From an uncultured Eubacterium sp. (GTDB lineage Bacteria > Bacillota > Clostridia > Lachnospirales > Lachnospiraceae): DNA of 42,591 nt. The translations under genes and the position numbers were made by a program. The notes below the pieces were generated by a model, which saw nothing but the letters and a program-made list of their open reading frames with translations, was not told where the DNA came from and did no database searches. Each line of letters begins with the position of its first letter. Position 1 is the first letter of the stretch. Where the stretch lies: positions 1-42,591 of the forward strand of contig URYE01000015.1 of the NCBI GenBank assembly GCA_900551945.1. Direction: 5' to 3'. Shown here piece after piece: positions 1-42,591 of the stretch.

Positions 1-21
1 ATTTGTTCTTGGTCGTGCCAT
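1..21 (-). CDS. Start of a probable transcriptional regulator gene (cut by left edge)
   Basis: An ATG read on the minus strand at 21-19 is followed by codons for M-A-R-P-R-T-N before the window ends. A GGAGAG ribosome binding site (ctctcc, 26-31) sits 4 bases upstream of the ATG. A basic start such as MARPRTN is common in TetR-type repressors, and the 13-bp palindrome just upstream (42-73) fits an autoregulatory operator. The family assignment is an inference from seven residues and the context only. Confidence 0.5.
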
Positions 22-41
22 AATACTCTCCTTACAATATT

Positions 42-73
42 TATACATATATTATATATCTAATATATGTATA
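42..73. promoter_or_regulatory. Perfect 13-bp inverted repeat, probable operator
   Basis: The arms TATACATATATTA (42-54) and TAATATATGTATA (61-73) are perfect reverse complements with a 6-bp spacer. The palindrome starts about 20 bp upstream of the minus-strand start codon at 21, where a promoter would lie. Its symmetry and 32-bp length fit a dimeric repressor such as a TetR-type protein, plausibly the product of the gene at the left edge. No T-tract follows it, so it is not a terminator. Confidence 0.5.
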
Positions 74-89
74 TGTCAAGTAAAAAAAG

Positions 90-133
90 AGTGGCTTTCA
101 GCCCCACAGCGAGCTATGGGGTTTTTCGCCACT
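90..133 (-). terminator. Rho-independent terminator, minus strand
   Basis: Nested stems AGTGGC (90-95)/GCCACT (128-133) and CCCCA (102-106)/TGGGG (117-121) are followed on the minus strand by TCTTTTTTT. It would end minus-strand transcription arriving from the flavin reductase side, ahead of the edge gene. The inner part matches a short sequence that recurs at 25132-25152 and 41692-41712. Confidence 0.6.
101..125 (+). repeat. Short dispersed repeat, copy 1 (CCACA-AGCTATGG-GG-TTTT type)
   Basis: The sequence CCCACAGCGAGCTATGGGG followed by TTTTT resembles 25132-25152 and 41692-41712. Copies 1 and 3 also share ACTTATTTATAAC downstream (131-143 here). Copies 1 and 2 both lie a short distance 5' of the structured repeat core described at 303-400 and 25207-25272, so the two may be parts of one larger element. 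Confidence 0.4.
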
Positions 134-177
134 TATTTATAACCATCTTAATATTTATATAGGTGTAGTTGTAGATA

Positions 178-488
178 GTGAAAATGGTATGACATTTTAT
201 AGTCTATGGTAAAGGCTTAGTAGTTCTTAGTTGTGCTTTAAACAAACAGTGATGCCCCAACAGGACGTTGGGGCAAACAAGCAGTGACACGATGTCGCAT
301 TGATTTACGCGAACAACGAGCTAAAGTCTGTGCTTGCACAAGACCTTAGCGACTGTCGCGATAACTTGAGAAACTCGCAAAGCGGTTTCTCATAGTTGCG
401 CTCACGTCCGTTTCTAATATCTAAATAAGCACAACTTAGAAATACTTAGCCTTTATCCATCAACTGTAAAATGTCATACCATTTTCAC
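178..488. repeat. 311-bp long inverted repeat with structured interior
   Basis: The ends are inverted repeats. The first 22 bp (178-199, GTGAAAATGGTATGACATTT onward) match the reverse complement of 467-488 exactly, and imperfect pairing continues for about 60 bp into each arm. The interior (about 245-420) is richer in G+C than its surroundings and contains hairpins: 254-261/267-274 (GCCCCAAC/GTTGGGGC), 320-350 and 363-397. There is no convincing ORF. It could be a MITE-like element or the gene of a large structured RNA. It fills most of the 483-bp gap between the edge gene and the flavin reductase gene. Confidence 0.65.
303..400 (+). repeat. Structured repeat core, copy 1 (inside the long inverted repeat)
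   Basis: This stretch aligns with the minus strand at 12805-12900, and its 3' half aligns with 1315-1359 (minus) and 25207-25272 (plus). It folds as GCTAA-A-GTCT-GTGC-TT-GCAC-A-AGAC-C-TTAGC (320-350), then a second hairpin with GAGAAAC (368-374) pairing GTTTCTC (385-391), closed outside by AACT/AGTT. In the 12805-12900 copy the pair CTAA/TTAG has become CCAA/TTGG, a compensatory change. Function unknown. Confidence 0.5.
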
Positions 489-504
489 CACACAATAATA
501 AAAT

Positions 505-1185
505 TTATTTTTTATTTTTATGATTACTTTTTTTATTCTTTGCCTTATCTGCTAACTTTTTCTTACTTCCCTTATTTGTTGCCCCATTAACCTTGCCTTT
601 TGCCCCACTCTTAGTTTTCTTAGTCGGCTTTTTAACAGAATATCCAAATGTCCCAAGCTTTTTACCAAGCTCAAAATACTCCCCATGAGAATATGTCACA
701 AGCCCAGAAGAATTAAGCTCAAATCTGCCATTTTCATTCATATACTTATCATCAACAGTAACAGCAACTACTTCGGCAATAAACATATCATGAGTTCCAA
801 GATGTTCAATCTTTTTAACCTTACACTCGATATTTACTGGACTTTCAGCTATTGATGGTGCATTAACCTTTTGCGACTTAATCGCAGTAAGGTTCATTTC
901 TTTGAATTTATCAACGTCACGCCCAGACCTTACACCACAGTAATCTGTAGCCTTTACTATATCCTTTGTTGTTAAATTAATAACAAACTCCTTTGTTTCT
1001 TTAATAATGTCATAAGAATATCTTTCTGGTCTAACTGATATAGACACCATCGCAGGGTCTGAACAAATAGTTCCTGCCCATGCAACTGTTATTATATTAG
1101 GCTTTTCACCTTCTCTTTGACAGCTTACCATTACTGCTGGCACTGGATAAAGCATATTTCCCGGTTTAAAATTAGTCTTTGACAT
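505..1185 (-). CDS. Flavin reductase family protein with lysine-rich C-terminal tail
   Basis: The 226-aa product begins with a flavin reductase / flavoredoxin-like FMN-binding split barrel (about residues 5-180). Typical stretches are the N-terminal NMLYPVPAVMVSC, the AWAGTICSDPAMVSISVRPERYS segment split over residues 35-57, and a KEFVINL strand. Such proteins bind FMN and transfer electrons from NAD(P)H or iron-sulfur partners in the cytoplasm; the physiological partner cannot be read here. Odd: about 40 residues at the C-terminus contain 18 lysines and look disordered, an extension beyond the usual length of about 180-190 aa. The start is supported by a GGAG box 5 bases upstream. Its leader (1186-1465) carries a copy of the structured repeat. 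Confidence 0.85.
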   Translation of the reverse strand: MSKTNFKPGNMLYPVPAVMVSCQREGEKPNIITVAWAGTICSDPAMVSISVRPERYSYDIIKETKEFVINLTTKDIVKATDYCGVRSGRDVDKFKEMNLTAIKSQKVNAPSIAESPVNIECKVKKIEHLGTHDMFIAEVVAVTVDDKYMNENGRFELNSSGLVTYSHGEYFELGKKLGTFGYSVKKPTKKTKSGAKGKVNGATNKGSKKKLADKAKNKKSNHKNKK

Positions 1186-1258
1186 AAATTCTCCTTACAC
1201 AAAAATATTTTTATAATTTCGTAGCACTACAAATCAAATATAACACTATTACAATTTA

Positions 1259-1359
1259 TACAAACGCCTTATACTCCTGATACAAGTCATCTGCTCACAC
1301 TTATTTCTTGTATCAACTATGTGAACGCCCTGCAAGCTTCTCAATTTATCTTGACAGTC
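1259..1359 (-). repeat. Structured repeat, copy 3 (leader of the flavin reductase gene)
   Basis: Read on the minus strand, 1359-1315 gives GACTGTCAAGATAAATTGAG and continues to CATAGTT, matching the 351-397 core. Further on, TTGTATCAGGAGTATAAGG then CGTTTGTAT (1286-1259) matches TTTGTACAGGG-TATAAGG-GCGTTT at 12770-12737 upstream of pgi. Thus two minus-strand genes share a related leader segment. Pairing is less perfect than in copies 1 and 2, and the copy is degenerate. Confidence 0.45.
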
Positions 1360-1465
1360 TCCAAATTTCTTACAGATATATACTATTCATATAAATTCTC
1401 CCGTATAAAATTATTTATTTTTACATATTAATATAAATATAATCAATTTTGAAAGGGCTGTATAT

Positions 1466-2029
1466 ATGAATAACACCACTAATTATAAGCGAGACAATCA
1501 TTTAAAAAAATTCACAATATACTCTTTTATCGTTACTTGTATTCTAGGTGTACTATTACACTTTGCTTATAATTTTTTTGGAAATAATATAATCGTGGGG
1601 CTATTTACCACAATAAATGAGTCTACATGGGAACATCTCAAATTATTATATTTCCCAATGTTACTTTGTATGCTTGTTGGACTCTTTAACTATAAAGATA
1701 TCTCTAAAAATCTCAAACTCTTTGTAAATAGCTTTGCAATTTCAATATTTACTGGTATGTTACTAATCATTGTACTTTTCTATACTATAAGTGGCATAAT
1801 TGGAAAAAACGTTGACTGGATAAACATTGCAATATATTTTATTGCTGTAATATGGGCATATGCACTATTTTTCCTATTGCAGACAAAATGGAGTCACTGC
1901 CGCTTTATTAATAGTGAAACTCTTTTTAAGCTCTCTGTTACTGCACTGATAATATGTACACTACTATTTTTCCTATTTACAATCTTGCCACCAAAAATAG
2001 GGCTTTTTAAACCCCCACTACAGTCATAA
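1466..2029 (+). CDS. Small integral membrane protein (DUF6512-like)
   Basis: The 187-aa product has five predicted membrane segments at roughly residues 15-38, 57-73, 84-108, 117-140 and 152-176. A conserved-looking loop with NESTWEHLKLL lies near residues 51-61. I associate this NESTWEHLK motif with the uncharacterised DUF6512 membrane family, from memory and not from a search. A GAAAGGG box precedes the ATG. It stands alone on the plus strand between two minus-strand genes. No function can be assigned. Confidence 0.7.
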   Translation: MNNTTNYKRDNHLKKFTIYSFIVTCILGVLLHFAYNFFGNNIIVGLFTTINESTWEHLKLLYFPMLLCMLVGLFNYKDISKNLKLFVNSFAISIFTGMLLIIVLFYTISGIIGKNVDWINIAIYFIAVIWAYALFFLLQTKWSHCRFINSETLFKLSVTALIICTLLFFLFTILPPKIGLFKPPLQS

Positions 2030-2112
2030 GCATCATTATTACAACTCAATTAAACACACTATATTTTAAATTTTTAAATATCAATAAGTTAAAATCATGC
2101 AAAATACAATTT

Positions 2113-2817
2113 TTAATGCTCATTTATTTTTTTGCAAACATAGTGATACCCCTCAAGCACAACTGCGCCGTGGTCTGCCGCAAGAAGCTGTGTATCAAGT
2201 ACTTTGTAATGTACATTCTTTAAAATGGCATTTTTCTTATAAGTTATATCAATATGCGAAGTTGTCACAACTGAATTGTCATCTGACTTTGTAAGAGTAA
2301 GACAGTGCTTATCGTGGATAATACCATTTTCATCAATAAAAATGTCTTCTCTTACGTCTGAAATATCAAACCAGCCTGTGTCCCTTGCGTCATCACCTGC
2401 TACAGGATTAACACTTCCATCTGGTATAAGCGCAGCATAAGCCGTAGTAATAATTCTAGTTCTAGGGTCTCTATCATACGCACCATAACTTTTAAACTGT
2501 TCAGCTTCAATATCCTTTACGCCAGTCTCTTCTTCTAGTTCACGCATAGCAGCAATGTCAATATCTTCTTTATATTCAACAAACCCACCCGGTAACGCCC
2601 ACATACCAATGCTAGGATGATTTTTTCTTCTTATAAGAAGTACTCTTTTTACAACTACGTCTTTATCATATGTAAATACGCAAGTATCCACTGTATTACA
2701 TGGATTGTCATACTTCTTTGGGTCATATTCTTCTAAAAATGTCTTTAAATCTTTACCTTGCTCATTATATTTTTCAAGTCCTATAAAAGGCTTTATCTGT
2801 TCTTCGTCTAAATACAT
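2113..2817 (-). CDS. NUDIX hydrolase
   Basis: The 234-aa product carries a complete Nudix box at about residues 78-100, with GGFVEYKED followed by AAMRELEEETGV; the REXXEE glutamates bind the divalent metal. The upstream IRRKNHPSIGMWALPGGF strand-loop is typical of ADP-ribose or NADH pyrophosphatase-type members, so a nucleoside-diphosphate-X substrate is likely. The roughly 100 residues after the catalytic domain do not look like the winged helix of NrtR regulators. The start was placed at 2817 because GGAG lies 6 bases upstream; the alternative ATG at 2829 overlaps that box. It lies 46 bp downstream of the HD-domain gene on the same strand, probably co-transcribed. Confidence 0.85.
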   Translation of the reverse strand: MYLDEEQIKPFIGLEKYNEQGKDLKTFLEEYDPKKYDNPCNTVDTCVFTYDKDVVVKRVLLIRRKNHPSIGMWALPGGFVEYKEDIDIAAMRELEEETGVKDIEAEQFKSYGAYDRDPRTRIITTAYAALIPDGSVNPVAGDDARDTGWFDISDVREDIFIDENGIIHDKHCLTLTKSDDNSVVTTSHIDITYKKNAILKNVHYKVLDTQLLAADHGAVVLEGYHYVCKKINEH

Positions 2818-2863
2818 AAAAAGCTCCATTCTAATATACTTTTGTATATTTTAAAAATTTATT

Positions 2864-3469
2864 TTATTTGCGAAATGTTTCTCTTTTGCTCTGTTTAAAA
2901 AATCTATCCATTACTTCACACATTCCACAAAACTTATCTGTCATTACTATAACATAAGTTTCTTTATACTTTGGTGGTGTAACTGTAAGTGGAAACATAT
3001 GCTTTGCTATAATATCCCCTTCTTTTCTAGTTATATTAAAGTTATTTCCAGCATTTTTAAGTGCTTTTGTTGGATGCTCAAAGCCATGCTTTCGCTCTCC
3101 TTTTTCAGGCTTATGACCATGCCAATCGTAAAGGAATAAATCGTGTAAAAGTCCCCCCTTAGCTGCTGCCTTTACGTCCCAACCTAACTTTTTACATATA
3201 AGATAATTATAATATGATACATGAACGGAGTGTTCAAAACACGTTGTATGACTGTGATGGTTATACTCCTTCATCTGCTGAACAACAGGATTTTCAACAA
3301 TATCCTTTACAAAATCCATATATTCTTTCCCAGATTTGTCCCTATCATAGTGTTTCTTTCTTATACTTGAAATTCCTCTTTCAAAACGTGATGAATACTC
3401 AGGTTTCTTAATGTATTTTTTATAATTTCTTCTTCTGCTGCTTGTACCTGCATCGCATCTATTAGACAT
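2864..3469 (-). CDS. HD-domain phosphohydrolase-like protein
   Basis: The 201-aa product has a basic N-terminus (residues 1-45), then an HD-type metal-dependent hydrolase domain: H80 in CFEHSVHVSYYNYL, the HD pair at 109-110 in GGLLHDLFLYDWHGH, then histidines in the GFEHPTKAL and AKHMFP stretches. These fit the metal-ligand pattern of the HD superfamily, whose members hydrolyse phosphomonoesters or nucleotides. The substrate is not readable. An AAAGGAAAG box precedes the ATG. The Nudix gene follows closely and may act in the same nucleotide clean-up pathway; that is inference. Confidence 0.8.
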   Translation of the reverse strand: MSNRCDAGTSSRRRNYKKYIKKPEYSSRFERGISSIRKKHYDRDKSGKEYMDFVKDIVENPVVQQMKEYNHHSHTTCFEHSVHVSYYNYLICKKLGWDVKAAAKGGLLHDLFLYDWHGHKPEKGERKHGFEHPTKALKNAGNNFNITRKEGDIIAKHMFPLTVTPPKYKETYVIVMTDKFCGMCEVMDRFFKQSKRETFRK

Positions 3470-3642
3470 GATTAAAACTTTCCTTTCTTGTACAAATAAG
3501 TGACCGCTGATATATTCACATCGACCACTACTACAAATTGTGGTTTCCTATCTTTATAATTATACCACTTTTTTAATTTGTTACAAGAAAGCGTTATTTT
3601 GACAATTTTTTTATTAAATTTTAAAAGGAAATGATTAACCTA

Positions 3643-3671
3643 TTGTATGATTTTGATAATTATGTTAGAAT
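3643..3671 (+). promoter_or_regulatory. Probable promoter of the phosphofructokinase gene
   Basis: TTGTAT (3643-3648), a 17-bp spacer and TAGAAT (3666-3671) preceded by TG-T (extended -10) form a plausible sigma-A promoter. It would give a leader of about 135 nt before the ATG at 3814. The rest of the gap 3470-3813 holds a weak hairpin (3524-3544, ACCAC/GTGGT) and a small CCGT-AAAA-ACGG hairpin just before the ribosome binding site. No known riboswitch was recognised. Confidence 0.45.
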
Positions 3672-3813
3672 AGAAATAGAGATATTCGTGATAAATTATA
3701 TGATATTGTTAATTACCATAATTATAAATAATATGGTGCTTTGCGACTTTCACAAAAGTATCATTGCATTTAATCACGTTTATTGCCGTAAAAACGGAGA
3801 ATTGGAGGAATAT

Positions 3814-5037
3814 ATGAATGGAAATGTAATCGTTGGCCAGTCAGGTGGACCAACATCAGTAATTAATTCAAGTCTTGTAGGGGTATTTAAGACTGCGAAA
3901 GATAGAGGTGCTGACAAAGTATATGGTATGCTTCATGGTATCAAGGGACTTTTAGATGGTCAGTACGTTGACCTTTCAGAAAAGATTAAGACTGATATCG
4001 ACATCGACCTTTTAAAGAGAACACCTTCTTCATTTTTAGGTTCATGTCGTTACAAATTACCTGAAATTAAAGGCAACGAGGATGTATACGAAAAGATTTT
4101 CAAGACTCTTGACGAATTAAACGTAAAGTATTTCTTCTACATTGGCGGAAACGACTCAATGGATACAATTAAGCAGCTTTCAGATTACGGTGCAATGGTT
4201 GGCAGCGATATAAGTTTTATGGGTGTTCCAAAGACTATTGATAATGACCTTGCTGTAACAGACCACACACCAGGTTTTGGTAGTGCTGCTAAGTACATAG
4301 CCGCAACAATGAAGGAAATTATTCGTGACGGTCTCGTATACGACTATCCAACAATCACTATTGTTGAAATTATGGGACGTAACGCCGGTTGGCTTACAGC
4401 AGCAGCAGCTCTCGCTAAGGGCGAAGACTGTGAAGGGGTAGATATGATTTATCTTCCAGAAAAAGTATTTGATATTGACAGCTTTATGAAGGCAGTTAAG
4501 GAAAGAAGCGAAGAAGGTCGTTCAATGGTAATCGCAATATCAGAAGGTATTAAGGTTGCCGACGGCAGATATGTATTTGAACTTTCTGACCACGTTGAAT
4601 TCGTAGATGCTTTCGGTCATAAGCAGCTTGCTGGTTCTGCTAAGTTCCTTGCTAACAAGATTGGCTCTGAACTTGGAATTAAGACTCGTGCAGTTGAATT
4701 ATCAACAATGCAGCGTTGTGCAGCTCACATGACATCTCGTACTGATATCACAGAAGCATTTAACGTAGGTGGTGCAGCCGTTAAGGCCGCATTTGAAGGC
4801 GAATCTGGACGAGTTGTAGTATTAAAGAGAATTTCTGATGACCCATATATGTGTATCACAGAAACTCATGATGTACATGACATTGCTAATGTTGAAAAGA
4901 AAGTTCCATTAGAATGGATTACAGATGACGATTATGTTACAGAAGACCTTATAAGATATATCAGACCTCTTATTCAGGCTGAACTTTCGCCAATTATGGT
5001 AGATGGTCTTCCAAGACATCTTAATGTTAATATGTAA
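3814..5037 (+). CDS. pfp: Diphosphate-type 6-phosphofructokinase
   Basis: The 407-aa product is a PfkA-superfamily kinase. It has the N-terminal VGQSGGPTSVINSS phosphate loop, GGNDS at residues 111-115, PKTIDND at 139-145, and MGRNAGWL in the middle. The Asp in GGNDS, where ATP enzymes have Gly (GGDGS), marks the diphosphate-dependent group, so the reaction is probably fructose 6-phosphate + PPi to fructose 1,6-bisphosphate + Pi in glycolysis and its reversal. The reading frame is open upstream to 3631, but a GGAGG box at 3804-3808 and family similarity place the start at 3814. The gene is monocistronic, ending at a strong bidirectional terminator. Confidence 0.93.
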   Translation: MNGNVIVGQSGGPTSVINSSLVGVFKTAKDRGADKVYGMLHGIKGLLDGQYVDLSEKIKTDIDIDLLKRTPSSFLGSCRYKLPEIKGNEDVYEKIFKTLDELNVKYFFYIGGNDSMDTIKQLSDYGAMVGSDISFMGVPKTIDNDLAVTDHTPGFGSAAKYIAATMKEIIRDGLVYDYPTITIVEIMGRNAGWLTAAAALAKGEDCEGVDMIYLPEKVFDIDSFMKAVKERSEEGRSMVIAISEGIKVADGRYVFELSDHVEFVDAFGHKQLAGSAKFLANKIGSELGIKTRAVELSTMQRCAAHMTSRTDITEAFNVGGAAVKAAFEGESGRVVVLKRISDDPYMCITETHDVHDIANVEKKVPLEWITDDDYVTEDLIRYIRPLIQAELSPIMVDGLPRHLNVNM

Positions 5038-5077
5038 TTTTCAACATAACAACTAATTATAATTAAATATTACATAG

Positions 5078-5134
5078 ATAATGGCTATATACATTAAAGC
5101 ACTTTATTAAAGTTCTTTTGTATATAGCCATTAT
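5078..5134. terminator. Bidirectional terminator between pfp and the ABC unit
   Basis: Perfect 16-bp arms ATAATGGCTATATACA (5078-5093) and its complement (5119-5134) enclose a loop with AAAG/CTTT. A T-rich run follows on the plus side (ATTTTTAT). It can serve both pfp and the convergent ABC ATPase gene. Confidence 0.85.
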
Positions 5135-5141
5135 TTTTATA

Positions 5142-5795
5142 TTATAATATTTTATTAATAACACCACAATCCATCTCATAAACTGTATCACACAATATTT
5201 CTATATCTTCCGCACTATGATTTGCCATAATAATAGTTTTACCACTTGATACAAGACTTTTAAATAAAGTTCTCATTTCACCAACACCATTTTTATCCAA
5301 ACCATTCATCGGCTCATCAAGCAATAAAATATCTGGTTCTTCCATCAGTGCTTGTGCAAGACCTAATCTTTGTTTCATACCTAATGAGTATTTTCCAACA
5401 TGTTTTTTACTTTCAGGGTCTAATCCAACCATTTCAATAGTTTTTTTTATTTTATCTTTTCCTATTTTTTTATTAATCCCTGCAAGAAATCTCAAATTAT
5501 TATATGCACTATAATTACTTAAAAACCCAGGTGTTTCTATAATTGCCCCAATATTTTCTAATTGTGCACTATTATTCTTAACTTTTTCACCATTTATTAA
5601 TATTTCACCTGATGATGGTGTAACAAAACCACATATACACTTTATTAACATTGTCTTACCTGAACCATTTCTTCCTATTAATCCATGTATTTTACCTTTC
5701 TCAAATGATACTGTAACATCATTAAGCACTATATTTGCACCATATTTTTTTGTAACATTTTTTACTTCAATTATATATTCTTTATCGTTATTCAT
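5142..5795 (-). CDS. ABC transporter ATP-binding protein (unit 1)
   Basis: The 217-aa product is a single ABC ATPase. Walker A is GRNGSGKT (about residues 41-48), the signature is YSLGMKQRLGLAQAL, Walker B is ILLLDEP, and the switch histidine is in MANHSAED. The YSLGMKQRLG form is typical of the bacitracin/lantibiotic-resistance and bacteriocin-immunity branch of ABC-2 exporters. It is the last gene of a five-gene minus-strand unit and overlaps the preceding permease gene by 8 bp, so it surely energises the two permeases upstream. Its paralogue is at 14363-15034. The transported substrate is unknown. Confidence 0.92.
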   Translation of the reverse strand: MNNDKEYIIEVKNVTKKYGANIVLNDVTVSFEKGKIHGLIGRNGSGKTMLIKCICGFVTPSSGEILINGEKVKNNSAQLENIGAIIETPGFLSNYSAYNNLRFLAGINKKIGKDKIKKTIEMVGLDPESKKHVGKYSLGMKQRLGLAQALMEEPDILLLDEPMNGLDKNGVGEMRTLFKSLVSSGKTIIMANHSAEDIEILCDTVYEMDCGVINKIL

Positions 5796-6639
5796 TGTAT
5801 ACTACCACCTCTTGTCTGTTACCTGCAATTATAGCTATAACACTAAATATTGTAATTATAATAATATATGAAAATAATACATATGTTATTGTAGGACATT
5901 GTGTCCTACCACCAACATCTATACATCCAATGTAACTCCATGTTAATGGTGAAAACTTATATAAATATGGTTTACCATCAACAATAGCATTTAGCAATAC
6001 AAAAAAACCTGCGACAATAATACCTAAACCTTTTGTCCTTGTTACAATATTTATTACATAAATTAACATTCCTACAAATACAAAACTTAGCCACATTAAT
6101 ATAAACGAAAAAAACATAGCTTGCATTGGTGTAAAATATCGTATTACTGAACCTGATATTCCTACCGTATTGTATCTTATATTAAGTGATGTCATTATAC
6201 CTGAAGTCCCTGCACTTCCCAATACATCGCCCCAAGTAATCCCCCATTGCATATATCTTATATTAAATATGATAGTAAAAAAAAGATGTAATAATGTATA
6301 TAGAAACGAACATATAATAATATATAATATTTGTCCTACACTCCATATACTTCTTTTTGTCCTAAGCATAATATAAGTTTGATTAGTATCTACAAATGGA
6401 GCATCACAAAAAATAAATATAACTGGTACAATAAATACAATTCTCATATATCTAAATGCAAACAAAAATGGAAAAATCCAAGGATTTATTTTTTGCCCCA
6501 TATTATTACATAATATGCTAAGGTCTTTAGTATAAGAATATACAAGAAGTATTGTCATGGCTATGCACATCTTTATTCTTCTATTTCCACTCCATTTACG
6601 AATATTTTGCATACATATTCTAATGGCTTTCATTTCCAT
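5788..6639 (-). CDS. ABC-2 type permease (unit 1)
   Basis: The 283-aa product is a hydrophobic protein with about six membrane segments. A short cytoplasmic N-terminus leads to a segment near residues 24-36, followed by FPFLFAFRYMRIVFIVPVIFIF. A conserved-looking DAPFVDTNQTYIMLRTKRS loop near residue 75 resembles the first cytoplasmic loop of ABC-2 exporters. I chose the ATG at 6639 (MEMKAIRIC), 4 bases after AGGAGG; the ATG at 6633 is an alternative. The start lies inside the end of the previous gene, so the two are translationally coupled. It presumably pairs with the 6620-7405 product and the ATPase. Confidence 0.8.
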   Translation of the reverse strand: MEMKAIRICMQNIRKWSGNRRIKMCIAMTILLVYSYTKDLSILCNNMGQKINPWIFPFLFAFRYMRIVFIVPVIFIFCDAPFVDTNQTYIMLRTKRSIWSVGQILYIIICSFLYTLLHLFFTIIFNIRYMQWGITWGDVLGSAGTSGIMTSLNIRYNTVGISGSVIRYFTPMQAMFFSFILMWLSFVFVGMLIYVINIVTRTKGLGIIVAGFFVLLNAIVDGKPYLYKFSPLTWSYIGCIDVGGRTQCPTITYVLFSYIIIITIFSVIAIIAGNRQEVVVYNE

Positions 6640-7405
6640 CAAGCCTCCTCTCTGCAAAATGCTTAAATACCCATAATGCAATTAAAAAATATCCCATACA
6701 TACCATGCAGGATAACAATATTACGACAGAAGCTCTCATACCTAAATAAGCATTATTTCCTTTTTGTATATCAAATAAACTAATAGATTTCGGCAAAAAA
6801 TCAAGAACATTTTCAACAAACATATTAATAAAAAAAGTTGATGTTACTGCTACAAACCTGTTAGGAACTGCTGATGATAACGCCATGCCCATTACTGCAT
6901 ATATTGCTGACACCATTGAAAATAAAAATATAAAAGAAATCGCTGCTAAAACTGGATAATTTCCATATGCAATATCATGGAATACCCTATACTCATGTAC
7001 TTGATGTACCCCCAGCCCATTTTTAACTCCACATATTACGGAATATATTGAAAGTCCTATAAATGATATCAAAAAAGAAATTATATAACTTGTAGTGAAT
7101 TTGGAAATGATATAATTTCTTCCTCCACATCTTATAATACATGAATTAAAATAATTATTACTTATATCATCACAAAAACTGGTTGCCATAGGAATTGAAG
7201 CAATTAATACTGGTATCTTATTCATATTATTAAAACCTGCTATATTACCTAGACCTTCAAGTACAGATTTCTTCAAACTATTTGTATCAAAATTATAGCT
7301 CATATACACGCATACCAAAATATATGAAATGATACATATATATATTTTATATGAGCTGAAAACACGCATTAGCTCCTGTCTATATGCTCCAAATAACTTT
7401 TTCAT
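6620..7405 (-). CDS. ABC-2 type permease (unit 1)
   Basis: The 261-aa product is an integral membrane protein with about six segments: near residues 19-38 (IYICIISYILVCVYMSY), then around 105-125, 150-175, 183-200 and 225-250. It has the ABC-2 arrangement of a long N-terminal extracytoplasmic loop and a DDISNNYFNSCIIRCGGR loop like the DxxxxxxxxxxRxG region of related exporters. An AAGGAG box lies 5 bases before the ATG. Its 3' end overlaps the next permease gene. Two dissimilar permeases plus one ATPase is the layout of lantibiotic self-immunity exporters (LanFEG type), but no substrate can be deduced. Confidence 0.8.
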   Translation of the reverse strand: MKKLFGAYRQELMRVFSSYKIYICIISYILVCVYMSYNFDTNSLKKSVLEGLGNIAGFNNMNKIPVLIASIPMATSFCDDISNNYFNSCIIRCGGRNYIISKFTTSYIISFLISFIGLSIYSVICGVKNGLGVHQVHEYRVFHDIAYGNYPVLAAISFIFLFSMVSAIYAVMGMALSSAVPNRFVAVTSTFFINMFVENVLDFLPKSISLFDIQKGNNAYLGMRASVVILLSCMVCMGYFLIALWVFKHFAERRLDGNESH

Positions 7406-7418
7406 ACAAACTCCTTAT

Positions 7419-8579
7419 CTACTCAAAACCAATATTCCCTGTTCTATATGTATCTTTATTTTGTGCATCAATAATTATCATATTTCTTTCACAATCTTTA
7501 CTACTTATTCCATCTTTTTCTGAATATAAACTTCTCGTCACAGTACAACTCCAAAATGGACGTATAGTAACTTGTTTCTGTGCATCCTTACTTCCCTTTA
7601 TCCCCATAGGCACATATATAAGCTTTATATCCGTTATAGTCTGTTCGTCTAATTGATTATTGTACATTAAAAATGCCGAAAGTTGTTTTACTATATCTTC
7701 AATATCTACAATCTGTAAATTATCATTAACAATTTCTTTTTCATCAAACAACATATACGCATCAAATTGCTCTATTCCATTTCTGCCAAATGCTACAGTA
7801 ACTTTTGTATCAACCGAATATTTAGAGTTATCATTAATACTATATTTCATCATCTCCAAACCATATAGCTCAACATCAAATTCCATATAATATAATTCAT
7901 CTTCATATCCCCATGAAATCTCATTTAATATTTCCCCACTCTTAGTCTTATTATATCTTAAGATTTCTTCATTTCTCATCATGACTTTTGTCATACTGTC
8001 TTTATCATATGTATAAACAATTGGTTCATTTGAAGAAAGATTTATATTCAGTCTATTACATAAATCTCTTACCTCTTGCACTGCTTGTTGCTTAGGAAAA
8101 TCGTCCAATTCCTCTTTTGGAAAAACTTCTTCTTTGCTCTTTTTACCACTTATTATTTCCTGATTATAATATTGATAATTACGTTCTAATGATTTAGGAG
8201 TATAAAAGCTGATACATCCTGTTCCTATTGACAACTTACTCTCATCATCATAAGTATAACCTCTCCTTTCTGGATTATTATCACTATATCCTTCCATATT
8301 TCTATTAATAGAAAATAAATCTACCACATCTTTCATTTCCTGTTCTGACCAATTTCTATATTCTGCTTTTAATTCTTTCAATGCAGTAGCTTTGTAATCC
8401 TCCACATCAATATCTACAGAAACTGAAGAATTAATGATTGTTTGTATATGCTTTGTATCATTATCTTCTTTAACTTCTACATTTTTCTCATCACTACCAG
8501 ATATAGACCCATCTGGATATAATGAACAGCCAGCCGTTGTTAAACACAATATAAGTATTAATAATATTTTTTTCTTCAT
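7419..8579 (-). CDS. Lipoprotein of unknown function (unit 1)
   Basis: The 386-aa product has a lipoprotein signal peptide MKKKILLILILCLTTAGC with lipobox TTAGC (cleavage before C18). A low-complexity acidic linker (residues 25-45) precedes a large extracytoplasmic domain that I do not recognise. It is rich in Tyr, Asp and Glu and contains a GTGCISFYTPKSL stretch near residue 120. It would be anchored outside the membrane next to the two ABC permeases encoded just downstream (13-bp gap). Possible roles are substrate capture, partner recognition or immunity. Unit 2 has a shorter lipoprotein in the same position (18240-19049), although the two sequences are not obviously homologous. Confidence 0.75.
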   Translation of the reverse strand: MKKKILLILILCLTTAGCSLYPDGSISGSDEKNVEVKEDNDTKHIQTIINSSVSVDIDVEDYKATALKELKAEYRNWSEQEMKDVVDLFSINRNMEGYSDNNPERRGYTYDDESKLSIGTGCISFYTPKSLERNYQYYNQEIISGKKSKEEVFPKEELDDFPKQQAVQEVRDLCNRLNINLSSNEPIVYTYDKDSMTKVMMRNEEILRYNKTKSGEILNEISWGYEDELYYMEFDVELYGLEMMKYSINDNSKYSVDTKVTVAFGRNGIEQFDAYMLFDEKEIVNDNLQIVDIEDIVKQLSAFLMYNNQLDEQTITDIKLIYVPMGIKGSKDAQKQVTIRPFWSCTVTRSLYSEKDGISSKDCERNMIIIDAQNKDTYRTGNIGFE

Positions 8580-8599
8580 AGATACCTCTCCATTAAAAA

Positions 8600-8646
8600 A
8601 GCTGTTGCAGTCAGCATTTTATAAACAAAAGCCTCATACAACAGCT
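8600..8646 (-). terminator. Intra-operon terminator after the small secreted protein gene
   Basis: Arms AGCTGTTG (8600-8607) and CAACAGCT (8639-8646) are followed on the minus strand by TTTTTT. It lies between the secreted protein gene and the lipoprotein gene. Partial read-through would give far more secreted protein than transporter, the usual stoichiometry of an export or immunity locus. Confidence 0.65.
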
Positions 8647-8677
8647 ATAGTTTTTCCTATATTTGTTAAAACTACTA

Positions 8678-9082
8678 TTATGGTGCCCAATCACCACTAA
8701 CTAATACATAATATCTAAATGTTTCCCCTTTTAATCTATACATACTACCATTATAAGCTGGTCTTACCGTATAATAAAGATAATAAGTTCCTGTATTAGC
8801 AGTAGCCTGTACAGACTCAGAATATATTAAATTATCTTCATATTGTTGTCCCACAATTGTGAACTCTACATCATCCGAATTTCCAATATTACTATTCGTA
8901 TATGTAACTCTCGCATAATTATCATTATCTGTTTTTAGAACATTACTTGAAAATTGCACGCTGTCTGCATCATCTGCAATCTCTAATCGAAAATTAAATG
9001 TTCCTGATGCTGCCGCTACTGGTACTACAAATAACATTGATACAAATACTGTTAATAACACTGTTTTTAAAAATTTTTTCAT
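8678..9082 (-). CDS. Small secreted protein (unit 1)
   Basis: The 134-aa product has a Sec signal peptide (MKKFLKTVLLTVFVSMLFVV, then PVAAAS, cleavage near residue 24). The mature part is about 110 residues, rich in Asn, Tyr, Ser and Thr, has no Cys and looks like a beta-rich domain. It ends in VSGDWAP; the unit 2 secreted protein ends in SGYWSPDSI, so both share a C-terminal SG-x-W-x-P motif. I recall similar W-terminated tails in small secreted proteins coded beside ABC transporters (DUF2712-like or lactococcin-972-type loci), but this is not established here. The start at 9082 has AAAGGAG 7 bases upstream; the ATG at 9088 is too close to that box. Confidence 0.75.
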   Translation of the reverse strand: MKKFLKTVLLTVFVSMLFVVPVAAASGTFNFRLEIADDADSVQFSSNVLKTDNDNYARVTYTNSNIGNSDDVEFTIVGQQYEDNLIYSESVQATANTGTYYLYYTVRPAYNGSMYRLKGETFRYYVLVSGDWAP

Positions 9083-9225
9083 ACTCATACTCCTTTCTGC
9101 TTAAAAGCAAATTCCCTAGTTACATTTTCAGAATATTCACCTCCATTATTTATTTTTTTCTGACTACCCTTTTTCTTTTTTTATAATATCATATAATTCT
9201 TGACTAATCTACAAAATTTCACAAC

Positions 9226-9252
9226 TAACCTTAAAATATCCTATTTAACCTT
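9226..9252 (-). promoter_or_regulatory. Direct repeat upstream of the unit 1 promoter
   Basis: On the minus strand AAGGTTA occurs twice (9252-9246 and 9232-9226), 20 bp start to start, inside a weaker WWAAGGTTAR repeat. TTGTAG-17-TGATAT a little downstream is a possible promoter for the secreted protein gene at 9082. Tandem 9-bp sites about two helical turns apart are typical of LytTR or OmpR-type regulators. The sequence differs from the repeat ahead of unit 2. The rest of 9083-9393 is AT-rich with nothing else recognised. Confidence 0.35.
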
Positions 9253-9393
9253 TTTCGTTGCTATAGCTATATTTTATAAATTATTAAAATGCAAAATATC
9301 TTATTTACTTTATTTAATAATCCCTTTACATATCTGAATCCACCTATTAAAATACTAATATAAACATTATTAACAAAATATGGAGATTATAAT

Positions 9394-9840
9394 ATGAGAT
9401 TTGTTATTCAACGTGTTAATCACGCAGATGTAAAAATAGACAATGAAACAGTAGGCGCTATTGATAAAGGGCTACTAATACTATTCGGAGCAGGGCAAGA
9501 CGATACAGAAGAAATGCTTCAAAAGTTCGTAGACAAGATAATAAAATTAAGAATATTTTCCGATGAAAATGGAAAAACTAACCTTTCCTTAAATGATGTA
9601 AATGGGGAACTCTTAATTGTAAGTCAGTTCACTCTATACGCAGACTGTCGCAAAGGCAACCGCCCAAGCTTCACCTCTGCCTGCGCCCCAGACACAGCCA
9701 ACCAACTCTACGAAAAATTTGTAAGTTTATGCAAACAACAATGCCACAAAGTAGAAACAGGCAGATTTGGTGCAGATATGAAAGTAACCCTTGAAAACGA
9801 TGGACCATTCACCATTGTATTAGATAGTAGGGATTTCTAA
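9394..9840 (+). CDS. dtd: D-aminoacyl-tRNA deacylase
   Basis: The 148-aa product matches DTD over its full usual length. It starts [16 protein letters not shown] and has the catalytic-pocket motif [17 protein letters not shown] (about residues 77-93) and a [19 protein letters not shown] tail corresponding to the Gly-Pro chiral-proofreading motif. The enzyme hydrolyses D-amino acids, and glycine from tRNA-Ala, to free mischarged tRNA in the cytoplasm. TGGAG lies about 10 bases before the ATG. The small gene at 9882 follows on the same strand after 41 bp. Confidence 0.95.
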
Positions 9841-9881
9841 AAAACACCCCCAACAAACTTATAAAAGGATAGGAGAAGAAA

Positions 9882-10154
9882 ATGTTTAGACTCTGGTGCA
9901 AACTTTTTGATGACACGAACCACCTTATAAAAGACACAGTAATTGAAAATAGTGACTATAACCTAAATCGCACAAAGAAAATATTTGACGCAATAAGAAC
10001 TGCCTGTTATGAATTTGACCTCGGAGAACCAATTTGGCTCGACTCAAATATAAGCGAGTTTCAAAGGCACTCCAAAGTCAGATTTTATCAAGATAACTTT
10101 ATAGAGCAAATAGACTTCTCATATATGGAAATTCAAGTAATAGAAGAAGATTAA
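9882..10154 (+). CDS. Conserved hypothetical protein, 90 aa
   Basis: The 90-aa soluble product (MFRLWCKLFDDTNHLIKD at the start) has mixed alpha/beta character, no signal peptide and no membrane segment; residues 28-48 are probably a helix and the acidic end strands are FIEQIDFSYMEIQVIEED. AGGAGAAG precedes the ATG. It probably shares a transcript with dtd. I recall short proteins of this kind in clostridia but cannot name a function. Its stop codon is directly adjacent to the stop codon of the convergent gene at 10155, with no spacer. Confidence 0.75.
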   Translation: MFRLWCKLFDDTNHLIKDTVIENSDYNLNRTKKIFDAIRTACYEFDLGEPIWLDSNISEFQRHSKVRFYQDNFIEQIDFSYMEIQVIEED

Positions 10155-11117
10155 CTATATAACTACATTTCTTGCTTCACCATTAATAAAGCTCTTAAGA
10201 TTATTATAAATTTCATCAAGAAGCCTTACTCTCGCTTCATAAGTAGCCCAAGCATTGTGAGGTGTAATTACAAGTTTATTACTATCCTTGATAGTAAGTA
10301 AAGGATTGTCAGCTGACATAGGCTCTTTAGTAAGCACGTCAAGCCCTGCACCTGCAATTTCACCCTCATTAATAGCTTTTGCAAGGTCAGCTTCATTTAC
10401 AATAGGACCTCGTCCCATATTGATAAGGTATGCTGTATTTTTCATTTTCTTGAAATTCTCATAATTCATAAGATTTTCTGTATATTTATTAAGTGGTGCA
10501 TGGATTGAAATAATGTCCGAATTTTTCAATAAATCATCAAGTTCAACCTTTTCATACTCTGTATCGTAAGTGTTACCACTTGCTGAATAATAAACAACCT
10601 TACAACCAAATGCCTTTGCAACATCGGCAACTCGTCTTCCGATATTACCTAGTCCCACTATGCCCCAAGTTTTTCCTGCAAGCTCATTAAATACGTTGCC
10701 AAAGTTTGTAAATATCGTGCTGTTAGAATAATCACCAGATTTTACATAGTCGTCATAATATCTCATTTTTTCATAAAGATAGAAAAGATGTGCAAATGTA
10801 TGTTGTACAACAGACATAGTTGAATAGCCTGCTACATTTGCAACTCTAATATTTAATGCCTTTGCACACTCTATATCAATATTGTTATAACCTGTTGCCG
10901 CCTCTAATATAATCTTAAGATTAGAAGCTGTGTACATTTCTTCCTTACCCATAACAATCTTATTAACAATAACTGCGTCAGGGTTGACATTTTTTAATCT
11001 TTCAAGCACCTGCTGTTTAGTGCTTTCAGCATATACAATCACTTCACCAAGTTCATTAAACTTGCTAATATCAATATCTTCTCCAAATGTCGCTCCATCT
11101 AAAATAAGTATCTTCAT
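10155..11117 (-). CDS. D-2-hydroxyacid dehydrogenase (hydroxypyruvate/glycerate type)
   Basis: The 320-aa product has the D-isomer 2-hydroxyacid dehydrogenase fold. The Rossmann motif GLGNIG is at residues 155-160, the signature INMGRGPIVNEADL carries the catalytic Arg near residue 236, and ITPHNAW provides the catalytic His, with the Glu in GLDVLTKEP. Such enzymes interconvert 2-oxoacids and D-2-hydroxyacids with NAD(P)H; hydroxypyruvate to glycerate is a good candidate because a glycerate kinase locus lies at 30104, but lactate or other substrates remain possible. GGAG is 9 bases before the ATG. It is monocistronic and converges with the 90-aa gene. Confidence 0.88.
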   Translation of the reverse strand: MKILILDGATFGEDIDISKFNELGEVIVYAESTKQQVLERLKNVNPDAVIVNKIVMGKEEMYTASNLKIILEAATGYNNIDIECAKALNIRVANVAGYSTMSVVQHTFAHLFYLYEKMRYYDDYVKSGDYSNSTIFTNFGNVFNELAGKTWGIVGLGNIGRRVADVAKAFGCKVVYYSASGNTYDTEYEKVELDDLLKNSDIISIHAPLNKYTENLMNYENFKKMKNTAYLINMGRGPIVNEADLAKAINEGEIAGAGLDVLTKEPMSADNPLLTIKDSNKLVITPHNAWATYEARVRLLDEIYNNLKSFINGEARNVVI

Positions 11118-11285
11118 TTAAAACCACTCCTTTTAAATTTATTAAAATGAATACTCAATCCGCTTTACTAATGGCTTATAATAGTATTAACTATCATGTT
11201 CTATCAGAAGTTACTCACACTTTTTACAAGCCTTACTTATTGCTTTAAAAATACAAACGTAGTACTTATTTAACAATATCAAAAA

Positions 11286-11325
11286 GGACATAAAAGCACT
11301 AAAAAAATACAATGCCTTTATGCCC
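11286..11325 (-). terminator. Terminator downstream of pgi
   Basis: On the minus strand GGGCATAAAGGCA (11325-11313) pairs with TGCTTTTATGTCC (11298-11286), followed by TTTTT. The rest of the 222-bp gap (11118-11339) contains the GGAG box of the downstream dehydrogenase gene and no recognised promoter. Confidence 0.8.
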
Positions 11326-11339
11326 TAAATTAATTTAAA

Positions 11340-12686
11340 TTATAATCTCTTTCTTAATGCTTCGCCCTCAGCTTCAAATCCTGGCTTGCCAAGAAGTGCA
11401 AACATATTGTGCTTGTAGCTTTCAACACCTGGCTGGTTAAATGGATTAACTCCAAGTATATAACCTGAAAGACCACATGCAAATTCAAAGAAATAGAATA
11501 ATTCGCCTAAGTAGAACTCATTCTGTTCTGGAATTTTAACCATAAGGTTAGGTGTATTACCATCTGTATGAGCTAAAATTGTACCATTCATAGCACACTT
11601 ATTAACGAAATCAACTGTCTTTCCTGCAAGATAGTTAAGTCCATCAAGGTCTTCGTCCTCAGCTTCGATAGTAATTTCCTCTCTAGCCTTTTCAACATTG
11701 AGAACAGTTTCAAACATAATTCTTGAACCGTCCTGAATGAACTGTCCCATTGAATGAAGGTCTGTTGTTAAATCAACACTAGCTGGGAAAAGTCCCTTGT
11801 TATCCTTACCTTCTGACTCGCCCATAAGCTGTTTCCACCATTCAAGTGTATAGTGAAGACTAGGTTCATAATCACAAAGGATTTCGATAGCCTTACCCTT
11901 TCTTAACATAATGTTACGAAGTGCTGCATACTGCATTGAGTCGTTGTTGTCAAAATCATTTTCAATACAACGCTTTCTTGCGCTTGCTGCACCCTCCATA
12001 AGCTTATCTATATCAGCTCCACTTGCTGCGATTGCAAGTAAACCTACTGCTGTAAGAACAGAGAAACGACCACCTACATCATCAGGAACTACAAATTCTT
12101 CGTATCCTTCTGCATCAGCAAGGTTCTTTAATGCTCCCTTTGCCTTATCTGTTGTAGCATATATTCTCTTAGCTGCTTCTTCTTTTCCGTACTTCTTCTC
12201 TAAGAGCTTCTTAAATACTCTAAATGCAATAGCAGGTTCTGTTGTTGTACCTGACTTAGAGATAATATTTACAGAGAAATCTCTATCTCCTATTACATCT
12301 ATAAGATTTGATAAATATGTAGAGCTAATGCTGTTACCAACAAAATAGATTTCTGGTGCTTTACGAACTTCCTTAGAAACTGAGTTAAAGAAGTTGTGTC
12401 CTAAAAATTCAATAGCTGCTCTAGCTCCAAGATATGAACCACCAATACCAATAACTACAAGAACTTCTGAGTCAGACTGTATCTTCTTAGCTGCCTTTTT
12501 AATTCTTTCAAATTCATCTTTATCGTAATCTACTGGAAGGTCAATCCAACCAAGATAATCATTACCAGCTCCCTTCTTTGAAAGAAGAAGTTCCTTTGCG
12601 CTTTCTGTAATATCTTTCATAGACTCTACTTCATGTGCATGAACGAACCCCTCTGTCTTTGAATAATCAAAACTAACTTGTCCCAT
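11340..12686 (-). CDS. pgi: Glucose-6-phosphate isomerase
   Basis: The 448-aa product is full length for the bacterial short form (about 450 aa). Visible hallmarks are [19 protein letters not shown] in the first SIS domain, the [14 protein letters not shown] phosphate-binding loop, the catalytic region [20 protein letters not shown] with [13 protein letters not shown], and the C-terminal [21 protein letters not shown] containing the catalytic Lys. It interconverts glucose 6-phosphate and fructose 6-phosphate in the cytoplasm, upstream of the PPi-phosphofructokinase encoded nearby. AAGGAG lies 11 bases before the ATG. Its 424-bp upstream region contains a copy of the structured repeat in the same orientation. 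Confidence 0.97.
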
Positions 12687-12736
12687 AACTACAAAATCTC
12701 CTTTTTAATAATCATTACAAGCCGTTAAAATTCTAA

Positions 12737-12900
12737 CAAAAACGCACTTATCCTTATACCCTGTACAAACGCAAAAAAATTGCTACTTGTACAAGATAAA
12801 TTTTAAACTATGAGAAACTCCCTTTGTGAGCTTCTTTTAGTTTAGCGACAGTCACCAATTCTTATGCAATCACAAACTTTGGCTCATTGTCTGCGCAAAT
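12737..12900 (-). repeat. Structured repeat, copy 2 (pgi leader region)
   Basis: The minus strand from 12900 to 12805 aligns with plus-strand 303-400: TTTGCGCAGACAATGAGCC, then AAAGTTTGTG, GACTGTCGC and TTTCTCATAGTT. The first hairpin keeps its pairing through a double change (CTAA/TTAG to CCAA/TTGG). The second hairpin pairs GAAGCTC with GAGTTTC. Downstream, TTTGTACAGGGTATAAGG (12770-12753) is shared with copy 3. It lies 51-214 bp upstream of pgi and could be transcribed in its leader. The other part of the gap (12901-13030) is AT-rich without recognised features. Confidence 0.5.
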
Positions 12901-13030
12901 TAAAATTTCACAACAACTCGTAATATTTACTTTAATTATAGCCACTTTATCCTAATTTTTCAAGCAATAGTTCCATAAAATAAAAAATTTCACGTTAAAA
13001 TAAGACATATATTTTCTAAAAACAATAAAA

Positions 13031-13074
13031 CACCATTTAAAGTACAACTATCTACGTTTATACTTTAAATGGTG
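13031..13074 (-). terminator. Terminator downstream of mtnN
   Basis: Perfect 14-bp arms CACCATTTAAAGTA (13031-13044) and TACTTTAAATGGTG (13061-13074) are followed on the minus strand by TTTTATTG. The arm resembles the GCACCATTAAAAG box of the hairpin repeat at 14248 and 29844, possibly by chance. Confidence 0.8.
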
Positions 13075-13110
13075 CATAAATTTCAGAACATTATCTATTA
13101 ATATTAAAAA

Positions 13111-13803
13111 TTATATTCTCTCAACTAATTCCTTAATCAAACTTACAGAATTTTTTATTGCCTGCTTTTCAAATGTTGGATAGTCCATTGTTGCACTATC
13201 ATCGGCTTTGTCTGATATCGCTCTTAAGATTACAAATGGAATACCATTAAGATATGAAGCCTGTGCTATAGCAGCACCTTCCATTTCAGTACAAAATCCG
13301 TCAAAATTATTGGAAATCTTTTGCTTAACTTCCTTATCAGATATAAACTGGTCGCCACTTACAACTCTGCCAACGTGTACGCCAATCTCTGGAACTGCCT
13401 TTGCACAGCTTTCCTTTGCAAGCTCAATAAGACGCTCATCTGCCTTAAATGACAAAGTATCCATTCTAGGAATTTGACCCAAAGCATATCCAAAACCAGT
13501 TGCGTCCATATCGTGATGAAGCACGTCACTTGAAATAACAACATCTGCAATATCAATCTCAGCCTTAAGAGAGCCTGCAATACCAGTGTTAATCACATAG
13601 TCAACCTTAAAATCATCAGCGAGTATCTGTGTACACACCGCAGCATTAACCTTACCAATGCCACTTCTTACAACAACAACATCTTTTCCATTAAGCTTTC
13701 CCTGCTTAAAGTTCATCTGAGCCTTAGTTTCTTCCTTTTCAATTGTCATAACTTCCACAATCTGAGCAACTTCCTCATCCATTGCACCAATAATACCTAT
13801 CAT
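13111..13803 (-). CDS. mtnN: 5'-methylthioadenosine/S-adenosylhomocysteine nucleosidase
   Basis: The 230-aa product has full family length. It begins MIGIIGAMDEEVAQI, whose Glu near position 11 is the family's catalytic residue. It has GIGKVNAAVCTQIL, the NTGIAGSL phosphate loop, the FCTEMEGAAIAQAS ribose-binding motif and AISDKAD with the catalytic Asp near residue 203. It cleaves adenine from MTA and SAH (and 5'-deoxyadenosine), recycling by-products of methylation and radical SAM chemistry. GGAG is 8 bases before the ATG. Monocistronic, with its own terminator; no SAM-responsive riboswitch was recognised in the leader. Confidence 0.95.
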   Translation of the reverse strand: MIGIIGAMDEEVAQIVEVMTIEKEETKAQMNFKQGKLNGKDVVVVRSGIGKVNAAVCTQILADDFKVDYVINTGIAGSLKAEIDIADVVISSDVLHHDMDATGFGYALGQIPRMDTLSFKADERLIELAKESCAKAVPEIGVHVGRVVSGDQFISDKEVKQKISNNFDGFCTEMEGAAIAQASYLNGIPFVILRAISDKADDSATMDYPTFEKQAIKNSVSLIKELVERI

Positions 13804-14225
13804 ACAAAAATCTCCATTTCTATTAATACTAACTTTTCAATGCCTAAATTGCTTTTTTATCATCAAGCCAATTAATACATTTCTACTCTAACACACAATC
13901 CATAGAATAGCCTAAAAATATCAACTTAACTCCTACAATTCAGACAAAATAAATAAGCTTTCTATCATATTATAAGAAATGCCACAATCTAGTCAAGCCA
14001 TAGTTTCCAACCATTCTACAAAAATACGCAAAAATTCCCGCTTCTATAAAATATCCAACAAACTTTAATAATACATTATACAAGCCTTATAATATGCTTA
14101 ATAGATATAATAAAGAAAAGAAACCGAATATTAACTGTTTTATGAACTTCCAAGTCTATTTATAATCCCCCATATTAAGTCAAAATATTAAATTATATCT
14201 TTTGCCCACGACACAACCTACCGAC
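13804..14225. other. 422-bp AT-rich intergenic region without recognised gene
   Basis: Between mtnN and the hairpin element I see no ORF with a ribosome binding site, no hairpin with T-tract and no repeat match strong enough to call. It must contain the mtnN promoter, but no -35/-10 pair stands out. Confidence 0.4.
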
Positions 14226-14382
14226 AAGATAGCAGGAGTATATAAGTAATAAATGCACCATTAAAAGAACAGCCAGATATATTTGTATGACAGTAGCGAA
14301 CATACTTGTTCGATAATGGCATACAAATAAATTGGGCTGTACTTTTACTGGTGTGTGTTTACTTATATACTCCTGCTATCTT
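14226..14382. repeat. 157-bp hairpin element overlapping the 3' end of an ABC ATPase gene
   Basis: Perfect 24-bp arms, 14226-14249 and 14359-14382 (outer part AAGATAGCAGGAGTATATAA), continue inward with imperfect pairing: AACAGCC/GGGCTGT, ATTTGTATG/CATACAAAT and an inner CGAACA-TACT-TGTTCG hairpin (14297-14312). The right arm contains the last codons and stop of the ATPase gene (D-S-R-S-I-stop). The inner region 14248-14323 shares 22 identical bases (AATAAATGCACC onward) and ATAATGGCATA with 29844-29910. It may act as terminator for the unit but lacks a strong T-tract. Confidence 0.7.
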
Positions 14383-15034
14383 CACTATTCACTATTTTCC
14401 CATCAGATATTTCATAAATCACATCAGACAAAAACTCCAACTCCTCTTTATCGTGACACGCAAGTATAATTATTGCCCCTCTCTCCTTTGCCTTTCTCAA
14501 AATCTCTCTAACCTGCATGGCACCCGATTCATCAAGTGCATTTATCGGCTCATCAAGGATAATAATGTCAGGATACTCCATAACTGCTGCTGCAATGCCT
14601 AACCTTTGCTTCATACCAAGCGAATATTTTCTATAAGTTCTCTTGTCATCTGGTTCAAGCCCCACTTCTTCAAGCACTTCCCTTATTCTATCATCACCAA
14701 TTCGCTTTTGAATAGAAGCCAATACTTGAAGATTTTTAAAACCTGTATAATTACCTATAAATGCTGGATTTTCAATAAGCACACCAATGCTTCGTGGAAA
14801 TGATATTTGCTTTCCAAGTACTTCACCATTAATAGTAATAGTTCCACTATTTGCCACGATAAGCCCACTAATAGCTCTCATAAGCATAGTTTTTCCAGAA
14901 CCATTTTTCCCCTTAAGACCGTACACCTTGCCACCCGTAAATTCAAGATTAATGTCAACAAGAACTGGCGAACCCTTAATCGTCTTATTAAGTCCTTGTA
15001 TTACAATTTTATTTTCTGTCCTATTCTCTTCCAT
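14363..15034 (-). CDS. ABC transporter ATP-binding protein (unit 2)
   Basis: The 223-aa product is an ABC ATPase with Walker A GKNGSGKT, signature YSLGMKQRLGIAAAV, Walker B IIILDEP and switch His in LACHDKEE. It is clearly paralogous to the unit 1 ATPase and belongs to the same bacitracin/lantibiotic-resistance-like branch. The start is uncertain: GGAG precedes GTG 15040 by 5 bases and ATG 15034 (MEENRTENK) by 11; I give the ATG. It lies 171-183 bp after the last permease gene, a gap without terminator. Odd: the C-terminal residues DSRSI and the stop come from the arm of a hairpin element, so the original 3' end may have been replaced. Confidence 0.9.
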   Translation of the reverse strand: MEENRTENKIVIQGLNKTIKGSPVLVDINLEFTGGKVYGLKGKNGSGKTMLMRAISGLIVANSGTITINGEVLGKQISFPRSIGVLIENPAFIGNYTGFKNLQVLASIQKRIGDDRIREVLEEVGLEPDDKRTYRKYSLGMKQRLGIAAAVMEYPDIIILDEPINALDESGAMQVREILRKAKERGAIIILACHDKEELEFLSDVIYEISDGKIVNSEDSRSI

Positions 15035-15217
15035 ATCCACACTCACTCCATTTATATTGTTAAATATTTATCATAATATCTTTTACACTATCTAAACAAA
15101 ACAACACTTTATATATACAATATCATTCCCTTTAAAAACCACATAACTATAAACTTTGTTTTAAAACCTCACGTCATTACTATATTTATGTAATTCTTTA
15201 AAATTGCAAAAATTTTA

Positions 15218-16072
15218 CTATAACACATCGTACTTTCTAAAATATACATATCCCACTATCACACTTACAACAATTATCACAACATCGACCATTACTGACG
15301 TTGCAAGAAAAACTCCATTTTCACACACCTGAGTGTATCTGTACGTCATTAAAAAATTGCCCGGCAAAAACCACACTGTATAGTAAGCTGAAAATATAGC
15401 TACTGTAATAATACTTATGTAGCTTATAATAGCTGATGTTAAAAACGCCATTGTCATCTGAAAAAGTGACAATGCAATCCCTGTAAGCACTGGAAGTACA
15501 AGCACCATAACGCCGATAACATTTGCATTGTATATACTTTCTTTATTACAACCTAATACAACACTTATAACATCAGCATTAACATTTCCTATGCTAGAAA
15601 ACATTGAGCTACTTACAACACATCTTACTGCCACACCCGCATATATTGACAAAAAGAACACCAACACTGTTGATATATTCCATATACATTTGCTAAACCA
15701 CCAGTCTGACTTTCTTCTACTTCTTACAAGAACGTTCTTACCAAAGCCATGCAAGTCTTTTAATGGGTAATTGCCTATAAATAAAGCCAACACTATTACA
15801 ATAATAAGATAGTTCGTTGGAATTTCAAATGGATTATTCTTTGCAGGTATATATTCTCTCATTCCCCTAAACACATATACAATACAATCTATAAACGATA
15901 CTTGTAAACTTTGTTTACCATACATCATATAAGTTTGAATTTGCCTTACAAATGTATCTGCATAATCTATGCCTATAATAAACGGCAATATAAACTTATA
16001 TCCCCCTGATAAAAGACCATATTTTAATTCAGCTAATATTTGGACAAAAAAATTACTCTTTGCTTTTTTCAT
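15218..16072 (-). CDS. ABC-2 type permease (unit 2)
   Basis: The 284-aa product has a cytoplasmic start MKKAKSNFFVQILAELKYG, then a long hydrophobic domain with about six membrane segments (near residues 30-45, 92-108, 135-155, 180-205, 210-235 and 255-277). A KDLHGFGKNVLVRSRRKSDWW loop (split around residues 104-124) is the typical ABC-2 cytoplasmic loop. AAGGA precedes the ATG. It is separated by 4 bp from the preceding permease gene. With the 16077 product it probably forms the membrane part of one exporter with the ATPase encoded next. Confidence 0.78.
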   Translation of the reverse strand: MKKAKSNFFVQILAELKYGLLSGGYKFILPFIIGIDYADTFVRQIQTYMMYGKQSLQVSFIDCIVYVFRGMREYIPAKNNPFEIPTNYLIIVIVLALFIGNYPLKDLHGFGKNVLVRSRRKSDWWFSKCIWNISTVLVFFLSIYAGVAVRCVVSSSMFSSIGNVNADVISVVLGCNKESIYNANVIGVMVLVLPVLTGIALSLFQMTMAFLTSAIISYISIITVAIFSAYYTVWFLPGNFLMTYRYTQVCENGVFLATSVMVDVVIIVVSVIVGYVYFRKYDVL

Positions 16073-16076
16073 TTTA

Positions 16077-16841
16077 TCATTCCTTTTTTAAGAAATCTTT
16101 TCTTCTTATTAGAATAAAACCTAATACAATAAGCCCTATTGCAAACAACGCAGGATATACACAAGTACTAAAATAATCAAGTCCATTATAATACAAATAT
16201 GTATCATAAAAACTACCTATTATTTTTGCAAAAAATATTACTATTGGAGCAGGGCTTATAGTTAATTCAACCATCATAAGTGCAACCATTGTCATATAGC
16301 CTACTACTGGTGTATTGAATACCCACCATGTAATTACAATAAATAATCCGATACAAAAAAGCATAAGAAACGTAACTACAAAACTAACAACCATCATTAC
16401 TCTAAAATCAACAAACGTATCTACTTGTATTCTAAGTGTATAATAAGCATTACTATCAAGCGAATTCCAATTACATTGAACCTTGTCTGTAAGAAGTAAT
16501 CCCCATATCGTAGTCCACACAAAAATATATACTCCTGCCAATAATGATGTAACAAAAATATCCTTTATAAGATTAACCCATATCCTTTTTAGATTTCCCC
16601 TTCTTATAATTTGATTTATCGAAAAATCATGTTTTAACGCATTAATATAAACAATTCCCATCACTGGAAATATCAACCATACTGCTGTAAGTTGTTCATA
16701 AATGTAAGCATCAGATAGACAATATACAACTTGTTTATTATCAAGCGCAACATACAATCTTAAATAAATATATATAGGAATTACCACCATAAAAAATATA
16801 ACACTTCCTATAACAGATATATCACGAAGCCTATCTTTCAT
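16077..16841 (-). CDS. ABC-2 type permease-like membrane protein (unit 2)
   Basis: The 254-aa product has about six membrane segments (SVIFFMVVIPIYIYL near residue 14, then around 55, 90, 145, 175 and 225). A SINQIIRRGNLKRIWVNLIKD loop around residues 70-90 looks like an ABC-2 cytoplasmic loop. The start at 16841 (MKDRLRDIS) is chosen because AGGGTG lies 6 bases upstream; a TTG at 16859 in the same frame would overlap the previous gene and has no box. It starts 5 bp after the stop of the anchored protein gene. Confidence 0.75.
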   Translation of the reverse strand: MKDRLRDISVIGSVIFFMVVIPIYIYLRLYVALDNKQVVYCLSDAYIYEQLTAVWLIFPVMGIVYINALKHDFSINQIIRRGNLKRIWVNLIKDIFVTSLLAGVYIFVWTTIWGLLLTDKVQCNWNSLDSNAYYTLRIQVDTFVDFRVMMVVSFVVTFLMLFCIGLFIVITWWVFNTPVVGYMTMVALMMVELTISPAPIVIFFAKIIGSFYDTYLYYNGLDYFSTCVYPALFAIGLIVLGFILIRRKDFLKKE

Positions 16842-16846
16842 AAATT

Positions 16847-17401
16847 TCACCCTACCCAATCAAATTTAACCATTTTCTTTTGAGGATATTGCTGATAAAT
16901 AAGATAATTCTCATTATTTTCAAGACTATAAAGCTCTGATAATATAACCTGACTACCTCCATATGCTATTGTATACAAAGTTATAGTTTGAACTTCATTA
17001 GACTTAAATAGCGTAGTCCCCTCACCTGTCACTTTTCTTACTCCATTAGAAAAACATGACGGCCACATCCACGCATTACTAAATTCTGGTTTAAACTTTA
17101 TATCTTCTTGTGATATATTTTCATATGAAAGAGTATATGTAATAATTCTTTTTATATCACTATCTCTAAAATCATCTTGATATAATACATTCGGATATGC
17201 TTCATTAAAATCATCCAAAGTCCACACCCTGCTTTCAACTGGTGTAATTACCAAGTTATTAATATTAAGCGGATTGTCCTTTGAGTAATACTCTACTACT
17301 GCCTTTGGAAATCTTGTATTTATATCATGTATAAAATACCCACTAACACCTGCTATAATAATAACTATTGCAACTATAATTACTTTTATTTTAGAACGCA
17401 T
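16847..17401 (-). CDS. Membrane-anchored extracytoplasmic accessory protein (unit 2)
   Basis: The 184-aa product has one N-terminal membrane anchor (IKVIIVAIVIIIAGVSGYFI, residues 5-24) and an outside domain of about 155 residues with no recognised family. It contains NLVITPVESRVWTLDDFNE and ITYTLSYENIS, reminiscent of Ig-like domains of DUF4352/DUF5027 type in other clostridial surface proteins (weak). The gene overlaps the upstream permease gene by 11 bp and is followed within 5 bp by another permease gene, so it is a structural part of the transporter unit. Unit 1 has no counterpart. GGGGTG lies 7 bases before the ATG. Confidence 0.7.
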   Translation of the reverse strand: MRSKIKVIIVAIVIIIAGVSGYFIHDINTRFPKAVVEYYSKDNPLNINNLVITPVESRVWTLDDFNEAYPNVLYQDDFRDSDIKRIITYTLSYENISQEDIKFKPEFSNAWMWPSCFSNGVRKVTGEGTTLFKSNEVQTITLYTIAYGGSQVILSELYSLENNENYLIYQQYPQKKMVKFDWVG

Positions 17402-18224
17402 CTTTTTTCACCCCATTTCTAAAATATATAACACCTGATATAACTGCAACAATTAAAAGCTCTAATATAATAGCCATAGGTTGTGAACCCCTAGGCTGTG
17501 TCATATCAAGTAATGTAATTGGATTAATCTTACCTAACCAACTTATAACTTTTACATATGGTGAAATAACACTAAAGCCATAATAGACAATGAATGGTAC
17601 AAGTGTAAGTAAAAATACATTTTCAATAGCATACACCGCTGCTAATGCTACTGTAGAAAATACACCTGCATATAAAAAATAAATTACAATAAATATCATA
17701 ATGTATATATATGGGTGTGTATAATACACCTTATCCAACATTCTACTTCCAGATAATGCAAAAGTACCATTCCCTACGGGTACAAGTGATGGCAATACAC
17801 AAGCCGATAACAACAAATTGACAAGCCAAGGAATAATTACAACAATACCCCCTGATATAAATGTGACTGTGTATTTTGCAACAAGATAATTCTTTTTTGT
17901 TGTTCTTGTATAAATATTTTTAATGTAACCACTCTTAATATCCATATAGTAAGTTATGCCATGTGCAAGTGTTGCAAGCACAGGTAATATCGTTAAAAAT
18001 GTTGTTGCATAAGCATCGGCAAAGCTTCCGCCAAGCCAATAATTAAATACTGACTTTGGATAACATTGAAATGTTCCTTGAAAAAATTGCAATGGGTCTT
18101 TTGCTTCTGGAATAACTTCTACTATAAATTGTGCAATGCTTATTATTAAGCCTATAATTAAGGCTACCCACAGTGTTTTTGAACGTATTGCCCGTTCATA
18201 TTCTATTTTTATCTGCTCTTTCAT
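17391..18224 (-). CDS. ABC-2 type permease (unit 2)
   Basis: The 277-aa product has the clearest ABC-2 profile of the unit. The N-terminal MKEQIKIEYERAIRSKTLW is cytoplasmic, followed by a segment at residues 18-36, a large outside loop, then segments near 72-90, 117-138, 168-190, 196-215 and 252-268. The MDIKSGYIKNIYTRTTKKNY loop (near residue 95) is the classical conserved cytoplasmic loop. AGGGGA precedes the ATG. It follows the lipoprotein gene by 15 bp. With three permease-like proteins and one ATPase, the exact subunit composition is unclear. Confidence 0.82.
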   Translation of the reverse strand: MKEQIKIEYERAIRSKTLWVALIIGLIISIAQFIVEVIPEAKDPLQFFQGTFQCYPKSVFNYWLGGSFADAYATTFLTILPVLATLAHGITYYMDIKSGYIKNIYTRTTKKNYLVAKYTVTFISGGIVVIIPWLVNLLLSACVLPSLVPVGNGTFALSGSRMLDKVYYTHPYIYIMIFIVIYFLYAGVFSTVALAAVYAIENVFLLTLVPFIVYYGFSVISPYVKVISWLGKINPITLLDMTQPRGSQPMAIILELLIVAVISGVIYFRNGVKKDAF

Positions 18225-18239
18225 AACTATTCCCCTATT

Positions 18240-19049
18240 TTAATTGTCAAACTCTATCTTTATCATTGGACAACCTGATGGTATTTTAGATACAGAACTA
18301 CTATATCCACTTCTAAATTTATGTGTTAAAAATCTTACACTCATATAAAGGTTATCTATTACTGTTACTTCTTCTAAATAACTGAATACAATTATAGTTT
18401 CTAATTCCTCATCCTTTTCAAAAGTATAATAATTATTGTGCTGATGGATTGGCTTGGTTATATCTAATATTTCTTTATATTTATCAAAGCCACATGACTC
18501 TATTATTGCATACTTAAAGTTTTTTTCGTCTGTACTATTATAAAAATATGGATTCATACAATATTCGATATCAGAAGCATCATCATTATGATTTGTCATT
18601 TTTACTTTTAAGAAAATCCACTTTGAATTTCTTTTTAAACACTTTCCATTATCATCGTATGCTGGTTCATCATCACCATAATTTAGTTCCCTTATCATAA
18701 AATCTTTAAAGCTACTATCACTCTCAAGTTCTTCTAACAATGTAAGGTCATCACTTTTCCAAGCATTTTCGACTGTAACATCAAAACCATCATACGTTAC
18801 TTTTTCATTCATACTTGCAATCGGTATTTCTGTACCATCTTGTGCTTTATCTGCTGAATTTTTAATAGTTTCTCCATCAAAAGATGTCTTTAATTCTTTT
18901 GGCTCATCAGGATTTGTCTTATTACCAGTTTTATTATAATTTTCTACTCTTTGCTCTGCAGCAGATAAATTAGAAGAAGATAGCGAACAAGCAACCGATG
19001 ATATTGCTATTATTAATGTGATACTTAATAATAATAACTTTCTAAACAT
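18240..19049 (-). CDS. Lipoprotein of unknown function (unit 2)
   Basis: The 269-aa product has a lipoprotein signal with lipobox SVAC (cleavage before C21), a Ser/Asn/Lys-rich linker to about residue 75, and an extracytoplasmic domain. The domain begins with EKVTYDGFDVTVENAWKSDD, which looks like the Ig-like fold of DUF5027/DUF4352 lipoproteins (from memory, not searched). It lies between the secreted protein gene (66-bp gap) and the first permease gene, as in unit 1. GGGA is 7 bases before the ATG. Likely acts at the outer face of the membrane with the transporter; role unknown. Confidence 0.72.
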   Translation of the reverse strand: MFRKLLLLSITLIIAISSVACSLSSSNLSAAEQRVENYNKTGNKTNPDEPKELKTSFDGETIKNSADKAQDGTEIPIASMNEKVTYDGFDVTVENAWKSDDLTLLEELESDSSFKDFMIRELNYGDDEPAYDDNGKCLKRNSKWIFLKVKMTNHNDDASDIEYCMNPYFYNSTDEKNFKYAIIESCGFDKYKEILDITKPIHQHNNYYTFEKDEELETIIVFSYLEEVTVIDNLYMSVRFLTHKFRSGYSSSVSKIPSGCPMIKIEFDN

Positions 19050-19115
19050 TATACATTCCCTTTCAATAATAATTTATATTTTAAATAACTAAGATGTATA
19101 TATCAAATTACCATT

Positions 19116-19559
19116 TTAAATACTATCTGGACTCCAATAACCAGAAAATACTCCTATTCCATCAGTTCCACCATCACAAAGTCTTCCTTTAATATATTCA
19201 AATCTATAACCTCTTTCATATGTATAATTAATCATGTAATACCAATCATATTGATGAAATATATATCCATCACTTGTACAAAAATGTCTATCAGTATTAG
19301 GATCATATGCCCATACATATGCCTGATAAGCATCTACTGGTTCCATTGCCCATATACAATACATATATGCACTCGTAGTATCTTCCTTTAATCTTTGTTC
19401 CGAAGTTTCCCACCTATCTGGTCCTTCAAAATCAAACATAAAATCACTATCATGATAATTGCCCTCTGCTTTTGCAACTGTAATTCCACTCTGTACCACT
19501 ATTATACACAACAATCCTAATACTATTAAATTACCTAATTTTTTCTTAGTTCTTATCAT
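19116..19559 (-). CDS. Small secreted protein (unit 2), first gene of the operon
   Basis: The 147-aa product has a Sec signal peptide (basic start MIRTKKK, hydrophobic core, cleavage after AKA near residue 31). The mature part is about 116 aa, aromatic-rich (many Tyr and Trp), with three Cys (in YCIW, HFCTS, RLCDGG), and ends in FSGYWSPDSI. That tail echoes the VSGDWAP end of the unit 1 protein. As the first and most promoter-proximal gene, it is likely the main product of the locus. A secreted bacteriocin-like or signalling protein is possible but unproven. GGA is 7 bases before the ATG; a good promoter with tandem regulator sites lies upstream. Confidence 0.75.
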   Translation of the reverse strand: MIRTKKKLGNLIVLGLLCIIVVQSGITVAKAEGNYHDSDFMFDFEGPDRWETSEQRLKEDTTSAYMYCIWAMEPVDAYQAYVWAYDPNTDRHFCTSDGYIFHQYDWYYMINYTYERGYRFEYIKGRLCDGGTDGIGVFSGYWSPDSI

Positions 19560-19612
19560 ACTAATTTCCTTCTGTTGTAAATTATTTTTATATACACCTT
19601 AGCTATATTCGC

Positions 19613-19680
19613 ATTATATCCCCTATTTTTCTTAAATCAATAGCTTTGGCACGAGTGGTCGTTTAAACGGCACGAATGGT
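19613..19680 (-). promoter_or_regulatory. Promoter with 21-bp-spaced direct repeats, probable LytTR regulator site
   Basis: On the minus strand the repeats ACCATTCGTGCC (19680-19669) and ACCACTCGTGCC (19659-19648) match at 11 of 12 positions and lie exactly 21 bp apart. Seven bases later comes TTGATT (19640-19635), a 16-bp spacer and TATAAT (19618-19613). Two in-phase repeats just upstream of the -35 are the standard activator site of LytTR regulators such as AgrA, ComE and PlnC. A LytTR regulator gene lies at 21764-22492. The link is inferred from spacing and proximity. Confidence 0.6.
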
Positions 19681-19731
19681 AACTAAAATAACAAAACATT
19701 AAAATTATTCAATTTTGGCAGGAATATTATA

Positions 19732-19792
19732 TTTACATTTTTGTTATAATATAATAAAATATAAGTACTTAAAATGGTACTGTTTAAAGTAC
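19732..19792 (+). promoter_or_regulatory. Toxin-antitoxin promoter and operator with three GTAC sites at 12-bp spacing
   Basis: TTTACA (19732-19737), a 17-bp spacer and TAAAAT (19755-19760) form the promoter. Directly after the -10, GTAC occurs at 19765, 19777 and 19789, exactly 12 bp apart; the first is part of the palindrome AAGTACTT. YefM/YoeB operators in other bacteria contain TGTACA-core palindromes at 12-bp centre spacing, so this is probably the autoregulatory operator. Confidence 0.6.
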
Positions 19793-19808
19793 AGAAATGG
19801 GGTGTTAT

Positions 19809-20069
19809 ATGATAGCTACAAAACAAATGGATATACGAGCCAATATAAAAAAATATTTCGACCTAGCTTTTAATGGTGAAACTATTATAGTTTCTCGCAA
19901 ACAAAATAAAAATGTTGTTGTTATCTCTGAAGCTGAATACAACGATTTACAAAAAGCGAAAAAAAATGCTGAATATCTTGCTCACCTTGACCGTAGTTTT
20001 GAGCAATTACAAAAGGGTGAAGTTATAATAAAGTCTATGGAAGAATTGGAGAAACTTGCAAATGAATGA
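19809..20069 (+). CDS. yefM: Type II antitoxin, YefM/Phd family
   Basis: The 86-aa product has the YefM/Phd DNA-binding N-terminus: MIATKQMDIRANIKKYFDLA, then ETIIVSRKQNKNVVVISEAEYNDL (split around residues 24-46), followed by a C-terminal toxin-binding helix (KSMEELEKLANE). It neutralises the YoeB-type toxin and represses its own operon. The ATG at 19809 has GGGGTG upstream; an in-frame ATG at 19797 has no box. It overlaps the toxin gene by 8 bp. The pair sits between the LytTR genes and the unit 2 promoter, divergent from unit 2. Confidence 0.92.
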   Translation: MIATKQMDIRANIKKYFDLAFNGETIIVSRKQNKNVVVISEAEYNDLQKAKKNAEYLAHLDRSFEQLQKGEVIIKSMEELEKLANE

Positions 20070-20325
20070 TTTTACATTCACTAAAGAAGCCTTTGAAGAT
20101 TATATGTATTGGCAAGTACAAGATAAGAAAACTTTGAAACGTATAAATTCTTTACTGAAAGATATCCGAAGCAACGGCGCATTACAAGGAACTGGAAAAC
20201 CTGAAAAATTAAAGTATCGACCAGGTTACTCAAGACGAATAGACGAAACTAACCGACTTGTTTATGATATTGATGAATTATCCAATATTAAAATCATATC
20301 ATGTAAAGGGCATTATGAATATTAA
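20062..20325 (+). CDS. yoeB: Type II toxin, YoeB/Txe family mRNA interferase
   Basis: The 87-aa product matches YoeB in length and motifs: FTKEAFEDYMYWQVQDKKTLKRINSL (in residues 5-30), GTGKPEKLKY with the catalytic Glu, YSRRIDETNRLVYDI with the catalytic Arg, and the terminal GHYEY with the catalytic His. YoeB toxins bind the ribosome and cleave mRNA at the A site. All three key residues seem present, so the toxin is probably active. The ATG at 20062 is preferred over a TTG at 20056. It overlaps the antitoxin stop, the usual coupling. Confidence 0.93.
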   Translation: MNDFTFTKEAFEDYMYWQVQDKKTLKRINSLLKDIRSNGALQGTGKPEKLKYRPGYSRRIDETNRLVYDIDELSNIKIISCKGHYEY

Positions 20326-20345
20326 TATAGAATGTCTAATATATA

Positions 20346-20392
20346 TAAGCCTTCAAACTGAATAATATATCTTACACCTGTTTGAAGGCTTA
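20346..20392. terminator. Bidirectional hairpin between the toxin and kinase genes
   Basis: Perfect 13-bp arms TAAGCCTTCAAAC (20346-20358) and GTTTGAAGGCTTA (20380-20392) separate two convergent transcripts. T-runs on either side are weak, so efficiency is uncertain. Confidence 0.6.
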
Positions 20393-20396
20393 CAAA

Positions 20397-21767
20397 TTAT
20401 ATTCTTATATCACAACAAAAAAACTCATCTTCTTCATAATAATCAATACTGCCATTATATTTTTCAACTATATCTTTTACAATCTTAGTTCCCAGTCCAT
20501 GACTTTTTTTATCAGCTTTGATTGTATGAAGCTGTTTATTATTTTCAAGCACTGACTCTAATATAGTATTTTTTACAGAAATATATAATACATCATCATC
20601 ATTTAACATATTAACTTCTATATATCTTTTATCTACTGTAACTTTTTCCTGCGCTTCTATTGCATTATCAAGTAAATTGCCAATTAAACTACTCATATCA
20701 ATATCATCAATTCTTTTAAGCTTGTTTTGAATAGTCGTATTTATTCTTATATTTTCCTTACTGCACTTTACAAGTTTTGAATTTACGACAGCATTTACAA
20801 TAGCATTATCTGTATCAATAAGCCTTTCTAACTTCATAAATCTATCGTTATACTGTTTTAAATAGTTCTTAGCCAGTTCATTAGATGTACTTTCATCATT
20901 CATAAGTGACTTAACAACATCTAACTGATTTTTAATATCGTGTCTCATTCGCCTTAGTTGTTCGTCTTCTTCAAACATTTTTTTCATATACTGCTGCCTA
21001 TTTTCCTCTGACTGCATATTTTCAAAATGTTCCTTTAACTTTATTCGTTTTTTACTTCCATTAACGATTGCAAATACCATCAGAAAATCAATTAAAAGCA
21101 CTCCACAAATATTTACATTCTTTATCCAATTATCTACATTAAAATTGTACATTGTGTTAATTATAACAACAAATGATACTAGCATTGCAAATGCCATAAT
21201 AAGTCCATCAGTAACACAGACAATGCCCGACCACACTTTATACAACTGTGACACTAAAAGCCACATAATAAAATATAGAACCATAACATAAGTTTGGATA
21301 TTTTTATAATTATCCTTAAAATAAAATGCTATTATAAATGAAATCTCAAATGGAACACATACATATAATACACACTGAATTGTAGCTTTCAATTGCAACT
21401 TTCCTGCAAAAATACAATGGATTGCAATTATAATTGGGTCTACCATTAACAATATTAAAAGCACATATATACTATTAATAGTATTCAAATGCTTATAATT
21501 AAGCACAACACTTACAAATGAATTAATTCCCACCAGTGCAACAATTGCCACCATTGAAAAATATACTAAATTGCTTCTATTCTTTGAGATATACTTTGCT
21601 TCATTTTGGGCGTTGTTTTCATTTCTTCTTATACGCTCACGACACCACATATCTTTTTCTAGCATAATCGTGTGTTGAAGCATAATAATCACTATAACTA
21701 TATTGCAAACTAAATTTTCCAAATTAGCATACGATGTATCCAACAAATCAAACATATCTTTTATCAT
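20397..21767 (-). CDS. AgrC/LytS-like sensor histidine kinase (GHKL type)
   Basis: The 456-aa product has about seven membrane segments in residues 14-240 and a coiled linker (240-270). The dimerisation box LRRMRHDIKNQLDVV carries the phosphorylated His276. A GHKL ATPase follows, with an N box (SLIGNLLDNAIEAQ, about 361-374) and a G box (HGLGTKIV, about 423-430). A polytopic sensor with a GHKL domain is the AgrC design, which usually senses secreted peptides. The gene overlaps the LytTR regulator gene by 4 bp (ATGA), so they are one two-component system. No AgrB/AgrD-type signal-peptide genes are seen nearby. Confidence 0.9.
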   Translation of the reverse strand: MIKDMFDLLDTSYANLENLVCNIVIVIIMLQHTIMLEKDMWCRERIRRNENNAQNEAKYISKNRSNLVYFSMVAIVALVGINSFVSVVLNYKHLNTINSIYVLLILLMVDPIIIAIHCIFAGKLQLKATIQCVLYVCVPFEISFIIAFYFKDNYKNIQTYVMVLYFIMWLLVSQLYKVWSGIVCVTDGLIMAFAMLVSFVVIINTMYNFNVDNWIKNVNICGVLLIDFLMVFAIVNGSKKRIKLKEHFENMQSEENRQQYMKKMFEEDEQLRRMRHDIKNQLDVVKSLMNDESTSNELAKNYLKQYNDRFMKLERLIDTDNAIVNAVVNSKLVKCSKENIRINTTIQNKLKRIDDIDMSSLIGNLLDNAIEAQEKVTVDKRYIEVNMLNDDDVLYISVKNTILESVLENNKQLHTIKADKKSHGLGTKIVKDIVEKYNGSIDYYEEDEFFCCDIRI

Positions 21768-22492
21768 ATATTTTTCATACCTCTAAGATATAACTTCTGT
21801 GCTTCTTTGACATTTTCCTTAACATGACGACTCATTTCGAGTCTTACATCATTCGATAATGTAACTTCGTCAAGTATTGTATCTATTCTTTTGATATACT
21901 TAAGATTTACAAGATATTTTCTATGTATCTTAATAAAGTAATCATCTTTTAGTTCATTTTCCATATCACTAATACTTCGCCTTGTTGTGTAATCGTAATG
22001 TGTTGTATGTAAAAGCACACTATGTCTGTCACTTTCTATATAGTAAATGTTTTTAAGTGGTATAAATAATGTCTGCCCCCTGTTAATTACTGTAATAACC
22101 TTGTCTTGCTTCATAACTTTCTTAAGTTTTACTAATACCCTTTTAATCACCATGTCATAATTGTCTTTTCTTATAAAATAAAATGGCTGATAATCAAAGC
22201 TATCGTATACAAGGTCGCTGTTTGATGTTATAAAGGCAATTCTTATGTCACACCCTGCTATTGCCAGCTTTTCTGCCGTATCAAAACCACTTATTCCGCC
22301 CATATATACATCAAGAAATATAAGATTATATTCAATTTTTTGATTAATGCAGGCATTTATTAAAGCTTCTCCACTGTTATATGTATCAAACTCTAAATTT
22401 TCCCCATACCAAATGTTGTTATACTCTTGTTTTATACATTCTTTAAGTTTTTCTATTAAGTTTTTGTCATCGTCACATATTGCAAATCGCAT
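21764..22492 (-). CDS. LytTR-family response regulator (AgrA-like)
   Basis: The 242-aa product has a receiver domain (residues 1-120) with acidic pocket CDDD and phosphoacceptor D61 in IFLDVYMGG. A LytTR DNA-binding domain follows (about 140-240: IYYIESDRHSVLLHT, YFIKIHRKYLVNLKYI). LytTR domains bind pairs of about 9-bp direct repeats spaced two helical turns apart; exactly such a pair lies ahead of the unit 2 secreted protein gene (19648-19680). AGGGGA precedes the ATG. The upstream gap 22493-22769 is AT-rich, with an inverted TTAAAA-TCATA pair (about 22555 and 22629) of unknown meaning. Confidence 0.93.
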   Translation of the reverse strand: MRFAICDDDKNLIEKLKECIKQEYNNIWYGENLEFDTYNSGEALINACINQKIEYNLIFLDVYMGGISGFDTAEKLAIAGCDIRIAFITSNSDLVYDSFDYQPFYFIRKDNYDMVIKRVLVKLKKVMKQDKVITVINRGQTLFIPLKNIYYIESDRHSVLLHTTHYDYTTRRSISDMENELKDDYFIKIHRKYLVNLKYIKRIDTILDEVTLSNDVRLEMSRHVKENVKEAQKLYLRGMKNI

Positions 22493-22769
22493 ACAATTCC
22501 CCTAAGTACATATTTTTTAATAAATTCAAGCCCCACCACAACTTATTATTTATGTTAAAAATCATACGTTGTAAACTTAAATTATTATATTATTTTATAA
22601 TACTATGTTAAAAATACTTTCTCAACATTATGATTTTAACAATTTTTTATATTTCACATCTCTACACAATATATTTATTATGATATAATACGAAACGAAC
22701 TGTTATATTAATATCAGCTCACACAAAATAACTTTAACAAAATGCTATCACAGCGGAAAGGATTTAATT

Positions 22770-23021
22770 ATGAGATACAAAACATCAGGAGTCTGTTCAA
22801 GTGGAATTGATTTTGAAGTAGTTGACAATAAAGTAACAAATGTAAAATTCATCGGAGGTTGCTCTGGCAATACTCAAGGCGTTGCTGCGTTAATCGAGGG
22901 CATGGATATTGATGAAGCAATAAGAAGAATTGAAGGTATAAAGTGCGGTTTTAGACCAACTTCATGCCCTGACCAGCTTTCAAAGGCTTTAAAGCAATAC
23001 AAAGAAAGCAATCAAAATTAA
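22770..23021 (+). CDS. TSCPD domain protein (TIGR03905 family)
   Basis: The 83-aa product contains four cysteines in the pattern GVCSSGIDFEV, GGCSGNTQGV, CGFRPTSCPDQL; the last includes the TSCPD signature. This small domain also occurs at the C-terminus of class II (B12-dependent) ribonucleotide reductases, where it is thought to bind metal. Function as a stand-alone protein is unknown. GGAAAGGA precedes the ATG. The radical SAM gene starts 1 bp after its stop, and murG follows, suggesting one operon. Confidence 0.88.
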   Translation: MRYKTSGVCSSGIDFEVVDNKVTNVKFIGGCSGNTQGVAALIEGMDIDEAIRRIEGIKCGFRPTSCPDQLSKALKQYKESNQN

Positions 23022-23022
23022 T

Positions 23023-23826
23023 ATGGGGAGTGTTGCACGATTTAAACGAATATATATAGAAATAACAAGTTCCTGCAATCTGAAATGCTCATTTTGTCAA
23101 GAAACACTTCGCCCACCACATTTTATGAGTGTTGAAGAATTTTCACATATAATTAATGAGATAAAGCCATATACTAATTATATCTACTTGCACGTTAAAG
23201 GTGAGCCACTACTTTCGCCCTACTTAAGTGACATTTTAAAAATATGTAAAGACAACAATATTCTTGTCAATCTTACAACTAATGGCACACTTGTAGCCCA
23301 AAAGCTTGATATATTAACAAAATACCCTGTTCATCAGATTAATATTTCACTTCACAGTGCTGATGACAACGACTGTATAGATATGGACTCATATATTAAA
23401 AATGTTTTTAATTCTTGCGAAGTACTGACAGAAAGGACAGATACAGAAGTCAATTTAAGATTGTGGAACACAAAAAAAGACCCTTTATTATTCGGTAATA
23501 AGAATTGTACAATAAAAAGACACTTGTATATTAATGTACAGTCACCATTTGAATGGCCTGACCTTACAAATAACTACTGTAATGAACGTGGTTTTTGTCA
23601 AGGACTTCGCTCTCACATTGCAATATTAAGCGATGGAACTGTTGTGCCTTGTTGTCTTGATGGCAATGGAGTAATGAATTTAGGTAACATATTTTCATCA
23701 CATCTTAGAGATATACTTGAGAGTGAACGAAGTCAAGCAATAATCAACGGTTGGCACAAAAAAACTGCCGTTGAACCACTATGTATTCATTGCAGTTTTA
23801 AAGAACGTTTTATTCACAAGATGTAA
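23023..23826 (+). CDS. Radical SAM protein with SPASM-like C-terminus
   Basis: The 267-aa product binds a [4Fe-4S] cluster through CNLKCSFC (CX3CX2C, about residues 18-25). It has the KGEPLLSP and NLTTNGTL barrel segments, and a C-terminal cluster GTVVPCCLDGNG with LCIHC, as in SPASM or twitch domains. It would cleave S-adenosylmethionine to start a radical reaction; the substrate is unknown. Stand-alone proteins of this size often maturate peptides or enzymes. No obvious peptide substrate gene adjoins, unless the TSCPD protein upstream is the partner. The ribosome binding site is weak, suggesting translational coupling to the TSCPD gene. Confidence 0.88.
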   Translation: MGSVARFKRIYIEITSSCNLKCSFCQETLRPPHFMSVEEFSHIINEIKPYTNYIYLHVKGEPLLSPYLSDILKICKDNNILVNLTTNGTLVAQKLDILTKYPVHQINISLHSADDNDCIDMDSYIKNVFNSCEVLTERTDTEVNLRLWNTKKDPLLFGNKNCTIKRHLYINVQSPFEWPDLTNNYCNERGFCQGLRSHIAILSDGTVVPCCLDGNGVMNLGNIFSSHLRDILESERSQAIINGWHKKTAVEPLCIHCSFKERFIHKM

Positions 23827-23852
23827 ATCATTTAAAAGTGAGGGATTATAAA

Positions 23853-24911
23853 ATGAAAAGAATTATTTTAACTGGCGGTGGTACTGCCGGTCATGTTACA
23901 CCAAATATCGCACTTCTTCCAAGCCTTAAAGAAGCAGGTTATGAAGTATTTTATATAGGCTCATACAATGGAATAGAAAAGAAACTTATTGAAGATTTAG
24001 ACATTCCTTATTATGGAATATCATCTGGAAAGTTAAGACGTTACAAGAGTCTTAAAAATCTATCTGACCCTTTTAGAGTGTTAAATGGATATCGCCAAGC
24101 CAGAAGTCTTATGAAAAAAATCAAACCAGATGTTGTATTTTCAAAAGGTGGCTTCGTATCTGTTCCAGTAGTACTTGCTGCAAGCCATAAGCACATACCA
24201 GTAATTATACATGAGTCTGATATGACTCCTGGTCTTGCCAATAAAATAGCAATGCGTGGAGCAACTAAGATATGTTGTAATTTCCCTGAAACTGTAAAAT
24301 ACTTGCCAAAAGAAAAGGCTGTACTTACTGGTTCTCCTATAAGAAGTGAACTTTTATCTGGCAATAAGCTAGCTGCCCTTAAAATGTGCAATTTCACATC
24401 AGACAAACCTGTTCTTATGGTTGTAGGCGGAAGTACGGGTGCTGTTCATGTAAATGAAGCTGTAAGGGGAATTTTACCAGAATTATTAAAGAAATTCCAA
24501 GTTGTTCACCTTTGCGGAAAAGGCAAAACAGATACAAAACTTAACAATATTGAAGGTTATGTACAATTTGAATACATAAGCAAAGAAATGCGTGATTTAT
24601 TCGCAATGAGTGATATTGTAATATCAAGAGCAGGAGCTAACGCAATATGCGAACTTCTTGCCCTTAAAAAGCCTAACCTTTTAATACCACTTTCTGCAAA
24701 TGCGAGTCGTGGCGACCAAATCCTTAACGCCAACTCATTTAAAGAGCATGGTTACTCAGCAGTCCTTACAGAAGAAGAAATGACACCTGCTTCACTATTA
24801 ACAGCAGTAAATGAGCTTTACACTAACCGCAACAAGTATATTCAAAATATGGAAAACAGCGAACAAAGTGACGCAATCGGCAAAATAATGGAGCTTATCA
24901 CAAAATTCTAA
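23853..24911 (+). CDS. murG: UDP-GlcNAc:undecaprenyl-PP-MurNAc-pentapeptide GlcNAc transferase
   Basis: The 352-aa product has the GT28 fold. The N-terminal loop GGGTAGHVTPN (residues 8-18) binds the lipid phosphate, HESDMTPGLANKIA is the second conserved region, GGSTGAVHVN begins the C-domain, and SRAGANAICELLALKKPNLLIP (around residue 255) binds UDP-GlcNAc. It makes lipid II from lipid I on the inner face of the membrane. The ATG at 23853 is preferred (GAGGG upstream) over one 15 bases earlier. Odd: it lies outside the usual division/cell wall cluster, with a TSCPD and a radical SAM gene. Confidence 0.93.
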   Translation: MKRIILTGGGTAGHVTPNIALLPSLKEAGYEVFYIGSYNGIEKKLIEDLDIPYYGISSGKLRRYKSLKNLSDPFRVLNGYRQARSLMKKIKPDVVFSKGGFVSVPVVLAASHKHIPVIIHESDMTPGLANKIAMRGATKICCNFPETVKYLPKEKAVLTGSPIRSELLSGNKLAALKMCNFTSDKPVLMVVGGSTGAVHVNEAVRGILPELLKKFQVVHLCGKGKTDTKLNNIEGYVQFEYISKEMRDLFAMSDIVISRAGANAICELLALKKPNLLIPLSANASRGDQILNANSFKEHGYSAVLTEEEMTPASLLTAVNELYTNRNKYIQNMENSEQSDAIGKIMELITKF

Positions 24912-24929
24912 CTATATCTACTAAAAAAC

Positions 24930-24986
24930 AAGTCCCCAAAGCCCAGTATATTGCATAAAGCAATAAATTGTGAGTTTTCGGGACTT
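24930..24986 (+). terminator. Terminator downstream of murG
   Basis: AAGTCCC (24930-24936) pairs with GGGACTT (24980-24986), with inner AAA/TTT and TTGC/GCAA pairing, followed by ATTTTAC. It ends the plus-strand TSCPD-radical SAM-murG transcript. Confidence 0.7.
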
Positions 24987-25131
24987 ATTTTACTTACATA
25001 ACAATCGCCAAATTTTATATTTTTACAAAATATTTGTGACTATCGCACTGATACTTTAACAACAAATCCTAGTTGGGTTCTTATATACAATCACTTCCAA
25101 ATATACTCAAACGCATATAAAACTGACTACT

Positions 25132-25152
25132 CTCCACATTAAGCTATGGTGG
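25132..25152 (+). repeat. Short dispersed repeat, copy 2
   Basis: CTCCACATTAAGCTATGGTG plus a final G matches 41692-41712 at 18 of 21 positions and resembles 101-121. CCAC/GTGG pairing makes a small hairpin. It lies 55 bp before the degenerate structured repeat at 25207, the same relative order as near 101-400. It is part of the 378-bp gap between murG and perR. Confidence 0.45.
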
Positions 25153-25206
25153 TTTTAACTGTTAATATCTTACAGTAATTGTATATCATTTTCAGACTTT
25201 GGATAT

Positions 25207-25272
25207 ACTGTCTTTCTATCAGAACAGCAAAATAGCTTAAAAACTTGCAAAGTATTTTTCTCATATTTTAGC
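25207..25272 (+). repeat. Structured repeat core, copy 4 (degenerate)
   Basis: The stretch ACTGTC, then GCTTAAAAACTTGCAAAG and TTTTTCTCATA lines up with GACTGTC, ACTTGAGAAACTCGCAAAG and GTTTCTCATA at 351-394. The first hairpin of the core is not clearly preserved. It lies just downstream of perR on the opposite strand. Confidence 0.35.
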
Positions 25273-25289
25273 CATAGTTTATCTATCAG

Positions 25290-25688
25290 TTATTCTTTGT
25301 TTACACAGTGAGGACATTTGCCATAAAAGAAAGTTACGTTACCATCAATTGTTCCACCGAAATTCTTACTAGCAGAATTTATAAATGCTTTTTCTTGCGA
25401 TTTTCCGTCCATCTCAAGGTCGATTACTGCACCACATTCTGTACATTGAAAATGGTAGTGTGGATTGACATTTCCATCAAAATGTACTGACCCGTCACTA
25501 CATGGAACTTTAATTGCCATGCCATTTTCTACGAGAAATGATAAATTGCGGTATACAGTTCCAAGACTTATATTGGGAAATTCCTTAATTACGTTAGCAT
25601 AAACTGTTTCGGCAGTAGGGTGGTCTTTGCGTGACATTAAAAATGTGTATATTGCATCACGTTGTTTACTGTGTTTTGTAGTAGCCAT
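25290..25688 (-). CDS. perR: PerR-like peroxide-responsive repressor (Fur family)
   Basis: The 132-aa product is a Fur-family regulator: winged helix at residues 1-75 (RDAIYTFLMSRKDHPTAETVY, split around residue 12-32; LGTVYRNLSFL), the regulatory metal site SVHFDGNVNPHYHFQC, and structural zinc pairs CTECG and CPHC. The metal-site Asp, HPHYH context and length are PerR-like rather than Fur-like, but this is a family judgement. Two palindromes directly upstream (25712-25730, 25751-25767) and matching ones at the rubrerythrin promoter suggest autoregulation and control of the oxidative stress gene. A long AGGAGGAGG box precedes the ATG. Confidence 0.88.
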   Translation of the reverse strand: MATTKHSKQRDAIYTFLMSRKDHPTAETVYANVIKEFPNISLGTVYRNLSFLVENGMAIKVPCSDGSVHFDGNVNPHYHFQCTECGAVIDLEMDGKSQEKAFINSASKNFGGTIDGNVTFFYGKCPHCVNKE

Positions 25689-25711
25689 AGACTTTCCTCC
25701 TCCTTGATAAA

Positions 25712-25767
25712 AATAGTATTAATTACTATTATTAGTTTATATGTATAATTAATAGTTGTCAACTATT
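25712..25767. promoter_or_regulatory. Two operator-like palindromes upstream of perR
   Basis: AATAGTATTAATTACTATT (25712-25730) is a near-perfect inverted repeat around AGTAnTnATTACT. AATAGTT-GTC-AACTATT (25751-25767) is a perfect 7-3-7 palindrome. The first resembles the PerR box consensus (TTATAATnATTATAA) in size and composition and matches sites at the rubrerythrin promoter. Confidence 0.6.
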
Positions 25768-25898
25768 TTACCTGAATTAAATTAAACTGTATTTTTCTAA
25801 AAAATATTGTTATAATAATATATATCGTGTTTTATAAAACAAATATTGAACTCAAAACTGACTTCTTACTATATAAAATATAATTTTCAAAAAATAAA

Positions 25899-25978
25899 AA
25901 TAGTAATTATTATTATTTTTGTTGACAAATTATTCTCAACATGGTATATTTAACTCAAGCAAAACAGTAATGATTACT
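25899..25978 (+). promoter_or_regulatory. Rubrerythrin promoter flanked by two PerR-box-like sites
   Basis: TTGACA (25922-25927), a 17-bp spacer and TATATT (25945-25950) make a near-consensus promoter. AATAGTAATTATTATTATT (25899-25917) lies just upstream, and AGTAAT-G-ATTACT (25966-25978), a perfect palindrome, just after the expected start of transcription. Both resemble the palindrome ahead of perR. The leader is about 130 nt. The rest of 25768-25898 is AT-rich and unremarkable. Confidence 0.65.
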
Positions 25979-26087
25979 ATTTTAATAAAAATCATTTACT
26001 TATAAGCTTTAATAACAAGTACAAATTATAATCAGATTATAATATCTGATACAATAAAATTATATTAAGAAAAGGAGATAAAAAGTT

Positions 26088-26630
26088 ATGAAATATGTAT
26101 GTATGGTATGTGGATATGTTTATGAAGGAGATAGCGCACCTGCTGAATGTCCAGTCTGTCATGCTCCAGCTTCTAAGTTCGAAGCACAGACAGGTGATAA
26201 AGTATGGGCTGCTGAACACGTTGTAGGTATTGCTCAAGGTTGTTCAGAAGATATCATGGCAGATTTAAGAGCTAACTTTAATGGTGAATGTACAGAAGTT
26301 GGTATGTACCTTGCTATGGCAAGAGTTGCTCATAGAGAAGGCTACCCAGAAATCGGTATGTACTATGAAAAAGCTGCTTATGAAGAAGCTGAACATGCTG
26401 CTAAGTTTGCAGAATTACTTGGTGAAGTAGTAACAGACAGCACAAAGAAGAACCTTCAGTTAAGAGTAGATGCTGAAAATGGTGCAACAGCAGGTAAGTT
26501 CGACCTTGCAAAACGTGCTAAAGCTGCCGACCTTGACGCAATTCACGACACAGTACATGAAATGGCAAAAGACGAAGCTAGACATGGAAAAGCATTTGAA
26601 GGATTATTAAAGAGATACTTTGGTGAATAA
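26088..26630 (+). CDS. rbr: Reverse rubrerythrin (NADH peroxidase-type)
   Basis: The 180-aa product has an N-terminal rubredoxin-type Fe-Cys4 centre ([21 protein letters not shown]; residues 4-30) followed by a ferritin-like diiron domain with [31 protein letters not shown] and [17 protein letters not shown] carrying the Glu and His iron ligands. The order rubredoxin-diiron is that of reverse rubrerythrins of clostridia, which reduce hydrogen peroxide (and act in oxygen reduction) with NADH-derived electrons; in Clostridium acetobutylicum they are in the PerR regulon. Codon use is regular and GGAGA precedes the ATG, as expected for high expression. Divergently placed next to perR; strong terminator downstream. 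Confidence 0.95.
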
Positions 26631-26652
26631 TACAAGTATTAAATAATTAAGC

Positions 26653-26688
26653 AAAAAGCGATTTGGAAAAAGTTCCAAATCGCTTTTT
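26653..26688. terminator. Strong bidirectional terminator
   Basis: Perfect 16-bp arms AAAAAGCGATTTGGAA (26653-26668) and TTCCAAATCGCTTTTT (26673-26688), loop AAAG, followed by TTTA. Serves rbr and the convergent chemotaxis receptor gene. Confidence 0.9.
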
Positions 26689-26714
26689 TAATACCTTAAT
26701 ATTAACTTTAATTC

Positions 26715-28403
26715 CTATCTTTCAAGGTCAAAATTATTAACAAGCTGTTTAAGTGTTTCTGCCTGTGCTGATAATTCTTCACTTGTTGCAGATGTTTCCT
26801 GTGCGGAAGCTGAGTTACTCTGTACAACACCAGATATCTGCTCGATACCCTGTTCAATCTGCTTTAATGTTTCTGCCTGTGCTGAACTAGCTTCACTTGA
26901 ACCCTTAGCCGATTCTGCCATATTGCTAAGTGTTGTTAAAATATCATTTAATAAATCAACTGTCTTCTTTGTAATACGATTACCATTTTCAATCTCATGT
27001 AAAGATGCTTCGATAAGATTTCTTGTATTAACAGCAGAATTAGCACTGTCTGTTGCAAGCTTTCCAATCTGGTCAGCAACAACGGCAAAGCCCTTTCCTG
27101 CTTCTCCCGCTCTTGCAGCTTCAATTGAAGCATTTAATGATAAAAGATTAGTTTGTGAAGCAATATCTTCTATTGAACCAATAATATTTGCAATTTCCTG
27201 TGATGTATATGTAATTTTTTCCATCGCATCTGTAAGTTCAATTAAGTCTTTTTGACTATCTGCTGCATGTTTAGCAGTATCACTTGCTACACTATATGCT
27301 ACATCTGCTTTAGTAGATATTTCATTAGCCATTTCGCTTACACTTTCAACTGTAGCTGTGATTTCCTCAATAGCACCAGCCTGCTCTGTTGTACTTTCTG
27401 CTAATGTCTGAGCGCTTGCTGCAAGCTGTTCAGCCCCCATTGAAACCTGCTCAGAAGCTTCATCAATACTTAATATAGTATTGCTAATTTCAAGTCTTAA
27501 GTTACGCATTGATGCAATAATAGCAGAAAAATCACCAACATAATTATCTTCTACTTCTGTCTTAACCTTAAAGTTACCTTTTGACATTTCACCAAGTAAG
27601 TAACCAATATCTTTTATAATAATACCAAGTGTCTTACAAGCATCATTGAAATCTGCTGAAAGCTCTCCAAATTCATCTTCTGATTGATATGTAATTTCAA
27701 TATTGTCAAGCTGACCATTCTTTAAGTTTCTTGAAGCTTCTTGAATTTCATAGATAGGTGTAGTTAAAATCTTTGTAAGCACTCTATAAGCTCTTACTGT
27801 TGAAACTACTGCTACTACACCAATAGCAATCATTAATACTAAACAGATATAACCTATAAATGTTGCTGATTTATACTGTTTTACTGCTTCTTCATCAGAG
27901 TCATTTCCGACTTGTATTAACAATGTTTGAATTTCATCAACACTTGGTGCATATTTATTATTAAACAAATCAAGAGCTTTGTCATTTTCATTGTTAGACG
28001 CATATTGTGTCATTTGCTTTCTAACTGTAACTAAATCATTAGCTAATGAGTCAAGCTGACTTATTACATTACTATCCTGATAAGTTTCTTCAAGTTTCTT
28101 AATATTTTGCAATATAGCTGAGCCTGATGTTTCAGATTCAGTAAGATACTGTTGTACCTTTGATTTATCATCTGTTGTCATTGACCACAATACAAGCTTA
28201 CCTACATATTGAAGGTCTTTTCGTATTTCCATTGATACAGTACTGTTAGCATATTCTACTTTATAGAACTTTGTAAAATTATTATTTAATATAACAATTA
28301 ATACTAAAGACATTAAAATAGCAGCAATAATACCAATAATTGGTATCCTAAAAGCATATATCAGCTTTTTTTGTATCTTTCTGTTTTTTAAGACTTTTTC
28401 CAT
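26715..28403 (-). CDS. Methyl-accepting chemotaxis protein (four-helix-bundle sensor)
   Basis: The 562-aa product has a membrane segment near residues 16-40, a helical outside domain of about 150 residues (4HB_MCP-like) and a second segment ([21 protein letters not shown], about 182-202). A HAMP domain follows, then the cytoplasmic signalling coil with the hairpin tip [28 protein letters not shown] (around residue 410-437). It binds CheW/CheA at the tip and transmits ligand signals to the flagellar motor. The ATG at 28403 (MEKVLKNRK) follows GGAGAG by 8 bases; an ATG at 28442 has no box. A good promoter lies at 28485-28513. The ligand is unknown. No che or flagellar gene is in the window. Confidence 0.92.
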
Positions 28404-28484
28404 ATTTATTACTCTCCAATCTTTAATATTTAATTTGCTCATAAGAAAAGTCTACACTTATAAAACTTATACAACTATTTTCCC

Positions 28485-28513
28485 ATTATAACGGGTGAAT
28501 TATTTAAACTCAA
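28485..28513 (-). promoter_or_regulatory. Probable sigma-A promoter of the 26715-28403 receptor gene
   Basis: On the minus strand TTGAGT (28513-28508), a 17-bp spacer and TATAAT (28490-28485). The start of transcription would be about 75 nt upstream of the chosen ATG. It does not match a sigma-28 flagellar promoter. The rest of 28514-28683 is AT-rich with nothing recognised. Confidence 0.55.
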
Positions 28514-28683
28514 GGAAAATTTAGACAAAAAATATTATATTCTTATATTTTTTTACAAACAAAAGTCATATATTTTAAAAAAACTCAACTTATTTCAAAA
28601 TTTTAAATATTAAAAATGTATTTTATATACATTAAATAATTTCATTATAGAATTCATTTTTAATTAATTATATATTTATATAC

Positions 28684-29748
28684 TTATAATTCTTGTAACT
28701 TAACTGCCGTATACAATACAACTGCATCTTTAAACTTTCTTGGATTATATCCACTTATATTTGCTATTGTATTTAACTTGTACTGAAGGCTGTTTTTGTG
28801 CATAAACAGCCTATCCGCTGTTTTTTGAAGCGACATATCTTCTTCAAAATAAACTTTCAAAATGTTAATCTGTACATCATTAAGCTTATTAACTGTCTTA
28901 CTTAGATAATTCTTTTTAACACTATCAGAAATATTTCCACATATAAGCTCATAATCCAACTCATCATAAACCACTATATCTTTATTAACACAGCTTTTTA
29001 CAGCAATCACAGCACATTTATACGACTGTGAAATATCAGAAAATGCGACCTTATTCCCAACTCCAATATTTATAATTTTCTTAAAATTTTTCGCTAACTT
29101 TGTTACAATATGCCATGCTCTGTCCAATTGATTATCTTTTACAATTACAACATATTCATTGGGGTAATTATATGTATACAACTTAGTACCTACTGCTTCT
29201 ATTGAATTAACTATCTCATCCTGTATCATATATAGATTACTTGGATTGTACTTTGCATTAAGTTGTATAACAACACATCTACATATTGTATCATTTTCAA
29301 ATCCATATTTTTCTAAAGAGTCAGCTACATACGAATTTTCTATAGGTTCATTATAAATAAGAGAATGTATAATATAATTCATTCTATTTTTCTTTTGTAC
29401 TCCCATTCTATCAAGCTCTCGCTCCTTTAATAGAATTGATGTAATCTTTTGTGCCAAATAAGCATACTTTCTAACTTCATTAATATCTCCGCTAATCCCA
29501 ATTACAGCTTCAACCATTCCATTGTATTTAATTGGAATATTTATTCCCTTTTTCGTTCCAAAAAAGCTTGTATCATCTTCAACTTCTATTGTTTTTTGGC
29601 TTATTGCTACTTGATGCCCTATCTCGTGAAATGTCCCAATCCTTGATACATCTGTACTTGCAATTATAATCCCATTTTTATATATAAAATTAATATTATA
29701 TCCACTAACGTCTTTAACAGTATCCACAATTTCTTGCGCTGTCTGCAT
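28684..29748 (-). CDS. cdaR: CdaR-family transcriptional regulator (sugar diacid/glycerate type)
   Basis: The 354-aa product has an N-terminal diacid-recognition domain (residues 1-130: TAQEIVDTVKDVSGYNINFI, GTFHEIGHQVAISQKTIEV), a middle GGDEF-related region and a C-terminal PucR-type helix-turn-helix (about 295-354: LQKTADRLFMHKNSLQYKLN). CdaR activates glycerate/galactarate/glucarate genes in Enterobacteria. Divergent placement next to a glycerate kinase gene and a GntP-like permease fits control of glycerate or sugar diacid use. The ribosome binding site is only moderate. A hairpin repeat lies in its 355-bp upstream region. Confidence 0.88.
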   Translation of the reverse strand: MQTAQEIVDTVKDVSGYNINFIYKNGIIIASTDVSRIGTFHEIGHQVAISQKTIEVEDDTSFFGTKKGINIPIKYNGMVEAVIGISGDINEVRKYAYLAQKITSILLKERELDRMGVQKKNRMNYIIHSLIYNEPIENSYVADSLEKYGFENDTICRCVVIQLNAKYNPSNLYMIQDEIVNSIEAVGTKLYTYNYPNEYVVIVKDNQLDRAWHIVTKLAKNFKKIINIGVGNKVAFSDISQSYKCAVIAVKSCVNKDIVVYDELDYELICGNISDSVKKNYLSKTVNKLNDVQINILKVYFEEDMSLQKTADRLFMHKNSLQYKLNTIANISGYNPRKFKDAVVLYTAVKLQEL

Positions 29749-29843
29749 ACTTATCTTCGCTATAACCTTTTCCTTTCCATAATCGTATATTAATTAACAC
29801 CATATTTTGCACAATAAACTTCCGTAAAATATCAGGTATAAAC

Positions 29844-29910
29844 AATAAATGCACCATTAAAAGAATAATTTTTTGCATCTATATAACACCCCCTGTTTCA
29901 TAATGGCATA
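29844..29910. repeat. Hairpin repeat, copy 2 (between cdaR and glycerate kinase genes)
   Basis: Shares 22 identical bases (from AATAAATGCACC, 29844-29865) and ATAATGGCATA (29900-29910) with the element at 14248-14323. The ends can pair (ATGCACCATTA with TAATGGCAT), and the middle has an inner AACA/TGTT hairpin as in copy 1 (CGAACA/TGTTCG), although the loop sequences differ. The long outer arms of copy 1 are absent. The remaining gap to 30103 contains GTTATACATAAC (about 30000) and TATAAT near the plus-strand gene, possible control sites. Confidence 0.5.
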
Positions 29911-30103
29911 TAAATTCAGAAATATCCTAATAATATCCACAATAAAAATTCAATATTGTTATATATACTAAATATTTCAAAAAATATCTATATTATTTGT
30001 TATACATAACATTTCTTTATAATGCCATGTTTGATAATATATAGACAACTTAAATACGAAATTTTATTTATTATATAAAACATTAAAAATTGGAGGAAAA
30101 TTT

Positions 30104-31255
30104 ATGAAAGCTTTAATTGCAATTGACTCATTTAAAGGAAGTTTGACATCTTTGAAAGCTGGTGAAAGTGTCGCTTTAGGAATAAAAAGAGTATTTAACG
30201 ACGCTATTACTGACGTTCATACTCTTGCCGATGGTGGTGAAGGCACTGTTGAGGCTCTTACTACTGGCTGTAATGGAACATTTGTAAATGTAACTGTAAC
30301 TGGGCCTGTTGGCAAGCCTGTAAACTGTCAATATGGTATTGTTCCATCAACTAATACCGCCATTATTGAAATGTCGGGTGCTGCGGGTATTACTCTTGTA
30401 AATGATAACGAAAAAAATCCACTTAATACAACAACTTATGGCGTTGGTGAAGTTATAAAAGATGCCATAGAAAAAGGTTGTCGTAGATTTATAATCGGAA
30501 TTGGCGGAAGTGCTACTAATGATGGCGGAATTGGAATGTTGCAGGCCTTAGGCTTTGGACTTTTAGACAAAGATAACAAGCAAGTGTCTTTCGGTGCAAA
30601 AGGGCTTAATGAGCTTGAATATATTACAAATGACAATGTTATCCCTCAATTAAAAGAATGTGAATTTATCGTTGCTTGCGATGTTACTAACCCACTTTGC
30701 GGTGAAAATGGCTGTAGTGCAATCTTTGGACCACAGAAAGGTGCTGACCCTACAATGATTATGCAAATGGACAAATGGCTTGCCTACTACGCCAAACTTG
30801 CAAAAGAAAAGTACCCTTTAGCAAATGCTAAGGCAGCAGGCGCAGGTGCAGCTGGTGGATTAGGTTTTGCGCTTCTTACATTTCTTAATGCAACTTTACA
30901 ATCGGGAATTGATATTGTATTAAATGAAACTCGACTTGAAGAATATATAAAGACAGCAGATATTGTAATTACTGGCGAGGGCAGACTCGATGGTCAGACT
31001 GTAATGGGTAAAGCACCAATCGGCGTTGCCCGCCTTGCTAAAAAATACAATATCCCCGTTATAGCATTTTCAGGCTGTGTAACTAAAGATGCCGTTAAAT
31101 GCAACGAAGCGGGTATTGACGCATTTTTCCCTGTATTAAGGTCAGTTGTTACTCTTGAAGAAGCTATGAATACGCAAAATGCTTATAACAATATGGCAGA
31201 TACAGCAGAACAGGTCTTTCGTGTGATTAATACATTTAATAATATTAAACTATAA
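30104..31255 (+). CDS. garK: Glycerate kinase (GarK/GlxK family)
   Basis: The 383-aa product matches bacterial class I glycerate kinases in length and motifs: IAIDSFKGSLTSLKAGESVALG at the start, LADGGEGTVEAL (near residue 42), GIGGSATNDGGIGMLQALGF (near residue 130), ACDVTNPLCGENGCSAIFGPQKGA, and GEGRLDGQTVMGKAP near residue 290. It phosphorylates D-glycerate with ATP to 2-phosphoglycerate, feeding lower glycolysis. GGAGG precedes the ATG. It is divergent from the CdaR-like gene and followed 92 bp later by the deleted GntP gene, so the locus is probably for glycerate use. Confidence 0.95.
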   Translation: MKALIAIDSFKGSLTSLKAGESVALGIKRVFNDAITDVHTLADGGEGTVEALTTGCNGTFVNVTVTGPVGKPVNCQYGIVPSTNTAIIEMSGAAGITLVNDNEKNPLNTTTYGVGEVIKDAIEKGCRRFIIGIGGSATNDGGIGMLQALGFGLLDKDNKQVSFGAKGLNELEYITNDNVIPQLKECEFIVACDVTNPLCGENGCSAIFGPQKGADPTMIMQMDKWLAYYAKLAKEKYPLANAKAAGAGAAGGLGFALLTFLNATLQSGIDIVLNETRLEEYIKTADIVITGEGRLDGQTVMGKAPIGVARLAKKYNIPVIAFSGCVTKDAVKCNEAGIDAFFPVLRSVVTLEEAMNTQNAYNNMADTAEQVFRVINTFNNIKL

Positions 31256-31347
31256 GAAACACTTAAATTGTAAAAATATCAAAGCTGATTGAAAATATCT
31301 GCTTAACTAAAAAAACAAATTACACATACGATTAAGGAGGTATAAAT

Positions 31348-31953
31348 ATGGCGCAATTTACAACACTCGGTGCTATTGCTGGTCTTGTAATAGCAATTAT
31401 ATTAATTATTAAAAAAGTCCACCCTGCATATAGCCTTATATTAGGCGCATTAATAGGCGGTGTTATAGGTGGCGGTGGTCTTACACTTACTGTAAATACT
31501 ATGGTTTCTGGTGCTTCTAGCATTATGTCATCAGTGCTTAGAATACTTACTTCTGGTATACTTGCTGGAACACTTGCAGGCATTATTAAAGCTTCTAATC
31601 TTCAATATGATATGATTAATTTGCTTGAAGTTGCCAATCTTCCAGCTTATTTACTAGCTCCTTTATCTGGTATATTAATGGCAGGTGCTACAGCTTCAAC
31701 CACAGCAGGCGCAACAATTGTTTCACAGACATTTTCATCAACTTTACTTGCAAAAGGTGTTACTGCTATTGACGCAGGTGCTATGATACACGCAGGTTCA
31801 ACCGTTATTGACTCTATGCCACATGGCTCATTTTTTCATGCAACAGGCGGTTCAGTTAATATGCAGATTAAAGAAAGAATGAAGTTAATTCCATTTGAAG
31901 CAATGGTGGGACTTACAAGTACAATTGTATCTCTTATTATCTATTTAATATAA
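31348..31953 (+). pseudogene. Internally deleted GntP-family permease
   Basis: The 201-aa product starts like a GntP permease (GLVIAIILIIKKVHPAYSLI, first about 70 residues, up to ILTSGILAGTL). It then continues directly with the family's C-terminal part (LPAYLLAPLSGILMAGATAS, then HAGSTVIDSMPHGSFFHATG, IKERMKLIPFE). Intact members have about 440 residues, so roughly 240 central residues are missing, in frame. The junction GTLAGI is similar in both halves of the family, suggesting deletion between repeats. AAGGAGG precedes the ATG and the frame is intact, so a short protein is probably made, but gluconate/glycerate transport is unlikely. A mini-permease with a new role cannot be excluded. Confidence 0.75.
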
Positions 31954-31976
31954 TAAAACTCCAAAAAACTATGTAA

Positions 31977-32008
31977 GGTCTTTAGATGCAATACTACATC
32001 TAAAGACC
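31977..32008 (+). terminator. Terminator downstream of the GntP remnant
   Basis: GGTCTTTAGATG (31977-31988) and CATCTAAAGACC (31997-32008) form a perfect 12-bp stem with an 8-nt loop, followed by CTTTATC. The weak T-run makes efficiency uncertain. Confidence 0.7.
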
Positions 32009-32090
32009 CTTTATCTATATAAAGCACCTGATGAAAACGGTATTTACCCAGTAAAGACTTACAACCACTCCTAGCAATTATAAATCTTTA

Positions 32091-32125
32091 TATGACTGTC
32101 AACATAAAGCTTATGCCTAGTCATA
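32091..32125. other. Hairpin downstream of the spoIIQ-like gene
   Basis: TATGACT (32091-32097)/AGTCATA (32119-32125) with inner CATAA-AGC-TTATG makes a two-tier hairpin, followed on the minus strand by TAAAGATTTA. It could be a weak terminator for the minus-strand gene at 32186. Confidence 0.4.
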
Positions 32126-32185
32126 ATTTATAACACAATTGTATAAAATATCAGATGCCAGTTTTTTATCCTTTGCCTTTGTGTC

Positions 32186-33052
32186 CTATTCTGCTAAAAG
32201 CTCCATAGGGTCAACTGAAACTCCATCTTTTGTTACTTTGAAATACAGATTAGCTCCCTCTTTTGTATAATATGCGGTAGGTGCAGAAACAGTTCCTAAT
32301 AACTGTCCCTTAGTCACCTTATCACCACTTCTTACAACAACATTGTCAAGCAAACCATAAGTTGTTTCATAACCATTTCCAATTGCAACATCAACAGTTG
32401 TACCTGTTTCTTCATTTACAGTTACACTCTTTACAACACCACTAGCTGCAACACCTACATTAGTTCCCTCATCTGCCTTAATAGAGATTGCTGGATTACA
32501 TTTGTATACACCAAGAGTTGGAAAGAAAATTGTACTATCCATGCTATATTTTAACACAATGTCACCTGACACTGGCCATAACAGGCTATCAGCTTCGCTA
32601 AATGTATACGCAGACGCAATATCTATATCTGAATTAACGCCTGATACTGCCTGTCCTTCTGCTACAACTCCTGCAATTGCCTGTGTCGATGGTTCTTCCT
32701 GTGCTACATCATTTTCTAAGCTATCATTATTATAAGAAATGTTTTGTTTTATGTCTTGATTTTCATTTTCACTTTTACCCTCAGTTTTTTCAGAAGAATT
32801 ATCCTTTGTAGCAGAAGCATTTGCAAGCTCTGCATTTGTAACATCATTAATATCACTGTCAGGCATAACTGTGTCTGTTACATCTTCTGTCTTTAACGCA
32901 ACACTTCCATCTTCTGTATCATTAAGATTAACGATATTATTTTCTTTCGTATTTTTTGTACTATTTACTACTGAATAAACACCATAGGACAATGCACATA
33001 CTATAGCTAACGGCATTATTATGGCAAATATTTTTTCCCTGCGACTTTTCAT
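32186..33052 (-). CDS. spoIIQ: SpoIIQ-like protein: membrane-anchored degenerate LytM/M23 domain
   Basis: The 288-aa product has an N-terminal membrane anchor (residues 6-26, IFAIIMPLAIVCALSYGVYS), a long acidic linker (30-150) and a C-terminal LytM/M23 fold. In M23 peptidases the zinc ligands are HxxxD and HxH; here the corresponding stretches read NPAISIKADEG and ANLYFKV, so the His/Asp ligands are gone and peptidase activity is not expected. SpoIIQ of Bacillus lacks a full site too and works as a structural part of the forespore channel. The next gene upstream is spoIID-like, the classical partner. The start at 33052 follows GGAGG by 5 bases; an ATG at 33085 has no box. Confidence 0.8.
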   Translation of the reverse strand: MKSRREKIFAIIMPLAIVCALSYGVYSVVNSTKNTKENNIVNLNDTEDGSVALKTEDVTDTVMPDSDINDVTNAELANASATKDNSSEKTEGKSENENQDIKQNISYNNDSLENDVAQEEPSTQAIAGVVAEGQAVSGVNSDIDIASAYTFSEADSLLWPVSGDIVLKYSMDSTIFFPTLGVYKCNPAISIKADEGTNVGVAASGVVKSVTVNEETGTTVDVAIGNGYETTYGLLDNVVVRSGDKVTKGQLLGTVSAPTAYYTKEGANLYFKVTKDGVSVDPMELLAE

Positions 33053-33213
33053 GCTAACCTCCATTCCTGCGTGACTTTTTTGCATACGCTTTTATGTGAT
33101 GTTAGTATGATTTCCAATTTTAATTAAACTATACAAAAACACAAATAATTACCTAAATATTTTATAACAACCTCACCAGTAAAAAACAACTGGCAATATA
33201 CCACATATAAATA

Positions 33214-34164
33214 TCAATCCGACACAAATGTTATCCCACTGTAAAACTTTGTTAAAATGGCTTCGTAGGTATTACCAGTTTCTGCCATAATGCTTGCTGT
33301 ATACATACTAACTCCAAAGTTACTTCCCTCTCCTTTAGTAATAATCTTAATACTTCCATTAATATCTTCAAGTGTCATATTAGCCGAATTAATTCCAAGT
33401 ATCTGTGCAAACTCAGCTCCTGTCATTACAACATTGCCCACCTGCATTTTCTTAATGTAACCATCTGTAGTTTTTGCAACAATTTGTATACTTTTAAATG
33501 GCGCATTTTCATCAAGTCCGATATCCTTGTATTTTGCTGTCAATTTCTTAACAAAATCTTTATATGTAAAAGACAATACATTTATGTAATCAGGACTTTG
33601 CATATCATCAGGGCAACTTACACTTTTAAGATATTCATATCCATTTCCTAACACATCAACGCCTGAAAGTGTAGCTCCACTACTTATATTCGTATATCTG
33701 GCTTCTATTGGACTTCCATTATAAGTCATAATAACCCCGCTCGTAGCTGAAACACAGTCTGCAATAAGATTATAATTTTCCGAAAACTTGTCTTTCCATA
33801 TATCCTTCATCTGATTTTCTGTTAAAAATGGTATATTAAGATTTTCACTGTCTATTTGCATATCATCTTTCATTATCCTATAAATATCAGTCCTTACCAT
33901 AATACTCTCTGCCTTCAATACTTCAATATTCTGTGACATTTCAAATCTTTGTGCAAGCACCATTATAATGAATTTATTAATATCCACTGACTTAACTGCT
34001 CGTTTATATTTAACATTGATTTTTCTGCCATTAATAACACTATCCGACATATTTTCTTCAATTACACCTGTTACTGATAGTGTAAATACTGCTGGAATTA
34101 ATAGACTAACGCATATACATATTAATATAATAAAAATATTTTTCTTAAGCCCACCTTGTCTCAA
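33214..34164 (-). CDS. spoIID: SpoIID-like protein with altered active site
   Basis: The 316-aa product has one N-terminal membrane segment (KKNIFIILICICVSLLIPAV, about residues 6-25) and a SpoIID/amidase-enhancer domain: KFIIMVLAQRFEM then VLKAESIMVRT corresponds to the family's VVAAEMP...ALKAQAVAART, and YNGSPIEARYTNISSGATLSG to its YNGxPIEAFYHSTSGG. The catalytic Glu of AAEMP is not present at the aligned place (Q/R) and the His of YHSTSGG is Asn, so lytic transglycosylase activity is doubtful. The start is unclear: TTG 34164 has GGGA upstream and gives a normal N-terminus; the frame is open to GTG 34287, which has no box. Confidence 0.78.
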   Translation of the reverse strand: MRQGGLKKNIFIILICICVSLLIPAVFTLSVTGVIEENMSDSVINGRKINVKYKRAVKSVDINKFIIMVLAQRFEMSQNIEVLKAESIMVRTDIYRIMKDDMQIDSENLNIPFLTENQMKDIWKDKFSENYNLIADCVSATSGVIMTYNGSPIEARYTNISSGATLSGVDVLGNGYEYLKSVSCPDDMQSPDYINVLSFTYKDFVKKLTAKYKDIGLDENAPFKSIQIVAKTTDGYIKKMQVGNVVMTGAEFAQILGINSANMTLEDINGSIKIITKGEGSNFGVSMYTASIMAETGNTYEAILTKFYSGITFVSD

Positions 34165-34316
34165 AATTTCCCAATTCCCCTTACAATTATTTTTATAGAT
34201 ATATTTTATGAGCAAAAATAAATGTTTATGTGCAATATAAAACAGCAAATTCCAAACCAACCAAATATTTTTAATTAACTTTATCACTTTATGGCGTTGA
34301 AATGTTTTGAAAATTC

Positions 34317-34345
34317 TTCATAATGTGATACAATATTTCTGTCAA
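34317..34345 (-). promoter_or_regulatory. Probable sigma-A-like promoter of the spoIID-like gene
   Basis: On the minus strand TTGACA (34345-34340), a 17-bp spacer and TATGAA (34322-34317). It would begin a transcript about 145 nt before the TTG start. It is not an obvious sigma-E promoter, which is unexpected for a spoIID gene. The rest of 34346-34595 is AT-rich; the receptor gene's own promoter was not identified. Confidence 0.45.
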
Positions 34346-34595
34346 TAAAATAATAGTGTATTTAATGCAAGTGATAAACTTATTTGTTCATGTAATTTAT
34401 ATATTTTAATCTAATTTTTTACAATATATAATTGATAAAATATGTTTTTTTAATTTAAAACTGTCAAACAAATCCTCTTGTTCAATTATATTAAGCAATG
34501 GTTAGGATATTAAGGACTTGCTTGTATCACTTTACAAAGTTTAGTTTCACTTAAATTTGCACTTACAATACTTTAAGAAAGGTCGGGTGATACTT

Positions 34596-36611
34596 ATGAA
34601 GAAAAAGAGTATCTCTAGGGATGTTACATCAAAGATACTTACTGTTATAATTACAATATTTGTAATATTTTCGGTTGGTGTCTCAGCAATGATTGGTAAT
34701 TTAAGTCTTAGCTCTCAAAAAAATGACTTACAACTCCAGTCACAAGCTGCCTCTTACCAATTAGAAACATTTTTTAAAAAGTACACAACCATTGTAGAAC
34801 AAATGGCTATTAATCCAGATATTTGTGAAATCATGGATACTACTAAAAAAGGAGATGACATAAGAAGTTTTTCAATATATAATAATGTCTTCTCTGAATT
34901 AAAACAAACACAAGCTACTGACAGCACTAATATTCTTGCCGCATGGATTGGCGATATAGATGCCAGTATACTTGCACAGTCAGATGGTTTTGTAAGTGAT
35001 AGTAGTTTTGATATCACTCAAAGATTGTGGTACACAGCCGCAACTTCTAAAAAGACAATCCTTACAGAAGCCTACACTGACGCAAGCACAGGCAAATTAA
35101 TACTCAGCGCTGCTGCTCCTGTATACGATAATAACACCTCTACTGTAATTGGTATATGTGGTCTTGATATTTCCCTTGATAATATTAATGAATTATTCTC
35201 TTCATATACAATTGGCAACAGTGGATTTGTTATTTTACTTTCTGAAAATGGCACTATATTATACCACTCTGATAAAAACAACCAGTTAAAGACACTTTCA
35301 CAGATAAATGCTTCTGATAACATATTGTCAACTATAAAAGCTGACAATTCAACATCACTTAAATATAAAATTGATGGCAGTTCAAAATATGGCTATATAA
35401 CTTCAATCGAAGATACTCCTTATTTTGTTTTAAGTTGTCTGCCAAGCTCAGAATATTTTTCAAGCCTATCAATATGTATTACTGCTACTGTAATTCTTTT
35501 AATTATAGGGCTTGTTTCAATTATTATTGAGACACAGAAAGTTGCTAAAAATATTACAATGCCTATTATCAGTTTAAATGATGTTGCTATGGAGCTTGCT
35601 AATGGAAACCTTGATGTAGATATTAGTGTCAACTCTGAAAATGAAATTGGTGAGCTTGCTCAGTCAATCACAAAGACAGTTATTCGTCTAAAAGAATATA
35701 TTAATTATATTGATGAGATTTCTTATGTTTTAGACAGACTAGCAAACGGAAAGCTTAAATTCTCTTTAAAACACGACTATGCAGGAGAATTCGCAAAGGT
35801 TAAAGCTTCTCTTGAAAATATTTCTGCTTCATTGCAAGATATGATGAACAATATTATTAACAGTTCAACACAAGTATCGGCTGGTGCTGACGACCTTTCA
35901 AAAGCTGCTCAAAATATTGCTGAAAATGCAAGCAATCAGTCTGCCGCCATTGAAGAACTTTCAGCCACAGCTTCTTCTGTAACCGACCAGATTGAGCAAA
36001 ATACAAACGATGCTAAAATATCTGCTTCAGAAGCCGACAAAGTTAAAGATATGATGGAAACTGCTGAACTTAGAACTAAGCAAATGATGGAAGCTATGGA
36101 TAAGATAACTGAAACTTCTAATCAAGTTGTAAGCATTATAAAGACTATAGAAGATATTGCTTCTCAGACTAATTTATTGGCTCTTAATGCTTCAATAGAA
36201 GCTGCAAGAGCTGGTGAAGCTGGCAAAGGCTTTGCCGTTGTTGCAACTGAAATAGGCTCTTTAGCTGACGAAAGCTCAAAAGCCGCTGCCAATACTAAAA
36301 ACCTTATAGAAATATCTATAAGTGAAATACAACAAGGAACTGGCTTTGCGTTAGATGTATCTAACAACTTAAAGGAAATCGTAGATGCTGTTGACAATGT
36401 AGATACTCTTATAAAAAAGAGTGCTGATAACTTCATTATCCAGTCACAAAGCTTAGAGCAGATAAAACAAGGAATTGAAGAAATCTCTAACAGTGTTGAT
36501 GATAACTCTGCTGCCGCACAAGAAGCTTCTGCTACCTCAGAAGAACTAGCCGCTCAAGCCGCAACATTAGAAGAACTTGTAAAATACTTCAACTTAACAT
36601 ATGAAAACTAA
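34596..36611 (+). CDS. Methyl-accepting chemotaxis protein with dCache sensor
   Basis: The 671-aa product has a first membrane segment (about residues 14-36) and a double-Cache sensor outside (about 40-290). The sensor contains [20 protein letters not shown] and [18 protein letters not shown]; the R-x-W-Y and Y-x-D residues resemble the amino-acid-binding dCache motif. A second segment (about 294-316), HAMP domain and signalling coil follow, with the tip [20 protein letters not shown] (about residue 523). It probably senses an amino acid or related metabolite for chemotaxis. GGGTG lies about 8 bases before the ATG at 34596; an in-frame codon at 34557 has no box. Confidence 0.92.
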
Positions 36612-36628
36612 ATCTAATATAAAATTTT

Positions 36629-36708
36629 AACTAGGGCTGTCGCATTAACAAAAATTTATACAATATATATTTTTTGTATAAAATTTTCTTAGTGTGACAG
36701 CACTAGTT
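36629..36708. repeat. MITE-like hairpin A, also possible terminator of the receptor gene
   Basis: About 35-bp imperfect inverted arms: left AACTAGGGCTGTCGCATTAA onward, right ending TTAGTGTGACAGCACTAGTT (36674-36708), with ACTAG at both borders. The outermost bases GGGCTGTCGCA resemble insertion sequence termini. A T-run follows the right arm. The 15-mer TTTTCTTAGTGTGAC (36684-36698) recurs inverted in hairpin B. Confidence 0.5.
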
Positions 36709-36849
36709 TTTATTATTCTATCAATTAATTTTCAATTTAATTATCTTCGCATAAACTATAAAAAATGCACTTTGAAAATTTTGAAGTTTTCACAAAGGCC
36801 GCCAAGTTCCTATAAAAACACATATTTTGAATTGTTATTCAAACAAATA

Positions 36850-36932
36850 AAAAGTACAGTCACACTAAGAAAAATTTTTATAAAATATAGAAGCAATTAC
36901 TATATAAAATTTCTTAATACAACTGTACTTTT
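36850..36932. repeat. MITE-like hairpin B
   Basis: Perfect outer arms AAAAGTACAGT (36850-36860) and ACTGTACTTTT (36922-36932), inner arms imperfect around TAAGAAA. It contains GTCACACTAAGAAAA (36859-36873), identical to the reverse complement of 36684-36698 in hairpin A. The 415-bp gap 36612-37026 thus holds two related hairpins and no supported gene; an 86-codon open frame across it lacks a ribosome binding site. Confidence 0.5.
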
Positions 36933-37026
36933 AATATCAGACCATTTCTCATAGAAATGATTTTTTCTAATTTTGTTATTTATATAACTTAAGTTAGTTA
37001 TTTCTTGATCTCTAACCTATTATCAA

Positions 37027-39507
37027 TTACATCTCAACGTCAACCTTATCAAGCTTCCAGATATCATCCACATATTCCTGAATAGTTCTATCTGATGAGA
37101 ACTTACCTGCATTAGCTGTATTTAACATAACAGACTTAGCCCACTGTTTAGTATCTTTATATCTTTCATCAATAGTCTTTTGAGCTTCTGCATAACTTCT
37201 GAAATCCTTAAGTATAAAGTAAGTATCAGCTCTTCTTCCGCCTTGATTATTAAGAAGTGAATTATAAATATCTCTAAACATTTCAGGGTCTTCTGGAGAA
37301 TACTTACCATTGATAAGTTCCATAAGAACTTCTCTAACATCTTGGTCATTGTTAAAGATTTCCATAGGGTCATATCCACCTTCGTTTTCATATCTAATAA
37401 CTTCATCTGAGCTAAGACCAAAGATTACTGCATTGTCAATTCCAACTTCTTGAACAATTTCAACATTAGCACCGTCCATAGTTCCAAGAGTCATAGCACC
37501 ATTAAGCATAAACTTCATGTTACCAGTACCAGATGCTTCCTTAGATGCTGTTGAAATCTGCTCACTTACATCTGCTGCAGCAAATATAATCTCACCATTA
37601 GACACTCTGTAATTTTCAATAAATACAACCTTAATCTTACCCTTAATAGAAGCATCATTGTTAATTACATTAGCAACATTATTGATAAGCTTAATTGTCT
37701 GCTTTGCAATCTTATATCCAGCAGCCGCTTTTGCACCAAATATAAATGTTCTAGGTGTTATATCCATATCTGGATTTTTCTTAATCTCATTGTAAAGATA
37801 CATAACATGAAGAATATTAAGAAGCTGTCTCTTATATTCATGTAATCTCTTAACCTGTACATCAAAGATTGAGTCTGGGTCAACGTCAATTCCATTATGC
37901 TCCTTAATATACTTAGCGAGTCTAATCTTATTCTTACGTTTAATCTGCATAAATTCCTGCTGATATCTAGGCTCATCAACATATACTTCAAGCTTCTTTA
38001 AAAGTGAAAGGTCTGTTACCCAACCTTCTCCAATCTTATCTGTAATCCAATCTGCAAGAAGTGGATTACCATGAAGTAAAAATCTTCTCTGTGTAATACC
38101 ATTAGTCTTATTGTTAAACTTATCTGGCATCATTTCATAGAAATCTTTAAGTTCCTGCTTCTTTAAAATCTCTGTGTGAAGCTTTGCAACACCATTTACA
38201 GAGAAACCTGCACATATAGCAAGGTGAGCCATCTTAACCTGACCATCATAAATAATAGCCATCTTTCTAATCTTTTCCTGCTCTCCTGGATACTTAGCCT
38301 TAATTTCTTCAACAAATCTTCTGTTGATTTCTTCAACAATCTGATAAATTCTAGGAAGAAGTCTTGAGAAAAGTTCGATAGGCCATTTTTCAAGGGCTTC
38401 TGACATAATTGTATGATTAGTATATGCTACAGACTTAGTTGTAACGTCCCATGCTTCGTCCCATTCAAGACCTTCTTCATCCATAAGTATTCTCATAAGT
38501 TCTGCTACAGCAACTGTAGGATGTGTATCATTAAGCTGGAATACAGCCTTTTCATATAACTTTCTTACATCGTCATGACTTTCCTTATACTTATCAATAG
38601 CTCTTTGTACACTTGCTGATACGAAGAAGTACTGCTGTTTTAATCTTAATTCCTTACCTGCATAATGGTTATCATTAGGATAAAGAACTTCTACAATATT
38701 CTTTGCAAGGTTCTCTTCTTCAATAGCCTTCTGATAATCACCCTTATCAAATGAACTTAAGTTAAATGTATCAACAGGTTCAGCATCCCATATTCTTAAT
38801 GTATTAACATTGTTATTACCATAACCTACAATTGGAAGGTCATATGGTACAGCATATACTGACTGACATCCTTCTTGTACGAACATATCTCTACCAGTCT
38901 TTTCATCTCTATATGAACGTACATATCCGCCAAACTTAACTTCATACTGATATTCTGGTCTTTTTACTTCAAATGGATTGCCGTCTTTAAGCCAATTATC
39001 TGGAACTTCAATCTGATAACCATCTTTTATTTCTTGCTTAAACATACCATACTTATATCTAATACCACAACCGCAAGCTGAATAACCGAGTGTTGCAAGT
39101 GAGTCCATAAAGCATGCTGCAAGTCTTCCAAGACCGCCATTACCGAGTGCTGCATCTGGTTCTTGGTCTTCTATTACATTAATATCCATACCAAGTTCGT
39201 CAAGCACTTCCTTAATCTCATCGTATGCCATAATATTAATCATGTTATTTCCTAAAGCTCTACCCATAAGGAATTCCATTGACATATAATATACAATCTT
39301 AGCATCTTGCTTTTTATAAGCTTTTTGAGCTGCTATCCACTTATCAATTATTATGTCCTTAACTGCATATGCAACAGACTGAAACTTCTGCTGGTCATTT
39401 GCGTCCTCAATATTTCTTCTGTAAAGCATTTTACAGTTATTAATGATACTCTTTTTAAATTCTTCCTTGTCAAATGTGTTCTTTTTTAATGTCTTACTTT
39501 CAGCCAT
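37027..39507 (-). CDS. glgP: Glycogen/starch alpha-glucan phosphorylase
   Basis: The 826-aa product has full GT35 family length. It contains QEPDAALGNGGLGRLAACFMDS (active-site loop, near residue 105), FQLNDTHPTVAVAELMRIL, VFIENYRVSNGE, and the pyridoxal-phosphate signature EASGTGNMKFMLNGAMTLGT with DGANVEI (near residue 665), including the PLP-binding Lys. It releases glucose 1-phosphate from alpha-1,4-glucans with phosphate in the cytoplasm. GGAG is 5 bases before the ATG. It is monocistronic; its leader contains a compact G+C-richer structure (39558-39626). Confidence 0.97.
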   Translation of the reverse strand: MAESKTLKKNTFDKEEFKKSIINNCKMLYRRNIEDANDQQKFQSVAYAVKDIIIDKWIAAQKAYKKQDAKIVYYMSMEFLMGRALGNNMINIMAYDEIKEVLDELGMDINVIEDQEPDAALGNGGLGRLAACFMDSLATLGYSACGCGIRYKYGMFKQEIKDGYQIEVPDNWLKDGNPFEVKRPEYQYEVKFGGYVRSYRDEKTGRDMFVQEGCQSVYAVPYDLPIVGYGNNNVNTLRIWDAEPVDTFNLSSFDKGDYQKAIEEENLAKNIVEVLYPNDNHYAGKELRLKQQYFFVSASVQRAIDKYKESHDDVRKLYEKAVFQLNDTHPTVAVAELMRILMDEEGLEWDEAWDVTTKSVAYTNHTIMSEALEKWPIELFSRLLPRIYQIVEEINRRFVEEIKAKYPGEQEKIRKMAIIYDGQVKMAHLAICAGFSVNGVAKLHTEILKKQELKDFYEMMPDKFNNKTNGITQRRFLLHGNPLLADWITDKIGEGWVTDLSLLKKLEVYVDEPRYQQEFMQIKRKNKIRLAKYIKEHNGIDVDPDSIFDVQVKRLHEYKRQLLNILHVMYLYNEIKKNPDMDITPRTFIFGAKAAAGYKIAKQTIKLINNVANVINNDASIKGKIKVVFIENYRVSNGEIIFAAADVSEQISTASKEASGTGNMKFMLNGAMTLGTMDGANVEIVQEVGIDNAVIFGLSSDEVIRYENEGGYDPMEIFNNDQDVREVLMELINGKYSPEDPEMFRDIYNSLLNNQGGRRADTYFILKDFRSYAEAQKTIDERYKDTKQWAKSVMLNTANAGKFSSDRTIQEYVDDIWKLDKVDVEM

Positions 39508-39557
39508 AACTTCTCCATTCCGCTACTTTATATAGCAATTTTGCTAATGACAAATTC

Positions 39558-39626
39558 TGAAAATTGGCATGAGCCTTTATTCCCAGCAATCCCCGTATGT
39601 CAGACGGTTTTCTTTTTGAATTTTCA
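39558..39626 (-). ncRNA. Candidate structured leader RNA of glgP
   Basis: An 8-bp closing stem TGAAAATT (39558-39565)/AATTTTCA (39619-39626) surrounds a stretch that is clearly richer in G+C than its neighbourhood, with a CCGT/ACGG hairpin (39593-39607) and a GGC-TCAT-GCC element. It lies about 50-120 nt upstream of the glgP start on the same strand. It does not match a riboswitch class I know. It could be a regulatory leader or a terminator-like structure without T-tract. Confidence 0.35.
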
Positions 39627-40079
39627 AAAATTTCATAAATGTATAGTCCTTATTATACACTATTCGACATATATTTGCAAACAATCTGTTAAATATCTTT
39701 AAAAATACACAATAAATTTAATATTTACAAACACCGCATAAACTCTAGGCTTATATGCCTAATTTAAACTTTTACTATTAAAAATTATTATAAACATACT
39801 CTATAAGCTTTTAATAGGTTATGTCATAGTTGCCAAAGCTTAGTGTAAACTCACACTTTAACATATTATTTGCGTAAATAAAAAATTAAATATTCTCTTG
39901 CATTTGTGTTTTAGATGGTGTAGTATACTAATATACATGATGTAGTTTTAATTACTACATGTAAAGTTTTTACAAATGATGTAATAGAATATTATAAACT
40001 TCAATATATTTAATCTGTATTTTGCACATGAAATGCAGAGAATATAAAATATAATCCATGTGCAGAAATGAGGCTAATT
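39627..40079. other. AT-rich intergenic region with palindromes
   Basis: No ORF is supported here. Visible elements are TAGGC-TTATAT-GCCTA (about 39756), the palindrome TAGTATACTA (about 39921-39930) and ATGTAGT (39940-39946)/ACTACAT (39954-39960). They lie 120-330 bp before the hemolysin III gene and might be operator sites. No clear -35/-10 pair was identified. Confidence 0.35.
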
Positions 40080-40832
40080 ATGAATACACAGTATGCTTTA
40101 AAAAAAAGTGTTTCTAGCAGTAAGCTTAATAATAATTTTACTACTAGCAATATTTCAAAAGAGAAGTACCATTTTTCAATAAAAGACCCTGGAAGTGCTA
40201 TAACACATTTTATTGGTATGGTAATGGCAATTATAGGAACTGCTCCTTTAATTATGAAGGCAACACACTCAGGTGATATTATCCATGTAGTATCTTTAAG
40301 TATATTTATTATAAGCATGATTTTGTTATATGGTGCAAGCACAGCATATCACACCTTTGATATTTCAGATGAGTTTAATAAGGTGCTTAAAAAGTTAGAC
40401 CACTGTATGATATTTATACTTATTGCTGGCTCTTATACTCCACTCTGCTTAATCGTACTTCATGGTAAAACAGGCTACATGCTTCTTTCGTTAGTATGGG
40501 GCATTGCTTTTTGTGGAATTATATTTAAGCTTTGTTGGGTAACTTGCCCTAAGTGGATATCTTCAGTGCTTTATATAGCTATGGGCTGGGTATGTGTTCT
40601 TGCATTTCCACAAATTTTAAATGCACTTTCTAAGGAAGCTTTTATGTGGCTTCTTAGTGGTGGTATTATATATACTATCGGTGGCGTTATTTATGCGTTA
40701 AAACTTCCTATATTTAACTCTATTCACAAAAACTTTGGCTCACATGAGATATTTCACCTTTTTGTAATGGGTGGAAGCCTTTGCCACTATATAATGATGT
40801 ACAACTATATAGCATTATTTCCAATAAAATAA
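40080..40832 (+). CDS. Hemolysin III family protein (TrhA/YqfA, PAQR superfamily)
   Basis: The 250-aa product has a hydrophilic start of about 30 residues, then seven membrane segments. PAQR-type residues are visible: DPGSAITHFIGM (segment 1), YGASTAYHTFDIS, LDHCMIFILIAGSYTPLCL, and the terminal HEIFHLFVMGGSLCHY with the HExxH-like metal ligands. Bacterial members affect membrane fluidity/lipid homeostasis (TrhA) or were called hemolysins on thin evidence. AGG-CTAATT precedes the ATG at 40080, preferred over 40068. It stands alone with a strong terminator. Confidence 0.92.
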   Translation: MNTQYALKKSVSSSKLNNNFTTSNISKEKYHFSIKDPGSAITHFIGMVMAIIGTAPLIMKATHSGDIIHVVSLSIFIISMILLYGASTAYHTFDISDEFNKVLKKLDHCMIFILIAGSYTPLCLIVLHGKTGYMLLSLVWGIAFCGIIFKLCWVTCPKWISSVLYIAMGWVCVLAFPQILNALSKEAFMWLLSGGIIYTIGGVIYALKLPIFNSIHKNFGSHEIFHLFVMGGSLCHYIMMYNYIALFPIK

Positions 40833-40839
40833 AATCTAT

Positions 40840-40882
40840 AAAGGCGTATACAAACTTTTTTAATTAGTTTGTATACGCCTTT
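40840..40882. terminator. Strong bidirectional terminator
   Basis: Perfect 17-bp arms AAAGGCGTATACAAACT (40840-40856) and AGTTTGTATACGCCTTT (40866-40882), followed by AGTTTTTA. Shared by the hemolysin III gene and the convergent acyltransferase gene. Confidence 0.9.
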
Positions 40883-40919
40883 AGTTTTTAAATCTTTTAT
40901 TAATCCTTAAAACAATTAC

Positions 40920-41627
40920 TTATCTAATTTCAATTGCTTTTTCAATATTATCATGCACAAGCTCTGCAAGTTCTGGTGTTTTTAAAGTTTTATATGTTTC
41001 ATAATCTATTGGTGGCAAAAACTTTACTGTTACAGCCTGTTTTTTTATACTTCCCGTATCAAACACTTTATAAGTGTCAACAAGTGCAACTGGCACTACC
41101 TTGCACTTTGCCTTGTATGCCGCCTTAAATGAACCTCCCTTAAATTCAAGAAGCTTATTACCATTGCGACTTCTTGTTCCTTCTGAAAATATAAGGAAGT
41201 TATGTCCATCTGAAACTTCTTTTGCCATCTCATTAATTACAGTAAGCGACTGCCTTATATCTTCTCTATCAATATATTTTGAATGTAAACACTTAAATAC
41301 ATTTTTTAAAAATGGAATATCCTTAAGTTCCTTTTTATAGACTACAGAAAATGGAACTGGACAAACCTCTACAATTGCAAGCACATCAAAAAAGCCTTGA
41401 TGATTAGGATAGAATATAAAATTTTCATCCTTTGGAATATTTTCAATTCCTTCCACATTAACCTTAACTTTACCTGCATTTACTGCATGATGCGTAATAT
41501 CCCTTATAAAATCATATAATTCTTGATAACTATAATTATCCACATTCTTTGCATACCTTGAAAGTTTTATAAACATTTTCGGTAAATAAAAAAATTTCTT
41601 TAAAAACATTAATATAATTCTTTTCAT
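40920..41627 (-). CDS. plsC: 1-acyl-sn-glycerol-3-phosphate acyltransferase
   Basis: The 235-aa product has the PlsC acyltransferase motifs: NHQGFFD (HX4D, residues around 76-82), YKKELKDIPFLK, FSEGTRSRNG (EGTR, near residue 150) and VVPVALVD. It adds the second fatty acid to lysophosphatidic acid at the inner membrane face. The N-terminal 25 residues are hydrophobic/basic and probably membrane-associated. AAAGGA precedes the ATG. Monocistronic. Confidence 0.93.
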   Translation of the reverse strand: MKRIILMFLKKFFYLPKMFIKLSRYAKNVDNYSYQELYDFIRDITHHAVNAGKVKVNVEGIENIPKDENFIFYPNHQGFFDVLAIVEVCPVPFSVVYKKELKDIPFLKNVFKCLHSKYIDREDIRQSLTVINEMAKEVSDGHNFLIFSEGTRSRNGNKLLEFKGGSFKAAYKAKCKVVPVALVDTYKVFDTGSIKKQAVTVKFLPPIDYETYKTLKTPELAELVHDNIEKAIEIR

Positions 41628-41691
41628 GATTTTTTCCTTTCTAAGTCAAGCAGAAATTTACAATCCACTTACTTACTTGCTTGTCACAACC

Positions 41692-41712
41692 CTCCACATC
41701 AAGCTATGTTAG
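41692..41712 (+). repeat. Short dispersed repeat, copy 3
   Basis: CTCCACATCAAGCTATGTTA plus G matches 25132-25152 at 18 of 21 positions and shares ACTTATTTATAAC downstream (41717-41729) with copy 1 (131-143). The hairpin pairing is broken. It lies in the 314-bp gap between plsC and the alcohol dehydrogenase gene, which otherwise holds only the terminator below. Confidence 0.4.
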
Positions 41713-41839
41713 TTACAACTTATTTATAACACTATCACTACTATTGTAGTTTACACAAATGCACTAGACTTTTGTTAATACAACTTATTATTTATCACTT
41801 CTTTAAATAAAAGTAGCAAACTACTTGATAGCATCAAAA

Positions 41840-41896
41840 AAGTTCCAGCAAGTCTTATAATTGTTATACAACAACTATATCAACTTACTGGAACTT
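41840..41896 (-). terminator. Terminator downstream of the alcohol dehydrogenase gene
   Basis: AAGTTCCAG (41840-41848) pairs with CTGGAACTT (41888-41896), extended by AAGT/ACTT inside, and is followed on the minus strand by TTTTTTGATG. Confidence 0.85.
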
Positions 41897-41941
41897 GTCA
41901 ATCACTAATCTTAATTATAATAATATTTAGCTAAGAATATA

Positions 41942-42591
41942 TTAGAAATCAACCTCTGTATCATAGTAACAACACTTAAGAAGTTTTTCCATTTCTTCCT
42001 GACTTGGCTGACGTGGATTAGAACCTGTACAAGCATCAAGAATTGCGTTAGCTGCAATATCTGGAAGCTTCTCTAAAAATTCATCTTCTGGAACAATACC
42101 TGTTTCAGCAGGAAGTCCACCTTCGCCATAATTCTTAATACACTGTGGAATATTAAGGTCATCATTCATCTTACGAAGCATTGCAATCAAATTGTCAATC
42201 TTTTCTTCTGTTGTATCACCGCCAAGATGAATGAAGTCAGCTATGTATGCGTATCTTTCAGCAGCAACTGGGTCTTTAGAGTTGTACTTAATTACCTTAG
42301 GAAGATACATTGCGTTAGCTGCACCATGAATAATATGACCACCTTCAAATGCCGCACCTGTCTTATGAGCCATTGAATGAACGATACCAAGTAAAGCATT
42401 AGAGAATGCCATACCTGCAAGACACTGAGCATTGTGCATTGCATCTCTAGCATCCATATCTTCATTATAAGACTTAACAAGATTTGCTTTAATCATCTGA
42501 ATTGCATGGAGAGCAAGTGGGTCTGTATAATCACAATTAGCTGTTGATACATAAGCTTCAATAGCATGTGTCATAGCATCCATACCTGTAT
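41942..42591 (-). CDS. Iron-containing alcohol dehydrogenase (C-terminal part, cut by right edge)
   Basis: The 216 visible residues are the C-terminal half of a group III alcohol dehydrogenase of about 380 aa. TGMDAMTHAIEAYVS carries two metal ligands (Asp, His), GIVHSMAHKTGAAFEGGHIIHGAAN the other two, and DACTGSNPRQPSQEEM is the usual end. The true start lies beyond the window, so the ATG at 42583 is internal. The end does not fit a bifunctional AdhE, so it is a single-domain enzyme of the butanol or 1,3-propanediol dehydrogenase type, reducing aldehydes with NAD(P)H during fermentation. Confidence 0.93.
   Translation of the reverse strand, partial: TGMDAMTHAIEAYVSTANCDYTDPLALHAIQMIKANLVKSYNEDMDARDAMHNAQCLAGMAFSNALLGIVHSMAHKTGAAFEGGHIIHGAANAMYLPKVIKYNSKDPVAAERYAYIADFIHLGGDTTEEKIDNLIAMLRKMNDDLNIPQCIKNYGEGGLPAETGIVPEDEFLEKLPDIAANAILDACTGSNPRQPSQEEMEKLLKCCYYDTEVDF

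Follow-up and report, generated by a model that had tools for sequence, protein, structure and literature searches.

Two secreted-protein, lipoprotein, and ABC transporter units of an uncultured Eubacterium as candidate bacteriocin-like operons

What purpose is served by an operon that opens with a small secreted protein and continues with a lipoprotein and an ABC transporter? The question is raised twice in the window, a 42,591-nucleotide stretch of contig URYE01000015.1 (assembly GCA_900551945.1, uncultured Eubacterium sp.), which carries two such units, A and B (Table 1). We consider it probable (roughly 0.6) that each is a bacteriocin-like operon in which a Sec-exported antibacterial protein is accompanied by a LanFEG-like ABC transporter and a lipoprotein as immunity functions, with unit B under LytTR control. 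The resemblance to bacteriocin-plus-immunity loci seen in the initial annotation is supported by a recurring gene order, a LanF-like ATPase, the lipoprotein, and, in unit B, a LytTR-type promoter element, with the qualification that both ATPases score below the family cutoff.

The units had been described as sharing gene order and strand. Strand and reading frames are as described and the order agrees in outline, but unit B has two further genes, encoding the 184-amino-acid (aa) protein and the third permease. Both C-terminal motifs of the secreted proteins are present as claimed. Signal peptides and lipoboxes of both units were assigned by eye; a crude hydropathy rule accepted the signal peptide of unit A and not that of unit B. 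By a simple hydropathy rule, the permeases have 4 and 5 transmembrane (TM) segments in unit A and 6, 7, and 5 in unit B. Profile searches (Pfam and NCBIfam) found no peptidase domain and no modification enzyme in either unit, and the lactococcin 972 peptide models were not among the matches listed for the secreted proteins.

Table 1. Features of units A and B and of the region upstream of unit B
Feature	Position	Strand	Details
Unit A	5142-9088	minus	Secreted protein, lipoprotein, 2 ABC permeases, ATPase
Sec-type secreted protein (A)	8678..9088 (or start 9082)	minus	134-136 aa, ends VSGDWAP
Spacer with terminator-like stem-loop (A)	8580..8677	minus	Folding
Lipoprotein (A)	7419..8579	minus	386 aa; N-terminal ...TTAGC lipobox by eye
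First ABC permease, P1 (A)	6620..7405	minus	ORF and permease comparison
Second ABC permease (A)	5788..6681	minus	True start probably near 6609
ABC ATPase (A)	5142..5795	minus	TIGR03740 best curated model; tree
Unit B	14363-19559	minus	Secreted protein, lipoprotein, 3 ABC permeases, 184-aa protein, ATPase
Sec-type secreted protein (B)	19116..19559	minus	147 aa, ends FSGYWSPDSI; DUF2712-type
Lipoprotein (B)	18240..19049	minus	269 aa; ...SVAC lipobox by eye
First ABC permease, P1 (B)	17391..18224	minus	ORF and permease comparison
Single-TM protein (B)	16847..17401	minus	184 aa; 1 TM by simple hydropathy
Second ABC permease (B)	16077..16859	minus	7 TM by simple hydropathy
Third ABC permease (B)	15218..16072	minus	ORF and permease comparison
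ABC ATPase (B)	14363..15046	minus	ATPase comparison; tree
LytTR response regulator upstream of unit B	21764..22492	minus	LytTR 4.6e-21, Response_reg 1.7e-8
GHKL sensor histidine kinase upstream of unit B	20397..21767	minus	HATPase_c_5 4.6e-23
LytTR-type direct repeat upstream of unit B	19648..19680	minus	ACCATTCGT, 12 bp, ACCACTCGT
Promoter-like site (B)	19613..19640	minus	TTGATT - 16 - TATAAT, 10 of 12

The two ATPases are clear paralogues, as proposed: they are 45% identical over 211 aa and group in one tree clade (14 rows, support 99/98) that excludes four other exporters. The nearest ATPase of unit A is from Niallia and that of unit B from Lachnospira eligens (69% identity to the plasmid-encoded protein); the corresponding tree pairings have support of 90/84 and 94/92, neither at the starred level. 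Because each ATPase is nearer to that of another organism, the units do not represent a recent duplication. The lantibiotic-protection model TIGR03740 was the best curated model for both ATPases (194.3 bits for A and 172.6 bits for B), although neither reached its cutoff of 309.75 bits, and the sole LanF in the tree falls in a different clade. Scores against TIGR03608 (L_ocin_972_ABC) were 110.9 and 100.8 bits, below the cutoff of 254.85 bits. PmtC, the phenol-soluble modulin exporter, was among the next-best models. Melissococcus was left out of the tree, its ATPase being in two frames.

Similarity among the membrane components is weaker. P1 of unit A is 28% identical to P1 of Niallia and more weakly similar to those of two Priestia loci, Ruminococcus albus, Listeria, and unit B (22%; single-comparison E value of 6e-7), and its second permease is 37% identical to Niallia permease 2 over 292 aa. 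P1 of unit B matched P1 of unit A and of all other loci compared (11/11) at an E value of 0.01 or better, several of these matches being weak (E values up to 0.001 with 32 proteins searched). The second permease of unit B had no match among the permeases compared; the third is 24 to 26% identical to permeases of the L. eligens, Collinsella, and Vescimonas units and scored 7.4 bits (E value of 3.1) against PF10920 (DUF2705), below the cutoff of 22.4 bits. The 184-aa protein of unit B resembles, by eye, DUF5028-annotated proteins of related operons; BLAST against its L. eligens counterpart returned nothing, and it had no match in the 32-protein comparison. No similarity was found between the two lipoproteins. 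That of unit A is weakly related to one protein of the Niallia unit (21%; single-comparison E value of 9e-6), and that of unit B was assigned to no family by Pfam or NCBIfam profiles.

The gene order of unit A recurs on a Niallia taxi megaplasmid, which indicates that the layout is more than chance. We surveyed ATPase neighborhoods in plasmid and phage records, examining 16 of the best 20 matches; the other four (H13, H14, H17, and H18) belong to the same genera and have near-equal scores. A small secreted protein adjoins the ABC genes in 11 of the 16, or in 10/15 distinct loci when two near-identical L. eligens plasmids are merged. Within the ATPase clade, 10/12 loci from outside the window have such a partner (one apparently broken), and these loci are spread over Clostridia, Bacilli, and Collinsella. 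The G-x-W tail is kept in 8/10 of the relatives' secreted proteins and, by a scripted rule, in none of four outgroup loci. Applied to 18 loci, that rule recovered 8/11 of the cases found by eye, missing unit B, L. eligens, and Vescimonas, and picked some other proteins; the census counts were therefore made by eye. In R. albus, Sarcina, and Melissococcus, no secreted protein is encoded next to the related ABC genes, and many relatives lack the lipoprotein. Two outcomes had been set in advance as telling against the proposal, namely, secreted proteins of a characterized family with unrelated function and a gene order not conserved elsewhere. Within the plasmid and phage survey, neither was seen, and the order recurs.

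The initial annotation held that the secreted proteins differ except for signal peptide and tail. That they belong to no known family is half right. Proteins 98, 69, and 64% identical to that of unit B (P0019 to P0021) carry the precomputed label PF10916.15 (DUF2712), as do P0032 and P0033; the older local model, PF10916.13, matched neither the unit B protein nor P0019 to P0021 at an E value of 10. In contrast, no Pfam family was found for the 14 members of the unit A set (A6), and PF10916 matched none of them (0/14) at an E value of 10. Elsewhere, PF10916 exceeded its cutoff in 2/6 records of one set and 1/6 of another, fell below it in Collinsella (E value of 9e-4) and L. eligens (0.125), and had no match in Vescimonas, Carnobacterium, and Niallia. 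As to the stated difference, the tails stand, but profile comparison suggests that the A and B proteins may be distant homologues. The full-length comparison gave a probability of 96, inflated by the signal peptides; without them the probability was 57, with 0/60 column shuffles reaching the score. Mature-only profiles of A6 and a wide set (A7) scored 30.0, against a maximum of 12.2 in 60 column shuffles. The narrow mature-only sets A6 and A8 did not clear the shuffles (1/60 reached the score), and for A8 against three canonical DUF2712 proteins, 15/60 did so. Priestia and Planococcus proteins of 127 to 133 aa showed no profile link to either.

Upstream of unit B, the LytTR-type element consists of 9-bp repeats separated by 12 bp and lies 10 bp before the -35 box. 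Any such element occurred in 20/5,000 local Markov sequences and this geometry in 4/5,000, under a rule defined only after the repeat had been seen; an earlier, cruder test was weak (3 pairs in the window versus 0 to 4 in 20 simulations; local frequency of 2%). A 12-bp gap with 10 bp to the -35 box is the commonest LytTR geometry reported (PMC6193735) and is known from bacteriocin promoters. The promoter-like site alone says little, since the region holds 82 such sites versus 62.9 expected. The L. eligens unit is annotated with an autoinducer peptide (agrD), agrB, a LytTR regulator, and a kinase. Inspection by eye showed no AgrB among the window's open reading frames and, in the minus-strand interval 19560-22800 near the unit B kinase, no small frame resembling AgrD. 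Unit A lacks both a neighboring regulator and a LytTR element. Its secreted gene is followed by a stem-loop (AGCTGTTGTA / TGCAACAGCT, then TTTTTAAT) of -23.6 kcal/mol (z of -3.0 against mononucleotide shuffles), absent from a stock terminator scan that permits loops of 3 to 8 only. A stem with a T-rich tail occurs at this place in 7/11 spacers (unit A and 6/9 relatives, not unit B), and z is about -3 or lower in 6/11; a clear T run is found mainly in unit A and Listeria. The hairpin is missing from the unit B, Vescimonas, and Carnobacterium spacers (z of +0.8, 0.0, and -0.3).

Several known systems resemble the units in part. ComE is a LytTR protein, and the mature secreted proteins of units A and B are longer than lactococcin 972 (Lcn972). 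In the lactococcin 972 and streptococcin B loci (lcn972-orf2-orf3 and scbABC; PMC11796350 and PMC4055356), the gene for a protein thought to be Sec secreted precedes genes predicted to confer immunity and ABC genes, and a ComE site lies in the scb promoter. Units A and B likewise place the secreted gene before membrane and ABC genes and, like lactococcin 972, show a Sec signal peptide and no matched modification enzyme. They differ in lacking a peptide-model match, in ATPases below the L_ocin_972_ABC cutoff, and in having separate permeases of ∼250 to 280 aa and a lipoprotein. A lipoprotein plus ABC transporter is the LanI plus LanFEG arrangement (PMC5786555). The nearest ATPase family, at least two small permeases, and the immunity-type lipoprotein agree with it, whereas the subthreshold ATPase scores and separate clade do not. 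No lantibiotic structural or modification genes were seen by eye near the units among frames of ≥60 aa and ≥90 aa, limits that shorter structural genes could escape. The Bacillales DUF2712 - WxPxxD - DUF2705 - ATPase operons (Priestia L003 and L006; Listeria L017) share the outline, the ATPase clade, and a G-x-W tail (GYWDEET and GIWDEET). Unlike units A and B, they have no lipoprotein, and their permeases belong to named families (PF10920 at 109.2 and 134.2 bits in the Priestia and Listeria relatives) that the window permeases do not reach. YydIJ of the Bacillus subtilis epipeptide operon similarly pairs an ABC transporter with a secreted antimicrobial; in PMC7026026 it is postulated to confer autoimmunity and credited with at most minor protection. 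The epipeptide is a modified peptide of 17 residues with its own epimerase and protease, neither of which occurs in units A and B.

An alternative is that the ABC transporter and lipoprotein shield the cell from antimicrobial peptides made by others, as CprABC-type resistance modules do, with the secreted protein acting as an extracellular decoy that soaks them up. Such operons combine a two-component system with a LanFEG-like transporter and sometimes a lipoprotein (PMC5786555), unit B has a two-component pair, and related ABC genes do occur without a secreted neighbor. However, the portion of PMC5786555 concerned describes no small secreted first gene for CprABC-type operons, whereas here that gene comes first, belongs to several sequence families, and is commonly followed by the hairpin. 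The bacteriocin-type promoter geometry of unit B and the tie of its L. eligens version to agr likewise disfavor this reading, which we regard as unlikely. The LytTR/GHKL pair and the agr genes of L. eligens would also suit a secreted protein that does not kill but is detected, much like a pheromone, by the kinase or the ABC complex. Signaling is nonetheless improbable: no two-component pair adjoins unit A, the L. eligens kinase has a separate annotated autoinducer peptide, the secreted protein exceeds the usual size of a pheromone, and the lipoprotein and exporter would be left unexplained.

Structure prediction bears on a quite improbable role in adhesion, in which a beta-sandwich binds carbohydrate or an envelope polymer and the transporter's substrate is a lipid or polymer precursor. 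The unit B protein was modeled as a generic eight-strand beta-sandwich (mean pLDDT of 66), and its weak structural matches include carbohydrate-binding modules as well as PirA, endospore fiber subunits, and phage exported proteins. No PDB match was obtained at a Foldseek E value of ≤1e-3, however, and the best Z score (9.6) is little above the level that the tool calls common. Neither unit contains a glycosyltransferase or polymer gene, and the closest matches to the ATPases are peptide-immunity exporters. It had also been suggested that export of the secreted protein might need the ABC complex. Adjacency of the genes and the PmtC match would fit a transporter that secretes the protein or a processed fragment, but the Sec-type signal peptides make ABC-dependent export unlikely and neither unit has a peptidase domain; as a complete account of the units, this is highly improbable. 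Self-protection, the other role proposed for the complex, is the better reading.

Under the bacteriocin-like reading, the first gene would yield a protein of ∼100 to 115 mature residues that leaves through the Sec pathway, as its signal peptide suggests, and probably targets the envelope of rival Gram-positive bacteria. The transporter, related to but distinct from LanFEG, and the lipoprotein would bind the protein at the membrane and expel it, protecting the producer. In unit B, the kinase and regulator pair would turn the operon on by binding the repeat at 19680-19648; in unit A, the hairpin after the secreted gene would allow much effector and less downstream protein to be made. More tentatively, and at somewhat under even odds, DUF2712-like proteins may constitute a bacteriocin class not yet described, whose members are unmodified beta-sandwich proteins of this size, secreted through Sec and spread across Bacillota and Collinsella, each with a dedicated LanFEG-like immunity transporter and, in Lachnospiraceae, LytTR/agr quorum-sensing control. 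A gut bacterium could then carry several with different targets.

DUF2712 has already been named as a family yet is unstudied; no paper in the literature searched mentions DUF2712 or DUF2705. The system is not rare, as a variant of the unit A protein (P0003) is present on 718 contigs, and searches keyed on modification enzymes or short peptides would overlook such units. If the proposal is true, it would give DUF2712 and related proteins a role open to testing: gut and soil bacteria would secrete them as weapons and carry the matching genes for immunity.

The initial annotation had proposed two parallel units encoding a secreted protein, a lipoprotein, and ABC transporter components. The ORF listing confirmed both, each on the minus strand (see table). 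Above curated cut-offs, both Pfam and NCBIfam matched the ATPases through their ABC domains, and Pfam also matched the two-component proteins; neither scan named another unit A or B protein. By eye, a RelB/RelE-like pair on the plus strand separates unit B from the two-component genes (window 19797-20325). The top-scoring model for both ATPases was TIGR03740 (lantibiotic protection), at 194.3 bits for unit A and 172.6 bits for unit B, below its cut-off of 309.75 bits.

Coordinates and gene content of the units and the nearby two-component genes
Feature	Position	Strand	Content or location	Basis
Unit A	9088-5142	minus	secreted protein, lipoprotein, 2 permeases, ATPase	ORF listing
Unit B	19559-14363	minus	secreted protein, lipoprotein, permease, single-TM 184-aa protein, 2 permeases, ATPase	ORF listing
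LytTR response regulator and GHKL kinase	22492-20397		upstream of unit B	Pfam scan

Genome scans gave no hits, so gene neighborhoods were surveyed in plasmid and phage records, using a plasmid search with the unit B ATPase in which 16 of the best 20 rows were opened (H1-H12, H15, H16, H19, and H20). A small secreted protein adjoins the ABC genes in 11 of these 16 rows, equal to 10 of 15 distinct loci: L. eligens (frame apparently broken), Vescimonas, Collinsella, Niallia, Carnobacterium, a Listeria chromosome that is recorded as a plasmid, two Priestia loci with annotated DUF2712, and two further Priestia loci with a different 127-133-aa family, transcribed divergently in one case. None adjoined in the opened rows from Sarcina, R. 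albus, Melissococcus, one Listeria exporter, and one Lactococcus exporter, or at the Methanosphaera and L. salivarius LanF loci (two rows from a separate search). Niallia repeats the gene order of unit A, with 37%, 28%, and 21% identity for permease 2, permease 1, and the lipoprotein, respectively. A midpoint-drawn tree of 18 ATPases separated one LanF and three further exporters from a clade (support 99/98) that holds both window ATPases and 12 others, 10 of these 12 being accompanied by a secreted protein. Unit A paired with Niallia (90/84) and unit B with L. eligens (94/92), both below the starred support level, and the units look like separate lineages inside one family.

Several loci showed further features. 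The secreted gene of the Carnobacterium plasmid (L013:3278-12015 and L033) occurs in two copies (149/151 residues identical), and genes for glycoside hydrolase, ATPase, and a 172-aa protein are repeated as well, reflecting either amplification of the unit or a duplication in the assembly. In Vescimonas, the G-x-W protein is preceded by an extra small protein with a signal-peptide-like start (L002:6260-6643), itself downstream of a sigma factor and a DUF4367 protein; this may mean a second effector or a different mode of control. A contig submitted as Listeria phage (L021) carries the Listeria DUF2712 unit (L017) too, flanked by the same genes, and therefore looks like host DNA. The 127-133-aa proteins beside similar ABC genes (L024:2299-2682, L016:2972-3373, and L025:3822-4205; Priestia and Planococcus plasmids) showed no link to either secreted protein in profile comparison; the annotation splits the adjacent Planococcus ATPase into two parts.

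Close homologues of the unit A secreted protein share 72-99% identity, and a profile search (alignment A6) found further relatives in Niallia, Lederbergia, and Bacillus sp. Unit B homologues carry a precomputed PF10916 (DUF2712) label that a local older model did not reproduce; three of them (P0019-P0021) have precomputed PF10916.15 yet lack a match to local PF10916.13, and the newer model may be broader. A G-x-W motif near the C terminus is kept in 8 of 10 relatives (SGEWSPDS, TGYWDEET, IGVWSPD, QGYWDEET, KGKWSPD, EGYWYS, DGIWDEET, and SGTWRSN); the other tails are FAWSPDN (L. eligens) and TGSFRTH (P. megaterium). Aligned as mature-protein profiles, A6 and the wider set A7 scored 30.0, compared with at most 12.2 in all 60 column shuffles, while the narrower pairs A6-A8 and A8-A9 were not distinct from shuffles. 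Common descent of the two secreted proteins is likely but not proven. The unit B protein was modeled with moderate confidence as an all-beta sandwich (mean pLDDT 66; blocks past residue 30, 58-83), and structure searches with this model gave no telling match.

In the homologous L. eligens unit, an autoinducer peptide and AgrB are annotated alongside a LytTR regulator and a kinase. At L001:4758-5233 (same genes in L012, which may be the same isolate), the autoinducer-peptide gene overlaps, in a different frame, an open frame ending FAWSPDNYGGY in which no signal peptide was seen. Because of this overlap and missing signal peptide, the secreted-gene copy looks broken, as if a deletion had fused agrD to it.

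Spacers separating the secreted gene from its downstream neighbor were scored against mononucleotide shuffles at 11 loci, leaving out the divergent L016 and L025. Unit A and five relatives have a stem-loop with z about -3 or lower, Priestia J2 (z -1.8) and Niallia (z -1.5) have weaker ones, and none was found in unit B, Vescimonas, or Carnobacterium. A stem of at least 7 plus a T-rich tail occurs in 7/11 spacers, with a clear T run mainly in unit A and Listeria. The unit A hairpin is absent from the stock scan's list because its loop has 27 bases. Such hairpins are usually read as giving the first gene more output than the rest.

Upstream of unit B, the repeats ACCATTCGT and ACCACTCGT are separated by 12 bp and lie 10 bp ahead of TTGATT-16-TATAAT. 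A study of LytTR systems (PMC6193735) describes 12-bp separation in most repeats and a strong bias to 10 bp upstream of -35. Under a rule fixed after the repeat had been noticed, 5000 local Markov sequences gave a comparable element of any kind in 20 and the exact geometry in 4; in its loose form, the rule also retrieved three other places in the whole window. A cruder promoter-blind test found 3 repeat pairs in the window versus 0-4 across 20 simulations (local frequency, 2%). A mismatch search for the 12-mer retrieved no further near-exact copy, unit A and the regulator gene both lack a LytTR-type element upstream, and L. eligens agrD has only a weak AT-rich 7-of-9 pair upstream. The kinase/regulator pair may control unit B through this site.

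The ABC and lipoprotein set resembles LanFEG plus LanI as described in PMC5786555, but by curated cut-offs the units fall outside that family. Among working systems, lactococcin 972 and its kind come closest (PMC11796350 and PMC4055356): a protein thought to be Sec-secreted is followed by membrane and ABC genes taken as immunity, and the streptococcin B promoter contains a ComE site. PMC11796350 regards the function of the B and C products as without experimental verification. A caution comes from B. subtilis, where YydIJ, a transporter postulated to confer immunity, provided minor protection at most (PMC7026026). The analysis shows the two units, their recurrence across the opened records, the ATPase clade, the LytTR-type site, and the unit A hairpin; we infer that the secreted proteins would act against other bacteria and that the ABC and lipoprotein genes would confer immunity. 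We regard the two units as candidate bacteriocin-immunity systems, with a confidence of 0.6 in this reading.
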